DNA from: Shinella lacus
Lineage (GTDB): Bacteria; Pseudomonadota; Alphaproteobacteria; Rhizobiales; Rhizobiaceae
Assembly: GCF_010994755.1 (NCBI RefSeq)
Contig: NZ_WHSB02000002.1
Coordinates: 620,001-684,000 of the forward strand
DNA: 64,000 bases
Reading direction: 5' to 3'
Each line of letters starts with the position of its first letter. Within the stretch, counting starts at the first letter, position 1. Shown here piece after piece: positions 1 to 64,000 of the stretch. The notes below the pieces were generated by a model. The model was given only the letters and a program-made list of their open reading frames with translations. It did not search any database and was not told where the DNA came from. A program made the translations under genes and the position numbers.

Positions 1-281
1 CCGGCATTGACGCCGGAGAGGACGAGGTCCGGCTTGACGTCCAGCACTTCGCGCACGCCCATGATGACGCAGTCCGTCGGCGTGCCGCGCAGCGCATAAC
101 GCTTGTCGTCGATCTTGCGCAGGCGCAGTGGCTCGGAGAGCGTCAGCGAGTGGGCAAGACCGCTCTGGTCGGTCTCCGGCGCCACGACCCAGACGTCGTC
201 CGTCAGTTCCCGGGCGACCCGCTCGAGGGCGGCGAGGCCCTCGGCGTGGATGCCGTCGTCATTGGTCAGAAGGATGCGCAT
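1..281 (-). CDS. surE: 5'/3'-nucleotidase SurE, N-terminal part (cut by window edge)
   Basis: Only the first 93 or so residues are inside the window. The start [11 protein letters not shown] carries the SurE metal-binding DD pair, and LVLSGVNAG near the edge is the SurE S-G-x-N motif. SurE enzymes are cytoplasmic, metal-dependent phosphatases of nucleoside monophosphates linked to stationary-phase survival. The gene sits 19 bp after serS on the same strand, so it is probably co-transcribed. In rhizobia a pcm gene often follows surE, but that would lie outside this window. Confidence 0.93.
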
Positions 282-300
282 CTCGTCTCCGCCCGCCGCC

Positions 301-1584
301 TCAGGCGGCCTTCTCGATCTTCTTCAGGCCGCCCATATAGGGCAGCAGGACATCGGGCACCGTGATCGTGCCGTCCTCGTTCAGGTAGTTTTCCATGACG
401 GCGATCAGCGCGCGGCCGACGGCCGTGCCCGAACCGTTCAGCGTGTGCACGAACTTGGTCGCCTTGTCGTCCTTGCCGCGATAGCGCGCATTCATGCGGC
501 GCGCCTGAAAATCACCGCAGACCGAAACGGACGAGATCTCGCGAAACGTATCCTGCCCGGGCAGCCAGACTTCCAGGTCGTAGGTCTTGCGGGCGCCAAA
601 ACCCATGTCGCCGGTGCACAGCGTCATGACGCGGTAGTGCAGGCCGAGGCGCTTGAGGATCTCTTCGGCGCAGGCGGTCATACGCTCATGTTCGTCGATC
701 GAGCTGTCCGCATCGGTGATCGAGACGAGTTCGCACTTCATGAACTGGTGCTGGCGCAGCATGCCGCGCGTGTCGCGACCGGCCGAACCCGCTTCCGAGC
801 GGAAACACGGGGTGAGCGCGGTGAAGCGCAGCGGCAGCTTGTCCTGATCGAGAATTTCCTCGCGCACAAGGTTGGTCAGCGAGACTTCCGCCGTCGGGAT
901 CAGCCAGCGGCCGTCAGTGGTGCGAAACAGGTCTTCCGCGAACTTGGGAAGCTGACCGGTGCCGTACATGGCGTCGTCACGCACCAGCAGCGGCGCATGC
1001 ACTTCCGTGTAGCCGTGTTCGCCGGTGTGAACGTCGATCATGAACTGGCCGAGCGCACGCTCCAGGCGGGCAAGCTGGCCCTTCAGCACGGTGAAGCGCG
1101 AGCCGGCGATCTTCGCCGCGGCCTCGAAATCCATCCAGCCGAGCGCCTCGCCGATTTCATAATGCTCCAGCGGCTTGTGGTTCCAGCCGGGCTTGGCTCC
1201 CCATTGCAGCTTTTCCACATTGCCGGTCTCGTCCGAGCCGACCGGCACGTCGTCAAACGGGATGTTGGGAATGCGCGAGAGCTGGTCGGTGAGCTCGGCG
1301 GTGACCTGGCGCTCTTCCTCTTCGGCTGCGGGAAGCAGATCCTTGATGGCGGAGACTTCGGCCTTCAGCTTGTCGGCAAGCTCGCCGTTCTTCTGCGCCA
1401 TCGCCGCGCCGATCTCCTTGGAGGCGGCGTTGCGGCGCGACTGCATGTCCTGCGCCTTCTGGATGACGCTGCGGCGCTTCTCGTCGAGGTCGATCAGCGC
1501 CTTTGCGAGGGGGCTAGCGCCGCGCTTCGCCAGGGCGGCGTCGAAGGCGTCGGCATTGTCGCGGATCCATTTGATATCAAGCAT
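301..1584 (-). CDS. serS: Serine--tRNA ligase
   Basis: Charges tRNA-Ser (and tRNA-Sec where present) with serine in the cytoplasm. The 427-aa product has the expected order: an N-terminal coiled-coil arm (about residues 1-105, starting [10 protein letters not shown]), then the class II catalytic core with motif 2 ([14 protein letters not shown]) and motif 3 ending in [16 protein letters not shown]. Length is normal for bacterial SerRS. It lies between tatC (75 bp upstream) and surE, in the same direction, as in other Rhizobiaceae. Confidence 0.97.
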
Positions 1585-1659
1585 TGTCGTTCCAGGCGTT
1601 CTTTGGATGAAGGCTCACCCCGCCCGGCAGCGACCTGCGGCAACGCCGCGGGAAAAGCC

Positions 1660-2490
1660 TCAGTCGGCCTCGCCCGGGGTTGCTGCGACCTCGTTTTCCG
1701 CGTCCTGCGCGTTCGAGGCGTTCGCCCGCTGCCGTTCGATGAGTCGGGCCGTATAGATGGAAATCTCGTAGAGAAGGATGGCCGGCAGTGCAAGGCCGAT
1801 CTGGGAAACCGGATCAGGCGGCGTCAGCACGGCCGCCACCACGAAGGCGATGACGATCGCGTATTTGCGCTTTTCCTTCAGCGTCTGCGACGTGATGAAA
1901 CCGGCGCGCACCAGGAGCGACGAGATGACCGGAAGCTGGAACACGAGGCCGAAGGCGAAGATCAGCGACATGATCAGGCTGAGATATTCGGAAACCTTCG
2001 GCAGAAGCTGGATGGAGACCTGCCCCTCGCCGCCGCCCTGCTCCATGGCCAGGAAGAACCACATGACCATGGGCGTGAAGAAGAAATAGACGAGTGCGGC
2101 GCCGATCAGGAACAGGATCGGCGAGGCAATCAGGAACGGCAGGAAGGCCGAGCGCTCGTTCTTGTAGAGGCCGGGCGCCACGAATTTATAGACCTGTTGC
2201 GCGATCACCGGGAAGGCGATGACGAAGGCGCCGAACATGGCGACCTTGATCTGCGTGAAGAAGAATTCCTGCGGCGCCGTGTAGATCAGCTCCACATTGC
2301 GATGCGTCAGCCCCGCCCACTCCACCGCCCATTTGAACGGCAGGACGAGCAGGTTGAAGAGCTGCTTGGCGAAATAGAAGCAGACGAGGAAGGCGACGAA
2401 AAAGGCGCCGACCGCCCAGAGCAGGCGCTGGCGGAGCTCGATCAGGTGCTCGATCAGCGGCTGGGGCTTGTCTTCGATATCGCCGCTCAT
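1660..2490 (-). CDS. tatC: Sec-independent protein translocase TatC
   Basis: Polytopic inner-membrane subunit of the twin-arginine translocase, the part that recognises RR signal peptides. The 276-aa protein starts with the cytoplasmic motif PLIEHLIELRQRLLWA and shows six hydrophobic segments. The C-terminal tail is polar and alanine-rich. Its start overlaps the tatB stop by 4 bp (ATGA), indicating translational coupling. A Tat-type RR signal is visible on at least one protein in this window (the OmpA-like protein at 55423). Confidence 0.96.
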   Translation of the reverse strand: MSGDIEDKPQPLIEHLIELRQRLLWAVGAFFVAFLVCFYFAKQLFNLLVLPFKWAVEWAGLTHRNVELIYTAPQEFFFTQIKVAMFGAFVIAFPVIAQQVYKFVAPGLYKNERSAFLPFLIASPILFLIGAALVYFFFTPMVMWFFLAMEQGGGEGQVSIQLLPKVSEYLSLIMSLIFAFGLVFQLPVISSLLVRAGFITSQTLKEKRKYAIVIAFVVAAVLTPPDPVSQIGLALPAILLYEISIYTARLIERQRANASNAQDAENEVAATPGEAD

Positions 2491-3098
2491 GCCTCGTCCT
2501 TCTTGGTCTTTGTCGTCTTGGCCTTGGCGGGAGCGGCCTTCTTGGCCGTGGCAACCTTTGCCGCCGGCTTGGCAGCGGCCTTCGTCTCGGCCTCGACCTT
2601 GGCGGCCGCCTTGCGCGGCTTCGTGGTCTTGGCGGCCGTTTCGGCAGGCTTCTTCGCCGCCGTCTTCCTGGTCGGCCCCGCCTTCAGCGGGACGGCAGCC
2701 ACCGGCTCTGCCGAGGCCGGCTTATTGGCCTCGGACGGCACGGCGAGCGGTACGCTCTCCGCCGGCGTGCTTGTGGTCGTCGACGATGTAACGGAACCGG
2801 CCGACTTCTGCAGGTCCGCCTTGATCTCGTTGCCCATCTGGCGTAGCGGATTGACCGCCTCGCGGATGGTGTTCAACGGATTGAGCTTCTGCGCCTCGCC
2901 GATCGTCTTCTTCACATCTTCGAGATCGGCTTCACGCAGCGCCTCGTCGAACTGCTGGCGGAAATCGCTCGCCATGCCGCGCATCTTCGACATCATGCGG
3001 CCGAACGTGCGCAGCATCTGCGGCAGGTCCTTCGGACCGACCACGATGATCAAAACGATCGCGATGACGAGTATTTCGGTCCAGCCGACATCAAGCAT
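2487..3098 (-). CDS. tatB: Sec-independent protein translocase TatB
   Basis: Membrane-anchored Tat receptor subunit. The N-terminus MLDVGWTEILVIAIVLIIVVG is the single transmembrane helix, followed by the GPKDLPQMLRTFGR amphipathic hinge that marks TatA/B proteins. The E in the helix (WTEILVIA) is typical of TatB. A long Lys/Ala/Thr-rich tail (about residues 115-203) is common in alphaproteobacterial TatB. It lies between tatA (50 bp upstream) and tatC (4-bp overlap). Confidence 0.95.
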   Translation of the reverse strand: MLDVGWTEILVIAIVLIIVVGPKDLPQMLRTFGRMMSKMRGMASDFRQQFDEALREADLEDVKKTIGEAQKLNPLNTIREAVNPLRQMGNEIKADLQKSAGSVTSSTTTSTPAESVPLAVPSEANKPASAEPVAAVPLKAGPTRKTAAKKPAETAAKTTKPRKAAAKVEAETKAAAKPAAKVATAKKAAPAKAKTTKTKKDEA

Positions 3099-3148
3099 TG
3101 GGTATTGTCCTCATGGGCCGCGAACCACCGCCCGCGGCCAAACGCCGG

Positions 3149-3346
3149 TCACTTGACCTCGTCAGCCTTGTGATCGACGGTCTTCGCCTTATCAGCGGCG
3201 GCCGCTTCCTCTTCGGACATGCCCTTCTTGAAATTCTTGATGCCCTTGGCGACATCACCCATCAGTTCCGGAATCTTGCCGCGGCCGAACAGCAGCAGCA
3301 CAACCACCAGAACGATCAGCCAATGCCAGATGCTGAAAGAACCCAT
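3149..3346 (-). CDS. tatA: Sec-independent protein translocase TatA
   Basis: Pore-forming subunit of the twin-arginine translocase. The 65-aa product has one N-terminal membrane helix ([18 protein letters not shown]), the [23 protein letters not shown] amphipathic helix split by the conserved FG hinge, and a short acidic then basic tail. First gene of the compact tatABC set; the upstream gene on the same strand is an ABC ATPase that ends 43 bp away. Confidence 0.96.
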
Positions 3347-3388
3347 TCCCGTAACTCCCTTTCGAACTCGAACCCCGATGTAAGACGT

Positions 3389-4492
3389 TCAGGCGTCTTT
3401 TTCAAACACTAGTATGTCGCGCTGGTTAGCCGAAAGCGTGACGTCGCGCAATCCGGCCGCCAATTGATCGGCCCTGACGCGCGCCCGAACCGGCCGATCG
3501 GTGCCCGGCACGGCGAGATCCAGCAGTTCGACCACGCCGAGAAAGCGCCGCGACAGGATGCGCGCCGGAATGTCGCCGCCGGTTTCCATGACGTGCAGGC
3601 CCGATAGGCGCACCGCGACATGCACCTTCTGGCCATCCGAAAAATCCCTGCCGTCGGCATTGCCGAGCGGCGTTTCGACGACGCCGCCGCGCACATGGCC
3701 GGGAAATTCGTTGATTTCGGAGAAGAAAGCGGCTGCAAAGATGTTTTTCGGGCGAAGATAGAGCTCTTCCGCCGTGCCCACCTGCACGAGGCGGCCGTCC
3801 TTCAGAAGCGCGATCCGGTCGCCCATGCGCATCGCCTCCTCGGCATCATGGGTCACCACGATGGCACTGGCGCGCGAATGGCGCAGGATCGCCAGCGTGT
3901 CCGCGCGGATCGAATCCTTGAGGCGCGAATCGAGGCCGGAGAACGGCTCGTCCATCAGCAGGACCGACGGCCGCGGCGCAAGCGCACGGGCAAGCGCCAC
4001 GCGCTGTTGCTCGCCGCCGGACAGGACATGCGGAAATTTCTGGGCATAGTGCGACAGTCCGACGCGGTCGAGCGCCACCAGTGCTTCGGCCTCCGCTTCA
4101 ACCCGCGGCAGGGCCGTCAGGCCGAAGCGCACATTTTCGAGCACCGACATATGCGGGAAAAGCGCGAAATCCTGGAACATCAGGCCGACGCCGCGCCGCT
4201 CGGGCGGCAGGAAGGTGGTCGGGCCGGCGATCTCGCGGTCGTTGAGCAGCACGCGGCCGGCGCTCTGCGCCTCGATGCCGGCGGCGATGCGCAGCAGCGT
4301 CGTCTTGCCGGAACCGGAGGGACCGAGCAGGCAAAGAACTTCGCCGGGTTCCGCCGTCAGCGAAATACCGCGGATCGTCTGCTTGTTGTGGTAGCTGTGG
4401 TGGATATCCTCGAAGGACAGGCGAGCGCCGAACATCACCGCCGATGCCCGTCTCGTCTCGATACCGTTGGAGCCTGACGGGTCCGAAGCCAT
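3389..4492 (-). CDS. ABC transporter ATP-binding protein, iron(III)/FbpC-like
   Basis: Cytoplasmic ATPase of an import-type ABC transporter. Walker A is LGPSGSGKTTLL, the signature motif LSGGEQQRVALARAL, Walker B SVLLMDEPFSGLD, and the H-loop VVTHDAEEAM. The C-terminal 100 residues form a regulatory TOBE-like region as in FbpC/PotA proteins. No permease or binding-protein gene is adjacent: it stands alone between scpB and tatA, so its partner must be encoded elsewhere. The substrate cannot be read from the sequence. The first 19 residues are low-complexity; an ATG at 4435, giving MFGARLSFEDIHHSY, is an alternative start closer to the conserved domain. Confidence 0.85.
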   Translation of the reverse strand: MASDPSGSNGIETRRASAVMFGARLSFEDIHHSYHNKQTIRGISLTAEPGEVLCLLGPSGSGKTTLLRIAAGIEAQSAGRVLLNDREIAGPTTFLPPERRGVGLMFQDFALFPHMSVLENVRFGLTALPRVEAEAEALVALDRVGLSHYAQKFPHVLSGGEQQRVALARALAPRPSVLLMDEPFSGLDSRLKDSIRADTLAILRHSRASAIVVTHDAEEAMRMGDRIALLKDGRLVQVGTAEELYLRPKNIFAAAFFSEINEFPGHVRGGVVETPLGNADGRDFSDGQKVHVAVRLSGLHVMETGGDIPARILSRRFLGVVELLDLAVPGTDRPVRARVRADQLAAGLRDVTLSANQRDILVFEKDA

Positions 4493-4566
4493 TTCCGAAG
4501 TTTTCCCAGTCCCTTGGCCAGTCGCTGGCCCAATCGCCGGCGACCGGTGCTGGCGATAAGCTTCGT

Positions 4567-5286
4567 CTATTCGTCTTCTTTTCCGCCCGGTGTCAAGAGA
4601 CCGAGTTCTTCAAGGTCGAGCTGGGTGATTGGGTCCTCGTCTTCCGCCAGTTCGTCCTCGCGAAGCGGCATGGGCACCTGGAAATTGGCGGGGATGCGGC
4701 CGGTCAGCAGGCCAGCGCCCTTCAGCTCTTCCAGCCCCGGCAGGTCGCGCAGGTCTTCAAGGCCGAAATGATCGAGAAAATCGCGCGTCGTGCCGAAGGT
4801 GACCGGGCGTCCCGGCGAGCGACGGCGGCCGCGGAACCGCACCCAGCCCGCCTCCATCAGCACGTCCAGCGTGCCCTTGGAGGTCTGCACGCCGCGGATA
4901 TCCTCGATCTCGGCGCGCGTGACCGGCTGGTGATAGGCGATGATCGACAGCACTTCGAGGGCGGCGCGCGACAATTTGCGCAGCTCCGTCTCGTCGGTGC
5001 GGATGACGAAGGACAGATCCGGCGCGGTGCGGAAAGCCCAGTTGTCGTCCATCTGCACGAGATTGACGCCGCGGCCGGCATAAAGCCCCTTCAATTCGCG
5101 CATGACATGCAGGACGTCGACGCCGCGCGGCAGGCGCTCGGCGATATAGGCCGCGGACACCGGGCCGGCGGAGGCGAAGACCAGGGCTTCGGCGATGCGC
5201 GCGGCCTCGTGCAGCCGACGCGGATCGACGATCGTGCCGCCATCCGCATCGCGCGGTGCGTCGTCGTCGCCTTCGATCACGCTCAC
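4567..5286 (-). CDS. scpB: Segregation and condensation protein B
   Basis: Subunit of the SMC-ScpA-ScpB condensin that compacts and segregates the chromosome. The 239-aa product contains two winged-helix domains; RLHEAARIAEALVFASAGPV and LEVLSIIAYHQPVTRAEIEDIRG are hallmark ScpB stretches. The start is a GTG (giving MSVIEGDDDAP) that overlaps the scpA stop in a GTGA, a 4-bp overlap. An in-frame open extension runs far upstream through scpA but is not coding. Confidence 0.93.
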   Translation of the reverse strand: MSVIEGDDDAPRDADGGTIVDPRRLHEAARIAEALVFASAGPVSAAYIAERLPRGVDVLHVMRELKGLYAGRGVNLVQMDDNWAFRTAPDLSFVIRTDETELRKLSRAALEVLSIIAYHQPVTRAEIEDIRGVQTSKGTLDVLMEAGWVRFRGRRRSPGRPVTFGTTRDFLDHFGLEDLRDLPGLEELKGAGLLTGRIPANFQVPMPLREDELAEDEDPITQLDLEELGLLTPGGKEDE

Positions 5287-6137
5287 GGCCCCCCGTCCTC
5301 GTCGCCCTCGGGGTTCGGCCCGCGGCGCAGATAGATCGGCTGGAAGGCGCCATCCTGGCGAAGCTCCAGTCGCCCTTCCCGCACCATTTCGAGCGTCGCG
5401 GCAAAGGCGCTGGCAATCGCCGTGGTGCGGTCTGCGGGGTCGGTCAGGTAGCGCAGCATGAAATGGTCGAGCGCCGTCCAGTCCTCGAACTCGCCGACCA
5501 GCAGCGACAGGATGTCCCGCGCCTCGGCGAGCGACCAGACGGTGCGCTTCTCGATGGTCACCTGTGTGATGGCATGGCGCTGGCGCAGGGAGGCATAGGC
5601 GTTGAGCAGGTCGTAAAGCGAGGCCTCGAAGGTCGAGCTCCGTTCGACCGGGATATGTTCCGGCATGCCGCGGGCAAAGACGTCGCGGCCGAGGCGGTTG
5701 CGGTTGACGAGCCTGGTCGCGGCATCGCGCATCGCCTCCAGCCGCTTCAGGCGGAAGGCGAGACTTGCCGCCATTTCCTCGCCCGAAGGACCGTCGTCCT
5801 TTGCCTGCCGCGGGATCAGCAGGCGGGATTTGAGATAGGCGAGCCAGGCCGCCATGACGAGATAGTCGGCGGCAAGCTCGATGCGGATCTTGCGCGCCCG
5901 GTCGATGAAGACGAGATATTGCTCGGCGAGCGCCAGCACGGAGATGCGGGTGAGATCCACCTTCTGCGTGCGGGCAAGGTGCAGGAGAAGATCGAGCGGG
6001 CCTTCGAAGCCAGCGAGATCGACGACGAGGCTCTCCTCGGAAAGCCCCCGCTCCTCGCCGCCCTCCTGCCACAGGTCATCCATCGGCGCATCTGCACCGC
6101 GACCCTTCTTCTGTGGCTTCGGCCCCGTTCCCTGCAC
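5283..6137 (-). CDS. scpA: Segregation and condensation protein A
   Basis: Kleisin subunit of bacterial condensin, bridging the SMC heads with ScpB. The 284-aa product has the kleisin N-terminal signature FEGPLDLLLHLARTQKVDL and a C-terminal winged-helix segment (DHFMLRYLTDPADRTTAIASAFAATLEMVREGRLEL). Translationally coupled to scpB by a 4-bp overlap. It begins 17 bp after the nagZ stop, so nagZ-scpA-scpB form one unit. Confidence 0.94.
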   Translation of the reverse strand: MQGTGPKPQKKGRGADAPMDDLWQEGGEERGLSEESLVVDLAGFEGPLDLLLHLARTQKVDLTRISVLALAEQYLVFIDRARKIRIELAADYLVMAAWLAYLKSRLLIPRQAKDDGPSGEEMAASLAFRLKRLEAMRDAATRLVNRNRLGRDVFARGMPEHIPVERSSTFEASLYDLLNAYASLRQRHAITQVTIEKRTVWSLAEARDILSLLVGEFEDWTALDHFMLRYLTDPADRTTAIASAFAATLEMVREGRLELRQDGAFQPIYLRRGPNPEGDEDGGP

Positions 6138-6154
6138 GTCGCCCCTCTAGCGTT

Positions 6155-7174
6155 TCAGGCCACCGCGATCATCGCGTTGAACTCTTCGCGCAGCGCCTGC
6201 TCGTCCGCCTCATCCGGCGTCGGGAAGCCCGCGCGCACCGCATTCGCCCGCCGCAGGCTGTCGCCCGTGAGCGGCGGTACGTTTTCGGTCACCGCTATCA
6301 TTTCGTCCATGATGCCATGGCAATGCAACACCATGTCGAGCCCCGCGGCGATGATTCCCCGGCTTCTTGCAGCAATATCGCCTTTCAGCGCGTTCATCGA
6401 CACGTCGTCGGACATCAGGAGCCCGTCGAAGCCGATATGGCCGCGGATGATCTCGCTCACAACCTTGGCCGACGTCGTCGCCGGATTGTCGCCGTCGATG
6501 GCGGTGAAGACGATATGGGCGGACATCGCCATCAGCTCGTCCTTCATGCGGCGGAAGGGCACGAAGTCGCAGGCCTCCAGCTCTTCGCGGCTCGCATGCA
6601 CGACCGGAAGGTCGTGGTGCGAATCGACCATGGTGCGGCCGTGGCCAGGAATGTGCTTCATGATCGGCAGCAGGCCGCCGGCCTTGAGGCCTTCCGCCGC
6701 CGCCTTGCCCATCACCGAGACGATCTCCGGTTCCTGGCCGTAGGCGCGGTTGCCGATGACATCGTGCACGCCCGGCACGGCGACGTCGAGCACCGGCAGG
6801 CAATCGACATTGATGCCGAGGCGCAGAAGATCGAAGGCATGCAGGCGCGACATCAGCCAGGCGGCGCGCAGCCCCTTTTCCGCATCCGCGCGGTAAATCG
6901 CGCCGAGCGCCGCGGCATTCGGATATTGCTGCACATGCGGCGGCTTGATGCGCTGGACGCGGCCACCCTCCTGGTCGATCAGCACCGCAGTGTCGCTGCC
7001 GCCGCCGATGCAATCACGCATCTCGGCCGTCAGGTCGGCCACCTGGGCCGGCTCGCCGATATTGCGGCCGAAGAGGATGAAGCCCCAGGGCCGCTCGCTG
7101 CGGAAGAAGGCCTTTTCGTCGGCGGTGAGGCTCAGGCCCTTGCAGCCCGAAAGGAAGGATTTCGATTCGCTCAT
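6155..7174 (-). CDS. nagZ: Beta-N-acetylhexosaminidase NagZ
   Basis: Cytoplasmic family 3 glycoside hydrolase that removes GlcNAc from anhydromuropeptides during cell-wall recycling. Visible family features are LIDQEGGRVQRIKPP, the KHIPGHG motif with its catalytic-loop His, and LLMSDDVSMNAL carrying the nucleophile Asp. The ATG giving MSESKSFLSGCKG (339 aa) is preferred over an upstream in-frame start because it fits the usual NagZ length. It lies between the SPOR-domain gene and scpA on the same strand. Confidence 0.93.
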   Translation of the reverse strand: MSESKSFLSGCKGLSLTADEKAFFRSERPWGFILFGRNIGEPAQVADLTAEMRDCIGGGSDTAVLIDQEGGRVQRIKPPHVQQYPNAAALGAIYRADAEKGLRAAWLMSRLHAFDLLRLGINVDCLPVLDVAVPGVHDVIGNRAYGQEPEIVSVMGKAAAEGLKAGGLLPIMKHIPGHGRTMVDSHHDLPVVHASREELEACDFVPFRRMKDELMAMSAHIVFTAIDGDNPATTSAKVVSEIIRGHIGFDGLLMSDDVSMNALKGDIAARSRGIIAAGLDMVLHCHGIMDEMIAVTENVPPLTGDSLRRANAVRAGFPTPDEADEQALREEFNAMIAVA

Positions 7175-7279
7175 GTCCGCAATCTTAGAGGTTCGGTGGA
7201 GAAAGACGAAGGGTTGCGCCTTCGCGGGAATCAAAGAGGCGCGGACCTGCCGCGCCTCTTCAGAAAATCGTTGCCAGCC

Positions 7280-10200
7280 TCAGCGGGTGACGAGGCAGCT
7301 GCCGCCCGCGCTCTTGTAGCGACTGCAGAGCGAGTTCGCCTCTTCGCGCGAGCCGACGGGGATGCGCACACGGAAGAAGGTGCCCTTGTTGGGGATTTCC
7401 GCCTTCTTGATATCCACGCCCCGGCCGCCGATGACGCTCGAGAATTTCGAGGACAGCGAGTTGTAGCTCTTCTGCGCTTCGGCTTCCGAGGGCAGCGAGG
7501 CGATCTGGATCACGTAGCTGCCGGGGGCGACGGCTGCGACCTGCGTCTGTTCCGCCGTCTGCTGGGTTTCGGCCGGCTTCGCTTCGGCAGTCTGCGTGCC
7601 AGAAACATTGCCGTTTTCGGTGACGGTGCCGACGACGGTGACCGGCTGGTCGATCGGGCGGGTTTCCGGAACAGGCGCGTTGCCGTCCGTCGAGGTATCC
7701 GTCGCACCGATCGTCGTCGTCTTCACGGTGCGCACCGGCGCAGTGTCGTCGACCTCAGCATCCGCCACTTCGGCGAGCGCGGAGCGCGGCTGGCCTTCGC
7801 TTGCCGCCTGCTCGGCGCTGAGCGAGGCATCCGCATCGATCGTCGCATTTGCCGTCGCGACGGCTTCGCCGGAGGCGCTGCCGGTCGTCGCGGTGGCCTT
7901 GGCGTCGATATCGGCCGTTTCCACCACGGGCTCGGTGACGGTCTCCTCGCGGGCGACGAGCGTGCCGTCCGGCTTGACGATCATCGTCTTGACCTTGCGC
8001 GGCGAGACGAGCGGCTTGTTGCCGCCTTCCGCCGTTGCGGTCTGGGGCTCGTCGACGCCCGGCAGCAGACGGTTTTCGTCGTCCGCCTGGATGACCGCCT
8101 CGACGCCGTCTTCCGGACCGTCGAACGGCAGGGTTTCCGGCGTCAGCGTGCGCTGCACGACGTCCACCGGCTCTTCCGTCGAGGTGACGAGCTGTTCCTG
8201 CTGCGGCGTGGCGGCAGCGTCGCCGGCCACGCGGTCGTACACGGCCTTGTCCTGGTTCGGAACGGTCTTGCCGCCCTTTTCCTCCGGCACGATCTTCACC
8301 GGGGTCTTGTCGGCGAGGATGACGCGCGGCTCGCCAGAACCAGCGGTGCCGCCGGTAAAGGCGGTCCAGGCGTAGACGCCGCCACCGCCAACCAGCAGAA
8401 GGGCCGCGATGGAAGCGGCGATCAGCAGGCCGCGGCGCGGGCGCGCCTGTTCGTCGTCATACCCGTCGCCGGTATAGAGCGTGCTCGCCTGGCCGGGATC
8501 GACGGGGATCGCCATGCGCTCCGGCTGGCTCAGCGAGCGGCGGAAATCCTCTTCCAGCGCGCGCTCGAAATCGTCGACATCGTTGATCTGCGCCGTCGGC
8601 TGGGCGGCCGCCGCGGCAACCGCACCGGCGGCAACACCCGCCTGCAGGTCTTCCGTGCGCGCCTTGGTCGACGGCTCGGTGAAGAGCTGCGCCATTTCAG
8701 CGTCGATGTCGAAATCATAGTCCGGCTGGTAGACCGGCGGCTTTTCCTTCTCGATGACCGGAAGCTGCGGTACGTCGAGCTCGGTGACCGGGGAGACGCC
8801 CTCGTCCGTATCGGCAATCATCGCCGGGTCGAAGGGCAGAGCGCCGTCGGCGGTCTCGGTGATGACGGGCTGCGGCGCGGTATAGGTGGAGACAGGAACG
8901 GCAACGGCGGGTTCGCGGCGTACGGGCGTGACAACCTCGACCGGCCTTGCGACCTCCGCCTTGACCTCTTCCTTCACCGGCTCGTCGTCCAGCGAGAAAT
9001 CGGAAAGATCCAGGTCGATATCGGAGAGATCGAATTCCAGGTTCTCGAAATCGAGGTCCGGCTCGGCGGCGACCGGGGTCGGCATCGCGACCGGCTCCTG
9101 GCGGGTCTCGATGACCGGGCTCTGCACGGGTTCGAAGACCGGTTCGCGAACGGTCTCGACGAACGGCGTCCGCGCCGTCTCGGCAACCGGCTGGCGGTGC
9201 GCGACGGGCGTCGCGCGGCCGAAGATGGAGGAGAGGCCGCCGGTGGTGCGCGGCGTCGCCGTCACGGCGGCAAGCGAGGAGCGGGTTTCCGGCACGGGAT
9301 AACGCTCGACCTCGGCCAGCAGCGCATCGCGGTCGTAGTTCTGGCCCGGCTCGACGGATTCCACCCGGTAGTCGGGCTCGGCTTCGAGCGTGGGTTCTTC
9401 GGCCTGCCATTGCGTTTCGGCTTCCGCCACCGCACGGGCGCGGTCCTCGCGGTTTTCGAAGGGCATTTCGGCGACGAAGTGCGGCTCATCGCGGGCATAG
9501 ACCGATTCGGCATGGAACGGCTCGGCATCCTCGCGGACCGCCTCGTCCGGCATCCAGCCGTCAAAATTCGGCTCGCCGTCGGCTTCCACGGTCACCGGCA
9601 GCGGTTCGACGAAGGAGGCTTCGGCGCTGTGCTCGCGCGGCGCGCGGTCGTCGGCCAAGAGATCGTCGGCAAAACCGTCGCCGATCGAAAGCTCCAGCTC
9701 GCGCTCCAGGTCGAGACCGACATCGTCAAGCGGGTTTTCATCCGCCGCGTGCGGCTGGAAGCCGAGGAAGGCCGGCTGGCGCTCATCCGCGCTGGTGCGC
9801 TCGGGAACATAGGTTTCGACGACCGGCTCGCTGCGCTGTTCGAAGCGCGGCTCCAGCCTTTCGACGAATTTCAGGCCCGCATGCGCCGTCGGCTCGGCCT
9901 CGACGGCGGGCACGTCTTCGTGCACGGCCGTTTCAAGCTCGTCGGCCAGCAACAAAGCGGGATCGAATTCCAGCTCCGGCTCAGGCTCGGCCGGCCGGAC
10001 ATCGGCAACGACTTCTTCTTCAACAGGAATCGGCTCGACCACCGGCTCCTTAAAAGCGGGCTCGCGATATTCGATATCGCTGAGTGTGGCACCGTACTGC
10101 GGATCACCGACGATCAGCGCATCCTCGAAAGACGGCTCGATCGCCTGCTCAGTAACGGACGGCTCTTCGAAGGAAGGCTCGCGGTTACCGATATCGCTCG

Positions 10201-10573
10201 CGACGACGCCCCGCGTCGGCACTTCGTCGAGAACGGCATCGCTCTCTTCGGCAACCGGCTCCGGCGCGTCGAAGACGGGCTCGACATGGCGCGGGGCTGC
10301 GCGCTCGGCGACGACCGGCGCGACCGCGACGCGGCTCGGCGTGTCATATTGCTCGAAGGCGCGCATCAGCTCGTCTTCAAGGGCGAGCACGGGGTTGTCC
10401 CGTCGCGGCACAGTTTGCGCGGCGTCGGCGACCGGTTCGGAGGAAGGCTTGCGGACGTCCTGAAGCGGACGCGGCTCGTAGCCGACGAGACGGGCAAGCT
10501 CGGCCAACGGATCGTCGTCCGCCAGGAGATCCGTGTCAGCGGTTCCGCTTCGCGCGAAGTTCTTCTCTGCCAT
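7280..10573 (-). CDS. Large SPOR-domain cell-envelope protein
   Basis: A 1,097-aa membrane protein. The N-terminal two thirds (about residues 1-715) are acidic, Pro/Glu/Val-rich and repetitive, with many EPV-type motifs. One transmembrane helix (RGLLIAASIAALLLVGGGGVYAW) lies at about 716-740, and a C-terminal SPOR domain (about 1019-1097, YVIQIASLPSEAEAQKSYNSL to GGSCLVTR) should bind denuded septal peptidoglycan. Such proteins usually act in cell division or envelope remodelling. The acidic part would be cytoplasmic. Its place between argS and nagZ is a conserved rhizobial arrangement. The start chosen gives MAEKNFARSG. Confidence 0.88.
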   Translation of the reverse strand: MAEKNFARSGTADTDLLADDDPLAELARLVGYEPRPLQDVRKPSSEPVADAAQTVPRRDNPVLALEDELMRAFEQYDTPSRVAVAPVVAERAAPRHVEPVFDAPEPVAEESDAVLDEVPTRGVVASDIGNREPSFEEPSVTEQAIEPSFEDALIVGDPQYGATLSDIEYREPAFKEPVVEPIPVEEEVVADVRPAEPEPELEFDPALLLADELETAVHEDVPAVEAEPTAHAGLKFVERLEPRFEQRSEPVVETYVPERTSADERQPAFLGFQPHAADENPLDDVGLDLERELELSIGDGFADDLLADDRAPREHSAEASFVEPLPVTVEADGEPNFDGWMPDEAVREDAEPFHAESVYARDEPHFVAEMPFENREDRARAVAEAETQWQAEEPTLEAEPDYRVESVEPGQNYDRDALLAEVERYPVPETRSSLAAVTATPRTTGGLSSIFGRATPVAHRQPVAETARTPFVETVREPVFEPVQSPVIETRQEPVAMPTPVAAEPDLDFENLEFDLSDIDLDLSDFSLDDEPVKEEVKAEVARPVEVVTPVRREPAVAVPVSTYTAPQPVITETADGALPFDPAMIADTDEGVSPVTELDVPQLPVIEKEKPPVYQPDYDFDIDAEMAQLFTEPSTKARTEDLQAGVAAGAVAAAAAQPTAQINDVDDFERALEEDFRRSLSQPERMAIPVDPGQASTLYTGDGYDDEQARPRRGLLIAASIAALLLVGGGGVYAWTAFTGGTAGSGEPRVILADKTPVKIVPEEKGGKTVPNQDKAVYDRVAGDAAATPQQEQLVTSTEEPVDVVQRTLTPETLPFDGPEDGVEAVIQADDENRLLPGVDEPQTATAEGGNKPLVSPRKVKTMIVKPDGTLVAREETVTEPVVETADIDAKATATTGSASGEAVATANATIDADASLSAEQAASEGQPRSALAEVADAEVDDTAPVRTVKTTTIGATDTSTDGNAPVPETRPIDQPVTVVGTVTENGNVSGTQTAEAKPAETQQTAEQTQVAAVAPGSYVIQIASLPSEAEAQKSYNSLSSKFSSVIGGRGVDIKKAEIPNKGTFFRVRIPVGSREEANSLCSRYKSAGGSCLVTR

Positions 10574-10636
10574 ACTGCTTCCCACTCACAAGCTACAAAA
10601 ACGCGTTTGCCAGCTTATTGTGGGGAAATGGTGACG

Positions 10637-12397
10637 TTATCGCATTTCGTCCGGGGCGGCCGTGCCTGTAATCGACAGGCCGGACTTAAGAACAGACGCG
10701 ACAGCATTCACCAGCCCAAGTCTGGCAATACTCAATTCTCTATTTTTATCGTTAACAAACCGTAATTCCGGTTGCTCTTTGCCTTTATTCCAATGCGCAT
10801 GGAAAGCACTGGCAAGATCATAGAGGTAAAAAGCGATGCGGTGCGGCTCGTGCGCCAGTGCCGCGCCCTCGATGACGCGGGGATATTCTGCCAGCTTTGC
10901 GAGAAGCTGCAACTCGCTAGGATCAGCGATATTGCCCTCGATCGAGGCCGCGAGATCGAGCGAACCGATGTCGAGCCCCGGAAACGCCTCGGCCGCCTGG
11001 CGGAACACCGACATGCAACGGGCATGAGCATACTGCACATAGAAGACCGGATTGTCCTTGGACTGCTCCGTCACCTTGGCGAAGTCGAAGTCGAGCGGCT
11101 CGCTGTTCTTGCGATAGAGCATCATGAAGCGCACGGAATCGCGGCCGACCTCGTCGACCACGTCGCGCAGCGTGACGAAGTCGCCGGAGCGCTTCGACAT
11201 CTTGACCGGCTCGCCGTTGCGGAACAGCTTGACGAGCTGGCAGAGCAGCACCGTCAGCTTCGCCTTACCTTCGGAGACGGCGCGCGCGACAGCCTCCAGG
11301 CGCTTGACGTAGCCGCCATGGTCGGCGCCGAGCACATAGATCATCTCGTCGAAGCCGCGGTCGAACTTGTCCTTGAAATAGGCGACGTCGGCGGCGAAGT
11401 AGGTATAGGAGCCGTCAGACTTGATCAGCGGGCGGTCGATATCGTCGCCCACTTCCGTCGAGCGGAACAGCGTCTGCTCGCGGTCTTCCCAGTCTTCCGG
11501 CAGCTGGCCCTTCGGCGGCGGCAGCACGCCCTTGTAGACATGGCCCTTGAAGGTCAGGTCGTTGATCGCCGTGCGGATCGGCGCGCCGTTGCCGGCATGC
11601 AGCGAGCGCTCGGAATAGAAGACGTCGTGGTGGACGTTGAGTGCGGCCAGATCCTCGCGGATCATCGCCATCATCGCGTCGATCGTCCTGTCCTTGACGA
11701 GCGGCATCCACTGGTGTTCCGGCATGGCGCGCAGCGTCGTGCCGAATTCTTCCGCCAGCGCCTCGCCGACCGGCTTCAGGTAATCGCCCGGATAGAGGCC
11801 TGACGGAATATCGCCGATCGCCTCGCCCAGCGCCTCGCGGTAGCGCAGGAACGCCGAGCGCGCCAGCACGTCGATCTGCGAGCCGGCGTCGTTGATGTAA
11901 TATTCCTTTGTCACCGCATAGCCGGCAAAGCCCAGCAGGTTGGCGAGCGCGTCGCCCACCACGGCACCCCGGCAATGGCCGACATGCATCGGGCCGGTCG
12001 GGTTGGCGGAAACATATTCCACATTCACCTTGCGCCCGGTGCCGAGCGAGCCGCGGCCATAGTCCGTGCCCTGCCGGATCATGCCGGCGAGCAGCGCCTG
12101 CCAATAGGCGACGGAAAGGCGCACGTTGATGAAGCCCGGCCCGGCGACGGCGACCTCGGCCACCTGCGGGTCCTTCTTAAGCTCTTCGACGATGAGGTCG
12201 GCGAGTGCGCGCGGATTGAGGCCGAGCGGCTTTGCCAGCACCATGGCGGCATTGGTCGCGACGTCGCCATGGCTCTGATCGCGCGGCGGTTCGACGCTGA
12301 TGCGGCCGAAATCGAGCTCGGCGCGCTTCTCACGGACGATTTCAAGTCCTTCGAGTACGTTTTTGATTCTGTTGTCGAAGTCTGTAAAAAGGTTCAT
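10637..12397 (-). CDS. argS: Arginine--tRNA ligase
   Basis: Class I aminoacyl-tRNA synthetase for arginine. The 586-aa product has the HIGH-type motif as [11 protein letters not shown], the KMSKS-equivalent [11 protein letters not shown], an N-terminal tRNA-recognition domain and a C-terminal DALR anticodon-binding domain. [18 protein letters not shown] was taken as the start because the 21 in-frame residues before it are not conserved in the family and the length then fits. It follows dgt by 37 bp. Confidence 0.96.
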
Positions 12398-12434
12398 CTC
12401 ATCCATCCGCGCGAAGCGATCCGTGGGCGGCTGA

Positions 12435-13655
12435 CTATCGCAATTCCGGGGTATGGTCAAACAGCCGGCGGTGCGTGCTGATGGCGTAGTTGTCGGTCAT
12501 TCCCGCGAGATAATCGCCGACATGGCGGGCGCGCGCCGATTCGGGCATGGTCGAAATGCGGTCCACCCAATAGTGCCCCTGCATGAGCTGCGGGTCGTCC
12601 ATATAGGCGTGATAGAGGTCCGTAAGGATGGACGCCGCATTGGCGCGCACGCGCATCACCTCCGGGTGGCGATAGATGCGGGAAAACAGCAGGCGCTTGA
12701 TCTGCTTGTCGGTGACCGCCATCTCGTCGGTGAAGGTCGCAAGCACGCGACGCGCCTTACGCACGTCCTCGGCACTTTCCGGGCGCTCCTCGCGGATCGC
12801 CTGCTGCGCATAGCCGATCACATCCTCCACCATGGCGGTGATCTGGCGGCGCATGATCTCGTGGGTGAAACGCGAGGCTTCGAGGTCCGGATAGCGCTCG
12901 CGCACGTCGCGCATCAGTTTTGCGAGGAACGGCACATCCTCCAGCATGTCGAAGGTCAGGTAGCCGGAGCGCAGGCCATCGTCGATGTCATGGGTGTTGT
13001 AGGCGATGTCATCGGCGATCGCCGCGACCTGCGCCTCCAGGCTGGCATAACTCGCCAGTTCCAGGTCGTGCACCGCGCAATATTCGAGGATCGGCCGCGG
13101 CACGTCGTCTCCGTGCGTGCATTCGCCCGTCGGGCCGATCAGAGGCCCGTTGTGCTTGACGAGGCCCTCCAGGCTTTCCCAGGTGAGGTTCAGCCCGTCG
13201 AAATCGGCATAACGCCGCTCCAGCTTGGTGACGATGCGCAGCGACTGCGCATTGTGGTCGAAGCCGCCGAAGGGCTCCAGCACCTCGTGCAGCGCATCCT
13301 CGCCGGTATGGCCGAAGGGCGTGTGACCGAAATCGTGCACCAGCGCCACGCCCTCGGCGAGGTCCTCGTCGAGTTTCAGCGCCCGCGCCAGCGCCCGCGC
13401 AATCTGTGCCACCTCGATCGTGTGGGTCAGCCGCGTGCGGTAATGATCGCCGTCTGCGGCGATGAAGACCTGCGTCTTGTGCTTCAGGCGGCGGAAGGCC
13501 GTGGTGTGCACGATGCGGTCGCGGTCGCGCTGGAAGTCCGACCGCGTGGGGCTTTCCGGCTCCGGATAAAGCCGCCCGCGGGTCGCCCAGGGGTCGGAGG
13601 CATAGATGGCGCGTTGCCCCGCGCCGAAACCCAGCGCATGTCTGTCCAGTGTCAT
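12435..13655 (-). CDS. dgt: Deoxyguanosinetriphosphate triphosphohydrolase-like protein
   Basis: HD-domain dNTPase expected to hydrolyse dNTPs to nucleosides and triphosphate in the cytoplasm. The 406-aa product shows [18 protein letters not shown] (first metal His), [17 protein letters not shown] (the HD pair) and a later conserved Asp in [17 protein letters not shown]. It belongs to the shorter dgt subfamily common in Rhizobiaceae. It is the first gene of the long minus-strand run and diverges from erpA, with about 220 bp between. Confidence 0.92.
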
Positions 13656-13873
13656 TCGTCACCTGCATTCACGCCGCCCATTGACGCGGCAGCAATGCCT
13701 TCATACCTATAGTGTGCACAGCGGCAAGTCCGGCTGCAAGCTGAGCGTGAAATGCAAGCCTTTTCAGGGATTTGCCCGATGCGCTCCGCAGCCGCCCCTG
13801 CCATCGGCGACGAAGTCGCCGTCTGTGCGACAGAGCGATTCTCTCCGGATCTTGACCCCGGCAGGAGGCAGAC

Positions 13874-14206
13874 ATGAACGACAAGTCCGTAAGTATTTCC
13901 GACGCCGCCGCAAGGCGCATCGCGTCGATCCTCAATTCCTCGCCGGAAAAGCAGGCGTTGCGCGTCTCTGTGGAAGGCGGCGGCTGTTCCGGCTTTTCCT
14001 ATAAATTCGACCTCGTCGAGGACCAGCAGGACAACGACCTGGTGCTCGAAAAGGACAAGGCCAAGGTGCTGATCGACCAGCTCTCCCTCGTCTACATGGA
14101 CGGGTCGGAGATCGACTTCATCGACAACCTGCTCGGCCAATCCTTCCAGATCAAGAACCCCAACGCGGTTGCAAGCTGCGGCTGCGGCACCAGCTTCTCG
14201 ATCTGA
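13874..14206 (+). CDS. erpA: Iron-sulfur cluster insertion protein ErpA
   Basis: A-type carrier that passes Fe-S clusters to target proteins. The 110-aa product has the three invariant cysteines of the family: one in VEGGGCSGFSY and two in the C-terminal SCGCGTSFSI. A strong ribosome site (AGGAGG) precedes the ATG. It is followed 24 bp later by xthA in the same direction, a common rhizobial pairing. Confidence 0.92.
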   Translation: MNDKSVSISDAAARRIASILNSSPEKQALRVSVEGGGCSGFSYKFDLVEDQQDNDLVLEKDKAKVLIDQLSLVYMDGSEIDFIDNLLGQSFQIKNPNAVASCGCGTSFSI

Positions 14207-14230
14207 ACTCACGAATCACAGGACTCCCGC

Positions 14231-15028
14231 ATGCCGATGAAGATTGCCACCTGGAACATCAACGGCGTGCGGGCGCGCATCGAAAACTTGGTTGCGTGGC
14301 TGAAGGAATCCAATCCCGACATCGTCGCCTTGCAGGAAATCAAGTCGGTCGACGAGGCCTTTCCGCGCGGCGAGATCGAGGCGCTCGGCTATCATGTCGA
14401 GACGCACGGTCAGAAGGGTTTCAATGGCGTCGCGCTGCTCTCGAAAATCCGCCCGGACGAGGTGAACCGCGGCCTGCCCGGTGGCGAAGGCGACGAGCAG
14501 GCGCGCTTCATCGAGGGCGTGTTTTCCGTCGAGGGCGGCGTCATCCGTGTCTGCTCGATCTATCTGCCGAACGGCAACCCGCCGGACGATCCGGTTAAAT
14601 ATCCCTACAAGCTTTCCTGGATGGACCGGCTCATCGCCTTTGCTGAGGACCGGCTGGCGCTGGAAGAGCCGCTCATTCTCGCCGGCGACTACAATGTCAT
14701 TCCCGAGCCGCACGATTGCTGGGACGTGAAAGTCTGGGAAAAGGATGCGCTCTACCTGCCGCCCACCCGCCAGGCCTTCCGCCGGCTGGAAAATCTCGGC
14801 CTGACGGATGCCGTGCGCGCCACGTCGGACGCGGTGCCGCTCTATACGTTCTGGGATTATCAGGCGGGCTGCTGGCCGAAAAATTTCGGCATCCGCATCG
14901 ACCATCTCATGCTGTCGGCGGAAGCCTCGGACCGCCTCGTCTCGACGGCGGTCGAAAAGCATGTGCGTGCCTGGGAAAAGCCGTCCGACCACGTGCCGGT
15001 CGTCGCCGTGCTCGATTACGCGGCCTGA
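14231..15028 (+). CDS. xthA: Exodeoxyribonuclease III
   Basis: AP endonuclease/3'-5' exonuclease of base-excision repair. The 265-aa endonuclease/exonuclease/phosphatase-fold protein shows ATWNINGVRARI, the metal-binding Glu in IVALQEIKS, LILAGDYNVIPEPHD and the catalytic SDHVPVVAVLDY. Length is typical. An internal Met two codons in (MKIATWNING) is an equally good start. Transcribed with erpA. Confidence 0.95.
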   Translation: MPMKIATWNINGVRARIENLVAWLKESNPDIVALQEIKSVDEAFPRGEIEALGYHVETHGQKGFNGVALLSKIRPDEVNRGLPGGEGDEQARFIEGVFSVEGGVIRVCSIYLPNGNPPDDPVKYPYKLSWMDRLIAFAEDRLALEEPLILAGDYNVIPEPHDCWDVKVWEKDALYLPPTRQAFRRLENLGLTDAVRATSDAVPLYTFWDYQAGCWPKNFGIRIDHLMLSAEASDRLVSTAVEKHVRAWEKPSDHVPVVAVLDYAA

Positions 15029-15047
15029 GGCAAAAATCTAAGAAGTC

Positions 15048-15851
15048 TTATTCGTCGGGATTGAAGCGGATGCTTTGCGCGAGCGCAACGCCCTTGCGGC
15101 GGTCTTCCTCGCTTGCCACGGAGAAGGCCTCTTCCTGATTGGCTTGAAGCCAGGCACAGTCCTTCGGCGGGCAGTGATCGAGAGCTGCGGTCATGAAAGC
15201 GAGGCCGCGTGCCGCCTGGCCTTCCTGGAAGAGGATGTTGCCGAACAGGCCCATCGCGCCGGCATGGCCATTGTTGCGCGCCCGGTTCAGCCACTTCTTG
15301 GCCTGATGCACGCTGGCACTACCGCCCTCACCGGAAAGCATCATGCGGCCGAGCTGGAACTGCGCTTCCGGAATGCCGAAGGCGGAAGCTGCCTGGAAAT
15401 AGAGCTGGCGGGCCTGGGTCATGTCGACCTTCACGGGGCTATCCGGAATGCCGCGGCGATAGTAGCTGGCGAGCGCAATCAGCGCATTGGCGAAGTAGCC
15501 GGTATCTTCCGAACCCGGCTCGACGCCGGCCTGGGCGATCTCGCTGTAGATCTTGAAGGCTTCGAGGTCGTTCTCCGGCACGCCGTCGCCATCGGCATAC
15601 ATGTTAGCAAGCGCCCAGCGCGAACCGGTATGGCCCTTTTCCGCCGCATAACGATAGGCCTCGATGGCGTCTTCCTTGCGACCCTTCTTGTAGGAGAAGA
15701 AACCGAACTTGAAGAGGTCGAAGGGACCGCTTTCCCTGCTGACGCCGGACTGGGGATCGAATGCGAGGGCCTGTGATGCCGCTCCAAAGGAGAGCGAAAG
15801 GCAAAGACCCATTACCACTATTTTCATCGGCGACAACTCGGACTTGGGCAT
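15048..15851 (-). CDS. exoR: Exopolysaccharide regulator ExoR (periplasmic Sel1-repeat protein)
   Basis: A 267-aa secreted protein matching ExoR of Sinorhizobium/Agrobacterium in length, signal peptide (MKIVVMGLCLSLSFGAASQALAF, with a short N-terminal extension) and Sel1 repeats (for example GSRWALANMYADGDGVPEND, and AQFQLGRMMLSGEGG). In S. meliloti ExoR binds the sensor ExoS in the periplasm and restrains the ExoS-ChvI system, which controls succinoglycan and motility. It is convergent with xthA (19 bp gap), as in relatives. The ATG at 15851 fits the known length. The leader contains a long hairpin, listed separately. Confidence 0.88.
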   Translation of the reverse strand: MPKSELSPMKIVVMGLCLSLSFGAASQALAFDPQSGVSRESGPFDLFKFGFFSYKKGRKEDAIEAYRYAAEKGHTGSRWALANMYADGDGVPENDLEAFKIYSEIAQAGVEPGSEDTGYFANALIALASYYRRGIPDSPVKVDMTQARQLYFQAASAFGIPEAQFQLGRMMLSGEGGSASVHQAKKWLNRARNNGHAGAMGLFGNILFQEGQAARGLAFMTAALDHCPPKDCAWLQANQEEAFSVASEEDRRKGVALAQSIRFNPDE

Positions 15852-15893
15852 CACTTCTACAATTCCGTGCCCAGCCTGGTTCGCTGTGCCAAA

Positions 15894-15926
15894 CCGGAAT
15901 CGCACGGGTCTCGTGCGGATTTCCGG
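15894..15926 (-). promoter_or_regulatory. Stable hairpin in the exoR leader
   Basis: About 43-75 nt upstream of the exoR start the sequence folds into a stem: CCGGAA plus CGCACG on one side, a GGTCT loop, and CGTGCG plus TTCCGG on the other, with a small internal bulge. It has no following U-run and so is not a standard terminator. It lies where a 5' UTR would be, so it may affect exoR mRNA stability or translation. No further role can be shown. Confidence 0.4.
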
Positions 15927-16165
15927 CAACTCCGGCGGCAATGACATCGGCTGGCTCATCGTTTCCTTGGGCGCGGTTTCACGCGTCTACTTGTCATTAT
16001 CGCTGCGCCCCGTTTGTGGCGGGAAATGGACATCTCGTCTCTCGTCTAGGTGTGTAGCAAACTCTGGAAAAAAATGTGTTGCGATTCCGTCACATAATTT
16101 GACGCCTCGCTGTGGTTTCCCCAGAGAGGCTTAACCGGAGCAACAAAGTCTTAACCAAGAAAAAA

Positions 16166-16187
16166 GGCCCGGCGATGACGCCGGGCC
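16166..16187 (-). terminator. Intrinsic terminator of the fadL-type gene
   Basis: Perfect 9-bp stem (GGCCCGGCG / CGCCGGGCC) with a 4-nt loop, followed on the minus strand by TTTTTTCTT. It lies 29 bp after the porin gene's stop and should end its transcript. The rest of 15852-16215 holds the exoR leader and promoter region, and no gene is visible there. Confidence 0.85.
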
Positions 16188-16215
16188 TGATTCTGATCTC
16201 TTGATGGTCCGCCGA

Positions 16216-17469
16216 TCAGAATTTGACCTTGAGCGAGGTCGAGATGGCCGTCACCAGATCGTTGTCGAAATCATAGGAAACGCGCCGGCCGAAGGTGCGG
16301 CCGTCCTTGACGACCTGACCCGAGGAACCGCTCGTCAAGATGCCGACTGCGCCACTCAGGCGGAACTCGACATTTTCGCTCGCGGCGTAGGAAATGCCGG
16401 TGCCGAGCGTCCAGGTGTCGGTCTGCGCGCCGATGCCGGTGCTCGTGCCACGGTCCCAGGTGAGGCTCACGGCGCCGCTCAGCTTGTCGTTGAACTTGTG
16501 GCCGACGCCGCCCGAAACGGTCCAGCCGTCGCGATACAGCAGGTCGAGCGAGGTGACTTCCGTCGGGCCGCTGGTGCGGCATTCGATGCCGCGCGTCGCG
16601 ATCGGGCAGAACGGCAGGCTCTGGAGCTGGCTCCAGTCGGTCCATTTGACCGAACCGAAGGCCAGCCAGTCCGGCGCAATACCCGACTGGAACTTGAACT
16701 CCAGCGAATCCGGCATGTCGGCCGAGCCGAAGACCGGCGTGTTGACACCGGCAATGCCCGGCAGCACGGCGCCCGGCACCTGCCGCAGGTCCATCGTGCC
16801 GGTAATGTCGTCCAGCTTCACTGCACTGTTGTAGACCAGGCTCGTGCGCAGCGCATATTCCTCGATCTCATAGGCTATGCCGGCGCGCCAGCCCCAGCCC
16901 TCGCCTTCCAGCTCCAGGCGGCCCATGCCGTTGATCGGCGAGCCGGCGGGCATGGCGAAGACCAGGCGGTCTTTGAAACCGGAGACTTCCTGATAGAAGC
17001 CGCCGCCGATGATACGGAACTGGCCCGGCCCCATGTCGAAGGAATAGGAGCATGTCGTCGCGTAGTTGTGGCTTTCGATCTTGGTCTCGACGTTGTCGTT
17101 CGCGCCCGCCCAGTTGCGGCCTGGATTGATGTGCACGCCCCATGGCTCGGAATAATCGGCCATGCAGTCGATCGCATCGCCGATCGAGGCCTTGATGCCG
17201 ACGCGCGGAACCCAGTAGCCCTCGGTATCGCGGATACCGTTGCTGGGCAGGCCGTTCAGGTCGCCGTCTTCCGGCACCTCGTCGCGGACGTTGTTCATGT
17301 CGCGCTGCGGGTTGACGTAGGTGGCGGTCGCCTCCGCCGCGTAATCCGAAGGATCGAACAGAAGGTCGATATTGTAGCCGCCGCGCTCCAGGCCACCGGC
17401 CTGAGCCGATGTCGCGGCCAGCAATGCCATCGCAGCCATTACGCCGCGGCCGATCGTTTTCTTACCCAT
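16216..17469 (-). CDS. Outer-membrane protein, FadL/OmpP1/TodX family
   Basis: Beta-barrel transporter for hydrophobic compounds such as long-chain fatty acids. The start gives MGKKTIGRGVMAAMALLAATSAQAG, a signal peptide, and the protein ends in VTAISTSLKVKF with a C-terminal aromatic, as expected for BAM-dependent insertion. Beta-rich segments such as LSGAVSLTWDRGTS and LEFKFQSGIAPDWLAFGSVKWTDW fit the family. Length is 417 aa. The ATG at 17469 was preferred over an upstream in-frame ATG because it begins the signal peptide. The gene stands alone with its own terminator. Confidence 0.85.
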   Translation of the reverse strand: MGKKTIGRGVMAAMALLAATSAQAGGLERGGYNIDLLFDPSDYAAEATATYVNPQRDMNNVRDEVPEDGDLNGLPSNGIRDTEGYWVPRVGIKASIGDAIDCMADYSEPWGVHINPGRNWAGANDNVETKIESHNYATTCSYSFDMGPGQFRIIGGGFYQEVSGFKDRLVFAMPAGSPINGMGRLELEGEGWGWRAGIAYEIEEYALRTSLVYNSAVKLDDITGTMDLRQVPGAVLPGIAGVNTPVFGSADMPDSLEFKFQSGIAPDWLAFGSVKWTDWSQLQSLPFCPIATRGIECRTSGPTEVTSLDLLYRDGWTVSGGVGHKFNDKLSGAVSLTWDRGTSTGIGAQTDTWTLGTGISYAASENVEFRLSGAVGILTSGSSGQVVKDGRTFGRRVSYDFDNDLVTAISTSLKVKF

Positions 17470-17765
17470 GCAATCCCCCTCACAAAGTCTTGCGCTAACG
17501 ACAACTGCCTTTGCCGCACGCCTCTCCGCCATGACTATCGAAGACACGCACTTTTTTGGCAAACCCCAGTTCTTGCCTGTGATTTCCAAACAGTATTCAG
17601 AAAATTACGTAAGGTTTTTATGAAGACCCTCAACATCAACAAGCTAAGGAACATTTTTTCAATATCACGGGAATTTTACCGGTTTGATGGATATTCATTC
17701 CATCAAGGTGGCATTCTGTCACATTATGGACACAGCCGGAATTTTGCAGCCCACTTACCGAATAG

Positions 17766-17796
17766 AAAACCGCGCCGGGGTCTCCGGCGCGGTTTT
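17766..17796 (-). terminator. Intrinsic terminator of valS
   Basis: AAAACCGCGCCGG pairs with CCGGCGCGGTTTT around a short loop; the minus-strand transcript ends in GGTTTTCTATT. Located just after the valS stop. The flanking 17470-17765 stretch holds the upstream region of the FadL-type gene and no convincing gene. Confidence 0.85.
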
Positions 17797-17824
17797 TTCG
17801 TCTTCCCGGCAGATTTTAGGGGAA

Positions 17825-20752
17825 TCAGCCTGCTTCGCTGACGCGGCCAAGCGCCACCGCGAGGCTTGCGAGCTGCTGTTCGAGCTCCGCGAAGCGTTCG
17901 CGCTCGGCCTCGACCACCTCGGGCTTGGCATTGGCGACGAACTTTTCGTTCGACAGCTTGCCCTCGATGCGGCCGGCCTCCGCTTTCGCCTTGTCGATCG
18001 CCTTTTCGAGGCGCGCCTTTTCGGCCGCCAGATCGATCAGGCTGCCGAGCGGCAGGCAGGCGGTCGCCTCGCCGACGACGATCTGCGCGGCACCCTTCGG
18101 CGCCGTGTCTTCGAGGCCGATCTCCGACACGCGGGCGAGACGGCGAATGGCCGAATCGTGCGTTTCGAGGCGCGTCTTCGTCAGCGCATTGGCGCCAACG
18201 ACCACGAGCGGCGCCGTAGCGCTTGGCGGCACGTTCATTTCGGCGCGGACCGAACGGATGCCGGAGACGAGATCGACCAGCCAGTTGATCTCGTCGGCGG
18301 CCGCGTCATCGGCATAGGCCGGCGACGGCCATTCGGCGTGGCAGACCAGGCTGTCCCGCGTCTTGCCCTCGCCTGCGGTGTGCGCCCAGAGCTCTTCCGT
18401 CATGAAGGGCATGAACGGGTGGAGGAGCTTGTAGATCTCTTCCAGGACATAGGCCGCGCAGGCATGCGATTCCGCCTTCGCCGCCGCATCCTCGCCCATG
18501 AAGATCGGCTTCAGCAGTTCGAGATACCAGTCGCAGAACTGGTTCCAGACGAAGCGGTAGAGCGTGCCGGCCGCGTCGTTGAAGCGGTAGGTCTCGATCG
18601 CCTCGGTGACGTCGCGCGCCGTACGGGCGAGTTCCGTCAAGATCCAGCGGTTGATCGTCAGCGACGCCGTTTCCGGCACGAACTTCGGATCGGTCGCAAC
18701 CCCGTTCATCTCGGCAAAACGCGTGGCGTTCCAGAGCTTCGTGCCGAAATTGCGGTAGCCGGCGATGCGGGCCGGGTCGAGCTTCACGTCCCGCCCCTGC
18801 GCGGCCATGATGGCCAGCGTGAAGCGAAGCGCGTCCGCGCCGTATTCGTCGATCAGTTCGAGCGGATCGATGACGTTGCCCTTCGACTTCGACATCTTCT
18901 GCCCGTTCTTGTCGCGCACCAAAGCGTGGACATAGACGGTGTGGAACGGCTCGATCGGGTTGCCGAACTCGTCCTTCATCAGGTGCAGGCCCATCATCAT
19001 CATGCGGGCGACCCAGAAGAAGATGATGTCGAAGCCGGTGACGAGCACATCGGTCTGGTAATATTTTTCCAATTCCGGCGTCTTTTCCGGCCAGCCGAGC
19101 GTCGAGAACGGCCAGAGCGCGGAAGAGAACCAGGTGTCGAGCACGTCCTCGTCGCGGGTCAGGATGTCGCCCGGCGCGAAATTTTCCAGCTTCTCCTCGA
19201 CCCAGGCCTTCCACGGGCCTTCATGGGCAATGTAGTGCTGAATGGCGGCGTGCAGCGCCTCTTCCTCGGTCTTTTCAACGAAGACCTGACCATCCGGGCC
19301 GTACCAGGCTGGGATCTGGTGACCCCACCAGAGCTGGCGCGAGATGCACCAGGGCTCGATGTTCTCCATCCAGTCGAAATAGGTCTTCTCCCAGTTCTTC
19401 GGGACGAAGTTGGTGCGGCCTTCGCGCACGGAGGCGATGGCCGGCTTTGCCAGCGTCGCAGCGTCGGCGAACCATTGGTCGGTCAGCATCGGCTCGATGA
19501 CGACGCCGGAGCGGTCGCCGAACGGCTGCATGACCTTCTTGTTCTCGACATAGGGAACATCGTTGCCTTCACCGTCCTTGATAGTGACCGCAAGGCCCTC
19601 GGCGTTAATCGCGTCGATAATGCGCTTACGCGCTTCATAACGGTCGAGGCCGCGATATTCGTCGGGAACGAGATTGATGTCGTCGACCTCGGCCTCGTTC
19701 GGCACATGGCCGGTCTTTGCGATCACCAGCGCCTGCGCCGCGTAGACGGCATAGGGCTCGCCATCGGCACGCATGGCAGCCTGCGTATCCATCAGGCGGT
19801 AAAGCGGGATATTGTTGCGGCGCGCGACCTGATAATCGTTGAAGTCGTGCGCGCCGGTGATCTTGACTGCTCCCGAGCCGAAATCCTTCTCCGGATATTC
19901 GTCGGTGATGATCGGGATCAGGCGGCGGTGCTCCTTTGGCCCGACCGGGATCTCGCAAAGCTTCCCAACGATCGGCGCATAGCGCTCGTCCGTCGGATGG
20001 ACCGCAACCGCGCCGTCACCCAGCATCGTCTCGGGGCGGGTCGTGGCGATCGAGATATAGTCGCGCTCCTCTTGGAATACGACGTTGCCATCCGCATCCT
20101 TCTCGACATAGGTATAAGTGGCCCCGTCGGCGAGCGGGTACTTGAAATGCCACATATGGCCGTCGACTTCCTTGTTCTCGACTTCGAGGTCCGAAATCGC
20201 CGTTTCGAACTTCGGGTCCCAGTTGACGAGCCGTTTGCCGCGATAGATCAGGCCTTCCTTGTAAAGCGAGACGAAGACTTCGAGCACGGCTTCGGAAAGC
20301 CCCTCGTCCATGGTGAAGCGTTCGCGCGACCAGTCGCAGGACGCGCCGAGACGCTTCAGCTGGTTGAAAATCAAGCCGCCGGATTCCGCCTTCCATTCCC
20401 AGACCTTCTCGATGAAGGCATCACGGCCCATCTCGCGCCGGCCGGGCAGCTTCTCGGCGGCGAGCTTGCGCTCAACGACCATCTGGGTGGCGATACCGGC
20501 ATGGTCCATGCCCGGCTGCCACAGCACGTCCTTGCCGCGCATGCGCTCGAAGCGGACCATGATGTCCTGCAGCGTGTTGTTGAGCGCGTGGCCCATATGC
20601 AGCGAGCCCGTCACGTTCGGCGGCGGGATCACGATGGTGAAGGTTTCGGCGCCCGGTTTTGCGCCTTCGCCGGCGCGAAACGCGTCCGCATCTTCCCACG
20701 CCTTGGCAATTCGCGGCTCGACCGCTGCGGAATCATAGTTCTTTTCAAGCAT
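17825..20752 (-). CDS. valS: Valine--tRNA ligase
   Basis: Class I synthetase that charges tRNA-Val and edits mischarged threonine. The 975-aa product begins MLEKNYDSAAVEPRIAKAWE and has the HIGH motif as SLHMGHALNNT (about residue 50), a CP1 editing domain in the middle, KMSKSKGNVIDP at about residue 620, and a C-terminal coiled coil (LIDLAAEKARLEKAIDKAK). It is bracketed by two almost identical hairpins. Confidence 0.97.
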   Translation of the reverse strand: MLEKNYDSAAVEPRIAKAWEDADAFRAGEGAKPGAETFTIVIPPPNVTGSLHMGHALNNTLQDIMVRFERMRGKDVLWQPGMDHAGIATQMVVERKLAAEKLPGRREMGRDAFIEKVWEWKAESGGLIFNQLKRLGASCDWSRERFTMDEGLSEAVLEVFVSLYKEGLIYRGKRLVNWDPKFETAISDLEVENKEVDGHMWHFKYPLADGATYTYVEKDADGNVVFQEERDYISIATTRPETMLGDGAVAVHPTDERYAPIVGKLCEIPVGPKEHRRLIPIITDEYPEKDFGSGAVKITGAHDFNDYQVARRNNIPLYRLMDTQAAMRADGEPYAVYAAQALVIAKTGHVPNEAEVDDINLVPDEYRGLDRYEARKRIIDAINAEGLAVTIKDGEGNDVPYVENKKVMQPFGDRSGVVIEPMLTDQWFADAATLAKPAIASVREGRTNFVPKNWEKTYFDWMENIEPWCISRQLWWGHQIPAWYGPDGQVFVEKTEEEALHAAIQHYIAHEGPWKAWVEEKLENFAPGDILTRDEDVLDTWFSSALWPFSTLGWPEKTPELEKYYQTDVLVTGFDIIFFWVARMMMMGLHLMKDEFGNPIEPFHTVYVHALVRDKNGQKMSKSKGNVIDPLELIDEYGADALRFTLAIMAAQGRDVKLDPARIAGYRNFGTKLWNATRFAEMNGVATDPKFVPETASLTINRWILTELARTARDVTEAIETYRFNDAAGTLYRFVWNQFCDWYLELLKPIFMGEDAAAKAESHACAAYVLEEIYKLLHPFMPFMTEELWAHTAGEGKTRDSLVCHAEWPSPAYADDAAADEINWLVDLVSGIRSVRAEMNVPPSATAPLVVVGANALTKTRLETHDSAIRRLARVSEIGLEDTAPKGAAQIVVGEATACLPLGSLIDLAAEKARLEKAIDKAKAEAGRIEGKLSNEKFVANAKPEVVEAERERFAELEQQLASLAVALGRVSEAG

Positions 20753-20832
20753 TTTCGTGCGAAGCCCGCTGTTTGTCGTCAGGGTTTTCTAAACCGGATG
20801 GCCGGCGTGAAGTCAACAATATCAGAAGAAAA

Positions 20833-20856
20833 GCCGCGCCGGGGGTCCGGCGCGGC
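20833..20856 (-). terminator. Intrinsic terminator of popZ
   Basis: 10-bp GC stem (GCCGCGCCGG / CCGGCGCGGC) with a GGGT loop, followed on the minus strand by TTTTCTTCTG. It lies 34 bp beyond the popZ stop and before the valS start. Confidence 0.75.
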
Positions 20857-20889
20857 TCAAACCATTTTTAAGCAGAATGGCGGCGTCGG

Positions 20890-21669
20890 TCAGCGGCGCG
20901 GGCCGCGCGCCACCCGTTCAATCTCTTCGCGCACCAGCCGCTCGACCAGCGTCGGCAGGTTGTCGTCGAGCCATTCCTGCAGCATCGGGCGCAGCATTTC
21001 CTCGGCGATCTCATCAAAGGAGCGGCGCGGGCCGGCATCCATCGCCTGCGCCAGCGCACCAAAGGACTGCGCTACGCGCTCGCCGACCGCGGGAGAAACG
21101 AGAGCAGCGATATCACGGCCTGCCGCAACCGGTTCGGCCACGCGTGTTTCCACGACCGGCGTCGGCTCGACGTGGGGCGTCACGCTCTCATGCTTTTCGA
21201 TAAAGGGCTCGCGCTTTTCGACGGCTTCGACGGCCGGCACGAAGCGGCTGGCATTCGCCGTCATGCGGGAGGTCATGACCGGGTTTTCCTCGCGCAGCGG
21301 CAGTTGCACCGGCTCGATGGAAACAGGCTCAACCTCCGGCTCGCGGTTTGCGACATGCCGCTCGGAGGCGGCGCGCACACGGGCGGCGACATCGGCGAGC
21401 GACAAAGCGGGCTGGGTGGCCTGCACCGGCTCCGTGCGCTGGATCGGCTGGATGGTGGAGGGACGATGCTCTTCGCTGTGGAACCGCTCGACCACCGCCG
21501 GGTGGTCCATCAGATTGCTGGAATGGCTGTCCGTCGTGATGTGGAAACCCTCGTCGCCATCGGCATCGGGCGCGAGCTCCGGCATGGCTTCGTTGTTCTC
21601 GATGATCTTGCGGATGGACGCCAGGATTTCATCCATGGACGGTTCACGCGCTACATTTGGCTGAGCCAT
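20890..21669 (-). CDS. popZ: Polar organizing protein PopZ (DUF2497)
   Basis: Forms a polymeric matrix at the cell pole that anchors ParB-parS and recruits polarity and cell-cycle factors. The 259-aa product has the short conserved N-terminal helix MDEILASIRKIIENNE, a long acidic, Pro/Val/Glu-rich disordered middle, and the conserved C-terminal helices FDEIAEEMLRPMLQEWLDDNLP...LVERLVREEIERVAR needed for assembly. In Rhizobiaceae popZ is characteristically next to valS, as here. Confidence 0.9.
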   Translation of the reverse strand: MAQPNVAREPSMDEILASIRKIIENNEAMPELAPDADGDEGFHITTDSHSSNLMDHPAVVERFHSEEHRPSTIQPIQRTEPVQATQPALSLADVAARVRAASERHVANREPEVEPVSIEPVQLPLREENPVMTSRMTANASRFVPAVEAVEKREPFIEKHESVTPHVEPTPVVETRVAEPVAAGRDIAALVSPAVGERVAQSFGALAQAMDAGPRRSFDEIAEEMLRPMLQEWLDDNLPTLVERLVREEIERVARGPRR

Positions 21670-21822
21670 TTCTATCCCCGTTCTCTGCGGCGTCCACGGC
21701 CTGCCGCTCCCAGCCTGCCGGACATCCCGAAAACCCTAGGCGAGTTCGGTGGCGAACTAAATCGCCGCGAATCATGTGTTACGAGTGATGCACAGATTTG
21801 TTTGCCCTGCCAAGGGCGAGGA

Positions 21823-23220
21823 TTATTCGCTGTCGACGGTTCTCAAGCCGAACCACTTGTCCTTGACCGCCTCGAAATGCACCTCGGACCGATATTCCGC
21901 CACTTCGAGCCCCTGGCTGCGCACGGTCAGGCTGCCGGTGGCGGCGAGCAGCGAATAGCTTGCAACAACAGCATTGCGCTGCACGGCGGCGAGATCTTCC
22001 TGGGCGTCGAGCACGTTCTGCTGGGCGTTGAGCACGTCGAGCGTCGTGCGCTGACCGACGTTTCGCTCCTCGATGACGCCGTTCAGCGCCTCGTTTGCCG
22101 CACCGATTTGCACACGGATAGCTGCGATAGAGGCATTGGCCGCCTCGTATTGCGCATGCGCCGAAGCGATCGTGCGCTGGACTTCCATGCGCGCGGAATC
22201 CACCAGCAACTGGCTTTCGCCCAGCCGTTCCTTCGCCTGGCGGATCTGGCCGTATTCGGCTCCACCTTGATAGATCGGAACCGTCAGCCGGGCGGTCACC
22301 GAGCCGCTCAGATTGTCGGCAGGTCCCTCTTCCGTGTTGACGGATTTAAAGACGCTTCCCTGCAAAGAAACGCCCGGCAGCATGGCGCCTTCAGCCTCCT
22401 TCACATTGAAGCCGGCCGCATCGGCGCCGCGCATGGCGGCGAGGATGTTCGGATTTTCCTGCATGCCCGTCGCCACTGCATTGTCGAGTGACCGCGGCAT
22501 AGCCTTCTTGGCCGACGACGGCTGCTTGATGCCTTTCGGCGTTTCGCCGACGATCTGCACATAGGCGGCTTCGCTCTGCTTTAGCGACGAGACGGCTGCC
22601 GTCAGCAGCGCATTGGCAGCGGCAAGCTCGGCTTCGGCGAGACTGACATCCGTGCGCGTGCCCTCCCCGACATTCAGGCGCGCGTTGGCTGCTTTCACCT
22701 GCTCCTTGAGGAAGGCAATATTCTGCTTGCGGATCGACACGATCGTCTGGTCACGCGCGATATTGGCATAAGACTCGACGGCCGCGAGAAGAATGGAAAT
22801 TTCCTGGGCGCGAAGCGATTCACGGTTTGCCAGCACATTCGCCTCGGCCGCCTTGACACGGTAAAGTGTCTGAAAGCCGTCGAAAATCTGCTGGCTGATC
22901 GTGATGCCATAGCTCGAGGTAACATAGTCGGTCTGCCGATCGGGTCGCCCCAAAAAATTACCGGCGGGACGGACATCAAGATTCGTACGAAGGGCTTCCG
23001 CCTCGGCCACGCCCGTTACGCGCGGCCTCATCCCCGACTTGGCAATCGTCACATTCTCATCAATCGCACGCAAAGCCGCACGCGCAGCGTTCAGGTCCGG
23101 ATTGTTCTCGTACGCCTTGGCCATCGCACCGGCCAGCGTCTCGGCGGATGCGCCGTACGGCACGGCGTGGAAGGCGGTGGCGAGGGCTAGCGCAAAGGCG
23201 GTTCGACGAAGAATGGACAC
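21823..23220 (-). CDS. tolC: TolC family outer-membrane efflux protein
   Basis: Trimeric outer-membrane duct for type I secretion and RND efflux. The 465-aa product starts at a GTG (preceded by GGAG at good spacing) with signal peptide MSILRRTAFALALATAFHAVPYGASA, then two repeated outer-membrane efflux domains with long alpha-helical stretches (for example TRTDVSLAEAELAAANALL and YEAANASIAAIRVQIG). An upstream in-frame extension is open but not conserved. It follows the methyltransferase gene on the same strand, with about 256 bp between. Confidence 0.88.
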   Translation of the reverse strand: MSILRRTAFALALATAFHAVPYGASAETLAGAMAKAYENNPDLNAARAALRAIDENVTIAKSGMRPRVTGVAEAEALRTNLDVRPAGNFLGRPDRQTDYVTSSYGITISQQIFDGFQTLYRVKAAEANVLANRESLRAQEISILLAAVESYANIARDQTIVSIRKQNIAFLKEQVKAANARLNVGEGTRTDVSLAEAELAAANALLTAAVSSLKQSEAAYVQIVGETPKGIKQPSSAKKAMPRSLDNAVATGMQENPNILAAMRGADAAGFNVKEAEGAMLPGVSLQGSVFKSVNTEEGPADNLSGSVTARLTVPIYQGGAEYGQIRQAKERLGESQLLVDSARMEVQRTIASAHAQYEAANASIAAIRVQIGAANEALNGVIEERNVGQRTTLDVLNAQQNVLDAQEDLAAVQRNAVVASYSLLAATGSLTVRSQGLEVAEYRSEVHFEAVKDKWFGLRTVDSE

Positions 23221-23476
23221 AGTACGAAACTCCGATCCTGGCCAGCCCGTCGCATGAGCTGCCTTTACACAATTCTCACCGGCCGCAGGCCGGGCACGCT
23301 TTCGGGCAGCGGCAACCCTCCACGGACGGTGCGCGCCGACCGCGATAATGCCTCTTCGTTCATTCGGGAACAGTCGGCAGGCCCATCGGCAAGGATTTGG
23401 TAACGACAATAGGACGGGCCCGTTGCGAAAGTGCAACAAATCGGGCCTGCCCGGGATAAAGCGCCTCAGCGCTCAT

Positions 23477-24130
23477 TCAGAAGACGAATTCCTTCGCCCT
23501 GCGGAAGCCCGGCAGCGGCTTGACGGCCGTGTTGAAGACGTTGCGCTCGGAAACGCGGCCGCCTTCCTTGATATAAAGTCGGGCCTGCGAGGCATTGCCG
23601 TAGCCCTCGACGACGACCAGGCGGCCACCGTCGCGAAGCTGCGCGAAAATGGCATCCGGCACGAATTCGACAGCGCCGTGCACGAAGATCACGTCATAGG
23701 GCGCTTCCGGCGCGTAGCCGGCTTCGAGATCACCGGTGACCACGGCGACATTGTCGTGGCCGAGGCGGGACAGCGTGTCCGTCGCGGTCGCGGCAAGATC
23801 CACGTCGCTTTCGAGCGCCACGACGGAGCTGCCGAGGCGCGAGAGAATCGCGGAGGCATAACCCGTGCCGCAGCCCACTTCGAGCACCACGTCCGTATTG
23901 GCGATCTCGGCGAGCTGGATCAGCTTGGCGAGCGGCGACGGCTCCATCAGGTAGCGGCCGGGCACGAGCTGGATGTCGTTGTCGATATAGGCGAGCGGCT
24001 TCACCGCCGCCGGCACGAATTCTTCGCGCGCGACGGTCAGGAAGGCGTCGAGCACCTCGTGCGACGTCACGTCCGTCGTACGGATCTGGTTGTCCACCAT
24101 CTTCGTGCGCGCTGCTTTGTAGTCAATCAT
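23477..24130 (-). CDS. Protein-L-isoaspartate O-methyltransferase family protein
   Basis: SAM-dependent methyltransferase of the isoaspartyl-repair family. The 217-aa product carries motif I VLEVGCGTGYASAILSRLG and DVIFVHGAVEFVP near motif II; the N-terminal part (MIDYKAARTKMVDNQIRTTDV) matches the rhizobial branch that sits next to tolC. This branch is more divergent than classical Pcm, so activity on isoaspartate is an inference. The start at 24130 was chosen because the 57 upstream in-frame residues look non-coding. Confidence 0.85.
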   Translation of the reverse strand: MIDYKAARTKMVDNQIRTTDVTSHEVLDAFLTVAREEFVPAAVKPLAYIDNDIQLVPGRYLMEPSPLAKLIQLAEIANTDVVLEVGCGTGYASAILSRLGSSVVALESDVDLAATATDTLSRLGHDNVAVVTGDLEAGYAPEAPYDVIFVHGAVEFVPDAIFAQLRDGGRLVVVEGYGNASQARLYIKEGGRVSERNVFNTAVKPLPGFRRAKEFVF

Positions 24131-24310
24131 CTCTAGCCCTGTGAGTAAGCGGCAGACCGCGGCACGAAGGCCCGGTTGCGATGCCGGATGCGTCGCAATT
24201 CTCTTAGTGCGGTTTCGGGCCGGGTGTCCAGTGGCGGCGACGGGTTGCGCGCAAAAACCGCGGCCCTGCCCGCTTGAACCGCGTGGCCCCGGAATTTCCA
24301 AGGGTTATCA

Positions 24311-24325
24311 TGAATAAATTACTCA
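24311..24325. promoter_or_regulatory. Candidate iron-responsive (RirA-type) operator
   Basis: TGA-ATAAATTAC-TCA matches the TGA-N9-TCA iron-responsive motif bound by RirA in Rhizobiaceae. It lies in the AT-rich part of the gap between the divergent methyltransferase and exbB genes, about 130 bp upstream of exbB. ExbBD energise siderophore uptake, so iron repression makes sense. A six-base match will recur by chance every few kb. The rest of 24131-24457 shows nothing else clear. Confidence 0.4.
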
Positions 24326-24457
24326 ACATATTATTGCCTGCTCCCCGCATAATGTCGTATTGAGCACTCAGGTTTTACGGATGCCAAGGCAGCCGCACCA
24401 TGCCCGTTTCTGTTGAATGGGCTTCGCTTGAACTAAGATATGTAAGAGGAATACGCC

Positions 24458-25507
24458 GTGCCGAAACGGTCTCGCCTGCTATTCGCGATCTTCCTGATGG
24501 CGCTTGCCGCCCCGCGCGCCGCCCCGGCGCAGACCCAGGAGACACCATCGGTCCAGACGGACGGCCAGCCGGAAACGACGGGCCAGTCCACGGGCGCCGC
24601 AACAGGCGGCGCCACAACGACGGACACAACCGCGCGCCCGACGACGACCGAAGGCACCGCCGACACCGCGACGGACCCGGCTACCGCGACCGATCCGGAC
24701 GCCACAGCCGCCGAGGAAGAAGCGACCGAGCTCGACGCCGTCGATGACGCCGCCGGCGAGCGCCAGGCCGGCCTGCCGCATGACCTTTCCCCCTGGGGCA
24801 TGTTCATGGCGGCCGATATCGTCGTCAAGGGCGTGATGGTCGGCCTTGCCTTCGCCTCCGTCGTCACCTGGACCGTGCTGCTCGTGAAGCTTGCAGAGCT
24901 TGGTGCCGCGCAGCGCTCCGCCAGCCGTGCCGTGCGCCGGCTTGTTGCCGCCCGCGGCCTCGCGGATGGCGAGGAGGCCCTTGGCCGCAATCGCGGCGTT
25001 GTCGCCCGCATGACGCGTGCGGCGCGCGAGGAAATGGATGCCTCCGAAGCCGTGCTCGATCACGTCTCCGACGGCGGCGTGAAGGAGCGCGTCTCCTCGC
25101 GCCTCGGCCGCATGGAGGTGCATGCCGGCCGCCGCATCGCCAAGGGCACCGGCCTCCTCGCGACGATCGGCTCGACCGCCCCCTTCGTCGGCCTGTTCGG
25201 CACCGTCTGGGGCATCATGAACTCGTTCATCGGCATCTCGAAGGCGCAGACCACCAACCTCGCCATCGTTGCGCCCGGCATCGCCGAGGCGCTGCTGGCG
25301 ACGGCGATCGGCCTCGTCGCCGCCATTCCCGCCGTGGTGATCTACAACTTCCTGGCGCGCGCCATCACCGGTTACCGCCAGAACCTTGCCGACGCCTCGG
25401 CCGCGATCGAACGGCTCGCCAGCCGCGATCTCGACGTGCGCCGCGCCGTGCGTCACGCCGCGCCGCGCAGCGAGCGCGCTAGCGGCTCCGTCGTGAAGAT
25501 CGGGTGA
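24458..25507 (+). CDS. exbB: TonB-system biopolymer transport protein ExbB
   Basis: Proton-channel subunit energising TonB-dependent outer-membrane uptake. The 349-aa product has an N-terminal signal-like segment, a Thr/Ala/Asp-rich periplasmic extension (about residues 25-105), then three transmembrane helices with the MotA/TolQ/ExbB core (GTGLLATIGSTAPFVGLFGTVWGIMNSF and IAEALLATAIGLVAAIPAVVIYN). The long N-terminal extension is typical of rhizobial ExbB. exbD follows 4 bp later. No tonB is adjacent. Confidence 0.92.
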   Translation: MPKRSRLLFAIFLMALAAPRAAPAQTQETPSVQTDGQPETTGQSTGAATGGATTTDTTARPTTTEGTADTATDPATATDPDATAAEEEATELDAVDDAAGERQAGLPHDLSPWGMFMAADIVVKGVMVGLAFASVVTWTVLLVKLAELGAAQRSASRAVRRLVAARGLADGEEALGRNRGVVARMTRAAREEMDASEAVLDHVSDGGVKERVSSRLGRMEVHAGRRIAKGTGLLATIGSTAPFVGLFGTVWGIMNSFIGISKAQTTNLAIVAPGIAEALLATAIGLVAAIPAVVIYNFLARAITGYRQNLADASAAIERLASRDLDVRRAVRHAAPRSERASGSVVKIG

Positions 25508-25511
25508 CGTC

Positions 25512-25949
25512 ATGGCGAGCAAGATCAAGGAAGGCGGCGGCGACGACCTGGAGGAGAACAGTGAAATCAACGTGACGCCGTTCATCGACGTCATGCTGGT
25601 GCTGCTCATCATCTTCATGGTGGCGGCACCGCTCGCCACCGTCGATATCAATGTCGACCTGCCATCCTCCATTGCCCAACCGACGCCCCGCGAGGACAAG
25701 TCGGTCTTCATGACGCTGAAGAAGGACCTGACGGTCTCGATCGGCAATGGCGAGATCGGACGCGACACCTTCGGCCCGCAACTCGACGAAGTGACGGACG
25801 GCAACAAGGACACGCGCATCCTGCTGCGCGCCGACAAGGCCGTCGACTACGGCAATGTCATGGATGTCATGAACCTGCTGCGCGCCGCCGGCTATGCCAA
25901 GATCGCGCTCGTCGGCCTCGAAGGCGCGGCGCCGGCCGCGGCTCAATAA
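25512..25949 (+). CDS. exbD: TonB-system biopolymer transport protein ExbD
   Basis: Partner of ExbB in the proton-driven motor. The 145-aa product has a cytoplasmic N-terminus, one transmembrane helix preceded by INVTPFIDVMLVLLIIFMVAAP that contains the essential membrane Asp, and a periplasmic C-terminal domain (VMNLLRAAGYAKIALVGLE). Spacing of 4 bp to exbB shows one operon. Confidence 0.94.
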   Translation: MASKIKEGGGDDLEENSEINVTPFIDVMLVLLIIFMVAAPLATVDINVDLPSSIAQPTPREDKSVFMTLKKDLTVSIGNGEIGRDTFGPQLDEVTDGNKDTRILLRADKAVDYGNVMDVMNLLRAAGYAKIALVGLEGAAPAAAQ

Positions 25950-25955
25950 GGACAG

Positions 25956-25975
25956 GGCGCGCCTTCGGGCGCGCC
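25956..25975 (+). terminator. Hairpin after exbD
   Basis: Perfect 8-bp stem GGCGCGCC / GGCGCGCC closed by a UUCG-type tetraloop, 6 bp after the exbD stop. There is no U-run after it, so it may act as a 3' stabiliser or a weak terminator. Confidence 0.45.
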
Positions 25976-25999
25976 GCCTCCCTCGGCCCTCAGCGCTTA

Positions 26000-26263
26000 C
26001 TACCGCTGGAAAATATCGATCTTGTGCCGCGAAAGCAGTTGCAGCGACCTGTCCGGCGCGATCCGGTAGGTTTCGACATAACGATCGCCGAAACTGTCCC
26101 GGAACAGATGCTCGAACGTGCTGCCGATCGGCGCCTTCGTCAGCTTGCTCCGCGGCTGACCGTTATAGATGATGCTGCCCGGAATGGGCTCTATGGCGTA
26201 GGCGGCGGAGCTCAATACCGCAAACGTCATCGCCACCGCCGCCAGGGTCTTTATCGTGCGCAT
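26000..26263 (-). CDS. Small secreted protein of unknown function
   Basis: An 87-aa protein with a clear signal peptide (MRTIKTLAAVAMTFAVLSSAAYA) and a polar mature part of about 64 residues containing IPGSIIYNGQPRSKLTKAPIGS and YRIAPDRSLQLLSRHK. AGGAG lies at good spacing before the ATG, which decides the start over an upstream in-frame codon. No family is recognised. Probably periplasmic. It stands alone, convergent with exbD. Confidence 0.65.
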   Translation of the reverse strand: MRTIKTLAAVAMTFAVLSSAAYAIEPIPGSIIYNGQPRSKLTKAPIGSTFEHLFRDSFGDRYVETYRIAPDRSLQLLSRHKIDIFQR

Positions 26264-26449
26264 CGGGCATTCTCCTGTCTTGTCGATTTCATCAAACTGT
26301 AGATGGGGTTGGCAGAGCCTTTGTTCCATCACAGGAGCGCACGATGCAGTTGCCGGGGGGAAAAAATTCACAATCCGCCGGAAGCCCCTTGCGCCCTTTC
26401 TAAATTCGTTCTAAACGCCCGGCACCACTCGCTTTATAGCAAAACGGAC

Positions 26450-26523
26450 GGCCTCGTGGCGGAGTGGTGACGCAGAGGACTGCAAATCCTTGCACCCGAG
26501 TTCGATTCTCGGCGAGGCCTCCA
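26450..26523 (+). tRNA. tRNA-Cys (GCA)
   Basis: 74 nt including an encoded CCA. The acceptor stem GGCCTCG pairs with CGAGGCC, the anticodon stem AGGA/TCCT encloses the loop CTGCAAA with anticodon GCA, and the T arm has the GTTCGATTC-type loop (GAGTTCGATTCTC). Confidence 0.95.
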
Positions 26524-26800
26524 ACTTCCAATTTATCATGGACTTAGATCGCTTTGTTGTGGATACCTACGCTTAAGGTAGGCCACTCTTGGGATCCTTG
26601 CTTTCCGACGCCGCATTATGCTTGGCGCATGCTTCCGGCAGTGCCGTTCCTCTATGAGCAATCAGCTCTTCATCGGTGGAGCGCTCACAGGAAGAGGTAA
26701 ATTAAGCAACTGTTTTCATTACAGAAGTTTAATCTTGCATTCACTTCTCGTTCATCGGCGCGGACCTAGGCTCTGCTCATCGACAACGAGGAACTACCCA

Positions 26801-27139
26801 ATGAAAGTCTTCATCCGCACGCTTCTTGCCACTGTCGCCCTCTCGGTCGCGGCAGTACCGATGGCACAGGCCGCCCAGCAATACGGCCACGACCGCAAGC
26901 CCGGCTATTCGCAGACCTATAAGAAGAAAGTCGTGACCAGGAAGAAGGTCGTGACGCGGCGCGCCTGGCACCAGGGCGAGCGCTACTCCGACTGGAAGCG
27001 CCGGCCGGCTGTGCGCGACTACCATCGCTACGGCCTGCGCAAGCCCAACCGCGGCCAGCAATGGGTCAAGGTCGACAACGATTACCTGCTGCTAAGCATC
27101 GCCACAGGCGTCATCCTCGGGGTCGCTGCGGCCCGCTGA
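26801..27139 (+). CDS. RcnB-like periplasmic protein
   Basis: 112-aa protein with a signal peptide (MKVFIRTLLATVALSVAAVPMAQA), a His/Lys/Arg/Tyr-rich middle (KKKVVTRKKVVTRRAWHQGERYSDW) and the family-typical end GQQWVKVDNDYLLLSIATGVILGV. RcnB proteins are periplasmic and were first linked to nickel/cobalt homeostasis; the rhizobial copies are of unclear role. The ATG at 26801 begins the signal peptide. A bidirectional terminator follows. The 26524-26800 gap shows no gene. Confidence 0.75.
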   Translation: MKVFIRTLLATVALSVAAVPMAQAAQQYGHDRKPGYSQTYKKKVVTRKKVVTRRAWHQGERYSDWKRRPAVRDYHRYGLRKPNRGQQWVKVDNDYLLLSIATGVILGVAAAR

Positions 27140-27147
27140 ACGAAAAA

Positions 27148-27174
27148 CCCCACCGCAGACGATCTGCGGTGGGG
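27148..27174. terminator. Bidirectional intrinsic terminator
   Basis: Perfect 12-bp stem CCCCACCGCAGA / TCTGCGGTGGGG with a 3-nt loop. TTCTTTCTT follows on the plus strand and a T5 run follows on the minus strand. It serves the convergent RcnB-like and DUF2938 genes. Confidence 0.9.
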
Positions 27175-27191
27175 TTCTTTCTTGTTACGCC

Positions 27192-27668
27192 TCAACGGAT
27201 GAGCAGCGCCGTGCCGTAGAGCCCCAGCGCAAAAACGGTATGCGCGACGAGATTGAGGATGCGCACCGTATTGGCATTCGGCAGCTTCGACGCCGCAACC
27301 CCGATACCGAGACCCGGCTGCAGCAGGAACCAGCCGGCGCCGACGGTGACGATGCCGAGAATCCAGGCCGGCAGGAAGGTCGGGGCGGCAAACCAAGCCT
27401 CGCCGACGAGGAGCGCCAGGATCACGCCATAGAGAATGCCGACCGCATAGTGGCTGATCCAGCCGAGCGCCAGCTCGTTGGCATAGGGCGGCGCCTTGCC
27501 GATATCGTCATGAAAGACCGTGCCGTTCTTCAGGTGCCAGAACCAGCGGCCGACCGGCGCCCAGTTTGGCCGCGACTGGCGGAACCCCTTCCACAAAACG
27601 ATCGCCCAGAGATCCATGAGCACGGTCGCGCCGATACCGATCGCAACGCCCTTCAACAGCAATTCCAT
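27192..27668 (-). CDS. DUF2938 membrane protein
   Basis: A 158-aa integral membrane protein with four hydrophobic segments, the first at MELLLKGVAIGIGATVLMDLWA. Motifs typical of DUF2938 are visible: PVGRWFWHLKNGTVFHDDIG and GWISHYAVGILYGVILALL. No function is known for the family. A good GAGGGA ribosome site precedes the ATG. Single gene with a shared terminator. Confidence 0.8.
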   Translation of the reverse strand: MELLLKGVAIGIGATVLMDLWAIVLWKGFRQSRPNWAPVGRWFWHLKNGTVFHDDIGKAPPYANELALGWISHYAVGILYGVILALLVGEAWFAAPTFLPAWILGIVTVGAGWFLLQPGLGIGVAASKLPNANTVRILNLVAHTVFALGLYGTALLIR

Positions 27669-27747
27669 ATGCTTCCCTCACCCTAAAAAGCCCTGCCGGG
27701 GTTTAGAGCAGGTCCGCAGCGTCGATGCAATAAAGAGAGAGGGAACG

Positions 27748-28032
27748 TCAGCGCGCGTTGCGGCGCGCCTTACGGGTCGCCCACCAGACGGCCAGGCGAC
27801 GGCGCTGGCGGCGGACGAAATGGGAATCGTGCGACAACACGAGAAGGCCGAGCGGCACCATCCAGAATCCGAGGATCGGCAGGAAGCCGAGAATGCCGCC
27901 GACGATGAGGAGAACGCCGATCAGGGTGCGCAGCCAGCGCGATTCCGGCAGTTTCATCCGAAAACTTCCGATCACGATCTGCCGCGTGCGCGGGTCGATC
28001 CCGAAATGCATGTTTGTTTTTCGCGTCGTCAT
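27748..28032 (-). CDS. Small membrane protein, PGPGW-like
   Basis: A 94-aa protein with two close hydrophobic segments (RTLIGVLLIVGGILGFLPILGFWMVPLGLLVLS) and a strongly basic C-terminus (RRQRRRLAVWWATRKARRNAR). Short proteins of this form are widespread in alphaproteobacteria and are sometimes misnamed tryptophan synthase subunits. No function is known. The start at 28032 (MTTRKTNMHFG) is a judgement because no strong ribosome site is visible. Confidence 0.6.
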   Translation of the reverse strand: MTTRKTNMHFGIDPRTRQIVIGSFRMKLPESRWLRTLIGVLLIVGGILGFLPILGFWMVPLGLLVLSHDSHFVRRQRRRLAVWWATRKARRNAR

Positions 28033-28195
28033 TCGCCGTCCATTCGCTCGAAAGCCCGGTTTTCCGGGGCTCGCCTCCCCTCCAGTTGGAGACTTCTCCA
28101 CAATCAATCAAGCCTCGTGCATTTTTTTGTCAAAAAGCGCTTGGCAAATCGATCCAGCATTTGTATTACGCGCTCACTCCGCAGCGAGCGGATGA

Positions 28196-28270
28196 TCCCT
28201 GGTAGCTCAGCGGTAGAGCATTCGACTGTTAATCGACAGGTCGCCGGTTCGAATCCGGCCCGGGGAGCCA
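28196..28270 (+). tRNA. tRNA-Asn (GTT), element integration site
   Basis: 75 nt with encoded CCA. TCCCTGG pairs with CCGGGGA in the acceptor stem, and the anticodon loop CTGTTAA gives GTT. The last 17 nt are repeated at 49787-49803, so the gene is the attachment site of the element to its right and keeps an intact 3' end. Confidence 0.95.
28254..28270 (+). repeat. attL core
   Basis: TCCGGCCCGGGGAGCCA, the 3' end of tRNA-Asn; identical to the copy at 49787-49803. Confidence 0.85.
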
Positions 28271-28281
28271 CTTTAGAAGAT

Positions 28282-28321
28282 AAGCGCCTGTTACTGTTGA
28301 CTATTCCGGTAGCAGGCGCTT
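28282..28321 (+). terminator. Terminator after tRNA-Asn
   Basis: AAGCGCCTG pairs with CAGGCGCTT around a long loop that can extend the stem, followed by TTCTT. It lies inside the element, so the element supplies the terminator of the tRNA gene it interrupted. Confidence 0.7.
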
Positions 28322-28322
28322 T

Positions 28323-28349
28323 CTTCCCCACAAATCTTCCCCGCTTTTG
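28323..28349 (+). repeat. Candidate integrase arm-type site, left
   Basis: Two closely spaced CTTCCCC-type motifs ending in CCCCGCTTTTG. A near-copy lies at 49648-49673 in the same orientation, just inside the other end. Paired direct arm sites on both sides of a core are what lambda-type tyrosine integrases bind. Confidence 0.5.
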
Positions 28350-28381
28350 AAATCCGCGTCTCTGATATGTGGAGTCGAACC

Positions 28382-28573
28382 TTACGTGCGCGCTTCGCCA
28401 TTGCGGTATGGCTTTTCGGGGATCGTTCCGCCCTCCTCCGCGACCCGCCCTTCTTCCTGGATCTCACGCTCAGCCTGCAGCCAATGGCCCAGCGTCCGGC
28501 CATCGAGTGAACCTTCCTGCTGCCACAGTTCGAAAGCCCTCGCCTTGATCCGTCTGTCGCGTTCGTCCTGCAT
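28382..28573 (-). CDS. DUF2934 protein, first copy
   Basis: A 63-aa protein with the DUF2934 core RRIKARAFELWQQEGSLDGRTLGHWLQAEREI. The family is small, soluble and of unknown function, and is common in rhizobia. AGGAG precedes the ATG by 8 nt. A GGAAC-N16-CATT promoter lies 29 nt upstream, back to back with the promoter of the next gene on the plus strand. A second DUF2934 gene is at 43874. Confidence 0.8.
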   Translation of the reverse strand: MQDERDRRIKARAFELWQQEGSLDGRTLGHWLQAEREIQEEGRVAEEGGTIPEKPYRNGEART

Positions 28574-28602
28574 TTCGAGATCTCCTAATGTTGGATGAGA
28601 TG

Positions 28603-28627
28603 AATGTGCAGGAGATCGCGTTGTTCC
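28603..28627 (-). promoter_or_regulatory. EcfG/RpoE2-type promoter for the DUF2934 gene
   Basis: On the minus strand GGAAC, 16 nt, CATT: equal to the GGAAC-N18-TT consensus of the alphaproteobacterial general-stress sigma factor. The start codon is 29 nt downstream. Confidence 0.6.
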
Positions 28628-28637
28628 TTAGTACACG

Positions 28638-28662
28638 GGAACATCGTCGACCTGCTTCCGTT
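28638..28662 (+). promoter_or_regulatory. EcfG/RpoE2-type promoter for the 61-aa gene
   Basis: GGAAC, 16 nt, CGTT: a perfect match to the EcfG consensus. The start codon is 27 nt downstream. Only about 10 bp separate it from the opposite-facing promoter at 28603-28627. Confidence 0.7.
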
Positions 28663-28689
28663 GCAGCTTGACCAACAGGAGGACGTGCA

Positions 28690-28875
28690 ATGGCAATCGA
28701 GAACGCACCGACCGATAAAGGCAAGGAAGGCGCCAGAGGCCTTCACAAGGCCACACGAGCCGAGGAGCGCAAGGTTGAAGCCGAGAAGGGTTCAGACATC
28801 GCCAAAGGCGCTGATCGCTTCGAGGAGCGCTCCAGAAGCTCAGACGGCAAGAGCGCGGGCGAAAAGCAGAAGTGA
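28690..28875 (+). CDS. Small hydrophilic protein of unknown function
   Basis: A 61-aa protein made mostly of charged residues (KGKEGARGLHKATRAEERKVEAEKG), probably disordered. Start certain: AGGAGG lies 7-8 nt before the ATG. The EcfG-type promoter suggests it is made in the general stress response, like other small hydrophilic proteins. No family is recognised. Confidence 0.7.
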   Translation: MAIENAPTDKGKEGARGLHKATRAEERKVEAEKGSDIAKGADRFEERSRSSDGKSAGEKQK

Positions 28876-28893
28876 ACCGGCAGCTTTAACACA

Positions 28894-28928
28894 GATAGCC
28901 GCCCGGCAGGGGATACCGGGCGGCGTAT
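28894..28928. terminator. Hairpin between convergent genes
   Basis: GATAGCCGCCCGG can pair with CCGGGCGGCGTATC with small bulges, in the 63 bp between the convergent 61-aa and CsbD genes. No strong U-run on either side. Confidence 0.4.
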
Positions 28929-28938
28929 CTAGTGCTGC

Positions 28939-29142
28939 TTACCAGGTCTGGCGGCCGTACCAGTCGTCGACGTCTTTCGTGGCTTGATCCTTCGCGTAGC
29001 CGTAACGCTCCTGGATCTTGCCTTCGAGCTGATCGCGCTTGCCGTCAATGACGTCCAGATCGTCGTCAGTGAGCTTGCCCCACTGTTCCTTGATCTTGCC
29101 CTTGACCTGCTTCCAGTTACCTTCAACACGGTTCCAGTCCAT
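28939..29142 (-). CDS. CsbD family stress-response protein
   Basis: A 67-aa protein with the classic CsbD pattern: MDWNRVEGNWKQVKGKIKEQWG followed by LTDDDLDVIDGKRDQLEGKIQERYG. In Bacillus, csbD is a general-stress gene; the biochemical role is unknown. The ATG with AAGGAGA before it gives this start. A near-consensus EcfG promoter (GGATC instead of GGAAC) lies 35 nt upstream. Confidence 0.88.
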   Translation of the reverse strand: MDWNRVEGNWKQVKGKIKEQWGKLTDDDLDVIDGKRDQLEGKIQERYGYAKDQATKDVDDWYGRQTW

Positions 29143-29177
29143 CGTGGTCTCCTTCATTAGGACGTTGATGGAAAAGG

Positions 29178-29202
29178 AATGCGTGAGGGACGATTTTGAT
29201 CC
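29178..29202 (-). promoter_or_regulatory. Near-consensus EcfG promoter for csbD-like gene
   Basis: Minus strand GGATC, 16 nt, CATT: one mismatch to GGAAC with exact spacing, 35 nt before the start codon. Confidence 0.4.
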
Positions 29203-29216
29203 CTACCGTCGAGTCG

Positions 29217-29489
29217 CTACCGAGGATTGGGCGTATGTTCATCGCCGTGAATAAGGTGATGCAGAGTAAGCCCGGTATTCCACGAGATCCTCGCCACCAT
29301 GTACATTGTGGGGTTCGCCCGGCCCTCAAGGATCGAAATGTATGAGGGGGCGGTAATCCCGCACAGCTTCGCGAACTCCACCTTGTTGAGCCCGCGACGG
29401 ACCTGCTCTCGTTCCATTACAGCCGCCATGTTCCGAACCACCAAGCGAGCGAGTTCGGTCTCTAGGCGTTCTCTTTTCGCCGCGGTCAT
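29217..29489 (-). CDS. XRE-type helix-turn-helix regulator
   Basis: A 90-aa protein with a single HTH domain (about residues 25-85): RRGLNKVEFAKLCGITAPSYISILEGRANPTMYMVARISWNTGLTLHHL. Its start overlaps the stop of the preceding HTH gene by 4 bp (ATGA), so both are translated together. Together with the repeated sites upstream they look like a phage-type repressor pair. Target genes are unknown. Confidence 0.78.
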   Translation of the reverse strand: MTAAKRERLETELARLVVRNMAAVMEREQVRRGLNKVEFAKLCGITAPSYISILEGRANPTMYMVARISWNTGLTLHHLIHGDEHTPNPR

Positions 29490-29740
29490 TCCTGCCTCAG
29501 CGCCACGCCTGGGCCGGGTGAGACATCGCCGTTATCTAGAAAAGCAATTCCAGCCTTCTCGAGGGCGGCGCGGATGGCGTCGACAGTGCGGGGCTTAAGT
29601 GGTGGCCCCATACCTTCAGCCTTTGGGTCAAAAGCCTCAAATCGGGTGACCGTATTCGTAGAGACTTGAGCAAGTGCGGCGAGATCCCTCACGCCCAAAC
29701 TCAACGCGATGCGCGCCATACGGCACTGTACCGGCAACAT
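29486..29740 (-). CDS. HTH DNA-binding protein
   Basis: An 84-aa protein with an HTH core ALSLGVRDLAALAQVSTNTVTRFEAFD and a second half (PRTVDAIRAALEKAGIAFLDNGD) typical of short XRE-type regulators in rhizobia, in which the HTH is followed by a conserved IRxALExAGIxFL stretch. First gene of a two-gene operon. Its upstream region carries three GTAGCG repeats. Confidence 0.75.
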   Translation of the reverse strand: MLPVQCRMARIALSLGVRDLAALAQVSTNTVTRFEAFDPKAEGMGPPLKPRTVDAIRAALEKAGIAFLDNGDVSPGPGVALRQE

Positions 29741-29752
29741 TTTCGTAATCCT

Positions 29753-29813
29753 GTAGCGAAAACGCCTTGACGTAGCGTTTAGTCGTGATAATCTCTACAC
29801 GGTAGCGAAAACG
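29753..29813. repeat. Three GTAGCG repeats between divergent genes
   Basis: GTAGCGAAAACG occurs at 29753-29764 and 29802-29813, and GTAGCGTTTAG at 29772. All lie between the two-HTH operon (minus, start 29740) and the 158-aa gene (plus, start 29840), the expected place for repressor operators. Confidence 0.55.
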
Positions 29814-29839
29814 AAACCGGCACACAAGGAGCATTCACA

Positions 29840-30316
29840 ATGCAAACGACCACGCATGACTCCATCACAGACAGAAGACTCGAACCGCGTAGGCTGCTCC
29901 CGAGAAGACAGCCACCATTCATTTACGAGCAAGCGGCTGCCACCGAAATTCCCAGAATGGCAGCCCTTGCCGAACAGCTGCAGGCCAGCATGGTCGAGTT
30001 GCAACCCATGCCAGACGCGGCAATGAACTCAATCAACGACGCACACAGCGCCGTGGTTGAGGCCCTCGCCGCAATGCCGGTCACCAAGTCCTCCGAACTC
30101 GCCGACAAGCTCCGCGTGCTCGCCTACCTCGTCGAGGGCGACGAGGGTGGCGCGCTGAATCTCGAGACCGTGATGCTGCAGGCGGTCCTGCACGACCTTG
30201 GCGCCTACCGGATTCGCGAAGCGATCGCCGAAGGGTTCGGTGTCGTGGAGACGATCTACGGCGATTTGCTCCAGCTTCGGGCCGGCGAGTACGCCCGTAT
30301 CGATCGACCAAACTAG
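29840..30316 (+). CDS. Unknown 158-aa element protein
   Basis: Soluble, helix-rich protein with no recognised domain. The N-terminal 40 residues are Arg/Pro-rich (RRLEPRRLLPRRQPP); the remainder is mostly helical (LAEQLQASMVELQ, LADKLRVLAYLVEGDEGGALNLETVMLQAVLHDLGA). AGGAG at 8 nt supports the ATG. It diverges from the two-HTH operon across repeated sites, so it is the likely target of those regulators. Confidence 0.6.
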   Translation: MQTTTHDSITDRRLEPRRLLPRRQPPFIYEQAAATEIPRMAALAEQLQASMVELQPMPDAAMNSINDAHSAVVEALAAMPVTKSSELADKLRVLAYLVEGDEGGALNLETVMLQAVLHDLGAYRIREAIAEGFGVVETIYGDLLQLRAGEYARIDRPN

Positions 30317-30517
30317 TTTCCTGCCAGCCGCTCCGCCGCATGTTGCGGCTGGCCTTTGCCCCAGCGCGCCTTCGTGGCAGCGCGGGGTCTTTATCGCCGA
30401 GAGGCGGTGGCACGGTCGCGTAGTACGTCCGTGTCGGGTGTCGCCGCGGCGCTTGAACCGTCGCCGGCGGCACCCACCAGTTGAGCCGACCCGGCCCCGC
30501 ATGTCCCGGTAGGCCTT

Positions 30518-30558
30518 GCCGCTGCGCGCCCGAGGGGGCTTTGTCGCGCGGCCTTTTT
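30518..30558 (+). terminator. Terminator-like hairpin
   Basis: GCCGCTGCGCG pairs with CGCGCGGC around a GC-rich loop, then CTTTTTCTT. Confidence 0.5.
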
Positions 30559-30601
30559 CTTACCAGGAGGCCGCCGCCCACCGAGCGCTGGCATATGAAG
30601 A

Positions 30602-30630
30602 CCGTCCGCCTTCACTGGCGGGCGGCTTTT
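30602..30630 (+). terminator. Intrinsic terminator
   Basis: CCGTCCGCC / GGCGGGCGG stem with a 6-nt loop followed by CTTTT. No gene ends directly before it. Confidence 0.6.
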
Positions 30631-30681
30631 ACGTTTCATTTTCCAGGATTGCCTGCCGGACGTCTTGGCCGCCTCATCGCC

Positions 30682-30706
30682 GGAACAAATTCGCGGCCTT
30701 TTCATT
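30682..30706 (+). promoter_or_regulatory. EcfG/RpoE2-type promoter for the DUF892 gene
   Basis: GGAAC, 16 nt, CATT; start codon 36 nt downstream. Confidence 0.65.
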
Positions 30707-30742
30707 CTTGATGCTCTAATTCACAGAAAAGGGAGCACCCCC

Positions 30743-31237
30743 ATGAAAACGCTTGCCGACATTTTCGAGCACACACTGCAGGACGTCTATTACGCTGAAA
30801 ACGCTATCACGAAGGCGTTGCCGAAGGTGGCAAAGGCTGCGAAGAGCGCCGAGCTCAAAAAAGCGGCCGAGGCGCATCTTGCGGAAACAAAGGAGCAGAT
30901 CAAGAAGCTGGAGCAGGTCTTCCAGTCGATCGGCAAGAAGGCTTCCGGTGAGAAGTGCGACGCCATCGAGGGGCTAATCAAAGAAGCCGATGGCCTGATG
31001 AAAGAGGCGGAAGGCATCGCGCTCGATGCCGGCCTGCTCGCTGCCTGCCAGGCTGTGGAGCACTATGAGATCGCACGTTACGGTTCGCTCCGCGAATGGG
31101 CCAAGGACCTCGGCCACGACGAAGCGCACAAGCTTCTAAGCGAGATCCTTGACCAGGAGAAAGCGACCAACAACAAGCTGACGAACCTCGCCGTCACGTC
31201 GATAAACAAGACGTCGGCCGCCAAGAAGGCTGCGTAG
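30743..31237 (+). CDS. DUF892 (YciE/YciF-type) ferritin-like protein
   Basis: A 164-aa four-helix-bundle protein: MKTLADIFEHTLQDVYYAENAI is the DUF892 opening, and conserved ferritin-like positions appear in EAHLAETKEQIKKLEQVFQSIG and LLAACQAVEHYEIARYGSL. Members are stress-induced in many bacteria; metal binding is inferred from fold. An EcfG-type promoter lies upstream and a terminator downstream, so it is a single-gene unit within the element's stress cargo. Confidence 0.88.
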   Translation: MKTLADIFEHTLQDVYYAENAITKALPKVAKAAKSAELKKAAEAHLAETKEQIKKLEQVFQSIGKKASGEKCDAIEGLIKEADGLMKEAEGIALDAGLLAACQAVEHYEIARYGSLREWAKDLGHDEAHKLLSEILDQEKATNNKLTNLAVTSINKTSAAKKAA

Positions 31238-31267
31238 TCGCTTCTTGCCGGCACCGGACTTTAATAG

Positions 31268-31297
31268 CCGCTCGCCCCATCAAGGCGGGCGGTTTTT
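31268..31297 (+). terminator. Intrinsic terminator of the DUF892 gene
   Basis: CCGCTCGCC pairs with GGCGGGCGG around a 7-nt loop, followed by TTTTTCTGTTTTT. Confidence 0.8.
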
Positions 31298-31384
31298 CTG
31301 TTTTTCGCACGATGAAATCTTGAATCGCGAAAACTCCAAATCCATATCGGAGGCGCCAGATTCGCATTTGAAAGGAGGATTCCG

Positions 31385-31687
31385 ATGCTGGCTGAGATTT
31401 ACTTCGCTACCCCACTTTATGTGCGCTTTTCCAATGGCACTGCCCGCACTTTCCACGGCGTCCACGATGCGCTCGACTTTCTCGAAAACGAATGGCCACT
31501 ACGCAACGGAGAGCGCTATAAGCGCGCTTGCGAAAGGTGCCGCGCCGCGCTGCAGTTCCGCACGCCTGCCCACGTGGCGCGCGAGGCGTTTGTTGCTGCA
31601 TGCTTGGAGGCCGGGATGCCTGTTGAGGGGCTCCCGCCCGTCTGGCACCGCTCCGGGCCGTCTGCGCCACCAGCTATGAGCGCCTAA
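31385..31687 (+). CDS. DUF982 protein
   Basis: A 100-aa protein with the rhizobial DUF982 pattern: ATPLYVRFSNGTARTFHGVHDALDFLENEWP, then YKRACERCRAALQF and AREAFVAACLEAGMPV. The family is restricted mainly to Hyphomicrobiales, often multi-copy and of unknown function. AAGGAGG before the ATG makes the start secure. Followed by its own terminator. Confidence 0.85.
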   Translation: MLAEIYFATPLYVRFSNGTARTFHGVHDALDFLENEWPLRNGERYKRACERCRAALQFRTPAHVAREAFVAACLEAGMPVEGLPPVWHRSGPSAPPAMSA

Positions 31688-31694
31688 CCGTGTT

Positions 31695-31727
31695 GCCGTC
31701 CGCCTTCAATCGAGGCGGCCGGCTTTT
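31695..31727 (+). terminator. Intrinsic terminator of the DUF982 gene
   Basis: GCCGTCCGCCTT pairs with AGGCGGCCGGC (one bulge) and is followed by TTTT. Confidence 0.65.
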
Positions 31728-31730
31728 CAA

Positions 31731-31940
31731 TTAATGACCCAGCGCAATCTGGCATCGGTCAAGCAGGCTTTCGCCATCGACCGGGTTTTCCTGATAGACT
31801 CGGAGCACAAAAAGAGCCAAATCCTCACGTTCCCGCGCTTCGAGGCGGTCAGTTGCAAGGTGACCAACAACTTCAGCGATTACTTTGACTTCGTCAGGCT
31901 GGAAAATGCCTTTACGAGACAGTTTATCTGGAAGATCCAC
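31731..31940 (-). CDS. Small conserved-type unknown protein
   Basis: A 69-aa acidic protein (MDLPDKLSRKGIFQPDEVKVIAEV...REREDLALFVLRVYQENPVDGESLL). Its composition and the regular helix pattern fit small rhizobial proteins that begin LxRKxxFxPDDV. It is preferred over an overlapping plus-strand ORF, which has no such pattern. Function unknown. Confidence 0.6.
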   Translation of the reverse strand: MDLPDKLSRKGIFQPDEVKVIAEVVGHLATDRLEAREREDLALFVLRVYQENPVDGESLLDRCQIALGH

Positions 31941-32074
31941 CGGGCCCTCCTCCTGTGTCGGGGCGAAAGGGGTGACCTCCCTGCCGGTGACGCCCTATAC
32001 AACTGCCACCGATGAGGGAAGTATGCTCCCCGAATATGACATTGACAAGTCGTGCAGGCCCCGAGCATGCTACC

Positions 32075-32099
32075 GGAACCTTTCCGTCTATTCGTGGTT
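32075..32099 (+). promoter_or_regulatory. EcfG/RpoE2-type promoter without a downstream gene
   Basis: GGAAC, 16 nt, GGTT (GGAAC-N18-TT). A strong terminator begins about 47 nt after it, so the transcript would be a small RNA. Confidence 0.5.
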
Positions 32100-32105
32100 T
32101 GACAC

Positions 32106-32176
32106 TTGCACCAGTCGCCAACTGAGTGCTTCCCCCCAAACTACGGGCGCCGACCTCCCAGTGGCGCCTTTTTTTT
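32106..32176 (+). ncRNA. Candidate stress-induced small RNA, about 70 nt
   Basis: Start inferred 6-8 nt after the EcfG -10 element, end at an intrinsic terminator with a T8 run. The predicted RNA has an unpaired 5' part containing CUUCCCCCCAAAC, a C-rich stretch like those that pair with Shine-Dalgarno sequences, then a GGCGCC stem with an 11-nt loop. No convincing ORF fits between promoter and terminator. The call rests on the promoter-terminator pair only. Confidence 0.45.
32146..32176 (+). terminator. Strong intrinsic terminator
   Basis: GGCGCC, 11-nt loop, GGCGCC, then TTTTTTTT. No plus-strand gene ends before it. Confidence 0.8.
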
Positions 32177-32214
32177 GCTTAGCGCCGGCAGCGGTGTTCC
32201 TATACGCTGGCTAA

Positions 32215-32586
32215 ATGACTGAGAGCATCGGCAACATCCTGAACGTGGTTTCTATCGAGGGCGGTCTCCGCCTGGAAATCGCAAGCCCGAGTGGTGAACT
32301 GCTGTCGGTAAACTTGGTGGGAGATGGAGCGCGCGACGCGTTGATCTCGATGTATTCCTGCCTTGAAGATCCTGAAGCCGCTGGGCTTGACGCACTCGAT
32401 CAGCAGCCTGCGGTATTCTTATTGGATCCCCAGGTCTCTGGAAAGCTCGATGAGGCATCCCGCCTTCACCTGGCATTTAAGGGCAAGGGCTTACCGCCGT
32501 TCAGGGTTGCCCTTGATCGTCGCCGGATGGCGGCAATGCTGTCCAGCTTGCTAAACAACATAGTCAGCCCGAAAAAATCTCACTAG
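32215..32586 (+). CDS. Unknown 123-aa element protein
   Basis: Soluble protein with beta-strand-like N-terminal half (NVVSIEGGLRLEIASPSGELLSVNLV) and helical end (RRRMAAMLSSLLNNIV). No family is recognised. It opens a run of five small plus-strand genes of unknown function (32215-33974). Confidence 0.55.
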   Translation: MTESIGNILNVVSIEGGLRLEIASPSGELLSVNLVGDGARDALISMYSCLEDPEAAGLDALDQQPAVFLLDPQVSGKLDEASRLHLAFKGKGLPPFRVALDRRRMAAMLSSLLNNIVSPKKSH

Positions 32587-32623
32587 GCTCAGAAACTTGT
32601 CGGGAAGGCATTCTTCGGCTTCA

Positions 32624-33013
32624 ATGGTTGAAAACGGAACCCTGAGCGTGAACAAACCTGACATGGCAGTAGAGCGAGACAAGCGGATCGTCGCCCTTCG
32701 CGACCAGGGTTGGACATTCAATGACATTTCCCGAGATCTGGGAATCTCCGTTGGATACGTAAATATCCTCTACTATCAAAACTGCGCGAAGCCCGGCGAC
32801 GAGGACGTTCCGGATGTAATGTCGGTGACGACCGCCCGAGAGGTAAGGGCGCTGCTGGGCGTCTGGCCATCGCCGGCGACGGCGGAAATCGTATCTTCGC
32901 GCATGATGGAGTTGCTCCGCAAGTCTCGCAGGCGGCGAACCCTTGGGGAAGTCACCCGGTGGCTGGAGAGCCAGGGGTTGGGTTGGGGTCATCCGGCGGG
33001 ATGGAAGCCGTAA
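32624..33013 (+). CDS. Small HTH protein
   Basis: A protein of about 129 aa with a homeodomain-like HTH of the kind DKRIVALRDQGWTFNDISRDLGISVGYVNILYY near its N-terminus; the rest (VSSRMMELLRKSRRRRTLGEVTRWLESQG) is basic and helical. Probable DNA-binding protein. The start is uncertain: an in-frame TTG at 32597, this ATG, and a later ATG at 32663 are all possible, and none has a strong ribosome site. A perfect GAAGCC/GGCTTC hairpin overlaps its stop. Confidence 0.55.
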   Translation: MVENGTLSVNKPDMAVERDKRIVALRDQGWTFNDISRDLGISVGYVNILYYQNCAKPGDEDVPDVMSVTTAREVRALLGVWPSPATAEIVSSRMMELLRKSRRRRTLGEVTRWLESQGLGWGHPAGWKP

Positions 33014-33168
33014 AAGGCTTCGCAGCGTCGCGAATAGAACCGCTTGCATCCTCGATGGGCGATTGGTTTATGCCCAGGCCGCACTTCTCAAAGTTGTTTG
33101 ATGAGGTGTAAATCAATTTTAAGAGCAGCATGTGTATGGTTTGGACCTGCGTATCATCGAGGCTGCGC

Positions 33169-33384
33169 ATGGCCGATATAACAGTGAAAGTGTACAGGAT
33201 AGACGGGGACCGGGAGCTAATTGCGATCATCCCATTGGACAGTACGAACGGGCTTTCTGAAGTTGAATTCATCGCAGTTGCGATGATCGTACTCAAGACG
33301 ACTGGGCGGTACGCCGACTCCGAGATCGAGGGTTTCCGTTATCGGTTCGAGCACTTGCAGACTTCGAAACCATGCAACGACTGA
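33169..33384 (+). CDS. Unknown 71-aa protein
   Basis: MADITVKVYRIDGDRELIAIIP starts a small alpha/beta protein with no recognised family. The ATG at 33169 was preferred to an upstream in-frame ATG because the extra residues are of different composition. Weak support beyond coding-like amino acid content. Confidence 0.4.
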   Translation: MADITVKVYRIDGDRELIAIIPLDSTNGLSEVEFIAVAMIVLKTTGRYADSEIEGFRYRFEHLQTSKPCND

Positions 33385-33452
33385 GCCTGGAGGCTTGCGA
33401 GGCACGTCGGTCGGCGTAAAATGAAATGATCCGGTAAATGAGGAGGCGTCTA

Positions 33453-33656
33453 ATGCGAGAGCTCAATTTACCTAAAAAGCCGTTTGGGCTGCGAAGAGAT
33501 ACACAAGGTGATTGGGAGGTTTTCGATCGCAATACGGGTAGATCAGTCGTTTGCGACGGTCGGCTGATGTCAGGCCTCTCGCTTGATGAAGCAGACATGG
33601 TCATGGACGTTCTAAACGGCGACCATCCCGTGGTCCATATAGCGACCTTGCATTAG
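33453..33656 (+). CDS. Unknown 67-aa protein
   Basis: GAGGAGG lies at good distance from this ATG, so the start is well supported even though an ATG 15 nt upstream is also open. The protein (LPKKPFGLRRDTQGDWEVFD...DGRLMSGLSLDEADMVMDVLN) shares a loose pattern (D..G.W.V.D..T...DG.L...A....LN) with the 62-aa protein on the opposite strand at 34113. Function unknown. Confidence 0.5.
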   Translation: MRELNLPKKPFGLRRDTQGDWEVFDRNTGRSVVCDGRLMSGLSLDEADMVMDVLNGDHPVVHIATLH

Positions 33657-33662
33657 GTCCCC

Positions 33663-33974
33663 ATGATCGGAACACCCAACACGGGAATGGCGGTGTTTGT
33701 AGCCGAGCTGGTGAAAGCCGCTAATGGGTCAGCGAAAATGACCGAAGACGAAGCGCGCCGTTTGCTCGGACGCGCTTACGTTACTATTGTGGAGGCGCGA
33801 GAGCAGCTTTCTACCCATCGCGACCAGCCCACGGCGAGTACAGCAATCAGTTTGGCATCGGCCACGGGGCTGGTCGGCGCCCTGTCAGACCAGGACGTCA
33901 GAGCACTTCTCCTCGACGCCGCCGAAATGATTCGCACCATGAAGATTCTATTGGATCGCGAAGCCGATACGTAG
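33663..33974 (+). CDS. Unknown 103-aa protein
   Basis: Mostly helical protein (TEDEARRLLGRAYVTIVEAREQLSTH and DVRALLLDAAEMIRTMKILLDREADT), starting 6 bp after the previous stop, so the two may be co-transcribed. No recognised domain. Confidence 0.45.
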   Translation: MIGTPNTGMAVFVAELVKAANGSAKMTEDEARRLLGRAYVTIVEAREQLSTHRDQPTASTAISLASATGLVGALSDQDVRALLLDAAEMIRTMKILLDREADT

Positions 33975-34112
33975 GCGAAGTGACTTTCCGTGGAACAATT
34001 GCCGCAGACCGCGGTATGGTGAATGTGGCTAAAAATGCGGACCCCATCCTCCTCCTGAGCGTACCGCCATAGGGCGACCGGTCGACTTTCAAACGCAAAC
34101 CTGACCACACCG

Positions 34113-34301
34113 CTAGTGGCGACGGCGTGCGAACTGATTAAGAAGGATTGACCAGGACTCGGCGTCAACCCTTGCCATTTCCCATAGAAGACAAAGCTCC
34201 CCGTCCACCTGTATTTCGACCGGGCCTTTCGTCCTGGCATCCACAACATGCCAAGTGCCGTTTTCGTCTTGAGCTAGGTGATAGCGCGACAAGCTTTCCA
34301 T
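34113..34301 (-). CDS. Unknown 62-aa protein
   Basis: MESLSRYHLAQDENGTWHVVDARTKGPVEIQVDGELCLLWEMA is followed by a helical end (SILLNQFARRRH). Its pattern resembles that of the 67-aa protein at 33453. No family recognised. Composition is coding-like but support is modest. Confidence 0.45.
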   Translation of the reverse strand: MESLSRYHLAQDENGTWHVVDARTKGPVEIQVDGELCLLWEMARVDAESWSILLNQFARRRH

Positions 34302-34382
34302 ACGGGAATTATACTCCCGGTACGGCGAAATCCGGAATGAATATTACTCAAGTCTAATGTAAAGTGAACGTCCACTAAACGA

Positions 34383-34772
34383 TTAGAGAGCGATTAAGGA
34401 ATTGCCGCGGTGCACTACGTCTTTCGGACGAGGCGCACAAGGTGATCTGGGTGACGCGTCATGCCATTTCGGGACATTTATCTCCGCGTCCCTCGCCAAC
34501 GCCTCTTGCTCGCCGGCGCAGACCTCGACCCAACCCTCCTCACGGCTGATCCGCCGATATGCCGCGAGGCCATCCTGGACGAAAGCGGGCCACAATTCGG
34601 CCGGCAACTGCACGGCTTGGCGGCCATCTCGCAGCAGGGGCGGACGAACCGCGAGCTTGCCATCCGGCCGCTGCACGACAGCACAGCCCCGGATGGTCCA
34701 CCCGTCGATTTCGACGTCGAAGATCGTCTTGGCGCCGCGAGAACCTTTGCGCATGTTTCCGATTCTGATCAT
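34383..34772 (-). CDS. Unknown protein, second of a tandem paralogous pair
   Basis: About 129 aa. Its N-terminal half (MIRIGNMRKGSRGAKTIFDV, then GWTIRGCAVVQRPDGKLAVRPP) aligns with the 77-aa gene just upstream (MIKITNMNPSGGRIAATFTA, then LVLPGCALIRRGDGYVLSVP). The start overlaps the upstream stop by 4 bp (ATGA), which decides it over the longer open frame. The C-terminal part is extra. A small beta-rich domain of unknown function. Confidence 0.6.
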   Translation of the reverse strand: MIRIGNMRKGSRGAKTIFDVEIDGWTIRGCAVVQRPDGKLAVRPPLLRDGRQAVQLPAELWPAFVQDGLAAYRRISREEGWVEVCAGEQEALARDAEINVPKWHDASPRSPCAPRPKDVVHRGNSLIAL

Positions 34773-35002
34773 GTCATCTCCCCATAATGCGCCACCGCAA
34801 CGCGCAGCAGTTCCGCCTCCTTGAGTGCCGTCAACGGCGCCGGTCTGGTATCGCCTGGCGTACCGATCCGGGGCACCGACAGCACATAGCCGTCGCCACG
34901 CCTGATCAGCGCGCACCCCGGCAATACCAGGTCGCCGACCGTAGCTGTGAATGTCGCGGCAATCCGTCCACCGGACGGATTCATGTTGGTGATCTTTATC
35001 AT
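34769..35002 (-). CDS. Unknown protein, first of a tandem paralogous pair
   Basis: A 77-aa protein with short beta-strand-like segments around GDLVLPGCALIRRGDGYVLSVPRIG. Related to the downstream gene, so the pair probably arose by duplication and divergence. Translationally coupled through a 4-bp overlap. No known family. Confidence 0.6.
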   Translation of the reverse strand: MIKITNMNPSGGRIAATFTATVGDLVLPGCALIRRGDGYVLSVPRIGTPGDTRPAPLTALKEAELLRVAVAHYGEMT

Positions 35003-35088
35003 TGAAATTCCGTATTCATTGGTAACGTTCGCGCAAGCGAAGATGGAGATGGTGCGCGCTGATTGTTCATCGGTCGGGAGGGTGCACC

Positions 35089-35304
35089 GTGGAGGAACGA
35101 GCCAGTGTTTTCAATTCCGGAACGGAACGAACCGCCTGGTCGATTGCCGCCCGTCACTTGGCCGCGGGCCAAAAGGACCCCGTTAAAATGATCTGCGAGG
35201 CAATCGAGGAAGAGCGCCGTCGCTGCGTCGACTTATTTGTCGCAGCGACTGGAGACCGGGCAGCCGTCCCTGTGTTCATGGTGGATCCGGATTGCGATTG
35301 GTAG
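35089..35304 (+). CDS. Unknown 71-aa protein
   Basis: Begins at a GTG (MEERASVFNSGTERTAWSIAARH) with no strong ribosome site; the middle is helical and charged (DPVKMICEAIEEERRRCVDLFV). It is followed closely by the EcfG-type promoter of the next small gene. No family recognised. Confidence 0.4.
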   Translation: MEERASVFNSGTERTAWSIAARHLAAGQKDPVKMICEAIEEERRRCVDLFVAATGDRAAVPVFMVDPDCDW

Positions 35305-35323
35305 CTACGATGGGCGGCTGGAG

Positions 35324-35348
35324 GGAACTATATCGCCTCCGGTGAGTT
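35324..35348 (+). promoter_or_regulatory. EcfG/RpoE2-type promoter for the 49-aa gene
   Basis: GGAAC, 16 nt, AGTT; start codon 28 nt downstream. Confidence 0.6.
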
Positions 35349-35376
35349 TCTCGCAGAGAAGCGAGGGGCCTTGGAG

Positions 35377-35526
35377 ATGAGTACACGCCTGACACTGGAC
35401 GAGATAGTGGCCCGCCTGCGCCAGCTAGCCGACGAGGCAAGAGAGCTGAGCGACCGGATCGAAGAGCGACGCAGTGCTCTCGATGAGGAACCTGAAGACA
35501 TGCCCAACCAGTCCCAGCTTGCGTGA
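35377..35526 (+). CDS. Small coiled-coil-like protein (49 aa)
   Basis: Begins MSTRLTLDEIVARLRQLADE and continues ARELSDRIEERRSALDEE with heptad-like Leu/Ile spacing, ending in a polar tail. Too short for automatic ORF cut-offs. Support comes from an EcfG-type promoter at the usual distance and a coding-like composition; a GAGG lies about 10 nt before the ATG. Function unknown; the amphipathic helix suggests it binds a partner or itself. Confidence 0.5.
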   Translation: MSTRLTLDEIVARLRQLADEARELSDRIEERRSALDEEPEDMPNQSQLA

Positions 35527-35609
35527 TTGCCCCCCCCTGGGTCGGGTCCCTTTCCAGGCTAAAAACGACCACTTGCGGGTCGTGAGGCCCGGCCTTGCTC
35601 CAGGCATAG

Positions 35610-35658
35610 CCCGGCAACCTCGGCAACGGGTTGCTGCCGTGCCGCGTTGCCGGGTTTT
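35610..35658 (+). terminator. Large terminator-like hairpin
   Basis: CCCGGCAAC pairs with GTTGCCGGG around a loop that itself contains GGCAAC/GTTGC-type pairing, followed by TTTT. It would end the 49-aa transcript. The rest of 35527-35856 holds no clear gene. Confidence 0.55.
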
Positions 35659-35856
35659 CAGCGCATTGAGGGTGTTGCCGAGCCGTTGCCCCGCCTAGTT
35701 CTCGTCCGTGCGCCCATAGCGCCTGGTTTTAGCCCATTCCGCAGGCGTGGCGGGTGTGCCTTCAGGGGCGTTGTCTGCGACCCGGCGGCTACCTCCTTTG
35801 GACACTTGACCTCCCTCACGCGACGCTGTTTTCTACGTGCCGATCGGAGGTGGGTC

Positions 35857-35982
35857 ATGGATTATGATTGGACAGGGCAGAGAACCCGGCGCATGAAAAC
35901 CGCGCGGCGGGCCGTTGCTGCGACATTTTTCCTAATGCCGCTGCTGGCGGTTGCCGCCGCGCTGTTCAATTTCGCCGGCTGA
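35857..35982 (+). CDS. Small single-pass membrane protein (41 aa)
   Basis: A basic N-terminus (DWTGQRTRRMKTARR) is followed by one hydrophobic helix (AVAATFFLMPLLAVAAALFNFAG). A strong GGAGG ribosome site 7 nt before the ATG makes it more than a chance ORF. It ends 4 bp from the tape measure stop on the other strand. Role unknown; its position beside tail genes and its form fit a small membrane-active or phage moron protein, which is an inference. Confidence 0.5.
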   Translation: MDYDWTGQRTRRMKTARRAVAATFFLMPLLAVAAALFNFAG

Positions 35983-35986
35983 TGAC

Positions 35987-38137
35987 TTAGTCGGAATACG
36001 CCGACTCCACCGCGGCCTTCACACGTTGACCCAAGTGAGACGCGGCAGCGTCTACCGCCTCCTGAGGCGACGATATATTGCTGATCGAGACCGGCGCGTG
36101 GACGTTGACTACCGGCTGCTGACGATTGACGTCACGCACCTCCTGCACGCCGCGAGACGGCTGTAGCAGTTGAACGATAGTGCCGGCATCAAGCGACATC
36201 GGCTTGCTGTTCAACCCGCCCATCAACTGGTCTACCGTCTTGGGCATTCCACCGGTCTGTTGCGGACCCGCGAGATATGAGTCCATGCTTGCCGCACGAC
36301 CACCGTCATCGTCTGCGGACGGCTGGAGGGGAACGAAGGTATCCTGGAACCACTTCGAAGGCGTGGTGATCCGCTCATCTAGCCACCTGTTAAGGCGACC
36401 AGCATCCTTGCGGTTCTTCGCATAGAGCTCTTCCACACCCTCTTTGGTAGAGGGTATGCCGGCGACGTGATCGACCATCTGGAAAGCGGCGAGCAAGCCC
36501 TTCCAACCTATGCCCCAACTACCGGGTTTGTTGTCGGGCGCCGGCTTGTTTTTGCCATCTCCCGGCACGTTTGGAATCGGAACGTCTTTTAGGATTCCGC
36601 TGATCTTGCCCACGGCCCTCATGATGCCGATCGCGGTCGTGACGCCGGTGATCTTGGCGAGAGCGGTGGCAAGGGTAGTGATTGCACCGGCAACAAGCGC
36701 GATGCCCCCAGCCGCGAGGGTGAGTTTCAGACCCTTGCCGGCTATGTCGCCCAAAAATTGAGCGATTGGGTTGTTCTTCAAATCTTCATTGAATTCACGG
36801 ATTGCCTTCCCGTATCCCTCGAACTTCGCGAAGATTCCGCCAATTCGATCGGCAGCTCCGTCTGGATCCACCTCACCGAACAGGAGGTCGCCTAAGCCTT
36901 TAATTCCTTCCTTGACGCCGCCCTTATAGCCGAGCCCCTGCATAAAGCCGGACACGCCAGCACCCGTCTCATCGAAGATCGAGGCCCGATCCCCAAGCGT
37001 ATCGAGCACTTCACCAATGGCGGTGGTGCCTTCCTTGATTGTCGGGAGCCAGCCCTCGCCAATGTCCTCGAAAACGAAGTCTATTTTGTTCCGCAGGATC
37101 TGGAGGGCGTTGCCGGTGGTGCCGGCGCGGGCGACAAACTCCTTAAATGCGGAGCCCGTATATTTGCTGCGGTCCGCCACCGCGAAGAGCGCTTGGTCGA
37201 GCAACCCGATATTGCCAACAAGAGGCAAAAACGCCTTCGCCTCATCGCCGAAAAAATCGGATAGCAGCGAGATGTGGCGATCCTTCGGAGCTTTGGCGAT
37301 CGCCTTGAGAACCGTCTTCAGGGCACCAGGTGCGTCCTTTTGCATATCCTTGGCAATTTGCGGAAGGTCCAGACCAAGGGCGCGGGCCGCGTCCTTCTGC
37401 GACTTCTTCGCGGAGCCGCCCCGCGTCATCGCCTTCACAACATTTTGCATCGCTGTGCCGGCCGTGGAGGCGTCTGCCCCTGCGGCAATCATGGCCGAGC
37501 CGAGCGCCGCCACCTCTTCTTTCGCGAAGCCGCCCATTTCGGCTAGGGAGCCAACGCGCAAAAGGTACTCGGTGATTTCGCTGGCCTTGGATGCCATGCC
37601 ATTTGAGAGATGATTAATCGAGTCGGCCAAGTCGCCGGTTTCGGCAACCGTCAACCCGAATTGCGTCTTTAGCTTCGCGAGGCTTTCGCCAGCCTCACCC
37701 GCCGACATGTCGAAGGCGATGGCAACCTGACCGGCCATCTTAGAGAACGCCTGCAGGTCATTGGTCGCGACGCCGCTTTCCGCCGCTGCCGCGTACAGCG
37801 CGGCAATTTCCGTGCTCGCCATCGGCAGTTCGCGCGACATGAGCTTGATGGAGCGCGCGATCCCGGCAAGCTGCTCATCCGAACCGTCGACGACCTTTTT
37901 CACGTCCGCGAAGGCCGACTCGAACTTAATTGCCGCGCCGACGGTCGCACCGATGCCTTCGCGCAGCCCGACATAACCGGCCCCGAATGCCAGGACTGAA
38001 CCGGTTATACCGCGGAGGGGCGAGAGCATGGCCGTCTGCTGACGTTGCAAGCCGGACAACACCCCCTGGATGCGGCGCGCCGGACCCGTCACGCCATCCA
38101 GAAGAGTAAGTTTGAGGACGCTACTGAGTGAGGCCAT
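35987..38137 (-). CDS. Phage tail tape measure protein
   Basis: A 716-aa protein of the TP901/PhageMin_Tail type. Residues about 80-290 contain the tape-measure core (LPMASTEIAALYAAAAESGVA, GEAGESLAKLKTQFGLTVAETGDLADSINHLSN). Several hydrophobic segments lie near residues 470-500 (LTLAAGGIALVAGAITTLATALA). In a virion the protein sets tail length and helps DNA entry. AAGGAG precedes the ATG. It follows the tail chaperone gene by 12 bp, the normal order, but no downstream tail-tip genes exist here. Confidence 0.9.
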   Translation of the reverse strand: MASLSSVLKLTLLDGVTGPARRIQGVLSGLQRQQTAMLSPLRGITGSVLAFGAGYVGLREGIGATVGAAIKFESAFADVKKVVDGSDEQLAGIARSIKLMSRELPMASTEIAALYAAAAESGVATNDLQAFSKMAGQVAIAFDMSAGEAGESLAKLKTQFGLTVAETGDLADSINHLSNGMASKASEITEYLLRVGSLAEMGGFAKEEVAALGSAMIAAGADASTAGTAMQNVVKAMTRGGSAKKSQKDAARALGLDLPQIAKDMQKDAPGALKTVLKAIAKAPKDRHISLLSDFFGDEAKAFLPLVGNIGLLDQALFAVADRSKYTGSAFKEFVARAGTTGNALQILRNKIDFVFEDIGEGWLPTIKEGTTAIGEVLDTLGDRASIFDETGAGVSGFMQGLGYKGGVKEGIKGLGDLLFGEVDPDGAADRIGGIFAKFEGYGKAIREFNEDLKNNPIAQFLGDIAGKGLKLTLAAGGIALVAGAITTLATALAKITGVTTAIGIMRAVGKISGILKDVPIPNVPGDGKNKPAPDNKPGSWGIGWKGLLAAFQMVDHVAGIPSTKEGVEELYAKNRKDAGRLNRWLDERITTPSKWFQDTFVPLQPSADDDGGRAASMDSYLAGPQQTGGMPKTVDQLMGGLNSKPMSLDAGTIVQLLQPSRGVQEVRDVNRQQPVVNVHAPVSISNISSPQEAVDAAASHLGQRVKAAVESAYSD

Positions 38138-38149
38138 GCTCGAGGCTCC

Positions 38150-38431
38150 TTACTTCTTGTCGTTGTAAGCTTTGATGTGCTCGGTCACGCCGCCGAGGAC
38201 CGCCTCAATGTCGTCAGCGTCGATCTCATCAATGATGCGGCGCGGAAGGCCGGAGAGCCGTTCAAGGATCTCGAGGACATTTTCGCCCAGGTTATTGAGG
38301 TCCCCAGTAGCGAAGAGGGTTGCTCCTCGCATTAGGACCGGGAAATCGCTCATTTTGATCTTGCGGAGCGAGATCGAGCGGATGATTTCCGGGCCGTTCG
38401 CGACGGGCACGGTGAGTTTGATGCTAGTCAT
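38150..38431 (-). CDS. Phage tail assembly chaperone
   Basis: A 93-aa protein (IKLTVPVANGPEIIRSISLRKIKMSDF...LERLSGLPRRIIDEIDADDIEAVLG) that resembles the P2 gpE/Mu gp41-type tail assembly proteins and lies directly before the tape measure gene. It should coat the tape measure during assembly. No frameshifted long form is evident. GGAG at 6 nt supports the start. Confidence 0.8.
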   Translation of the reverse strand: MTSIKLTVPVANGPEIIRSISLRKIKMSDFPVLMRGATLFATGDLNNLGENVLEILERLSGLPRRIIDEIDADDIEAVLGGVTEHIKAYNDKK

Positions 38432-38448
38432 TTCGTCTCCATGAAGAA

Positions 38449-38468
38449 GCCCGGCTCGAAGGCCGGGC
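38449..38468 (-). terminator. Hairpin before the tail chaperone gene
   Basis: GCCCGGC / GCCGGGC stem with a 6-nt loop, followed on the minus strand by TTCTTC. It would end transcripts from the appendage-protein gene, separating it from the tail genes. Confidence 0.5.
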
Positions 38469-38539
38469 GATGGTGGGGATTAGGTGCCGCCCACTGGCGA
38501 CTGGTACATGTGTCTTTCAGGGCACTTGTGGCACCGGCC

Positions 38540-39208
38540 TCAAAACAGTAGCGCCTCGGTAATGTGCTGATTCGCAGACGACAGCGTTCCAGCTTTTGAA
38601 ATCGCTGTCCCTTTGGGCGCCAGCACGTCGAACAGGTATTGCTTTGAAGTGCTGGCGCTGGCCATTGCCCTTTGGGTCGTCCCGGATGGCGCAGTCGCAT
38701 TCGGCGACGCATTGTTGTAACCAACAAAGACCAGCATTCGCGACTTGCGCTTGGGCGTCAGGCTAACTGTAGAGAAGGCTGTAGATGCTGCCGAATAGAC
38801 CGGCAGCGGAAGCTGGTCGAGTTGAAGATCAAGCGCCTTCTTTGGTCGATAGGCGGCAAGGATGATGCTGCGAGTATTACTGACCGTTGGGGAGAAGACG
38901 AACGTTGAATCTTCTGTCCCGTCAACGATCTTCAGGAACAACTCAGTAGACGGTCTGGACGTCTCGATGTAACCGCCGATCCGCCCCCATTTGGCGTCTG
39001 GCGGGATATGCGAACTGACGCCAGACGAAACGATACGCGCAATCAAGATATCACCCACAGAAACACCCGGCTTATTTACGGTCAGCGCCGTAGTGCTGGA
39101 TGCAGTCGCTGTCTGCGCATCGACGAAATCCGGCGCGTCGCCGGTCGCTCCGCTTTTGCCGGCGGTGAGGATCGAGCCGATTCCGCCGATGTGTCGAATA
39201 CGGGGCAT
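38540..39208 (-). CDS. Phage appendage/tail-fibre-like protein
   Basis: A 222-aa Ser/Thr/Ala-rich protein. The pattern VSVGDILIARIVSSG, KWGRIGGY, LFLKIVDGTEDSTFVFS and IILAAYRPKK is the one seen in phage tail-appendage beta-domains. It occupies the position usually held by tail tube genes, none of which is present. GGAGA precedes the ATG. Hairpins on both sides suggest it is an independent unit. Confidence 0.6.
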   Translation of the reverse strand: MPRIRHIGGIGSILTAGKSGATGDAPDFVDAQTATASSTTALTVNKPGVSVGDILIARIVSSGVSSHIPPDAKWGRIGGYIETSRPSTELFLKIVDGTEDSTFVFSPTVSNTRSIILAAYRPKKALDLQLDQLPLPVYSAASTAFSTVSLTPKRKSRMLVFVGYNNASPNATAPSGTTQRAMASASTSKQYLFDVLAPKGTAISKAGTLSSANQHITEALLF

Positions 39209-39224
39209 TTAGGTCTCCTGGCAT

Positions 39225-39249
39225 AAAAAGGCCCGCGCGAGGGCGGGCC
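39225..39249 (-). terminator. Intrinsic terminator upstream of the appendage gene
   Basis: GGCCCGC / GCGGGCC stem with a 6-nt loop, followed on the minus strand by TTTTTATG. It ends transcripts coming from the 85-aa HTH gene or beyond. Confidence 0.7.
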
Positions 39250-39284
39250 ATAATGGGATGAAGTGCCGCTACGTTGCGGCGAGT

Positions 39285-39309
39285 GGAACAAACAATCGCT
39301 GTCCGAATT
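39285..39309 (+). promoter_or_regulatory. EcfG/RpoE2-type promoter for the 39-aa membrane protein
   Basis: GGAAC, 16 nt, AATT (GGAAC-N18-TT). The start codon is 36 nt downstream on the plus strand, opposite to the phage genes. Confidence 0.55.
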
Positions 39310-39344
39310 TGAGCGTCAGATTTTCTGACAACGTGAGGTCTGCA

Positions 39345-39464
39345 ATGCTCGATCGTGTGAAACGACTGAAAGATAGCGACAGCACAATGGTGGCTGCCGC
39401 AGCACTCATTCTCGCCGGGATTGTTATGATCGGGGTGCCGCCCGTCCTCTTGCTTGGCAGCTAG
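39345..39464 (+). CDS. Small single-pass membrane protein (39 aa)
   Basis: A charged N-terminus (MLDRVKRLKDSDST) and one hydrophobic helix (MVAAAALILAGIVMIGVPPVLLLGS). GAGG at 6 nt before the ATG and an EcfG-type promoter at normal distance support a real gene, which lies against the direction of the phage genes. Possible stress-induced membrane peptide; function unknown. Confidence 0.5.
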   Translation: MLDRVKRLKDSDSTMVAAAALILAGIVMIGVPPVLLLGS

Positions 39465-39547
39465 AGGGCCGAGTTCCGGGTCGGCAGCATTTCCCGATTT
39501 GGACAGGATAAATGGTTCCCAGCGGCCGAATGACGGATTACGCAAGA

Positions 39548-39607
39548 GTGTCCGCGGTGTCCGCAGCGGTAACAAATGCGGACACCTGACTGTCCGCGAC
39601 TGTTACC
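39548..39607. repeat. Cluster of TGTCCGC and GGTAAC sites
   Basis: TGTCCGC(A) occurs at about 39549, 39558, 39577 (inverted) and 39591; two of them form a perfect 10-bp inverted repeat GGTGTCCGCA / TGCGGACACC (39556-39586). GGTAAC and GTTACC flank the right half. The cluster overlaps the 3' end of the small HTH gene. It could be a binding site for that protein. Confidence 0.5.
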
Positions 39608-39806
39608 GGTCTCTGGCCAGCTTCAAGGTCCCGAAATGACCCAAGTGAAGCTTGTCGGTTGCCGCCACATCGACAACCCCATTCTCGTTAAGCACAAGTA
39701 ATCCTTTAGCTTTCCAGACGGTAACGGTCTTGCGGCTGACGCCGCGATACCGCGCGTAGGCGCTCTGTTTGCAGAACGCAGGCGGTGGGTTTTGAGCAGG
39801 TAACAA
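39603..39806 (-). CDS. Small HTH DNA-binding protein, phage-type
   Basis: KQSAYARYRGVSRKTVTVWKAKGLLVLNENGVVDVAATDK has the HTH-plus-wing pattern of phage small-terminase/Nu1- or MerR-like DNA-binding domains. The frame is open to a GTG at 39860, but that has no ribosome site; a TTG at 39806 is preceded by AAAAGGGGG at 7 nt and is preferred (about 67 aa). The chosen start lies within a perfect 17-bp palindrome. Could be a packaging or regulatory protein. Confidence 0.6.
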   Translation of the reverse strand: MLPAQNPPPAFCKQSAYARYRGVSRKTVTVWKAKGLLVLNENGVVDVAATDKLHLGHFGTLKLARDR

Positions 39807-39815
39807 GTTGTTACC
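39799..39815. promoter_or_regulatory. Perfect palindrome at the start of the HTH gene
   Basis: GGTAACAA-G-TTGTTACC, 8-bp arms, spanning the preferred start codon. The half-site GGTAACAA recurs at 39568 and, inverted, near 39602, so it looks like an operator for the protein it overlaps. Confidence 0.5.
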
Positions 39816-39902
39816 CCCTTTTCGAGCTAGATAATTTTCGAATCCTCGCGGCTGCGTCACCGCCCGGAGGAACGAAATGAGAACGGTCCCTGTCCTGGGG
39901 GG

Positions 39903-40637
39903 CTACCGGTGGCGCCGGGCGAACGCGTTTTGCTCGGCGACGATTTTCGCCCACCCGGTCAGCTCAACCTTCGGCTTCGCCTCCTCCGGCTTCACGGCAG
40001 GCGCGAAGCCCATTGACTTATTCATGGCCGCGACAACTCGCGCCCACGACTCCTTGGCCTCGGCTACCTTCTTTAAGCCGCGAGGCGAGGCCGCGGCACG
40101 CGCATGCACGGCCTGCATCCGTGCTTCATACTTCTCATCGACATAAGCGAAAGGCGCTGCACGGCGGTCGGCTACGGCAGTGGCGAACCGTGCCGCTACC
40201 GCTTCGTCGGGTGTGTACCACGTCTCCGCCTTCATGATCGTGCGCGCCGCTGTCTCGGTGATCCCTGCGCGCTTGCCATACACCCTGGCGTACGCAACGG
40301 CATGCGCTTCCAACTGCTCCACCGTCTTCTGATGCGCAGCCGAGTCGCCGATCGTGATATTCATCGGCTCATGAATCATAAGGATCGATCCGTCGAGCAT
40401 AGTGATGGTGTCGCCCGCCATGGCTATCAGGCTGGCGGCCGAAGCGGCAATGCCAATGATTTCGACATGCACCTTGCCGCGGTGAGCGGCGAGGATGTTG
40501 TAGATCGCGCTGCCATCGACGGCGATGCCGCCACCGCTGTTTATGGTGACGGTGATATCACCGCTGTACGGCAGCGCGGCGCGGACGGTCGTCGGGGTGA
40601 AGTCCTCCCCGACGACGCCAAACAGATCAAGACGCAA
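39903..40637 (-). CDS. ClpP-like phage head maturation protease
   Basis: Serine protease of the S14/ClpP type used by many phages for prohead maturation. Motifs: ITVTINSGGGIAVDGSAIYN, the nucleophile Ser in GIAASAASLIAMAGD, the catalytic His in MLDGSILMIHEPMN. The remaining residues form a charged helical tail, as in prohead proteases. The TTG at 40637 (AAAGGAG at 7 nt) is preferred to an earlier TTG; about 244 aa. No capsid gene accompanies it. Confidence 0.85.
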   Translation of the reverse strand: MRLDLFGVVGEDFTPTTVRAALPYSGDITVTINSGGGIAVDGSAIYNILAAHRGKVHVEIIGIAASAASLIAMAGDTITMLDGSILMIHEPMNITIGDSAAHQKTVEQLEAHAVAYARVYGKRAGITETAARTIMKAETWYTPDEAVAARFATAVADRRAAPFAYVDEKYEARMQAVHARAAASPRGLKKVAEAKESWARVVAAMNKSMGFAPAVKPEEAKPKVELTGWAKIVAEQNAFARRHR

Positions 40638-41562
40638 GGGCGGTCTCCTTTGGGGCAAGGCTGTATTCAAATTCCGGGCTGCGCTCGGCGCGCTTCGGCG
40701 CGGGCTTCAGTTCGGAGACAGCCTGCGCTGCGGCATCGCGTTGGTCGTACGAGGGCGTCCAGAACGGCGTGGCGCCGGCGTCGAGCGCGGGCAGCATAAT
40801 CTCGCATCCCAGCGGGGCGATGTTGTACCCGCTCTGGTCGGGGAGGATTTTCGAGCGGCGGAAGGGCTTGCGCACAACCTCAAGGAACCCGTGCTCGGTC
40901 TGGACCACGCCGTATGTCAGTGGGTTTTCGACGGTATCAGAGCGATCGGTCATCATGCCACGTCGATGCTTGTCATGCGCGCGAACGTGGCGTTGGAGTT
41001 CGTCGCGAACGGGCCGCGCGCCATCGATCTCGCACCACATCCAGACCGCGTCTTCGCCGAGCACTTCTCGGTAAAGTTGGTGCTGCGAACGGCTGTGTTC
41101 GGGGCCGAGCAGCGGGGGTTTTCCTTCGGGGCGATCCTCATTCGCAGCCTGCACGGCGATCGATGCGGCAGCGACCTCGGCGAGAAGGTCGCGGATCTGG
41201 AGTGCAGCCTTCGGGTACTCCCGGCGCAACCGCTTCTCGGCTGCCTCACTAGCAGCCTTGGCTTCATCGTACTTCCGCTGACGCTGGTCGGTAGCCTCGG
41301 CCTCAAGTGCCGCTTCGTGGTCCCGCTCAAGACGGTGGACGCGGGCACGCGCCTGGTCCACATCGATGCCTGCTTCTGTCTTCGCGTCCAGAAAACCGCG
41401 CAAGGACTTCTTGTCGGCAGTCAGGAGGTTGGCGTCGTATTGCTCTTCAGCGGCCGTTACGGCAGCCTCAGCAGCTTCGAGCTCAGCCTTGGCCTTTTCG
41501 ATCGCGGCGGATAGGTCGGCGGAGGATGACTTGCCGAGTATCTTGTTGATCAGTTTTCCCAA
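40627..41562 (-). CDS. Coiled-coil phage-region protein
   Basis: About 311 aa. The N-terminal 130 residues are a long coiled coil (AAIEKAKAELEAAEAAVTAAEEQYD, RARVHRLERDHEAALEAEATDQRQRKYDEAKAASEAAEKRL); the C-terminal half is globular (YGVVQTEHGFLEVVRKPFRRSKILP, AAQAVSELKPAPKRAERSPEF). No family recognised. The TTG at 41562 has AAGGA at 7 nt; another TTG at 41577 overlaps the upstream stop. It overlaps the protease start by 11 bp, so the set is co-translated. Confidence 0.6.
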   Translation of the reverse strand: MGKLINKILGKSSSADLSAAIEKAKAELEAAEAAVTAAEEQYDANLLTADKKSLRGFLDAKTEAGIDVDQARARVHRLERDHEAALEAEATDQRQRKYDEAKAASEAAEKRLRREYPKAALQIRDLLAEVAAASIAVQAANEDRPEGKPPLLGPEHSRSQHQLYREVLGEDAVWMWCEIDGARPVRDELQRHVRAHDKHRRGMMTDRSDTVENPLTYGVVQTEHGFLEVVRKPFRRSKILPDQSGYNIAPLGCEIMLPALDAGATPFWTPSYDQRDAAAQAVSELKPAPKRAERSPEFEYSLAPKETALAS

Positions 41563-41573
41563 GTGACTTCCTT

Positions 41574-41927
41574 TCAATGTTGAACGAGCCGGCGCCGCAG
41601 TTCCGCGAGCGGAAGATGCACGGCGGTGCTGGCGGGTTTCTCTGCGGTGGTGGTAATCGGACCGCCGGTAGGCCGATGGACCCAGATGGAATCGTCGCCG
41701 GATGCTGCTATCTGCCGTGCGACGGGCAGGACCTCATGCGGCCGGCCCAGGTGGTGGCGGAAGAGTTCGGCGGCGATGGCGATGGTGAGCGCCTCCACGC
41801 GATTGTAGAGCCGGGCTTTGCCGCGAACGGCCCCGATGTGGAATGCTGGGGCGCGGCAGAGCCATTGCCGGATGGCTGCTTCCGACAGGCCAAGAAGGCC
41901 TGCAAGGTCGCTGTTGGCGAAGGTCAC
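41574..41927 (-). CDS. MerR-like/HTH DNA-binding protein
   Basis: A 117-aa protein that begins at a GTG with AAAGGAGG at 6 nt. The N-terminus MTFANSDLAGLLGLSEAAIRQWLCRAPAFHIGAVRGKARLYNRVEAL is an HTH with wing, as in MerR and phage regulators; the rest is Pro/Ala-rich. It heads the coiled-coil/protease gene set. It may regulate it or act in packaging. Confidence 0.65.
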   Translation of the reverse strand: MTFANSDLAGLLGLSEAAIRQWLCRAPAFHIGAVRGKARLYNRVEALTIAIAAELFRHHLGRPHEVLPVARQIAASGDDSIWVHRPTGGPITTTAEKPASTAVHLPLAELRRRLVQH

Positions 41928-42316
41928 TTCGGCCTCCTTTCAGTGACGGGCGATGGGCGTCACGGTTTTGGGTGGTAAAAAAAAGACCACTCCCAGAAGG
42001 GAGTGGCCAGGAGTTCGCGGCGAGCGTTGGTAGACTCCGCGAATTACGAAACTGGCCCCGCGTCGCGGAAGACACGCTCCGGCGGGGAGATCGCGCCGGG
42101 CAAAGGAAACCGGCGGCGATTGGGGAATAGGAAGTGAGCGACCGCGCGCGGCCACCCACTTATTCAGGGCGGTGACGGCCACCCCGAAAATGCGAAAGGG
42201 CCGCATCGCTGCGACCCTCTCCTCTCCCTACCCATTTGGCGCGGGGGAATGGGGTACCCCTTGGCGAATAACCTTTAGTTGTGTAGTTCTTTGGCGGCGA
42301 TTATTAGGGGGTTAGC
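41928..42316 (-). ncRNA. Possible regulatory RNA region ending in a strong terminator
   Basis: A 389-bp stretch without a convincing gene. A minus-strand transcript crossing it would end at the terminator at 41977-42006, just before the HTH gene. An 88-aa minus ORF (41940-42206, MRPFRIFGVAVTALNKWVAARG) runs through the terminator stem, which argues against it being a protein gene, although GA-rich sequence precedes its ATG. The layout recalls attenuated leader RNAs of satellite phages such as P4. A perfect GGGGTACCCC palindrome lies at 42251-42260. Confidence 0.35.
41977..42006 (-). terminator. Strong intrinsic terminator
   Basis: CCACTCCC / GGGAGTGG stem with a 4-nt loop (41987-42006), followed on the minus strand by TCTTTTTTTT. 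Confidence 0.85.
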
Positions 42317-42898
42317 ATGAATCTTGGAGACTGGGAGTCGATCGCGACGATAGCGGCCACGATCCTAAGCCTTTTAGCCTTGGTTACGGGTTACATTGAA
42401 TGGCGAAAGTCAGAGCTTCGGCGGGAGGAGGTACACGCTTGGGCAAATGACGGTATCGACGCATTGCAATCACTTGTGCTGACGATAACGATAACGTCAC
42501 CAGGATGGGATGAACAGCGGGCCGCGAGGTTGACTGAATTGGGCTTTCGAACTTCCATATTGGTCGAACAGGGGCGGCTTTTCTTTAAAAACAATACTCG
42601 CTCTAGGTACAAAATGCAGAAAGAAGTAGCCTACCGCGGGATCCGACCGATCATTCTTGATCAGTTACTAATCTGCCATCGGATTTCACTTGCTTGGTCC
42701 GCCTCAGAAACTGAAGAGAGACGGCTTATGCGTGTAGTTGCAATCGACTGCCTCAAGAAGTTTGTTTCGCTAGCCCAACAGGAAGTCGGGCGACGTCGGT
42801 CAGCATCGTCCTACCCTGCCCAAGACGGCAGCCGATCCGATTTGCACGCAATATTGGAGCGGGCGCGCCAAGCCGAGCTTTCTCAAGCTCGCCAATAG
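42317..42898 (+). CDS. Membrane-anchored protein of unknown function
   Basis: A 193-aa protein with one N-terminal transmembrane helix (IATIAATILSLLALVTGYIEW, about residues 8-28) and a soluble helical part (EVHAWANDGIDALQSLVLTIT, RRLMRVVAIDCLKKFVSLAQQEV). AGGGGG at 5 nt supports the start. Visibly more AT-rich than the phage genes and on the opposite strand, so probably a separately acquired gene. No family is recognised. Confidence 0.6.
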   Translation: MNLGDWESIATIAATILSLLALVTGYIEWRKSELRREEVHAWANDGIDALQSLVLTITITSPGWDEQRAARLTELGFRTSILVEQGRLFFKNNTRSRYKMQKEVAYRGIRPIILDQLLICHRISLAWSASETEERRLMRVVAIDCLKKFVSLAQQEVGRRRSASSYPAQDGSRSDLHAILERARQAELSQARQ

Positions 42899-42917
42899 AA
42901 AACGTCGACCCAGTTGA

Positions 42918-43751
42918 TCAAGCAGCGCGCCGCCGCTGTTTACCCCAATACCTATCGATGATGCCGAATCCGTCGAAAATGCGTGCGCGGGCCTCGCCCT
43001 TTGCCCCCTTGCTGCCAGCGCCGAGTTTCTTTCCAATCTCTTCTAGGGTCAGGCCGTCGACCACGGACCACTCGAATGCATCAAGGATGGCGGGAACGTA
43101 CGCAAGTCGGCCGCGGAGGAAGGCGAGTTCGCGCCTCGCATCGATCGTGGCAATCAAAGCGGCGTCTCCGGTCCATTCCTTCGGCACGGGTGCGGCACGA
43201 TTGCGGGAAGGTTGCGTGTCGACCATGGCCTTCTTGCCTGTGATGACCTTTGGTCCCTTCTTCTTTCCGTCCTTGTCGATGTTCTGCACGACATAGAGGT
43301 CCACCGGTTCGCGACCGACAAGCGCGGTAGGGCGTTCCGCGATATCGTGTACAGCGCGATAGCGTTCGGCGAGCACGAGGCAATGGTCGTTCTTTTCAGT
43401 CCGGAGGAGTTTCTGAAGCGGCCAGTCTTCATTGTCGTTAGCAGCCTGGCCATCATACCACTGCGAAGCATATGTAGCCGCAGCGTTGCGCCGCCAGAGT
43501 TCTCGCTCGGCTTCGTCCGCGTCGTCCCACACGAATGAGGGTCTAGGATCGCCCGCAATTCGGATAGCCACGCCGCGTGTCTTGATTCGCGTTCGGGCAG
43601 GCGCCCATTCGCCTTTGTTGAGAATTGCGGGCAGCGCGTCGCGCCGGTCGAACACCGGTGTCTCGATGATCAAGGCCGTCACCTCGTTTTTGAGAAAGGG
43701 AAATGTGGTGGAATCGGCGCGCTCAACGCCGATTTTCGTACTGTAATTCAT
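42918..43751 (-). CDS. Unknown phage-type protein with possible C-terminal HTH
   Basis: 277 aa if started at the first ATG. The segment RRELAFLRGRLAYVPAILDAFEWSVVDGLTLEEIGKKLG looks like a sigma-region-4-like HTH, so a regulatory role in the element is possible. That first ATG has no ribosome site and lies next to a palindromic operator whose -35/-10 pair (TTGACA-N17-TACAGT) would start transcription downstream of it. A TTG at 43673 with GAGGTG before it (giving MIIETPVFDRR) is a likelier start. Confidence 0.6.
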   Translation of the reverse strand: MNYSTKIGVERADSTTFPFLKNEVTALIIETPVFDRRDALPAILNKGEWAPARTRIKTRGVAIRIAGDPRPSFVWDDADEAERELWRRNAAATYASQWYDGQAANDNEDWPLQKLLRTEKNDHCLVLAERYRAVHDIAERPTALVGREPVDLYVVQNIDKDGKKKGPKVITGKKAMVDTQPSRNRAAPVPKEWTGDAALIATIDARRELAFLRGRLAYVPAILDAFEWSVVDGLTLEEIGKKLGAGSKGAKGEARARIFDGFGIIDRYWGKQRRRAA

Positions 43752-43752
43752 T

Positions 43753-43768
43753 TTGACAATTTTGTCAA
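43753..43768. promoter_or_regulatory. Palindromic operator, copy 1
   Basis: TTGACAA-TT-TTGTCAA, perfect 7-bp arms. It overlaps a TTGACA -35 element on the minus strand. A one-base variant lies over the alpA promoter at 48446-48461. Confidence 0.6.
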
Positions 43769-43826
43769 TATGGGCTAGACATTAATCGCCGGTTGTGGTA
43801 AGGGGCGCGCCCTTTTCCAGGTACGG

Positions 43827-43851
43827 GGAACATTCTACCTTCCGTGAAGTT
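43827..43851 (+). promoter_or_regulatory. EcfG/RpoE2-type promoter for the second DUF2934 gene
   Basis: GGAAC, 16 nt, AGTT; start codon 22 nt downstream. Confidence 0.6.
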
Positions 43852-43873
43852 TCTCGGCCGAAGGAGAACCCAC

Positions 43874-44116
43874 ATGGAAACTGATCCGAAAAAACGAATC
43901 CGAAATCGCGCGTACGAACTGTGGCAAGCCGCCGGCAAACCGCCAGGCGACGGCGCAGAGTATTGGCTTCAGGCAGAGGCAGAGGCCGCGCAAGTCGAGC
44001 CTGTGATCGATGCGGACACCCCCGATGCTGCTGCTCGTCGAGGCGTTGAGCGCGAACATCCGGAAACGGTGGTGAAAGTTGGCGGTGCAAAGAGGAAGGC
44101 TGCTGCGAGCAGGTAG
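43874..44116 (+). CDS. DUF2934 protein, second copy
   Basis: 80 aa. The core KKRIRNRAYELWQAAGKPPGDGAEYWLQAEAEA matches DUF2934; the tail is basic and Ala-rich (AKRKAAASR). AAGGAGA precedes the chosen ATG; an in-frame upstream start at 43844 is less likely because it lies before the predicted transcript start. It shares promoter class with the other DUF2934 gene 15 kb away in the same element. Confidence 0.8.
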   Translation: METDPKKRIRNRAYELWQAAGKPPGDGAEYWLQAEAEAAQVEPVIDADTPDAAARRGVEREHPETVVKVGGAKRKAAASR

Positions 44117-44148
44117 TCGAGTCGCTATGCAGTCGATATGGGCCGAGC

Positions 44149-45153
44149 CTAATCCTTTCTCGCAACGAGGCCTTCCATATAGATTTGCTGGCCTTGCGTC
44201 GTAAGGGAAAGAAATTCAGCATGTCCGCCTTTGGTCGTTTGGCTAACGCGAGCGGCGATCAGCCCCAAAGCAACGAACTGTACTTTGACTTTCGCTAAGT
44301 CCATTTCATTTATATCGTACGGAGTGTAGTCGCAATTTGCCTCTTTCATCGCTGTCTTAACCGCACTCGAAATCACATAGTCAGTTTTTCCAACCGTCAA
44401 CTCCGCGGAAAGGGGAAGAAAAATTTGTCTCCACGTGAGTGATATTTCACGGTCCGTGTAAGTATAATAACTACTGCTGTATTGATTCCGGTGCCGGGTA
44501 CGAAAACGGATCTCTACGGTATCATCCAACCCAGCGATGTTATCGAACATCGGTTGCTGGTTTTTTTGCAAAATGGCGACCTGATTTCGTAACTCCGCAT
44601 TTTCCTGCAGGGCTTTATTAGCTTGTTCCAATGTGTCTTGATTGGCAGCCACATCGCCGCGTATCCACCCGGTCTGCGGATACGCACTGAATGCATGCAT
44701 AAGCGATTTGAGAACCGCAAGCTGCAAATCCTGGCGATTTGTCCAAGTTTTCACCAAGCGCCCCAACATGACTTTGTCCCGAAATGCGTCAAGCGCCGCC
44801 GCTAGCCTTGGCTCGATATCGCTGTTCCTTACCGATATTGCTCCAGGCTCCCCGTGGACGAAGGCGATAACAAATTTGCCAGTATCTACCGCGTAGTCAT
44901 ATTCCCTTTCCGTAAAGCTGATGCCCTCCGCATCAAGAGAGCCATACCGCCCACCGATGATAAGCAGGTAATAGTCACATTCATCGATAACTTTCTTGAT
45001 GTAGGTGAGTTGCTCGACATCAGCGGCTGGAAATAGCTCCATTCCTGCGGGGATATGGTTCAGGTCGAGAATGTTTCTAATCGTTTCCTGCCGCTCATCG
45101 ACGAGATCGCGGAATGTCGATGAGACGAAAACCTGGTATTTCTTTGCGACCAT
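44149..45153 (-). CDS. DUF4062 protein, candidate defence or signalling factor
   Basis: A 334-aa protein. Residues about 4-110 are a DUF4062 domain (YQVFVSSTFRDLVDERQETIRNIL, YYLLIIGGRYGSLDAEGISFTEREYDYA), a TIR/SEFIR-like fold found at the N-terminus of many NTPase and effector proteins linked to defence. Then follow a coiled coil (NKALQENAELRNQVAILQKNQ) and a unique C-terminal domain (about 210-334) of unknown type. No NTPase domain is present. AT-rich, and divergent from the 254-aa gene. A defence role is inferred only. Confidence 0.7.
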   Translation of the reverse strand: MVAKKYQVFVSSTFRDLVDERQETIRNILDLNHIPAGMELFPAADVEQLTYIKKVIDECDYYLLIIGGRYGSLDAEGISFTEREYDYAVDTGKFVIAFVHGEPGAISVRNSDIEPRLAAALDAFRDKVMLGRLVKTWTNRQDLQLAVLKSLMHAFSAYPQTGWIRGDVAANQDTLEQANKALQENAELRNQVAILQKNQQPMFDNIAGLDDTVEIRFRTRHRNQYSSSYYTYTDREISLTWRQIFLPLSAELTVGKTDYVISSAVKTAMKEANCDYTPYDINEMDLAKVKVQFVALGLIAARVSQTTKGGHAEFLSLTTQGQQIYMEGLVARKD

Positions 45154-45242
45154 CGCCGGCTCCCCGCTGAAGTTGACCTTTAGATCATGGCGGTGGAAAC
45201 GTTGTCGAGAGGTGAGCCCTCTTCTGAACAGAAGGATTTTAA

Positions 45243-46007
45243 ATGAGAGGCTTAGATGAACTGGCCCATCTGGGCGCGGCCCTCAAATCACAGGTCAAAT
45301 TTGCTGCGCCTCTAGAGGTCAGCATGGCAGCGTCAGGCTGGAAAGCCCGCGTTGCCAGTTGGGTCAGCGATAATTTCCCTAATACCGGGCTATCGGCCGA
45401 ATGGGCCGCACTTCCAATTATCGAGATAGGTCTCCCACTCTCAAACCCTACTAGCCTGGCAAGGGTGATGGCCGAGGGGCATGTCGACCGTCACCTTCAA
45501 TGGCTCGCCGATTTGCCATTTAAGGTTCGGATGCGCGATCTTACCATCCCAGAAGCGGTAAATGCCGAGAGCATTGAAGTCGGGCGCCGCGAAGTGAAGC
45601 TTAACGTAACCTCACGCGCGATCGTTGACCCTTCCCGCATTGATGAACTGCGAAATATTACTTCGCCGAATTTCGATTTGGCAAAGCTGATCCGCCTATG
45701 TGAAGAGCTGAACTTGGCATTTGCGACCCAGAGTTATCTTTCAATGGCGATGCTCACTCGCGCAATCGTGGATCACGTTCCGCCCATATTCGGAAAGTCG
45801 ACCTTTTCCGAGGTTGCCAATAACCATGGTGGCGCGACACTGAAACGTGAGCTCAAAAACCTCGACACAACGGCAAGAAGCATTGCTGACCTACACCTCC
45901 ATTCCCAAATCAGAAGAAAAGAAGTCCTGCCGACGATCACGCAAGTCGACTCCTCCAACTCGCTGGACCTACTCTTGGCCGAGGTCATCGTCGCGCTTAG
46001 CGAGTGA
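45243..46007 (+). CDS. Unknown 254-aa protein divergent from the DUF4062 gene
   Basis: Soluble, mostly helical protein. The C-terminal half (FDLAKLIRLCEELNLAFATQ, YLSMAMLTRAIVDHVPPIFG, FSEVANNHGGATLKRELKNLD and HLHSQIRRKEVLP) looks like a conserved domain I have seen on stand-alone hypothetical proteins in many bacteria; HEPN-like by helical content, but no clear RxxxxH site is present. The N-terminal part is variable. Separated by 89 bp from the DUF4062 start, so they could share control. Function unknown. Confidence 0.6.
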   Translation: MRGLDELAHLGAALKSQVKFAAPLEVSMAASGWKARVASWVSDNFPNTGLSAEWAALPIIEIGLPLSNPTSLARVMAEGHVDRHLQWLADLPFKVRMRDLTIPEAVNAESIEVGRREVKLNVTSRAIVDPSRIDELRNITSPNFDLAKLIRLCEELNLAFATQSYLSMAMLTRAIVDHVPPIFGKSTFSEVANNHGGATLKRELKNLDTTARSIADLHLHSQIRRKEVLPTITQVDSSNSLDLLLAEVIVALSE

Positions 46008-46120
46008 TGCCCCCTAGCATGTCCTCTATCTCGAGTGTGGAGGGGTGCAACCGCCACCAAGGGCGGGTGCGAACCCCTTCGCACTCTCAGGGGGTATAAG
46101 GGGGTGTGTGAGCACCCCCA

Positions 46121-46150
46121 GTCTGAAGGGGTCTGAAGGGGTCTGAAGGC
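46121..46150. repeat. Three tandem 10-bp repeats after the AAA gene
   Basis: GTCTGAAGGG twice then GTCTGAAGGC, with another CTGAAGG at the end of the AAA gene. A GGGGGTG/CACCCCC hairpin (46100-46119) follows on the minus strand. The 46008-46120 part has no gene. Confidence 0.6.
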
Positions 46151-46161
46151 AGTCTGTACCC

Positions 46162-47748
46162 TTAGTCTGAAGGCTGATCGTCGACCACGACAAGGTGCTT
46201 CGTCCGGCGTGACGGAGAGCCTTCTTCGACAATCCGTATGCTCCCGCCGTCAAGCAATCGTTGCTGAGCCGCGACCAACTCCTTCTTGGACAGTCCCTTG
46301 GCATCGGGATGAGCCGCAATCACCTTCACCGCATATGTCGCGGACGGTGACGGGCTGAGCCTCTGGCCTTGCTGGAACAGCTTCGCGAGGGTTTCAACGA
46401 ATACCCGCTCGGCACGCGCTGCTAGCAATGCGGATCCCGCAGCGGGCCGCCCGTCGTCAAGGACGAATATGCCGCCCTGCCAACGCATGCGGATCTCGCC
46501 GCCCTTGCGCCCATAGTTGGCCTTCATTCCCTTCATCACGCGGGCATCGTCATCATCCTTGTCAGCCGTAAGGTAGAGCCGACTGCGCACGGAGTTGTTC
46601 CACGCGGTAGAGCCAGAGATGCCCGTTCCTGTCTGCATGCCAGCTACAGACGGGTGCGACAGTAGGAGGAAAGTGCAATCGAGCTCCATTGCGAGACCGC
46701 GCAACGTCGATATGAAGAACCGCACCTGATTGCGGTCGATCTCGTTACCGCCGAAGAGGTCTGCAGAGGTGTCCAGCACCACCAGAGAAGGCTGGAAATC
46801 GACGATCTCATCGACAAGCGCCTGCATCTTATCCGTAATTTGTATCCGGCCTTTGGCGTCCGCTCTGACAAGTTCGGCATCCTGGCCGGCGGCGGGTATG
46901 ACGCGCATACCGCCGAGGGCGGCTAGGGTCGTCCCCTGTGCCACACAAATGTCATCCAGCCGTCTGTGCAGTTCGTCCCACTCATCTTCCGCGGCGAGTA
47001 CCAGCGTGCGGCCGTATGCCGGCGAAAGGCCTAGCGTCTCAGTGCCCATGCAACCAGCGGCAGCAATCTGCAAAGCGACCAGTGATTTTCCTGTGCCGCC
47101 ATCACCGGAGAGCAGCGTGACATTTCGAGCCGGAATAAGTTCATCAATATACCACTTGCGCGACGGAACTGACGCATTCGCAAAATTAGCCGGGCTGATG
47201 ACCGTGAAAAGGTTCTTCGCGCTAGGCGGCACGTTGTCATTCGCCGGGACGGGCGGGAAGAGCTCTCCGGCAAGCTTCGCCATGGACTCCTGCAACCGCG
47301 TGGCGGCAGTCTCAGGAGGACGAGCGCCTATATCGCGCGCGATGATGCCGGCGGCGATGGCGGCATCGGCATCTGGTCCGGCAATTTGCTCTACGTGGGG
47401 CTGGCCAACATCGCTGAAAAAAATAAGCATCGACGTTTCCGGCGAGCATCCGTCGATCTGATCTACGAGAATGCCGACGCGGTTTTCGACTTGCACATCT
47501 TCCGGCCATTCATCGGCCGGCAGCGACTCGAGATTTGCCGGGTCGGCATGCCCCCAGTCTGGCGAGCCGTCGGGATGCGCTGGCGCCAGAACGACGTTGA
47601 CGATGGCGTGGCCGTGGTCGACGAGGCGATCGTGCGTCCCGAATACCAGCGCCTCGCGACTGTCAGGGTCCGGTTTCTTGAGTAGGGGAGGCATTCCCCG
47701 AAGTTCTTCGATATTCGTTTCAAGCTGCTTTTGGTTCAATGCGGTCAT
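46162..47748 (-). CDS. AAA family ATPase, RepA/AAA_25-like replication helicase
   Basis: About 528 aa. Walker A LLSGDGGTGKSLVALQIAAAG and Walker B PSLVVLDTSADLFGG with a downstream CTFLLLSHPS sensor mark a RecA-fold hexameric helicase of the RepA type used by plasmids, phages and integrative elements. The N-terminal part (about 1-150) is an unassigned domain that may bind DNA or act as primase. Last gene of the alpA operon; its start overlaps the 84-aa gene. An ATG at 47760 is the alternative start. Confidence 0.82.
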   Translation of the reverse strand: MTALNQKQLETNIEELRGMPPLLKKPDPDSREALVFGTHDRLVDHGHAIVNVVLAPAHPDGSPDWGHADPANLESLPADEWPEDVQVENRVGILVDQIDGCSPETSMLIFFSDVGQPHVEQIAGPDADAAIAAGIIARDIGARPPETAATRLQESMAKLAGELFPPVPANDNVPPSAKNLFTVISPANFANASVPSRKWYIDELIPARNVTLLSGDGGTGKSLVALQIAAAGCMGTETLGLSPAYGRTLVLAAEDEWDELHRRLDDICVAQGTTLAALGGMRVIPAAGQDAELVRADAKGRIQITDKMQALVDEIVDFQPSLVVLDTSADLFGGNEIDRNQVRFFISTLRGLAMELDCTFLLLSHPSVAGMQTGTGISGSTAWNNSVRSRLYLTADKDDDDARVMKGMKANYGRKGGEIRMRWQGGIFVLDDGRPAAGSALLAARAERVFVETLAKLFQQGQRLSPSPSATYAVKVIAAHPDAKGLSKKELVAAQQRLLDGGSIRIVEEGSPSRRTKHLVVVDDQPSD

Positions 47749-47974
47749 CTGGGGCGACATCCCTCTCGGCGATTGCGGCGAGTTCGTTGGCAATTTCGGG
47801 TGCAAAGGTCACGGCTGAACCGCCGGAGATTGATGGACCGAAAACGCGAAGGCCGGTTTTCGACTGCACTAGACGCAGACCGTATGCGCGAATTCCAGGT
47901 GCGATTTCAGCGTCAAAGCGCGCGAGGGTGTTCCCGCCGCCTGGAGGCGCGGGTCTGATAGATAGGATCTTCAT
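47720..47974 (-). CDS. Small conserved element protein (84 aa)
   Basis: MKILSIRPAPPGGGNTLARFDAEIAPGIRAYGLRLVQSKTGLRVFGPS is a small beta-rich domain resembling SpoVG-type folds; such proteins sit beside AAA ATPase genes in rhizobial prophages. AAGGA precedes the ATG. It lies between alpA and the AAA gene in the same direction and overlaps the latter. Confidence 0.65.
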   Translation of the reverse strand: MKILSIRPAPPGGGNTLARFDAEIAPGIRAYGLRLVQSKTGLRVFGPSISGGSAVTFAPEIANELAAIAERDVAPDDRIEPKAA

Positions 47975-48003
47975 GATGGTCCTTGGTTAGGCGGCTATGA
48001 GGG

Positions 48004-48213
48004 TCATGCTGCAGCCCTCGCCGAAATCTTTGCTTGGATCCAGTCTGTCACTTCTGACCGGACGAACGCCACGCGCCTGTCACCAAGATCGACCGCAATA
48101 GGAAAGCGGCCTTCGAATCGGTAGCGATTAAGCATGCTGCGGGACATGCTCGTCAGACGGCATGCGTCGTTCAAGCTGATAAGCATAGGCACATTGTCGT
48201 TTGCAGGCGTCAT
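48004..48213 (-). CDS. AlpA-family transcriptional regulator
   Basis: 69 aa with the AlpA/MerR-like HTH: LISLNDACRLTSMSRSMLNRYRFEGRFPIAVDLGDRRVAFVRSEVTDWIQAKI. AlpA proteins act as excisionase or activator of integrase in satellites and cryptic elements. GAGGAG at 5 nt decides the ATG against a longer open frame. First gene of the alpA-84aa-AAA operon, behind an operator-covered promoter. Confidence 0.82.
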   Translation of the reverse strand: MTPANDNVPMLISLNDACRLTSMSRSMLNRYRFEGRFPIAVDLGDRRVAFVRSEVTDWIQAKISARAAA

Positions 48214-48432
48214 GGTGCTCCTCTGCCGAACACGGAACATCGTTCCCGAGTCGGTCCAATAGCGTGAATAGAGAAGGATCTGGTACCGACCGACTGGCCG
48301 GGTTGAGTTGCGACACGCCATTGTGGCGCGGCCCGTTAGGACCTGATCTGACGCGGTAGGGCTTACGTCGCCAGCCTACCTCGGCGGGAACCACCCCGCA
48401 CTGAGCGCGCACCAAGACGCGCCCATCGTCAA

Positions 48433-48461
48433 CGTATAGTTGAATTTGACAATTTAGTCAA
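48433..48461 (-). promoter_or_regulatory. Sigma-70 promoter of the alpA operon with operator, copy 2
   Basis: Minus strand TTGACT, 17 nt, TATACG. The -35 lies in the inverted repeat TTGACAATTTAGTCAA (48446-48461), nearly identical to that at 43753-43768. About 210 nt of leader separate it from alpA; the 48214-48470 stretch has no other gene. Confidence 0.65.
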
Positions 48462-48470
48462 GATGGTCAG

Positions 48471-49643
48471 CTAAATATAGTCCGCCCATTGCTGCATTAG
48501 CGCCCTCCTCCGCTCAAGGGCATCGGATCGCGCATAGGATCTCTCCACCGCGTCGCCAACGGCATGAGCCAGTGCTGCCTCTGCGATCTCGCGGGGTGTA
48601 TGCGCGACCTCGGTTGCCCAATCACGAAAAGATGATCGGAAGCCATGGACGGTTGCCCCCTCTCCTCCCGCCGACTTCAGCGCCTTACCGAGAGTCATAT
48701 CTGACAGAGGTTTCTTGTCTCGGACGCTTGGGAAGACGAGCTCGTTGACGGATTGCGCCGCCATCGTCTTCAGCAACGCTACAGCTTTATCCGAGAGCGG
48801 CACTCGGTGAGGCTTTCCGGGTTTGGTCCGTGCCGCTGGAATCGACCAGATCTTCTTCTGCAGGTCGATCTCAGACCAAAGTGCGCCTCTCACCTCACCG
48901 CTTCTAACAGCAGTCAGAATGGCAAACTCGAGTGCCCTCGCCCCAACGCCTGCCACATTGGTCAACTTCTTCATAAAGCCCGGCACTTCCTCATGGGGCA
49001 TAGAGGCGTGGTGCCCTTTGCTAGTGAGCGCATCAGGTTTGTGCAGAACGTGCTCGAGGTTGCCCCTCCAGGCGGCCGGGTTCTCACCGCTGCGATGCCC
49101 CTCCACCTTCGCGGAATCGAGAACTCGCTCTATCGCTTCGCGCAACTTCTCAGCGGTTTCCTGCTTCGAACCCCACAATGGTCGGATTGCGGCAAGCACA
49201 TGGTCGATGGCAACGTCTGCAATCGGTTTGTCGCGGAGACTGGCGGCATGATTTTCGATCATGTTGCGCCAGCGTGCTTCAGTCTTGGCACCACGCCAAC
49301 GCCCCACCCGTACAGCTTCATCGATGTAAAAGTCGGCGTAATTCCCAAAGGTCATTACGTCGCGCGGAGGGGCATTCTCGGCCTTTCGCTGTTCGATAGG
49401 GTCTACGCCATCGCGAACGAGCTGCCGAGCCTCGGCCGCTCTATCCCGTGCCTTGGCCAAGGACGTATCGGGATAAACACCAAGGCCCATCTGCCGCCGC
49501 TTGCCGCGGAAGGTGAAATCGAGGATCCAATAACGCGAAGCGCCCTTGGCGACGAGCCACAGTCCGCCACCATCGCGTAGCTTCGCCGCCTTGCTTGCGG
49601 CGATCGCCTTCACCGTCAGCACATTTCGAGTATGGCTCCCCAT
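48471..49643 (-). CDS. Tyrosine-type site-specific integrase
   Basis: 390 aa. Order: an N-terminal DUF4102 arm-binding domain (TVKAIAASKAAKLRDGGGLWLVAKG), a core-binding domain, and a catalytic domain with the Arg in EFAILTAVRSGEVRGALW, HGFRSSFRDWA (H-x-x-R) and the C-terminal Tyr in DAVERSYARSD. It integrates and excises the element at tRNA-Asn. The ATG with AAGGA is chosen over a TTG 15 nt upstream. Its 5' end overlaps the right arm-type repeat. Confidence 0.93.
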   Translation of the reverse strand: MGSHTRNVLTVKAIAASKAAKLRDGGGLWLVAKGASRYWILDFTFRGKRRQMGLGVYPDTSLAKARDRAAEARQLVRDGVDPIEQRKAENAPPRDVMTFGNYADFYIDEAVRVGRWRGAKTEARWRNMIENHAASLRDKPIADVAIDHVLAAIRPLWGSKQETAEKLREAIERVLDSAKVEGHRSGENPAAWRGNLEHVLHKPDALTSKGHHASMPHEEVPGFMKKLTNVAGVGARALEFAILTAVRSGEVRGALWSEIDLQKKIWSIPAARTKPGKPHRVPLSDKAVALLKTMAAQSVNELVFPSVRDKKPLSDMTLGKALKSAGGEGATVHGFRSSFRDWATEVAHTPREIAEAALAHAVGDAVERSYARSDALERRRALMQQWADYI

Positions 49644-49647
49644 TTTC

Positions 49648-49673
49648 CTTCCCCGCAACTTTCCCCGCTTTTG
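49648..49673 (+). repeat. Candidate integrase arm-type site, right
   Basis: Near-copy of the left site at 28323-28349: two CTTCCCCGC-type motifs ending in CCCCGCTTTTG, just upstream of the integrase start, about 113 bp from the attR core. Confidence 0.5.
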
Positions 49674-49786
49674 GGGGTGTTGCTAGTTGTAGACGGTATG
49701 GTCACAATGGGCAAGGAGGACGCTGAATATTGGTAATTCAGCGGGTTGCGGGTAGACGGTAAAGTTGAAAGGGTCGCTATCCAATT

Positions 49787-49803
49787 TCCGGCCCGGGGAG
49801 CCA
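49787..49803 (+). repeat. attR core
   Basis: 17-bp copy of the tRNA-Asn 3' end, identical to 28254-28270. No other part of the tRNA is duplicated. Confidence 0.85.
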
Positions 49804-49919
49804 GATTTTGAGGGGCTGTGCTGAAAAGCGCGGCCCTTCTGCTTTTCCGGCATAGACGCAGTTAAGGAGCCATCCTTCCGCAGGATTGGCTCCCCGTCAA
49901 TGATCACGTGCTGCTTTCG

Positions 49920-50111
49920 CTATCGCACGTTCGTCGGCTGGCGCTTGATGTTCATCTGGAGTTCGTGGCGGCTGGCGAAGCGGCCGAAGAGCAGGAGAAG
50001 CTTGCGTTCCTCCGCCTTGTCCAATCCGTTCTTGCGGCAATGTTCGATTACATCGAGCACATTGCGGGTCTGGCGGGGGCTGAACTGGCGATTGTCGATG
50101 TGGTGCGTCAT
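49920..50111 (-). CDS. Small unknown protein (63 aa), stress-promoter gene
   Basis: MTHHIDNRQFSPRQTRNVLDVIEHCRKNGLDKAEERKLLLLFGRFASRHELQMN is a basic, helical protein of a type seen in many Rhizobiaceae; function unknown. GAGGAG at 7 nt supports the start. A GGAAC-N16-CATT promoter lies 36 nt upstream. It is the first gene outside the element. Confidence 0.7.
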   Translation of the reverse strand: MTHHIDNRQFSPRQTRNVLDVIEHCRKNGLDKAEERKLLLLFGRFASRHELQMNIKRQPTNVR

Positions 50112-50147
50112 GGCGGGCTCCTCGCTTCGGCATTCGGGCAGAGGAGG

Positions 50148-50172
50148 AATGCGCCGGGCGGCTTATTGTTCC
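50148..50172 (-). promoter_or_regulatory. EcfG/RpoE2-type promoter for the 63-aa gene
   Basis: Minus strand GGAAC, 16 nt, CATT; start codon 36 nt downstream. Confidence 0.6.
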
Positions 50173-50186
50173 CGGCGCTTTGATTT

Positions 50187-50396
50187 TCAGGCCACCATTC
50201 CGGCACCCGCCTGGCCGGCACTGCGGGCGAGGCTGTAGTCGCGATCGGGGGTGGCGCGGTGGAAGGTCTGGCTGCGGTCGCGCGGCCGCATAGCGGCGTC
50301 GCCGAGCGGCGTTCCGATTACCCCGTCGGCATAGGTGCCGGTCGCGATATCGTCGTCATGATCGACCGGGCTCGCCGGAAAAAGTCTGAAAAGCAT
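50187..50396 (-). CDS. Small unknown protein (69 aa), stress-promoter gene
   Basis: MLFRLFPASPVDHDDDIATGTYADGVIGTPLGDAAMRPRDRSQTFHRATPDRDYSLARSAG is polar and probably disordered. GGAGG at 7 nt supports the start. A perfect GGAAC-N16-CGTT promoter lies 25 nt upstream. No family recognised. Confidence 0.65.
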   Translation of the reverse strand: MLFRLFPASPVDHDDDIATGTYADGVIGTPLGDAAMRPRDRSQTFHRATPDRDYSLARSAGQAGAGMVA

Positions 50397-50420
50397 CCTG
50401 ATACCTCCAATTTTCCTTCA

Positions 50421-50445
50421 AACGAACGGGCGCGGTTTCCGTTCC
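50421..50445 (-). promoter_or_regulatory. EcfG/RpoE2-type promoter for the 69-aa gene
   Basis: Minus strand GGAAC, 16 nt, CGTT: perfect consensus; start codon 25 nt downstream. Confidence 0.7.
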
Positions 50446-50622
50446 CGCCGATTGCCGGATAGACGCAAAATTAACCATGTTTCCTAACAGCTCGTTAAAG
50501 CCTCGCGCTTTTCCGGGCGACCTTGCGCATCTTTGTGATCCGACCTGTCACGATTCACGTCTTGGCGTTCAGGAACATTGACGCTAGCTTACCCTTACGT
50601 CGGGTTGGCAGAGGGGCAATCG

Positions 50623-51888
50623 ATGACGAATGATTTGATTTCAGAACAGACATTTTCAGATCGAGACATTTTGACGGCGGCCAATTTCGCCACGCGCGCG
50701 AAAGGACTGCCGTTCCGCGCGCAGATGGTGTTGCGCAGCCTGCTCGGCCTGGAAACCGGGGCGCTCGCCATAACGGTGCCAAGCGGCCAGACATTCGTGA
50801 TCCGCGGCAAGACGCCCGGCCCGAACGCGGTCGTGAAGCTCAACAACTGGAACCTTGCCTATCGCGCCGTCAGCGGCGGCACGATCGGCGTTGCCGAAAG
50901 CTACATGGATGGTGACTGGGAAAGCCCGGACGCCGGCATGTTCCTCGAACTCGTGCTGGTCAATACCAACATCGTTCGCAACTACACGAACGGCCCGCGC
51001 GGCCTGCTGCTGCTCGTCGAAAAATTCCGCCACTGGCTGAACGCCAACACCCGCCGCGGCTCGCAGCGCAACATTTCCGCGCATTACGACCTCGGCAACG
51101 AGTTCTATTCCCAGTGGCTCGACCCGACGATGACTTATTCCTCCGCGCTCTATTCGCGCGGCGCAAACGACCTCACCTCCGCCCAGGTCGCGAAATACCG
51201 CGCCCTTGCGGAGGCGACCGGCATCGGCCCGAACGACCATGTGCTGGAGATCGGCTGCGGCTGGGGTGGCTTTGCCGAGTTTGCGGCCAGCGAGATCGGC
51301 TGCAAGGTCACGGGCCTGACGATCAGCCGCGAGCAGCTTGCCTTTGCGCGCGAGCGCATGGCGAAAGCCGGCCTTACCGACCGCGTCGAGCTGAAATTCC
51401 AGGATTACCGCGACGAGACCGGCACCTATGACCGCATCGTCTCGATCGAAATGTTCGAGGCGGTCGGTGAAAAATACTGGCCTGCCTATTTTTCCAAGCT
51501 GAACGAATGCCTGAAGCCCGGCGGGCGCGCCGGCCTGCAGATCATCACCATCCTGCAGGAAGCCTATGAAGAATACCGGTCGAACCCGGATTTCATCCAG
51601 AAATACGTCTTCCCCGGCGGCATGCTGCCGACCCGCGAGCACCTGGCATCGCTCGGCCGGCAGTTCGGGCTGTCGACGGCCTCCGACATCGGCTTCGGCC
51701 ATGACTATGCCCGCACGCTCGCCGAATGGCGCCACCGCTTCTGGGCCGCCTGGGAGCGCATCGTGCCGCTCGGCTTCGACGAGCGCTTCCGCAAACTCTG
51801 GGAATTCTACTTCTACTATTGCGAAGCGGGTTTTCGAGCGCGAAACATCGACGTGCGGCAGGTGGTTTATACGCGTCCGCTCGGCTGA
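50623..51888 (+). CDS. cfa: Cyclopropane-fatty-acyl-phospholipid synthase family protein
   Basis: SAM-dependent enzyme that adds a methylene bridge to unsaturated acyl chains of membrane lipids. The 421-aa product shows ISAHYDLGNEFYSQWLDPTMTYSSALY and the SAM site VLEIGCGWGGFAEFAASEIG, then the family region KYVFPGGMLPTREHL. GAGGGG before the ATG at 50623 decides the start over an upstream in-frame codon. Stationary-phase membrane modification fits the stress genes next to it, but no EcfG promoter is seen here. Confidence 0.9.
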   Translation: MTNDLISEQTFSDRDILTAANFATRAKGLPFRAQMVLRSLLGLETGALAITVPSGQTFVIRGKTPGPNAVVKLNNWNLAYRAVSGGTIGVAESYMDGDWESPDAGMFLELVLVNTNIVRNYTNGPRGLLLLVEKFRHWLNANTRRGSQRNISAHYDLGNEFYSQWLDPTMTYSSALYSRGANDLTSAQVAKYRALAEATGIGPNDHVLEIGCGWGGFAEFAASEIGCKVTGLTISREQLAFARERMAKAGLTDRVELKFQDYRDETGTYDRIVSIEMFEAVGEKYWPAYFSKLNECLKPGGRAGLQIITILQEAYEEYRSNPDFIQKYVFPGGMLPTREHLASLGRQFGLSTASDIGFGHDYARTLAEWRHRFWAAWERIVPLGFDERFRKLWEFYFYYCEAGFRARNIDVRQVVYTRPLG

Positions 51889-52014
51889 CCCGCGCAGGTT
51901 AAAAAAAATCCCTCTGGAAGCTCGTTCTCGGGGAACACGATTTCTTGCAAAGCGCCGCTTGGCGGCCGAAAAGACGTTTCCTGATCTAGGTTTATAACGC
52001 GAGGCTCGGCTCCC

Positions 52015-53055
52015 ATGGCAATTCTTCCGTCCGTTCTGGATGCAATCGGCAATACGCCGCTGATCCGGCTCAAGGGGGCTTCCGACGCGACGGGCTGCGA
52101 GATCCTCGGCAAGGCGGAGTTCCTGAACCCCGGCCAGTCGGTCAAGGACCGCGCGGCACTCTATATCATCCGTGCCGCGGAACGCTCCGGGGCGCTGCGT
52201 CCTGGCGGCGTCATCGTCGAAGGCACGGCCGGCAATACCGGCATCGGGCTGGCGCTCGTCGCGCAGGCGCTCGGCTACCGCACCGTCATCGTCATTCCGG
52301 AAACCCAGAGCCAGGAAAAGAAGGACGCGCTGCGCCTGCTCGGCGCCGAGCTCGTCGAGGTCCCGGCCGTTCCCTACAAGAACCCGAACAACTACGTAAA
52401 ACTCTCCGGCCGCCTCGCCGAGCAGCTTGCGAAAACCGAGCCGAACGGCGCGATCTGGGCCAACCAGTTCGACAATGTCGCCAACCGTGACGCCCATGTC
52501 GAGACGACGGCGCCGGAAATCTGGCGCGACACGGACGGCAAGGTGGACGGCTTCGTCTCGGCCGTCGGCTCCGGCGGAACACTGGCCGGGGTTGCCGCAG
52601 GCCTTCGGGCGAAAAACCCGAACATCAAGATCGCGCTTGCCGATCCAGATGGTGCGGCACTCTACAACTATTATGCGCATGGCGAACTGAAGGCCGCCGG
52701 CAGCTCGATCACCGAAGGCATCGGCCAGGGCCGCATCACGGCGAACCTCGAAGGGTTCACGCCGGATTATTCCTACAATATTCCCGATTCCGAGGCGGTT
52801 CCGCTTGTTTTCGACCTGATCGAGAACGAAGGCATCGCGCTTGGCGGCTCCTCCGGCATCAACATTGCGGGCGCGATCCGGCTGGCCAGAGACCTCGGCC
52901 CGGGCCACACGATCGTGACGATCCTCTGCGACTATGGTAACCGCTATCAGTCCAAACTCTTCAACGCGGACTTCCTCGATTCGAAGGGCCTGCCCGTTCC
53001 GGCATGGCTGACGGCGAAATCGGGGATCAAGGTCCCCTATCAGCCGGTCGAATAG
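52015..53055 (+). CDS. cysK: Cysteine synthase A
   Basis: PLP enzyme that forms cysteine from O-acetylserine and sulfide. The 346-aa product has the PLP Lys in NPGQSVKDRAAL, the substrate loop EGTAGNTGIGLA, and the phosphate loop VGSGGTLAG. It belongs to the slightly longer cysteine synthase A group common in rhizobia. The alaX gene follows after 5 bp, and sseA and a GNAT gene after that, so the run is sulfur/cysteine-linked. Confidence 0.93.
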   Translation: MAILPSVLDAIGNTPLIRLKGASDATGCEILGKAEFLNPGQSVKDRAALYIIRAAERSGALRPGGVIVEGTAGNTGIGLALVAQALGYRTVIVIPETQSQEKKDALRLLGAELVEVPAVPYKNPNNYVKLSGRLAEQLAKTEPNGAIWANQFDNVANRDAHVETTAPEIWRDTDGKVDGFVSAVGSGGTLAGVAAGLRAKNPNIKIALADPDGAALYNYYAHGELKAAGSSITEGIGQGRITANLEGFTPDYSYNIPDSEAVPLVFDLIENEGIALGGSSGINIAGAIRLARDLGPGHTIVTILCDYGNRYQSKLFNADFLDSKGLPVPAWLTAKSGIKVPYQPVE

Positions 53056-53060
53056 GTCTC

Positions 53061-53804
53061 ATGTCCCTGCCAACCACTGCCCTCTTTCGCGACGATTTTT
53101 ATCTTTCGACAAACGAGGCGGTGGTGACGGCGGTGCACGAGGATGGCGGCATCGAGCTCGACCAGACCTGTTTCTACGCGACATCCGGCGGCCAGCCGGG
53201 CGATACCGGCTTTCTGGAGCGCACCGACGGTTCCCGCATCGCGCTCGGTCCGGCCGTCAATGGTGGCACGAAAGAGATCATCATCCACCGCCCGCTGAAG
53301 GGCGAAACGTCGCCGATCGTCGGCGAGACGGTGGTCGCCCATATCGACTGGGCGCGCCGCTACAAGCTGATGCGCATGCACACGGCCTGCCACCTGCTCT
53401 CCGTCGTCTGCCCCTACCCCATCACCGGCGCGGCCGTTGGCGAGGACGACAGCCGGGTCGATTTTGACATGAGCGAGACGATCGACAAGGATGAGGTGAC
53501 GGCGCGGCTGATGAAGCTCGTTGAAGAAAACCATCCGATCTTCGTGCAATGGATCACCGATGAGGAACTCGCTGCCAATCCCGGCATTGTGAGGTCGAAG
53601 AACGTGCGCCCGCCGATGGGCCTTGGCCGCGTCAGCCTCGTCTGCATCGGTGAAAACTCTTCGGTCGACAGCCAGCCCTGCGGCGGCACGCATGTCTCGG
53701 AGACGCAGGAAGTGGGTGCCATCCACATCGGCAAGATCGAGAAGAAGGGCAAGGAGAACCGCCGGTTCCGCATCCGCTTCGGTGCGCCCGGTTCCGAGGC
53801 GTAG
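53061..53804 (+). CDS. Alanyl-tRNA editing protein (AlaX-type)
   Basis: Trans-editing hydrolase that removes Ser or Gly from mischarged tRNA-Ala. The 247-aa product resembles the AlaRS editing domain: DQTCFYATSGGQPGDTGFL, zinc site HTACHLLSVV, and SQPCGGTHVSETQEVGAI. The start at 53061 is 5 bp after cysK; an in-frame open extension into cysK is not coding. Confidence 0.9.
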   Translation: MSLPTTALFRDDFYLSTNEAVVTAVHEDGGIELDQTCFYATSGGQPGDTGFLERTDGSRIALGPAVNGGTKEIIIHRPLKGETSPIVGETVVAHIDWARRYKLMRMHTACHLLSVVCPYPITGAAVGEDDSRVDFDMSETIDKDEVTARLMKLVEENHPIFVQWITDEELAANPGIVRSKNVRPPMGLGRVSLVCIGENSSVDSQPCGGTHVSETQEVGAIHIGKIEKKGKENRRFRIRFGAPGSEA

Positions 53805-53879
53805 CGCTTTCTGGTTTACGCAGTTCCGGACGCAAGACCGCGTTCCGCATTTTTGCCGGAATTGCCTGAGGAGTAAAAA

Positions 53880-54734
53880 ATGTCCAACGACAAGAGCAGG
53901 TTCGTCGTCTCGGCCGACTGGGTGGAAAAGCAGCTCGGCGCGCCGGAATTCCGCATCGTCGATGCCGCCTGGTATCTGCCCGCGCAAAACCGCAACGGCG
54001 CCCTCGAATATGCGGCCGGCCACATTCCCGGCGCCGTCTTCTTCGATCAGGATGTGATCGCCGATCATTCGAGCAACCTGCCGCACACCGTGCCGTCGCC
54101 GGCCTTCTTCGCCACCGAAGTCGGCAAGCTCGGCATTTCGGATACGGACACGATCGTCGTCTATGACGGCCCCGGCATCTTCACCGCGCCGCGCGTCTGG
54201 TGGCTGTTCCGCACGATGGGCGCCAAGAACGTCTTCGTGCTGGATGGCGGTATCGATGGCTGGAAGAAGGAAGGAAGGCCGCTCCAGACCGACCTGCCGG
54301 AACCCGCCCCCGCCGTCTTCCACACCAATTTCAATCCCTATGCCGTCACCTCCTTCGAGGAGATGCGCGGCATCGTTTCGACCGGCTCCAAGCAGATCGC
54401 CGATGCCCGCGGCGCCGGCCGATTCACCGGCGAGGAAGCGGAGCCCCGCGCCGGCATGCGCTCCGGCCATATGCCGGGCGCCAAAAGCCTGCCGTCGGGC
54501 ACCTTCTCCGTCGATGGCAAGTTGAAGGACCTTACGAGCCTGCGAAAACATTTCGAGGATTCGGGCATCGACCTTTCGAAGCCGATCGTCACCAGCTGCG
54601 GCTCGGGCATCACGGCGGCGATCATCACGCTGGCGCTCACCTCGCTCGGCCATGACAACAACACGCTCTATGACGGCTCCTGGTCGCAATGGGGTGGCCG
54701 GGACGATACGCCGGTCGTGACGGGAAAAGACTGA
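53880..54734 (+). CDS. sseA: 3-mercaptopyruvate sulfurtransferase
   Basis: Tandem-rhodanese enzyme moving sulfur from mercaptopyruvate to thiols or cyanide. The 284-aa product starts FVVSADWVEKQLGAPEFRIVDA, has an inactive N-terminal rhodanese domain and a C-terminal one with the active loop TSCGSGITAAI, the CGSG[VI] signature of mercaptopyruvate enzymes. Its stop overlaps the GNAT start by one base (TGATG). Confidence 0.92.
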   Translation: MSNDKSRFVVSADWVEKQLGAPEFRIVDAAWYLPAQNRNGALEYAAGHIPGAVFFDQDVIADHSSNLPHTVPSPAFFATEVGKLGISDTDTIVVYDGPGIFTAPRVWWLFRTMGAKNVFVLDGGIDGWKKEGRPLQTDLPEPAPAVFHTNFNPYAVTSFEEMRGIVSTGSKQIADARGAGRFTGEEAEPRAGMRSGHMPGAKSLPSGTFSVDGKLKDLTSLRKHFEDSGIDLSKPIVTSCGSGITAAIITLALTSLGHDNNTLYDGSWSQWGGRDDTPVVTGKD

Positions 54735-55324
54735 TGGCGAAGAAGGCACAGACGGCACCGATCGCCGTCCACATCACCGCGCTCGAAATGACCTCGCCCC
54801 CGAAGCAGAGCCTGCCGGTGCCGGTCAACGTGCACACCGCGATCCTCAATGCGCCGGAAATCCCGCTCGCCTTCTACCGCTTCCTCTACCGGCAGGTCGG
54901 CAGCCGCTGGCACTGGGTCGACCGGCTGCGCATGACGGACGATACACTCGCCGAGACGCTGTACGACAAGCGCAACAGCGTCACCGTGCTCTATGTCAAC
55001 GGCGCGCCGGCCGGGTTCTTCGAGCTGTTGCAGATCGATGAGGACGTGGTCGAGCTGTCGCATTTCGGCCTGTTCGAGCGCGCGCTGGGGCTGGGCATCG
55101 GCAAGTGGTTCCTGCTCCAGACGCTCTATGCCGCCTGGTCGCTCGGGCCGAAGCGCGTGACGGTTACCACCAACAATCTCGACCATCCGCGCGCCCTCCA
55201 GCTCTACCAGATGTTCGGCTTCTCGCCGGTGGGCACGCGGGATGCCGAGCTTGTTCCGCTCGCCGACGTCGAGCTGCTGGCGCTTGCCAAGCGCGATTGT
55301 CTGCTGCCGCCAGAGCCGCGTTAA
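54734..55324 (+). CDS. GNAT family N-acetyltransferase
   Basis: 196 aa. The acetyl-CoA site is in GLFERALGLGIGKWFLLQTLYAAW, followed by VTVTTNNLDHPRALQLYQMFGFSPVG, the typical end of a GNAT domain. The substrate is unknown. Coupled to sseA (start ATG inside TGATG). Confidence 0.85.
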   Translation: MAKKAQTAPIAVHITALEMTSPPKQSLPVPVNVHTAILNAPEIPLAFYRFLYRQVGSRWHWVDRLRMTDDTLAETLYDKRNSVTVLYVNGAPAGFFELLQIDEDVVELSHFGLFERALGLGIGKWFLLQTLYAAWSLGPKRVTVTTNNLDHPRALQLYQMFGFSPVGTRDAELVPLADVELLALAKRDCLLPPEPR

Positions 55325-55422
55325 TCAATCTGAACGGGAGCTAACAGCCGGTTCAGCTCCCTTTCAGATCGCCTATGGCAATTTCCGTTCAACAGACGAT
55401 CAAACGAACAGGAAACATTGCC

Positions 55423-55983
55423 ATGCAACGCCGCGCCTTTCTGACCGCGTTCGCCACCGCCCTTGCCGTCCCCGCCTTTTCGGGCCTCGCGCTCGCGCAG
55501 GAAACCCCGTCCTCGGAGATCATCCTGCGCCGCCTCGATGCGGCCCCCTCCCGCCGCCTGCGCGAAGAGGAACGGGTGACCGTGCGCGAATTCAAGCGCC
55601 GTCCGGATCTGCGCGGTGCCGCCCCCTCGATCAACATCCAGTCGATCAACTTCGCCTTCGCTTCCTCGGATATTCCGCGCTCGGAATACCGCAAGGTCAG
55701 CCAGATCGCGCGCGCCATGGAACAGCTCCTCAAGCGCCGCCGCCGCGCCGTCTTCCTCATCGAAGGCCATACGGATGCCGTGGGCTCGGCCGCGTCCAAC
55801 CAGGTGTTGTCCGAGCGCCGCGCCGAATCGTTGAAGCGGCTGCTCGTGCAGGAATTCGGCATCCCCTACCGCGCGCTCGAAACGGTCGGCTACGGCGAGG
55901 ACTATCTGCTGGTGCCGACCCAGAACGAGGAATGGCGCAACCGCCGCGTGACGCTGCGCCGCATCGACGAATTCGTGCGCTAA
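55423..55983 (+). CDS. OmpA-family peptidoglycan-binding protein
   Basis: 186 aa. The signal MQRRAFLTAFATALAVPAFSGLALAQ begins with a twin-arginine-like RRAFL, so Tat export is possible. The C-terminal OmpA domain (about 75-180) carries FAFASSDIP, VFLIEGHTDAVGSAASNQVLSERRAESL, and YGEDYLLVPTQNEEWRNRRV. Expected to bind peptidoglycan in the periplasm. The ATG at 55423 begins the signal. Confidence 0.85.
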   Translation: MQRRAFLTAFATALAVPAFSGLALAQETPSSEIILRRLDAAPSRRLREEERVTVREFKRRPDLRGAAPSINIQSINFAFASSDIPRSEYRKVSQIARAMEQLLKRRRRAVFLIEGHTDAVGSAASNQVLSERRAESLKRLLVQEFGIPYRALETVGYGEDYLLVPTQNEEWRNRRVTLRRIDEFVR

Positions 55984-56165
55984 TTCAACGCTCCAGATGC
56001 ATCACCGCGGGTGCCGGCCGGCATCCGCGGTGATGTTGTTTTTGCGGCCTACTTCGGTGCTGGAAACGACCGGGCAACTATGTCATATGACTGTCACGAG
56101 CATTTCCCGAAGGCGATGGAGCCGTGGACGGATCGATCGGCATACAAACGGAATCTTTCGCTCGC

Positions 56166-57200
56166 ATGGACAGCCCCACCCCTGATCTTCGCGATTTGCT
56201 TGGCAAGCGGGTGCGCATCCTGCACACCAAGCGGCGCCTCAGCATCCAGAAGCGCATCGTCGTCTTCGAGCAGCAGACCTATGTGCTGCATTTCTTCGTG
56301 CTGAAATCGACCAAGGACCGTTTCGAGGACGCCGTCGGGCGGCTGGAGGCGGCCGGCATTTCCGCCCAGCATGTCTGCGCCGGCACCGCCTCGTGGGGCG
56401 ATGCCATCAAGGCCGGCGGCCACTGGCTGGCGCTCTCCTACCTGCCCGGAAAGCCTCTGACCCAGAAGGCGCATCCGGCAGCGCTCGCGGCGCTTGGCCG
56501 CACGCTCGCCAAGCTCAACACGATCGAAGGCGCCGCCACGGGCGCGCTCTTCGAACGCCGCCGGCCGGTCCTGCCGCATGAGGGTTATCTCGCCCAGTCC
56601 GGCGCCCTTCACAGCCCGGAAGAGCGGCGCTGGATCGAACAAAGCCTCACGCGCATGCGGCGCCTGCCGGCCACCCAGCTCACCCATGGCGACCTCTACG
56701 GCAGCAATATCATCGAGCAGGACGAACATGCGATCGGCCTGATCGACTATGAGCTGATGACCTATGACGTGTCCGGCATCGAGCTTGCCGCAACGATGAT
56801 GCGCCCGTTCTGTCGGCAGACCGCGCAGCGGCGCAGCCTGCTCGACGGCTATCTCGGCACCTGCGCTGCCGACCTGCGCGCGACCTGGCTGGCGCACGCG
56901 CCGGACCTCGTCTTCACCGCCGCCACCCGCTTGCTCGCCGCACGGCGGCAGCGTATCCGTCACCTGAAGATCCGCGACCGGCTTCTCTCCATCGCTGAAG
57001 CGCTCCCGCTGGCATCGCTGCGCAAGCGGCTGAAAGACCGGCGCGAGGCCATTGCCAGGAACATCGTGTCCGCCGAGGCGAACGAGGCCTATTACCAGCA
57101 CATCGCCAAAACCATGGTCGGCCTCTGCCTCGCCGATCCGGCGATCGATCCTGTCGAACTCCTGCGGCAATGCGACAAGGCGTTTCGTAAGACGGCCTGA
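56166..57200 (+). CDS. APH-family phosphotransferase-like protein
   Basis: About 344 aa with the aminoglycoside-phosphotransferase/protein-kinase fold: Brenner motif [12 protein letters not shown] and the metal-binding [12 protein letters not shown]. The N-lobe segment [20 protein letters not shown] holds the usual Lys position, here within KSTKDRF. The C-terminal 130 residues are helical and unassigned. Substrate unknown; resistance should not be assumed. An upstream in-frame ATG at 56124 is also possible. Confidence 0.72.
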
Positions 57201-57271
57201 CAGGAATCGGGTGTCGCGGTCGCGGCCAATGATGAAGGATTGCGGCACCTTGCAACCGGAGCCGCCAAAAG

Positions 57272-57739
57272 ATGTCCCTTCGTTTCCTGCCCATGCCGAC
57301 CGAAACCGCGACCGCCTACTGGAGCGGCGGCAAGGATGCCTATGGCATGGTGCCGGAGCGGTATATCTCCGACGGCGATGGCGTGCCCTGCCGCCATTGC
57401 CTGCGGCTCGTTGGTGCCGGCGAGGCCTATCTCGTCCTGGCGCACCGCCCCTTCCCGGCCGTCCAGCCCTATGCGGAAACCGGCCCGATCTTCCTGCATG
57501 CCGAGCCCTGCGCCGCCCATGTTCCGTCTGAAGACTTGCCGCCGATTCTGACCAGCCGCGACTATATCGTGCGCGGCTATTCGGCGAGAGGCCGCATCCT
57601 CTACGGCACCGGCGCCGTGGTGCCGACCGGCGACATTCCCGACTATGCGGCCGCACTGCTGGCGCGCGCGGACGTCGCCTATCTCCACATCCGCTCGGCG
57701 CGCAACAATTGCTACCAGTGCCGCATCGAGCGCGCATGA
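57272..57739 (+). CDS. DUF1203 protein
   Basis: 155 aa with the DUF1203 pattern: [42 protein letters not shown], and the C-terminal [19 protein letters not shown]. The conserved Cys and His residues suggest metal binding. Function unknown. Confidence 0.85.
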
Positions 57740-57741
57740 AA

Positions 57742-57765
57742 AAGGCCCGGATCGCTCCGAGCCTT
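57742..57765. terminator. Hairpin between DUF1203 and ald
   Basis: AAGGC-C-CGGA pairs with TCCG-A-GCCTT around TCGC. CTTTCCTT follows on the plus strand and a short T5 run follows on the minus strand. It can serve both convergent genes. Confidence 0.6.
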
Positions 57766-57787
57766 CTTTCCTTAAATCCATGCCTGA

Positions 57788-58906
57788 TCAGGCGACGTTC
57801 AGCACCGCTTCCGGGGCATAGGCCTCGTAGCCGAGCGCCTCGGCGACCGGGCGGTTGGTGACGCGGCCCCTGTGCACGTTGAGGCCGGCGCGCAGGTGCC
57901 GATCCTCGGCAATCGCCTTCAGGCCCTTGTCCGCGAGTTGCAGGCCGTAATGCAGCGTCGCATTGTTCAGCGCATGGGCGGAGGTGACCGGCACCGCGCC
58001 CGGCATGTTGGCGACGCAATAGTGCACCACGCCGTCGACCTCGTAGGTCGGGTCGGAATGGGTGGTGGCGTGCGAGGTCTCGAAGCAGCCGCCCTGGTCG
58101 ATGGCGACGTCGACGATGACCGCGCCCCTCTTCATGCCCGACAGCATTTCGCGGGTGACGAGTTTTGGTGCCGCGGCACCGGGGATCAGCACGGCGCCGA
58201 TGACGAGATCGGCGGAGAAGACTTCCTCTTCCAGCGCATCGATCGTCGAATAGCGCGTGTGGATACGGCCGCCGAAAATGTCGTCGAGCTGGCGCAGGCG
58301 CGGGATCGAGCGGTCGACGATCGAGACGTCCGCGCCGAGGCCGGCCGCCATCTTCGCCGCATGCAGGCCGACGACGCCGCCACCGATGATCGCGACCTTG
58401 GCCGGCAGCACGCCCGGCACGCCGCCGAGCAGGATGCCGCGGCCGCCATTGGCCTTCTGCAGCGCGGTGGCGCCGGCCTGGATGGAGAGACGACCGGCAA
58501 CCTCGGACATGGGTGCCAGCAGCGGCAGGCCGCCGCGCTCGTCCGTCACCGTTTCATAGGCGATGGCGGTGACGCCGGAGGCGAGCAGGCCCTGGGTCTG
58601 TTCCGGATCGGGGGCGAGATGCAGGTAGGTGTAGAGAATCTGTCCGTCGCGAAGCTGCGCCCATTCGGAGGGCTGCGGCTCCTTGACCTTCACCACCATG
58701 TCGGACTTCTGGAAGATATCCGCGGCGGTGGCCACGATCTTCGCGCCGGCGGCGCGGTAGGTGTCGTCGTCTGCGCCGATGCCGGCGCCAGCCTTCGTCT
58801 CGACGAGAACCTCATGGCCGTGGGCCACATATTCGCGCACGGCCCCGGGCGTCAGGCCCACCCGATATTCGTGATTCTTGATTTCCTTCGGACAACCGAT
58901 ACGCAT
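57788..58906 (-). CDS. ald: Alanine dehydrogenase
   Basis: NAD-dependent enzyme interconverting L-alanine and pyruvate plus ammonia. The 372-aa product starts [23 protein letters not shown], with Lys in VVKVKEPQ, the catalytic His in [13 protein letters not shown], and the NAD site [24 protein letters not shown]. The start matches the family; the 61-residue open extension is non-coding. Divergent from an Lrp gene, the usual partner that activates ald (AldR-type). Confidence 0.95.
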
Positions 58907-59026
58907 GCGCGTTCCTCTCCCAGTGCTGTTCCCGTTCATTGCCGCCGCTTGCCGGCGGGGACCACTATGGAAGCAGAGGATGCGTGCAATGTCCTTGCAA
59001 AGCGGGTTTGCGAAACGCACCATTGT

Positions 59027-59070
59027 CGAATATTCTGCGAATATCAGCAGAAATTTCGAAGGAAATTCGA
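59027..59070. promoter_or_regulatory. Phased repeats upstream of lrp, likely Lrp operator
   Basis: CGAATAT occurs twice, 12 bp apart (59027 and 59039), then TTCGAA twice, 11 bp apart (59055 and 59066). AT-rich helically phased repeats between divergent ald and lrp are what Lrp/AldR proteins bind. Confidence 0.45.
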
Positions 59071-59532
59071 ATGGCACATCTGGATGCAATCGATACTGCG
59101 ATCCTGAGGGTGATTCAACAGAACGGCCGGATCTCCAATGCGGAGCTTGCGGAGCGCGTCGGCCTGTCGCCGTCGGCCTGCTCGCGCCGGCTGGACATTC
59201 TGGAAAAATCCGGCGTCATCAACGGCTATCACGCCCGCGTCTCGCCCAAGGCGCTCGACTACAAGATGATCGCCATCGTGCACATCTCGCTTTCCGGCCA
59301 GTTCGCCAAGACGCTGAACGAGTTCGAATCCGCCGTGAAACTCTGCCCCAACGTGCTCGTCTGCTACCTGATGTCCGGCGAATACGATTATATCCTGCGC
59401 GTCGCCGCCAAGGATCTGGAGGACTACGAGCGCATCCACCGCGACTGGCTGTCGGCGCTGCCCCATGTGGTGAAGATCAATTCGAGCTTTGCGCTGCGCG
59501 AGATCATCGACCGGCCGAATGTCGGCATCTAG
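59071..59532 (+). CDS. Lrp/AsnC family transcriptional regulator (AldR-type)
   Basis: 153 aa. The N-terminal HTH is [41 protein letters not shown]; the C-terminal RAM/ligand domain includes VHISLSGQF and [22 protein letters not shown]. Divergent from ald, so it likely controls ald in response to alanine. Its stop codon shares a CTAG palindrome with the stop of the convergent cyclase gene. Confidence 0.92.
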
Positions 59533-60776
59533 CTCGCGATGACCCGGTTTCGGCCGGCATTCTTTGCGGCATAGAGCCGGGCGTCGGCCGCCGAAAGCAG
59601 GGCGTTCAGCGTCGTGCCGTCGTTGTAGCTGTTGGCGATGCCGATGCTGACTGTTACCGGCACGCCGTCCGGCCGGCGGATTTCCGTCTCCACGGTGCGG
59701 CGCAGGGCCTCCGCGCGCTCGGCGCCGGCCTGCGGCGAGACATCCTCGCAGATCACCACGAATTCCTCGCCACCGAAGCGGAAGACGCGGTCGGTGCCGC
59801 GCAGTGCGCGCTGCAGGCAGGCGGCCGTCTCCTTCAGCACGCCGTCGCCGGCAAGGTGGCCGAAGCGGTCGTTGACGTCCTTGAAATGGTCGGCATCGAT
59901 GATCATCAGCGCCATCGGCTTGCCCGCCGCCAGCATCGCGGAAAGCAGGCGCGGCGCCTCGAATTCCAGACGGCTGCGGTCGTAGACGCCGGTCAGCGCA
60001 TCGCGGCCGGAACGGTCCAGCAGGTCCTCGTAACGCTCGCGGAAGGTGAGATCGGCAAAGATATCCGAGATCGGCCGCGGCGAGACGGGAATGGCCGAAA
60101 TGCGCGAATAGGAGAGATAGATGGTGATCAGCACCGCATAGGCGCAGGCCGCCATCATCTTGGCGATCCACCCGCCCCAGAAGACTTCAACCGGCGCGCC
60201 GTTGAGGAAATGCAGGGCTGCGAAGAAGCCGATCTGGTCGAAGGTCAGCACCACGACGCCGGATACGAAGAAGCGCATGGCCGTGCTCTTCTTGAACACC
60301 CGCCCGAGCCGTTCGTAGAGCAGGATGATCGCCAGCGCATCGATATAGAGCAGCGTCGTGCCCCAGAGCATCAGCCAGCCCATTTCGTCGATGAAGGCGA
60401 GGTCCGCGATGCGGCCCGGCACAGCACCGATCGTCTGGTGATGGCGCAGGAAGAACCCGAGGCCGACCGTCAGGAAATTGCCGGCGAGCAGGCCGTAGAT
60501 CGGCGCGCGCACGACGGCGGCGTCCTCCTTCACATAGAGAAGGAGAATCATCATCAGCTTGCCGGAAAACAGCACGGAGGAGCCAGGCGAGATGACGCCG
60601 AAGGGCAGCTCGATGTAAAAGACGGCCGCGAGATAGGTTTCGAGGAAGTGCATCACGCCAAGTGCGGCAATGAAGACGCCGATGCCGATCTGATGGCGCA
60701 GATGCAGGATGCCCACCATGAAGACGAAATAGAATCCGGCCTCGACGAGAAGCAGGATCAGATTTTCAGTACCCAT
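59529..60776 (-). CDS. Membrane-bound diguanylate cyclase (GGDEF)
   Basis: 415 aa. Six to seven N-terminal hydrophobic segments (about 1-225), then a GGDEF domain (about 250-415): GVYDRSRLEFE, MALMIIDADHFKDVNDRFGHLAGDGVL and the active site RFGGEEFVV. The signature is intact, so it should make cyclic di-GMP. The membrane part is an unassigned sensor. Convergent with lrp with overlapping stops. Confidence 0.9.
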   Translation of the reverse strand: MGTENLILLLVEAGFYFVFMVGILHLRHQIGIGVFIAALGVMHFLETYLAAVFYIELPFGVISPGSSVLFSGKLMMILLLYVKEDAAVVRAPIYGLLAGNFLTVGLGFFLRHHQTIGAVPGRIADLAFIDEMGWLMLWGTTLLYIDALAIILLYERLGRVFKKSTAMRFFVSGVVVLTFDQIGFFAALHFLNGAPVEVFWGGWIAKMMAACAYAVLITIYLSYSRISAIPVSPRPISDIFADLTFRERYEDLLDRSGRDALTGVYDRSRLEFEAPRLLSAMLAAGKPMALMIIDADHFKDVNDRFGHLAGDGVLKETAACLQRALRGTDRVFRFGGEEFVVICEDVSPQAGAERAEALRRTVETEIRRPDGVPVTVSIGIANSYNDGTTLNALLSAADARLYAAKNAGRNRVIAS

Positions 60777-60939
60777 GGGCGATCCGCAGTTTCTTCGCTT
60801 CGCCCGGCAGCTAAATACAGGGCAAGAGTCGCAACAAGTCTTTTCCTGCGGATACAGGCAATCGCGCCGGTTCTCCAGCGCGTTTACGTTCTTTTGTTTG
60901 ACTTTTCACAGAACGAGGCGGGAAATCGCCCCGGTGCGG

Positions 60940-61254
60940 TCAGACCTGCCGGCTGTCCACGCCGTCGTTGAACAACGAAGGTCCGTGCTGGTCGACGATC
61001 TGCTTCGCCTTGCGAAAGGTCGAGGCGACCGTATCGTCCCGCGAGGAGAAGAGATCGGCGCGGATGAAGCTGCGGGTGAAGACCCGGTCGCCGTCCCGCT
61101 TCTCGATCCGCCCGGCCAGGCGATACTGGCCGCCTTCCGGAATGGGAGCCGCGACGAGGGTGAGGTCGTTGTAGGCCTCGGTTTCCTCCGCGACCTTCGC
61201 GGGGGCTGCCGAGTCGCCGCCGCGACCGAAGAGTTTTGAAAAGAACGATGCCAT
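60940..61254 (-). CDS. HlyU family protein
   Basis: 104 aa: ASFFSKLFGRGGDS at the N-terminus, then YNDLTLVAAPIPEGGQYRLAGRIEKRDGDRVFTRSFIRADLFSSRDDTVASTFRKAKQIVDQHG, which matches the alphaproteobacterial HlyU transcription-factor-like family. These proteins lack a clear HTH, and the regulatory role is by family name only. Confidence 0.8.
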   Translation of the reverse strand: MASFFSKLFGRGGDSAAPAKVAEETEAYNDLTLVAAPIPEGGQYRLAGRIEKRDGDRVFTRSFIRADLFSSRDDTVASTFRKAKQIVDQHGPSLFNDGVDSRQV

Positions 61255-61315
61255 GGCCGATTGCTAACACAGGCCGCCGCGCCCTCCAAGGGGAGAGCGC
61301 GGCCAGCCCCTGCCC

Positions 61316-62575
61316 CTAGATGATGAGGTTTGCGAGAATTTCGTTTTCCGTGATGTCCTGGTAACGCATGCCGGCAGCGTCGAAGGCCTTTTTCAGCGCC
61401 GCAAAATTCTCCGGCGCCTTGGTTTCGATGCCGATGAGGATGGAGCCGAAGTTGCGGGCGGATTTCTTCAGGTATTCGAAGCGGGCGATGTCGTCGTCCG
61501 GGCCGAGCATGTTGAGAAAATCCTTGAGCGCGCCTGGGCGCTGGGCCAGGCGCAGGATGAAGTATTTCTTCAGCCCGGCATGGCGCATGGCGCGTTCCTT
61601 GACATCCGGCAGGCGCTCGAAATCGAAATTGCCGCCGGAGACGACGGCGACGACCGTCTTGCCCTCCAGCGCCTCGCGGCCGAGCGCATCCAGCGCCGTC
61701 AGCGACAGCGCACCCGCCGGCTCCAGCACCACGCCCTCGACATTCAGCATGTCGATCATCGTCACGCAGATCGCGTTTTCCGACAGCAGCATGACCTGAT
61801 CGGCCGAAAACCGGCTGAGGGCTGCAAAATTGAGGGCGCCGATCTGCCCGACCGCGGCACCGTCGACAAAATTATCGACCTGGTCGAGCGTCACCACGGC
61901 ACCGCTTTCGAGGCTGCGCTTGAGGCTCGGCGCACCCGCCGGCTCGCAGAACAGGAAGCTCGACGGGCCGATCCTGTCGGCAAGATAGCCGGTCACGCCC
62001 GAGGCAAGGCCACCACCGCCGACGGGCAGCACCACGAGATCCGGCAGCTTGCCATCGGGCAGCTGCGCGACGATTTCGGCGGCCACCGTCGCCTGGCCCT
62101 CGATGATATCAGCATGGTCGAAGGGCGGCACCATCAGCGCGCCGGTCGCCTCCGCGTGCTCGCGGGCCGCCTTGTAGCACTGGTCGAAGAAGTCGCCGAC
62201 GAGCTTGATCGTGACGAACTCGCCGCCGAAAATGCGGGTCTTGTCGATCTTCTGCTGCGGCGTCGTCACCGGCATGAAGACCACGCCCGGCACGCCGAAA
62301 TGGCGGCAGACGAAGGCGAACCCCTGCGCGTGGTTGCCGGCCGAGGCGCAGACGAAGCTGCGCGCGCCGTTCTCGTCGGCGAGAACCTTGCGGAAGAAGT
62401 TGAACGCCCCCCGGATCTTGTAGGAGCGTACCGGCGAGAGGTCCTCGCGCTTGAGATAGATCTCCGCGCCGTAGCGGGCGGAGAGATGTTCGTTCAGCTG
62501 GAGCGGCGTTTCGGGAAACAACCCGCGCAAGGCCTCCATGGCCGCGTCGACGTCGGATGTCATGCTCTGGTCCAT
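61316..62575 (-). CDS. ilvA: Threonine ammonia-lyase
   Basis: PLP enzyme converting threonine to 2-oxobutanoate, the first step of isoleucine synthesis. 419 aa: PLP Lys in RSYKIRGAFNFF, CASAGNHAQGFA, phosphate loop VGGGGLASGVTG. The C-terminal part (about 325-419) is a single ACT-like regulatory domain, as in the shorter IlvA form. A second ATG at 62563 (MTSDVDAAM) is an alternative start. Confidence 0.93.
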   Translation of the reverse strand: MDQSMTSDVDAAMEALRGLFPETPLQLNEHLSARYGAEIYLKREDLSPVRSYKIRGAFNFFRKVLADENGARSFVCASAGNHAQGFAFVCRHFGVPGVVFMPVTTPQQKIDKTRIFGGEFVTIKLVGDFFDQCYKAAREHAEATGALMVPPFDHADIIEGQATVAAEIVAQLPDGKLPDLVVLPVGGGGLASGVTGYLADRIGPSSFLFCEPAGAPSLKRSLESGAVVTLDQVDNFVDGAAVGQIGALNFAALSRFSADQVMLLSENAICVTMIDMLNVEGVVLEPAGALSLTALDALGREALEGKTVVAVVSGGNFDFERLPDVKERAMRHAGLKKYFILRLAQRPGALKDFLNMLGPDDDIARFEYLKKSARNFGSILIGIETKAPENFAALKKAFDAAGMRYQDITENEILANLII

Positions 62576-62818
62576 ATTCGATAGGGATCTGGGTTCGATA
62601 GGATTGGGTTCAAAAAGCTGCGTGTCTCGCCGTCAGGACAACTCTTGCCTTCAGGAAGGACAGATGCAGGGGAAGCCGATCATTCTTCAAACCTTTCCGA
62701 CGCCGCGCAGTAGAACCGGTCGAAACCAAGGAGGACCGCGTCGGAAGCCATCCTTGAGTTTGGACAATGCAAAGGCTATGGCATATCGACGCGACGGATA
62801 CCACCCGCCCTGGCCGCC

Positions 62819-64000
62819 ATGGCCTCTTCCAGAGACCAGAACTTGAACGCCACCATCTTCCGATCCGCCATCAACATTGCCGCCATCAGCGGCATCTACC
62901 TGTCCGTGGCGATGCTCGTTCCGGCCTTCATCGACGTCTATTACGGCCATCCCGATTCGGAGGTCTTTTTCCTCTCCGCCTTCATGACCGGCGGCCTGTC
63001 GCTCGCGACGGCCGCTGCGACCCGCGCCGGCCCGCCGCCTTTCAACAAGCGCATGGGCTTCCTCGTCGTCAACATGCTGTGGCTTTCGGGCAGCATCATC
63101 GGCGCGATACCGCTGTGGCTGTCGTCTCTGAACCTCACCTTCGCGCAGGCCTTCTTCGAATCGGTCTCGGCGATCAGCACGACCGGCTCCACCGTTATCG
63201 TCGGCCTCGACGACGCGCCGCCCGGCGTCTTGATGTGGCGCTCGCTGCTGCACTGGCTCGGTGGCGTCGGGATTCTTGCCCTCGGCCTCTTCATCATGCC
63301 GTATCTGCGCGTTGGCGGCATGTCCTTCTTCAAGCTCGAATCGTCCGATACGGCCGACAAGCCCTTCGCCCGAATCGCGAGCTATACCCGCGCCTTCCTC
63401 GCCATCTACGTGGCGATCACCCTCATTTGCGCCATTACCTATGCCGCGCTCGGCATGAGCCGCTTCGATGCACTGAACCACGCCATGTCGACGGTCGCGA
63501 CCGGCGGGCTTTCGACGCACGACGCCTCCTTCGGCTATTTCAAGAGCCTGCCGCTGCTCTGGGCCGCCACGTTCTTCATGACACTCTCCAGCCTGCCATT
63601 CTCGGTGCTCATCCTGTTCGTGGTGCGCGGGCGCATCGATGCCTGGCGCGACCCGCAGATCCGCGTCTTCCTCGCCTATCTCGCGCTCTTCGCGATCGCG
63701 GCCAGCATCTTCCAACGGATCGAGAACGGTGTCCCCTTCCATGAGGCGCTGGCGCATTCCTTCTTTACCGTCTCCTCGATTCTCTCCACCACAGGCTTTG
63801 CCAGCGACGACTTCACGCAATGGGGTCACTTCATCGTCGCACTGGCCTTCGTCGCGACCTTCATGGGCGGCTGTTCCGGTTCGACGTCGGGTGGGCTCAA
63901 GGCCTACCGCCTGATCATTCTCTTCAATTTCATCCGCACTGGCCTCTACCGTCTCATCTATCCCGACGGAATCCATGCCGTGCGCTACGGCAGCATGACC
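62819..64000 (+). CDS. trkH: TrkH family potassium uptake protein (cut by window edge)
   Basis: The first 394 residues are inside the window. Start ATG gives MASSRDQNLNATIFRSAIN; no strong ribosome site is visible, so the start may differ slightly. Multi-pass membrane protein with pore loops: AISTTGSTVIVGL, MSTVATGGLSTHDASFGY, SSILSTTGFASDDF, and FMGGCSGSTSGGLKAYR, the four repeated selectivity-filter segments. It works with TrkA. The open frame runs out at the window end and is divergent from ilvA. Confidence 0.9.
   Translation, partial: MASSRDQNLNATIFRSAINIAAISGIYLSVAMLVPAFIDVYYGHPDSEVFFLSAFMTGGLSLATAAATRAGPPPFNKRMGFLVVNMLWLSGSIIGAIPLWLSSLNLTFAQAFFESVSAISTTGSTVIVGLDDAPPGVLMWRSLLHWLGGVGILALGLFIMPYLRVGGMSFFKLESSDTADKPFARIASYTRAFLAIYVAITLICAITYAALGMSRFDALNHAMSTVATGGLSTHDASFGYFKSLPLLWAATFFMTLSSLPFSVLILFVVRGRIDAWRDPQIRVFLAYLALFAIAASIFQRIENGVPFHEALAHSFFTVSSILSTTGFASDDFTQWGHFIVALAFVATFMGGCSGSTSGGLKAYRLIILFNFIRTGLYRLIYPDGIHAVRYGSMT

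Follow-up and report, generated by a model that had tools for sequence, protein, structure and literature searches.

Putative EcfG-type promoter sites precede small genes on a reduced prophage in a Shinella tRNA-Asn gene

The window analyzed here, the whole 64,000-nt stretch of Shinella lacus DNA, contains a reduced prophage of 21.55 kb (28254-49803) inside a Shinella tRNA-Asn gene. It carries a tyrosine integrase gene and att direct repeats at the tRNA, as expected of an integrated element, and the same tRNA-Asn site is empty in genome G020, where the cargo genes are not beside it. The borders and phage-related genes are as follows.

28196..28270, plus strand: tRNA-Asn(GTT), the integration site (ARAGORN; Rfam)
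28254..28270, plus strand: attL core TCCGGCCCGGGGAGCCA, 17 bp (direct repeat)
35987..38137, minus strand: tail tape measure protein (Pfam PF10145; PHROG)
39603..39860, minus strand: terminase-small-subunit-like protein, a weak match (PHROG 57, E 1.3e-6)
39903..40670, minus strand: ClpP-like head maturation protease (profile matches including PHROG)
44149..45153, minus strand: DUF4062 protein
46162..47805, minus strand: AAA primase/helicase-like protein (profile matches including PHROG)
48004..48321, minus strand: AlpA-type excisionase/regulator (Pfam PF05930)
48471..49658, minus strand: tyrosine integrase
49787..49803, plus strand: attR core, same 17 bp as attL (direct repeat; the right flank in G020 abuts tRNA-Asn)

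By the subset of window ORFs searched, the element is not a complete temperate phage: genes for the large terminase, portal and major capsid were absent from that subset. All three are present in a prophage at the same integration site in genome G007. Three elements of 21.5-22.9 kb have part of one reduced gene set in common. A defence role of the DUF4062 gene and its neighbours was considered and rejected; PADLOC matched none of 8 proteins.

The small genes and the sites before them are listed below, from the tRNA end into the right flank.

28382..28573, minus strand: DUF2934 protein of 63 aa, DUF2934a (Pfam PF11154)
28603..28627, minus strand: EcfG-type site before this DUF2934 gene (matrix score 15.7)
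28638..28662, plus strand: EcfG-type site before the 28690 gene (pattern and start link)
28690..28875, plus strand: 28690 gene, 61-aa protein starting MAIENAP (no Pfam or NCBIfam family found)
28939..29142, minus strand: CsbD protein (Pfam PF05532)
29178..29202, minus strand: GGATC-variant EcfG-type site before csbD (one mismatch)
30682..30706, plus strand: EcfG-type site before the DUF892 gene (pattern and start link)
30743..31237, plus strand: DUF892 protein of 164 aa (Pfam PF05974)
32075..32100, plus strand: EcfG-type motif before a possible 70-nt RNA (stable fold, z -3.29)
35324..35349, plus strand: EcfG-type site before the 35377 gene (matrix score 12.9)
35377..35526, plus strand: 35377 gene, 49-aa protein among other small genes
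39285..39310, plus strand: EcfG-type site before the 39345 gene (motif in 4 of 4 homologue upstreams)
39345..39464, plus strand: 39345 gene, 39-aa protein whose C-terminal half is hydrophobic, antisense to phage genes
43827..43852, plus strand: EcfG-type site before the second DUF2934 gene (pattern and start link)
43874..44116, plus strand: second DUF2934 protein, 80 aa (Pfam), antisense to phage genes
49920..50111, minus strand: 63-aa host flank protein, beyond attR
50148..50172, minus strand: EcfG-type site before the 50111 gene, host flank (kept in 16 of 16 distinct upstreams)
50187..50396, minus strand: 69-aa host flank protein, beyond attR
50421..50445, minus strand: EcfG-type site before the 50396 gene, host flank (kept in 15 of 18 distinct upstreams)
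50572..50596, plus strand: match before cfa (ATG 50623), probably chance, absent from the preliminary description

The preliminary description had reported GGAAC-N18-TT matches before eight small genes. All eight were found in place, 22-36 nt from the ATG and with a Shine-Dalgarno-like sequence. They had been assigned to the element and its right flank together; attL and attR enclose six of them and csbD, and the 50111 and 50396 genes are host genes, not cargo. The flank beyond attR has a match in 20 of 21 genomes. The 39345 and 43874 genes have the layout of prophage morons, each being an extra antisense gene between phage genes with its own promoter site.

The whole window contains 13 matches to GGAAC-N18-TT, all beyond 28.6 kb (shuffle mean 5.8; none of 100 shuffles reached 13), and 11 of them fall in 28254-50650 against about 2 expected at the genome average. 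Across the genome the bare pattern is scarcer than its reverse (686 vs. 1045), and the stricter GGAAC-N17-19-GTT is not enriched in the window (5 vs. a chance mean of 4.2). The enrichment resides in placement and in linkage to gene starts. A ribosome binding site and ATG followed 9 of the 11 matches in 28254-50650, compared to 8 of 59 in control DNA of the same genome (40 chunks of 20 kb, 800 kb from two contigs, with at most 4 matches per chunk). The start-linked pattern GGAAC-N18-TT-N3-33-AGG-N4-12-ATG occurred 104 times genome-wide and its reversed form 9 times; 10 of the 104 lie in this 22 kb. With uniform density assumed, the Poisson probability is 3e-12 for these 10 matches and 3e-9 for the 8 left without the doubtful 31833 and cfa matches. 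A matrix scan, proposed earlier as the test of the claim, was also run. It was trained on homologues, mostly from other genomes, of six window gene families, and gave 9 start-linked sites per 37 genes here, 0 per 38 elsewhere in the window and 8 per 751 control genes; DUF2934a, 35377, 39345 and 32075 are outside the training families. The claim was thus not refuted, and the view that the tight distance to starts exceeds chance was borne out by the own-genome controls, the reversed pattern and the matrix.

The sites are retained upstream of homologues though the spacers diverge; the shuffles for the homologue and viral upstream sets preserve base counts only. For the 28690 gene, the motif was present in 12 of 12 upstreams in the genus and in 70 of 79 more widely (the 80 named loci gave 79 distinct upstreams). 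Upstreams of DUF892 homologues in the genus contained it in 28 of 29 cases (29 loci were taken, and further matches existed without loci). The preliminary description had noted the one-mismatch site before csbD, and its GGATC variant is kept in all 4 Shinella orthologues found; GGATC sites are also present in the EcfG table of S. melonis (PMC6599016). Homologues of the 43874 gene had the motif in 21 of 28 upstreams and were without it in 7 (28 upstreams from 29 loci; of the many more matches listed, 30 were turned into loci), and the neighbourhood of this gene matches that in related elements. In relatives, the site before DUF2934a is followed first by a 24-aa ORF and then by DUF2934; the ORF was sought in 12 loci, and 10 entries represent 8 distinct places. 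The 35377 gene found only itself across the 247 genomes searched, 4 of them of the genus; because it has no homologue, its site has no conservation footprint.

Some matches fared less well. Membership of cfa in the regulon was rejected, as only the window's own copy among 15 cfa upstreams has the motif, and the match at 31833 was rejected because it sits within ORF 31731-31940. The preliminary description had also placed a motif before a predicted small RNA at 32075. The motif is there and the RNA is unproven: its fold is stable, but the terminator scan found none, no fetched locus held a relative, and Rfam matched two tRNAs and nothing else in 26000-52000. Taken singly, the 35377 and 32075 sites could be chance. 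In R. etli a non-coding RNA is under EcfG control (PMC3892343).

The genome encodes PhyR, NepR and an adjacent ECF sigma factor (PhyR and the ECF-type sigma factor by NCBIfam, NepR by Pfam), and has two phyR-nepR loci. The same genome has the motif ahead of phyR, nepR and a further csbD gene. EcfG belongs to the Alphaproteobacteria (PMC3892343). Its published consensus, GGAAC-N16-CGTT, equals N18 to TT (PMC3892343, PMC7083833), and in Sphingopyxis EcfG acts directly on csbD (PMC7083833). With the motif near starts, the machinery encoded and the motif kept upstream of homologues, the genes here, cfa excepted, form a predicted EcfG regulon.

Part of this module recurs on sister elements at tRNA-Pro and dusA. 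In genome G015, the 24-aa ORF/DUF2934 and 28690 pair lies inside att repeats at both sites. At C2:2277 kb in G020 the 28690 gene occurs with csbD and DUF892, and the 20 kb fetched contained no tRNA or recognized phage gene. In the 28690 family, 8 of 80 named loci had a tRNA within 1 kb and 1 had an integrase relative within the examined stretch. Genes of the 28690 type are mostly away from tRNAs and integrases, and are therefore not bound to elements. On IMG/VR contigs, the motif was found in 29 of 29 distinct upstreams of DUF892 (from 34 of 35 loci), in 14 of 23 of CsbD with 9 lacking it (from at most 27 of 29 loci, the rest being without upstream sequence), and in 12 of 12 of a 55-aa gene. 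At 14 viral loci DUF892 is antisense between two tail genes. These contigs may contain host DNA, and just 2 of 23 such records included a G007 large-terminase relative. The MAIENAP and 43874 genes were not found in the viral contigs, nor MAIENAP and DUF892 in GenBank phages.

We consider it most likely, with good confidence from the sequence comparisons, that the small element genes are prophage morons transcribed by the host EcfG. The reduced prophage would hold its morons beside phage genes, clustered at the tRNA end (DUF2934, 28690, csbD and DUF892) or standing singly (35377, 39345 and 43874), each preceded by a site of the type read by this host general-stress sigma factor. Under stress, PhyR would become active and draw NepR off EcfG, as is known from related bacteria. 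The freed EcfG would then transcribe core host genes, two of them directly beyond attR, together with the element cargo. The host may thereby gain extra stress proteins and the element would need no regulator of its own; a benefit to either is presumed. The earlier proposal that the element plugs cargo into the host PhyR-EcfG response is supported by the borders, the machinery, the motif conservation and the recurrence on relatives and viral contigs, and may be taken as probable. Against it stand the GTT form at chance level, the 35377 gene without a homologue, the 24-aa ORF ahead of DUF2934a in relatives, the DUF2934 and viral CsbD upstreams lacking the motif, the 28690-type genes not bound to elements, the cargo genes missing from viral contigs or GenBank phages, and the possible host DNA in the IMG/VR contigs.

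Other explanations were weighed. The promoters could be real but read by another ECF sigma factor with a GGAAC -35 box; such boxes are widespread among ECF factors and the two phyR-nepR loci hint at more than one branch. We regard this as unlikely, since the same motif precedes the genome's own phyR and nepR and the spacing of N18/19 to TT, often GTT, agrees with the published EcfG consensus. It is more doubtful still that the phage integrated among ordinary chromosomal stress genes. Two of the eight genes do adjoin the site as host genes, and DUF892 and the 28690 gene can be found outside recognized elements too, as in G020; against this stand the six genes and csbD between the att cores, the att-bounded pair in G015, DUF892 within tail operons on the 14 viral loci, and the empty G020 site without cargo alongside.

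That the promoters serve the life cycle of the element, with stress leading through EcfG to excision or replication, is very improbable. Phage-derived elements often react to host stress, but in the window element no start-linked GGA[AT]C-N18/19-TT was found before the integrase, AlpA, primase, protease or tape measure genes (ATG starts only). Chance matches chosen by eye have hardly any probability left. About 2 matches are expected in 22 kb, the GTT form is at chance level, and the cfa and 31833 matches resemble chance; as a source of the whole set, chance was rejected by shuffles, own-genome controls, other pentamers, the spacer series and the matrix, and start linkage, the genome-wide pattern count and homologue conservation also argue against it. 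Transcription of the morons by host EcfG is the reading that we retain.

General stress regulons are usually seen as host circuits. Here the same promoter type occurs on a mobile element, on relatives at other sites and on numerous contigs predicted to be prophage. This suggests that phages equip their hosts with stress genes for conditional use, plugging into a host sigma factor rather than bringing control of their own. It also offers a starting point for several tiny unnamed proteins as well as for DUF892, CsbD and DUF2934. With only slight preference, we extend the proposal to temperate phages and phage-derived elements of Rhizobiales as a group. These may use host EcfG for shared morons (DUF892, CsbD, DUF2934, lipocalin and tiny proteins), so that conversion to stress tolerance happens only when the host is stressed; in Shinella the module may be spread among tRNA and dusA sites by a compact element family, possibly a satellite-like one.

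Prophage morons, or lysogenic conversion genes, are autonomous, small and often antisense among phage genes, with promoters of their own. The window morons differ in that the putative promoter is of the alphaproteobacterial general-stress sigma type and is common to several on one element. The Blc lipocalin on lambda-like phages is likewise a stress-type lipocalin on a temperate phage, but its records are enterobacterial whereas EcfG is alphaproteobacterial (PMC3892343). The phiLM21-like prophages of Sinorhizobium are also rhizobial temperate phages with a lipocalin and other accessory genes (PMC12429752). In partial stretches of phiLM21 and phi3LM21, GGAAC-N19-TT precedes a 44-aa ORF in both, with 1 of 10 and 1 of 4 matches start-linked, respectively; the words sigma and promoter are absent from the main text of that paper. 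The PhyR-NepR-EcfG response of R. etli (PMC3892343), Sphingopyxis (PMC7083833) and S. melonis (PMC6599016) is alike in promoter motif, spacing, csbD target and machinery. The available text on these systems puts no targets on a phage-derived element, and the word prophage is absent from that of PMC3892343 and PMC6599016; here several predicted targets lie inside such an element.

The window contained 13 GGAAC-N18-TT matches, every one at a position of at least 28.6 kb; shuffled sequences averaged 5.8 and none of 100 reached 13. Eleven of them lay in 28254-50650 (the element and its right host flank), where about 2.2 would be expected per 22.4 kb from the total of 686 in the source genome (7.04 Mb, 53 contigs). 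A match was called start-linked when it lay 10-60 nt upstream of an ATG that had a Shine-Dalgarno-like tetramer and opened an ORF of 35 codons or more. By this definition 9/11 matches in 28254-50650 were start-linked, compared to 0/2 elsewhere in the window and 8/59 in a control set of 40 chunks (800 kb) from two contigs of the source genome. Among all 1024 pentamers, GGAAC gave the highest start-linked count (8, with a runner-up of 3), and in a spacer series from 12 to 25 the counts were 8 for N18, 4 for N19 and at most 2 for the remaining spacers. The region of these two comparisons stops at 50750, truncating the ORF of cfa (right of the element, ATG at 50623), so that 8 rather than 9 matches are start-linked. 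In bare matches TCGCC equals GGAAC, with 11 each. Two controls gave the motif no support: across the genome the bare pattern had fewer matches than its reverse (686 vs. 1045), and GGAAC-N17-19-GTT showed no excess in the window (5 vs. a chance mean of 4.2). The motif followed by AGG and then ATG occurred 104 times in the genome vs. 9 for the reversed pattern; ten of the 104 are inside 28254-50650, and among 100 places listed no other 22-kb stretch held more than 5. The EcfG-type signal is one of clustering and of linkage to starts. Another cluster, five start-linked EcfG-type matches in 7.6 kb, was seen in the same genome at G000:C2:141345-148965.

A position matrix was built from 124 sites upstream of homologues and scanned with spacers 18 and 19, start linkage being a match 12-50 nt before a called start. 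At threshold 12, 28254-50650 (37 genes) gave 11 matches with nine start-linked, the remainder of the window (38 genes) gave none, and the control (751 genes) gave 34 with eight start-linked. The corresponding start-linked counts were 7, 0 and 2 at threshold 14 and 3, 0 and 2 at threshold 16. The preliminary description had proposed a matrix scan as a check, to be refuted if no enrichment before starts was seen, and the scan showed such enrichment (9/37 genes vs. 0/38 and 8/751). These nine sites include that of csbD (GGATC) and leave out cfa, which was rejected as a motif-bearing gene: the motif stood in 1/15 upstreams, that one being the window's own.

The gene at 28690 encodes a 61-aa product with no Pfam or NCBIfam family. 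The motif was found within 110 nt upstream of its homologues in 70/79 distinct upstreams of named genomes from several Rhizobiales genera, where the reversed motif gave 2 and shuffles 0.56, and in 12/12 upstreams within the genus. At most Bradyrhizobium loci the site is farther upstream (44-80 nt). The motif also preceded homologues of DUF892 (28/29), of the second DUF2934 gene at 43874 (21/28) and of the 39-aa protein (4/4), as well as the host flank genes 50111 (16/16 distinct upstreams) and 50396 (15/18). Because the spacer sequences diverge widely, this conservation exceeds general similarity. For csbD, GGATC-N18/19-TT was retained in the four genus orthologues found; GGATC sites are also listed in the S. 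melonis EcfG table (PMC6599016). In relatives, the site of the first DUF2934 stands before a 24-aa hydrophobic ORF adjoining the DUF2934 start (8/8 distinct places, 12 loci); in the window, a pattern search of the corresponding place detected none.

The window element and two related elements in G015, a genome of the same genus, are bounded as follows.

28254-28270: attL, 17-bp repeat in tRNA-Asn
49787-49803: attR, the same 17-bp repeat
G015:C11:678020-699503: G015 element in tRNA-Pro, about 21.5 kb, between 42-bp repeats
G015:C1:173087-195977: G015 element in dusA, 22.9 kb, between 27-bp repeats

Products recognised in the window element are the integrase, AlpA, a tape measure protein, a head protease and a primase-like ATPase, together with a weak match to a small terminase; searches of a subset of its ORFs turned up neither a large terminase nor a portal or major capsid gene. 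No start-linked site was found upstream of its integrase, AlpA, primase, protease and tape measure genes. The tRNA-Asn integration site is empty in G020, where the right flank directly adjoins the tRNA gene. In G007 it is filled by a prophage of some 49 kb that encodes terminase, portal, major head and sheath proteins and has EcfG-type sites upstream of the 24-aa ORF, DUF892 and a DUF982 gene. At the right-flank site of G003, G007, G009, G010 and G013, the two core flank genes are accompanied by a copy of the att core and by integrases sharing 48-73% identity with that of the window (only a partial match in G009); DUF892 is close by in G009 and G013, and in G007 it lies at the far end. Positions 44000-46000 of the window are low in G+C (0.50-0.53) and hold a DUF4062 gene and a divergent 254-aa gene, a stretch without a PADLOC match. 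At 32075-32178 an EcfG-type site stands before roughly 70 nt that have a stable fold and a T run, possibly a small RNA; no relative was found in the fetched loci.

The tape measure gene, the small-terminase-like gene and g40627 are common to all three elements; of the two G015 elements, only the one in tRNA-Pro gave matches to the protease and the small tail protein. Both G015 elements have, with EcfG-type sites, the divergent pair of 24-aa-ORF/DUF2934 and 28690 genes at the integrase-distal end and a second DUF2934 antisense to phage genes. The dusA element also contains csbD with GGATC, and DUF892 had no match in either. Large terminase, portal and capsid were absent from the ORFs searched in the three 21.5-22.9 kb elements (only some ORFs in those of G015). 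The three may form a satellite-like family. Elsewhere in the genus, contig C12 of G004 has the internal DUF2934 and 39-aa genes, both with sites, and in G014 the internal DUF2934 is interrupted by a stop and has no site. The 28690 gene, csbD and DUF892 are also grouped in G020, where the 20 kb fetched contained neither a tRNA nor a recognised phage gene, and a tRNA was within 1 kb at only 8/80 loci of the 28690 family in named genomes. These findings speak against a strict tie to elements, and the cargo thus probably came from the gene pool of the host.

Close relatives in IMG/VR viral contigs were found for DUF892 (35 loci) and CsbD (29 loci), and GGA[AT]C-N18/19-TT was present in 29/29 and 14/23, respectively, of the distinct upstreams tested. 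Fourteen DUF892 loci (L291, L292, L294-L303, L305, L306), some of them almost identical, have the gene on the + strand, flanked by a distal tail gene and the tape measure gene on the - strand, the tail genes being named by PHROG for L297 and by similarity to L297 for the others. This placement between antisense tail genes in predicted prophage contigs is, as judged from sequence, a moron layout (a small extra phage-borne gene with its own promoter). The motif also preceded a 55-aa gene near CsbD (12/12 upstreams) and a lipocalin-like gene on L311-L315 (2/2 distinct upstreams). Two isolated phages of Sinorhizobium were covered over 25.8 of 50.8 kb and 21.4 of 41.4 kb; in each, the sole start-linked match (1/10 and 1/4) lay before the same 44-aa ORF. 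The 28690 (MAIENAP) and 43874 genes were not found in viral contigs. Because IMG/VR contigs can hold host flanks and 2/23 records searched contained a gene related to the large terminase of G007, phage status rests on neighbouring genes where these were checked.

The source genome has two nepR copies, one on contig C14 grouped with phyR and an ECF-type sigma gene, the other on C10 (G000:C10:2755, L002) with a second phyR, beside a csbD gene and with EcfG-type sites. The motif is present before phyR, nepR and the C10 csbD. The second phyR-nepR pair beside csbD suggests that the stress response has another branch. The PhyR-NepR switch is known from related bacteria, and here its parts and the promoter-like sites were read from sequence. 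PhyR would bind NepR and set the host EcfG free, free EcfG would transcribe the small element-borne units, and the carrier could thereby gain extra stress proteins on demand. That EcfG, so freed, transcribes the small units of the element is the most likely reading, and we hold it with considerable confidence. We lean more cautiously towards the wider proposal that Rhizobiales temperate phages and elements as a group use host EcfG for shared stress morons, with a possibly satellite-like Shinella family spreading the module. Our confidence in both is slightly lower given the copy in G020 and the small fraction of loci linked to a tRNA.

In PMC3892343 and PMC7083833 the EcfG consensus is GGAAC-N16-CGTT, equal to N18 to TT; the former describes a non-coding RNA under EcfG control in R. 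etli, and in the latter csbD of Sphingopyxis is a direct EcfG target. Among the papers listed by searches of the open PMC library, a scope that excludes subscription papers, no title or abstract beginning described phage cargo driven by EcfG. The EcfG regulon and morons are both known in their own right; within this scope, their combination is new.
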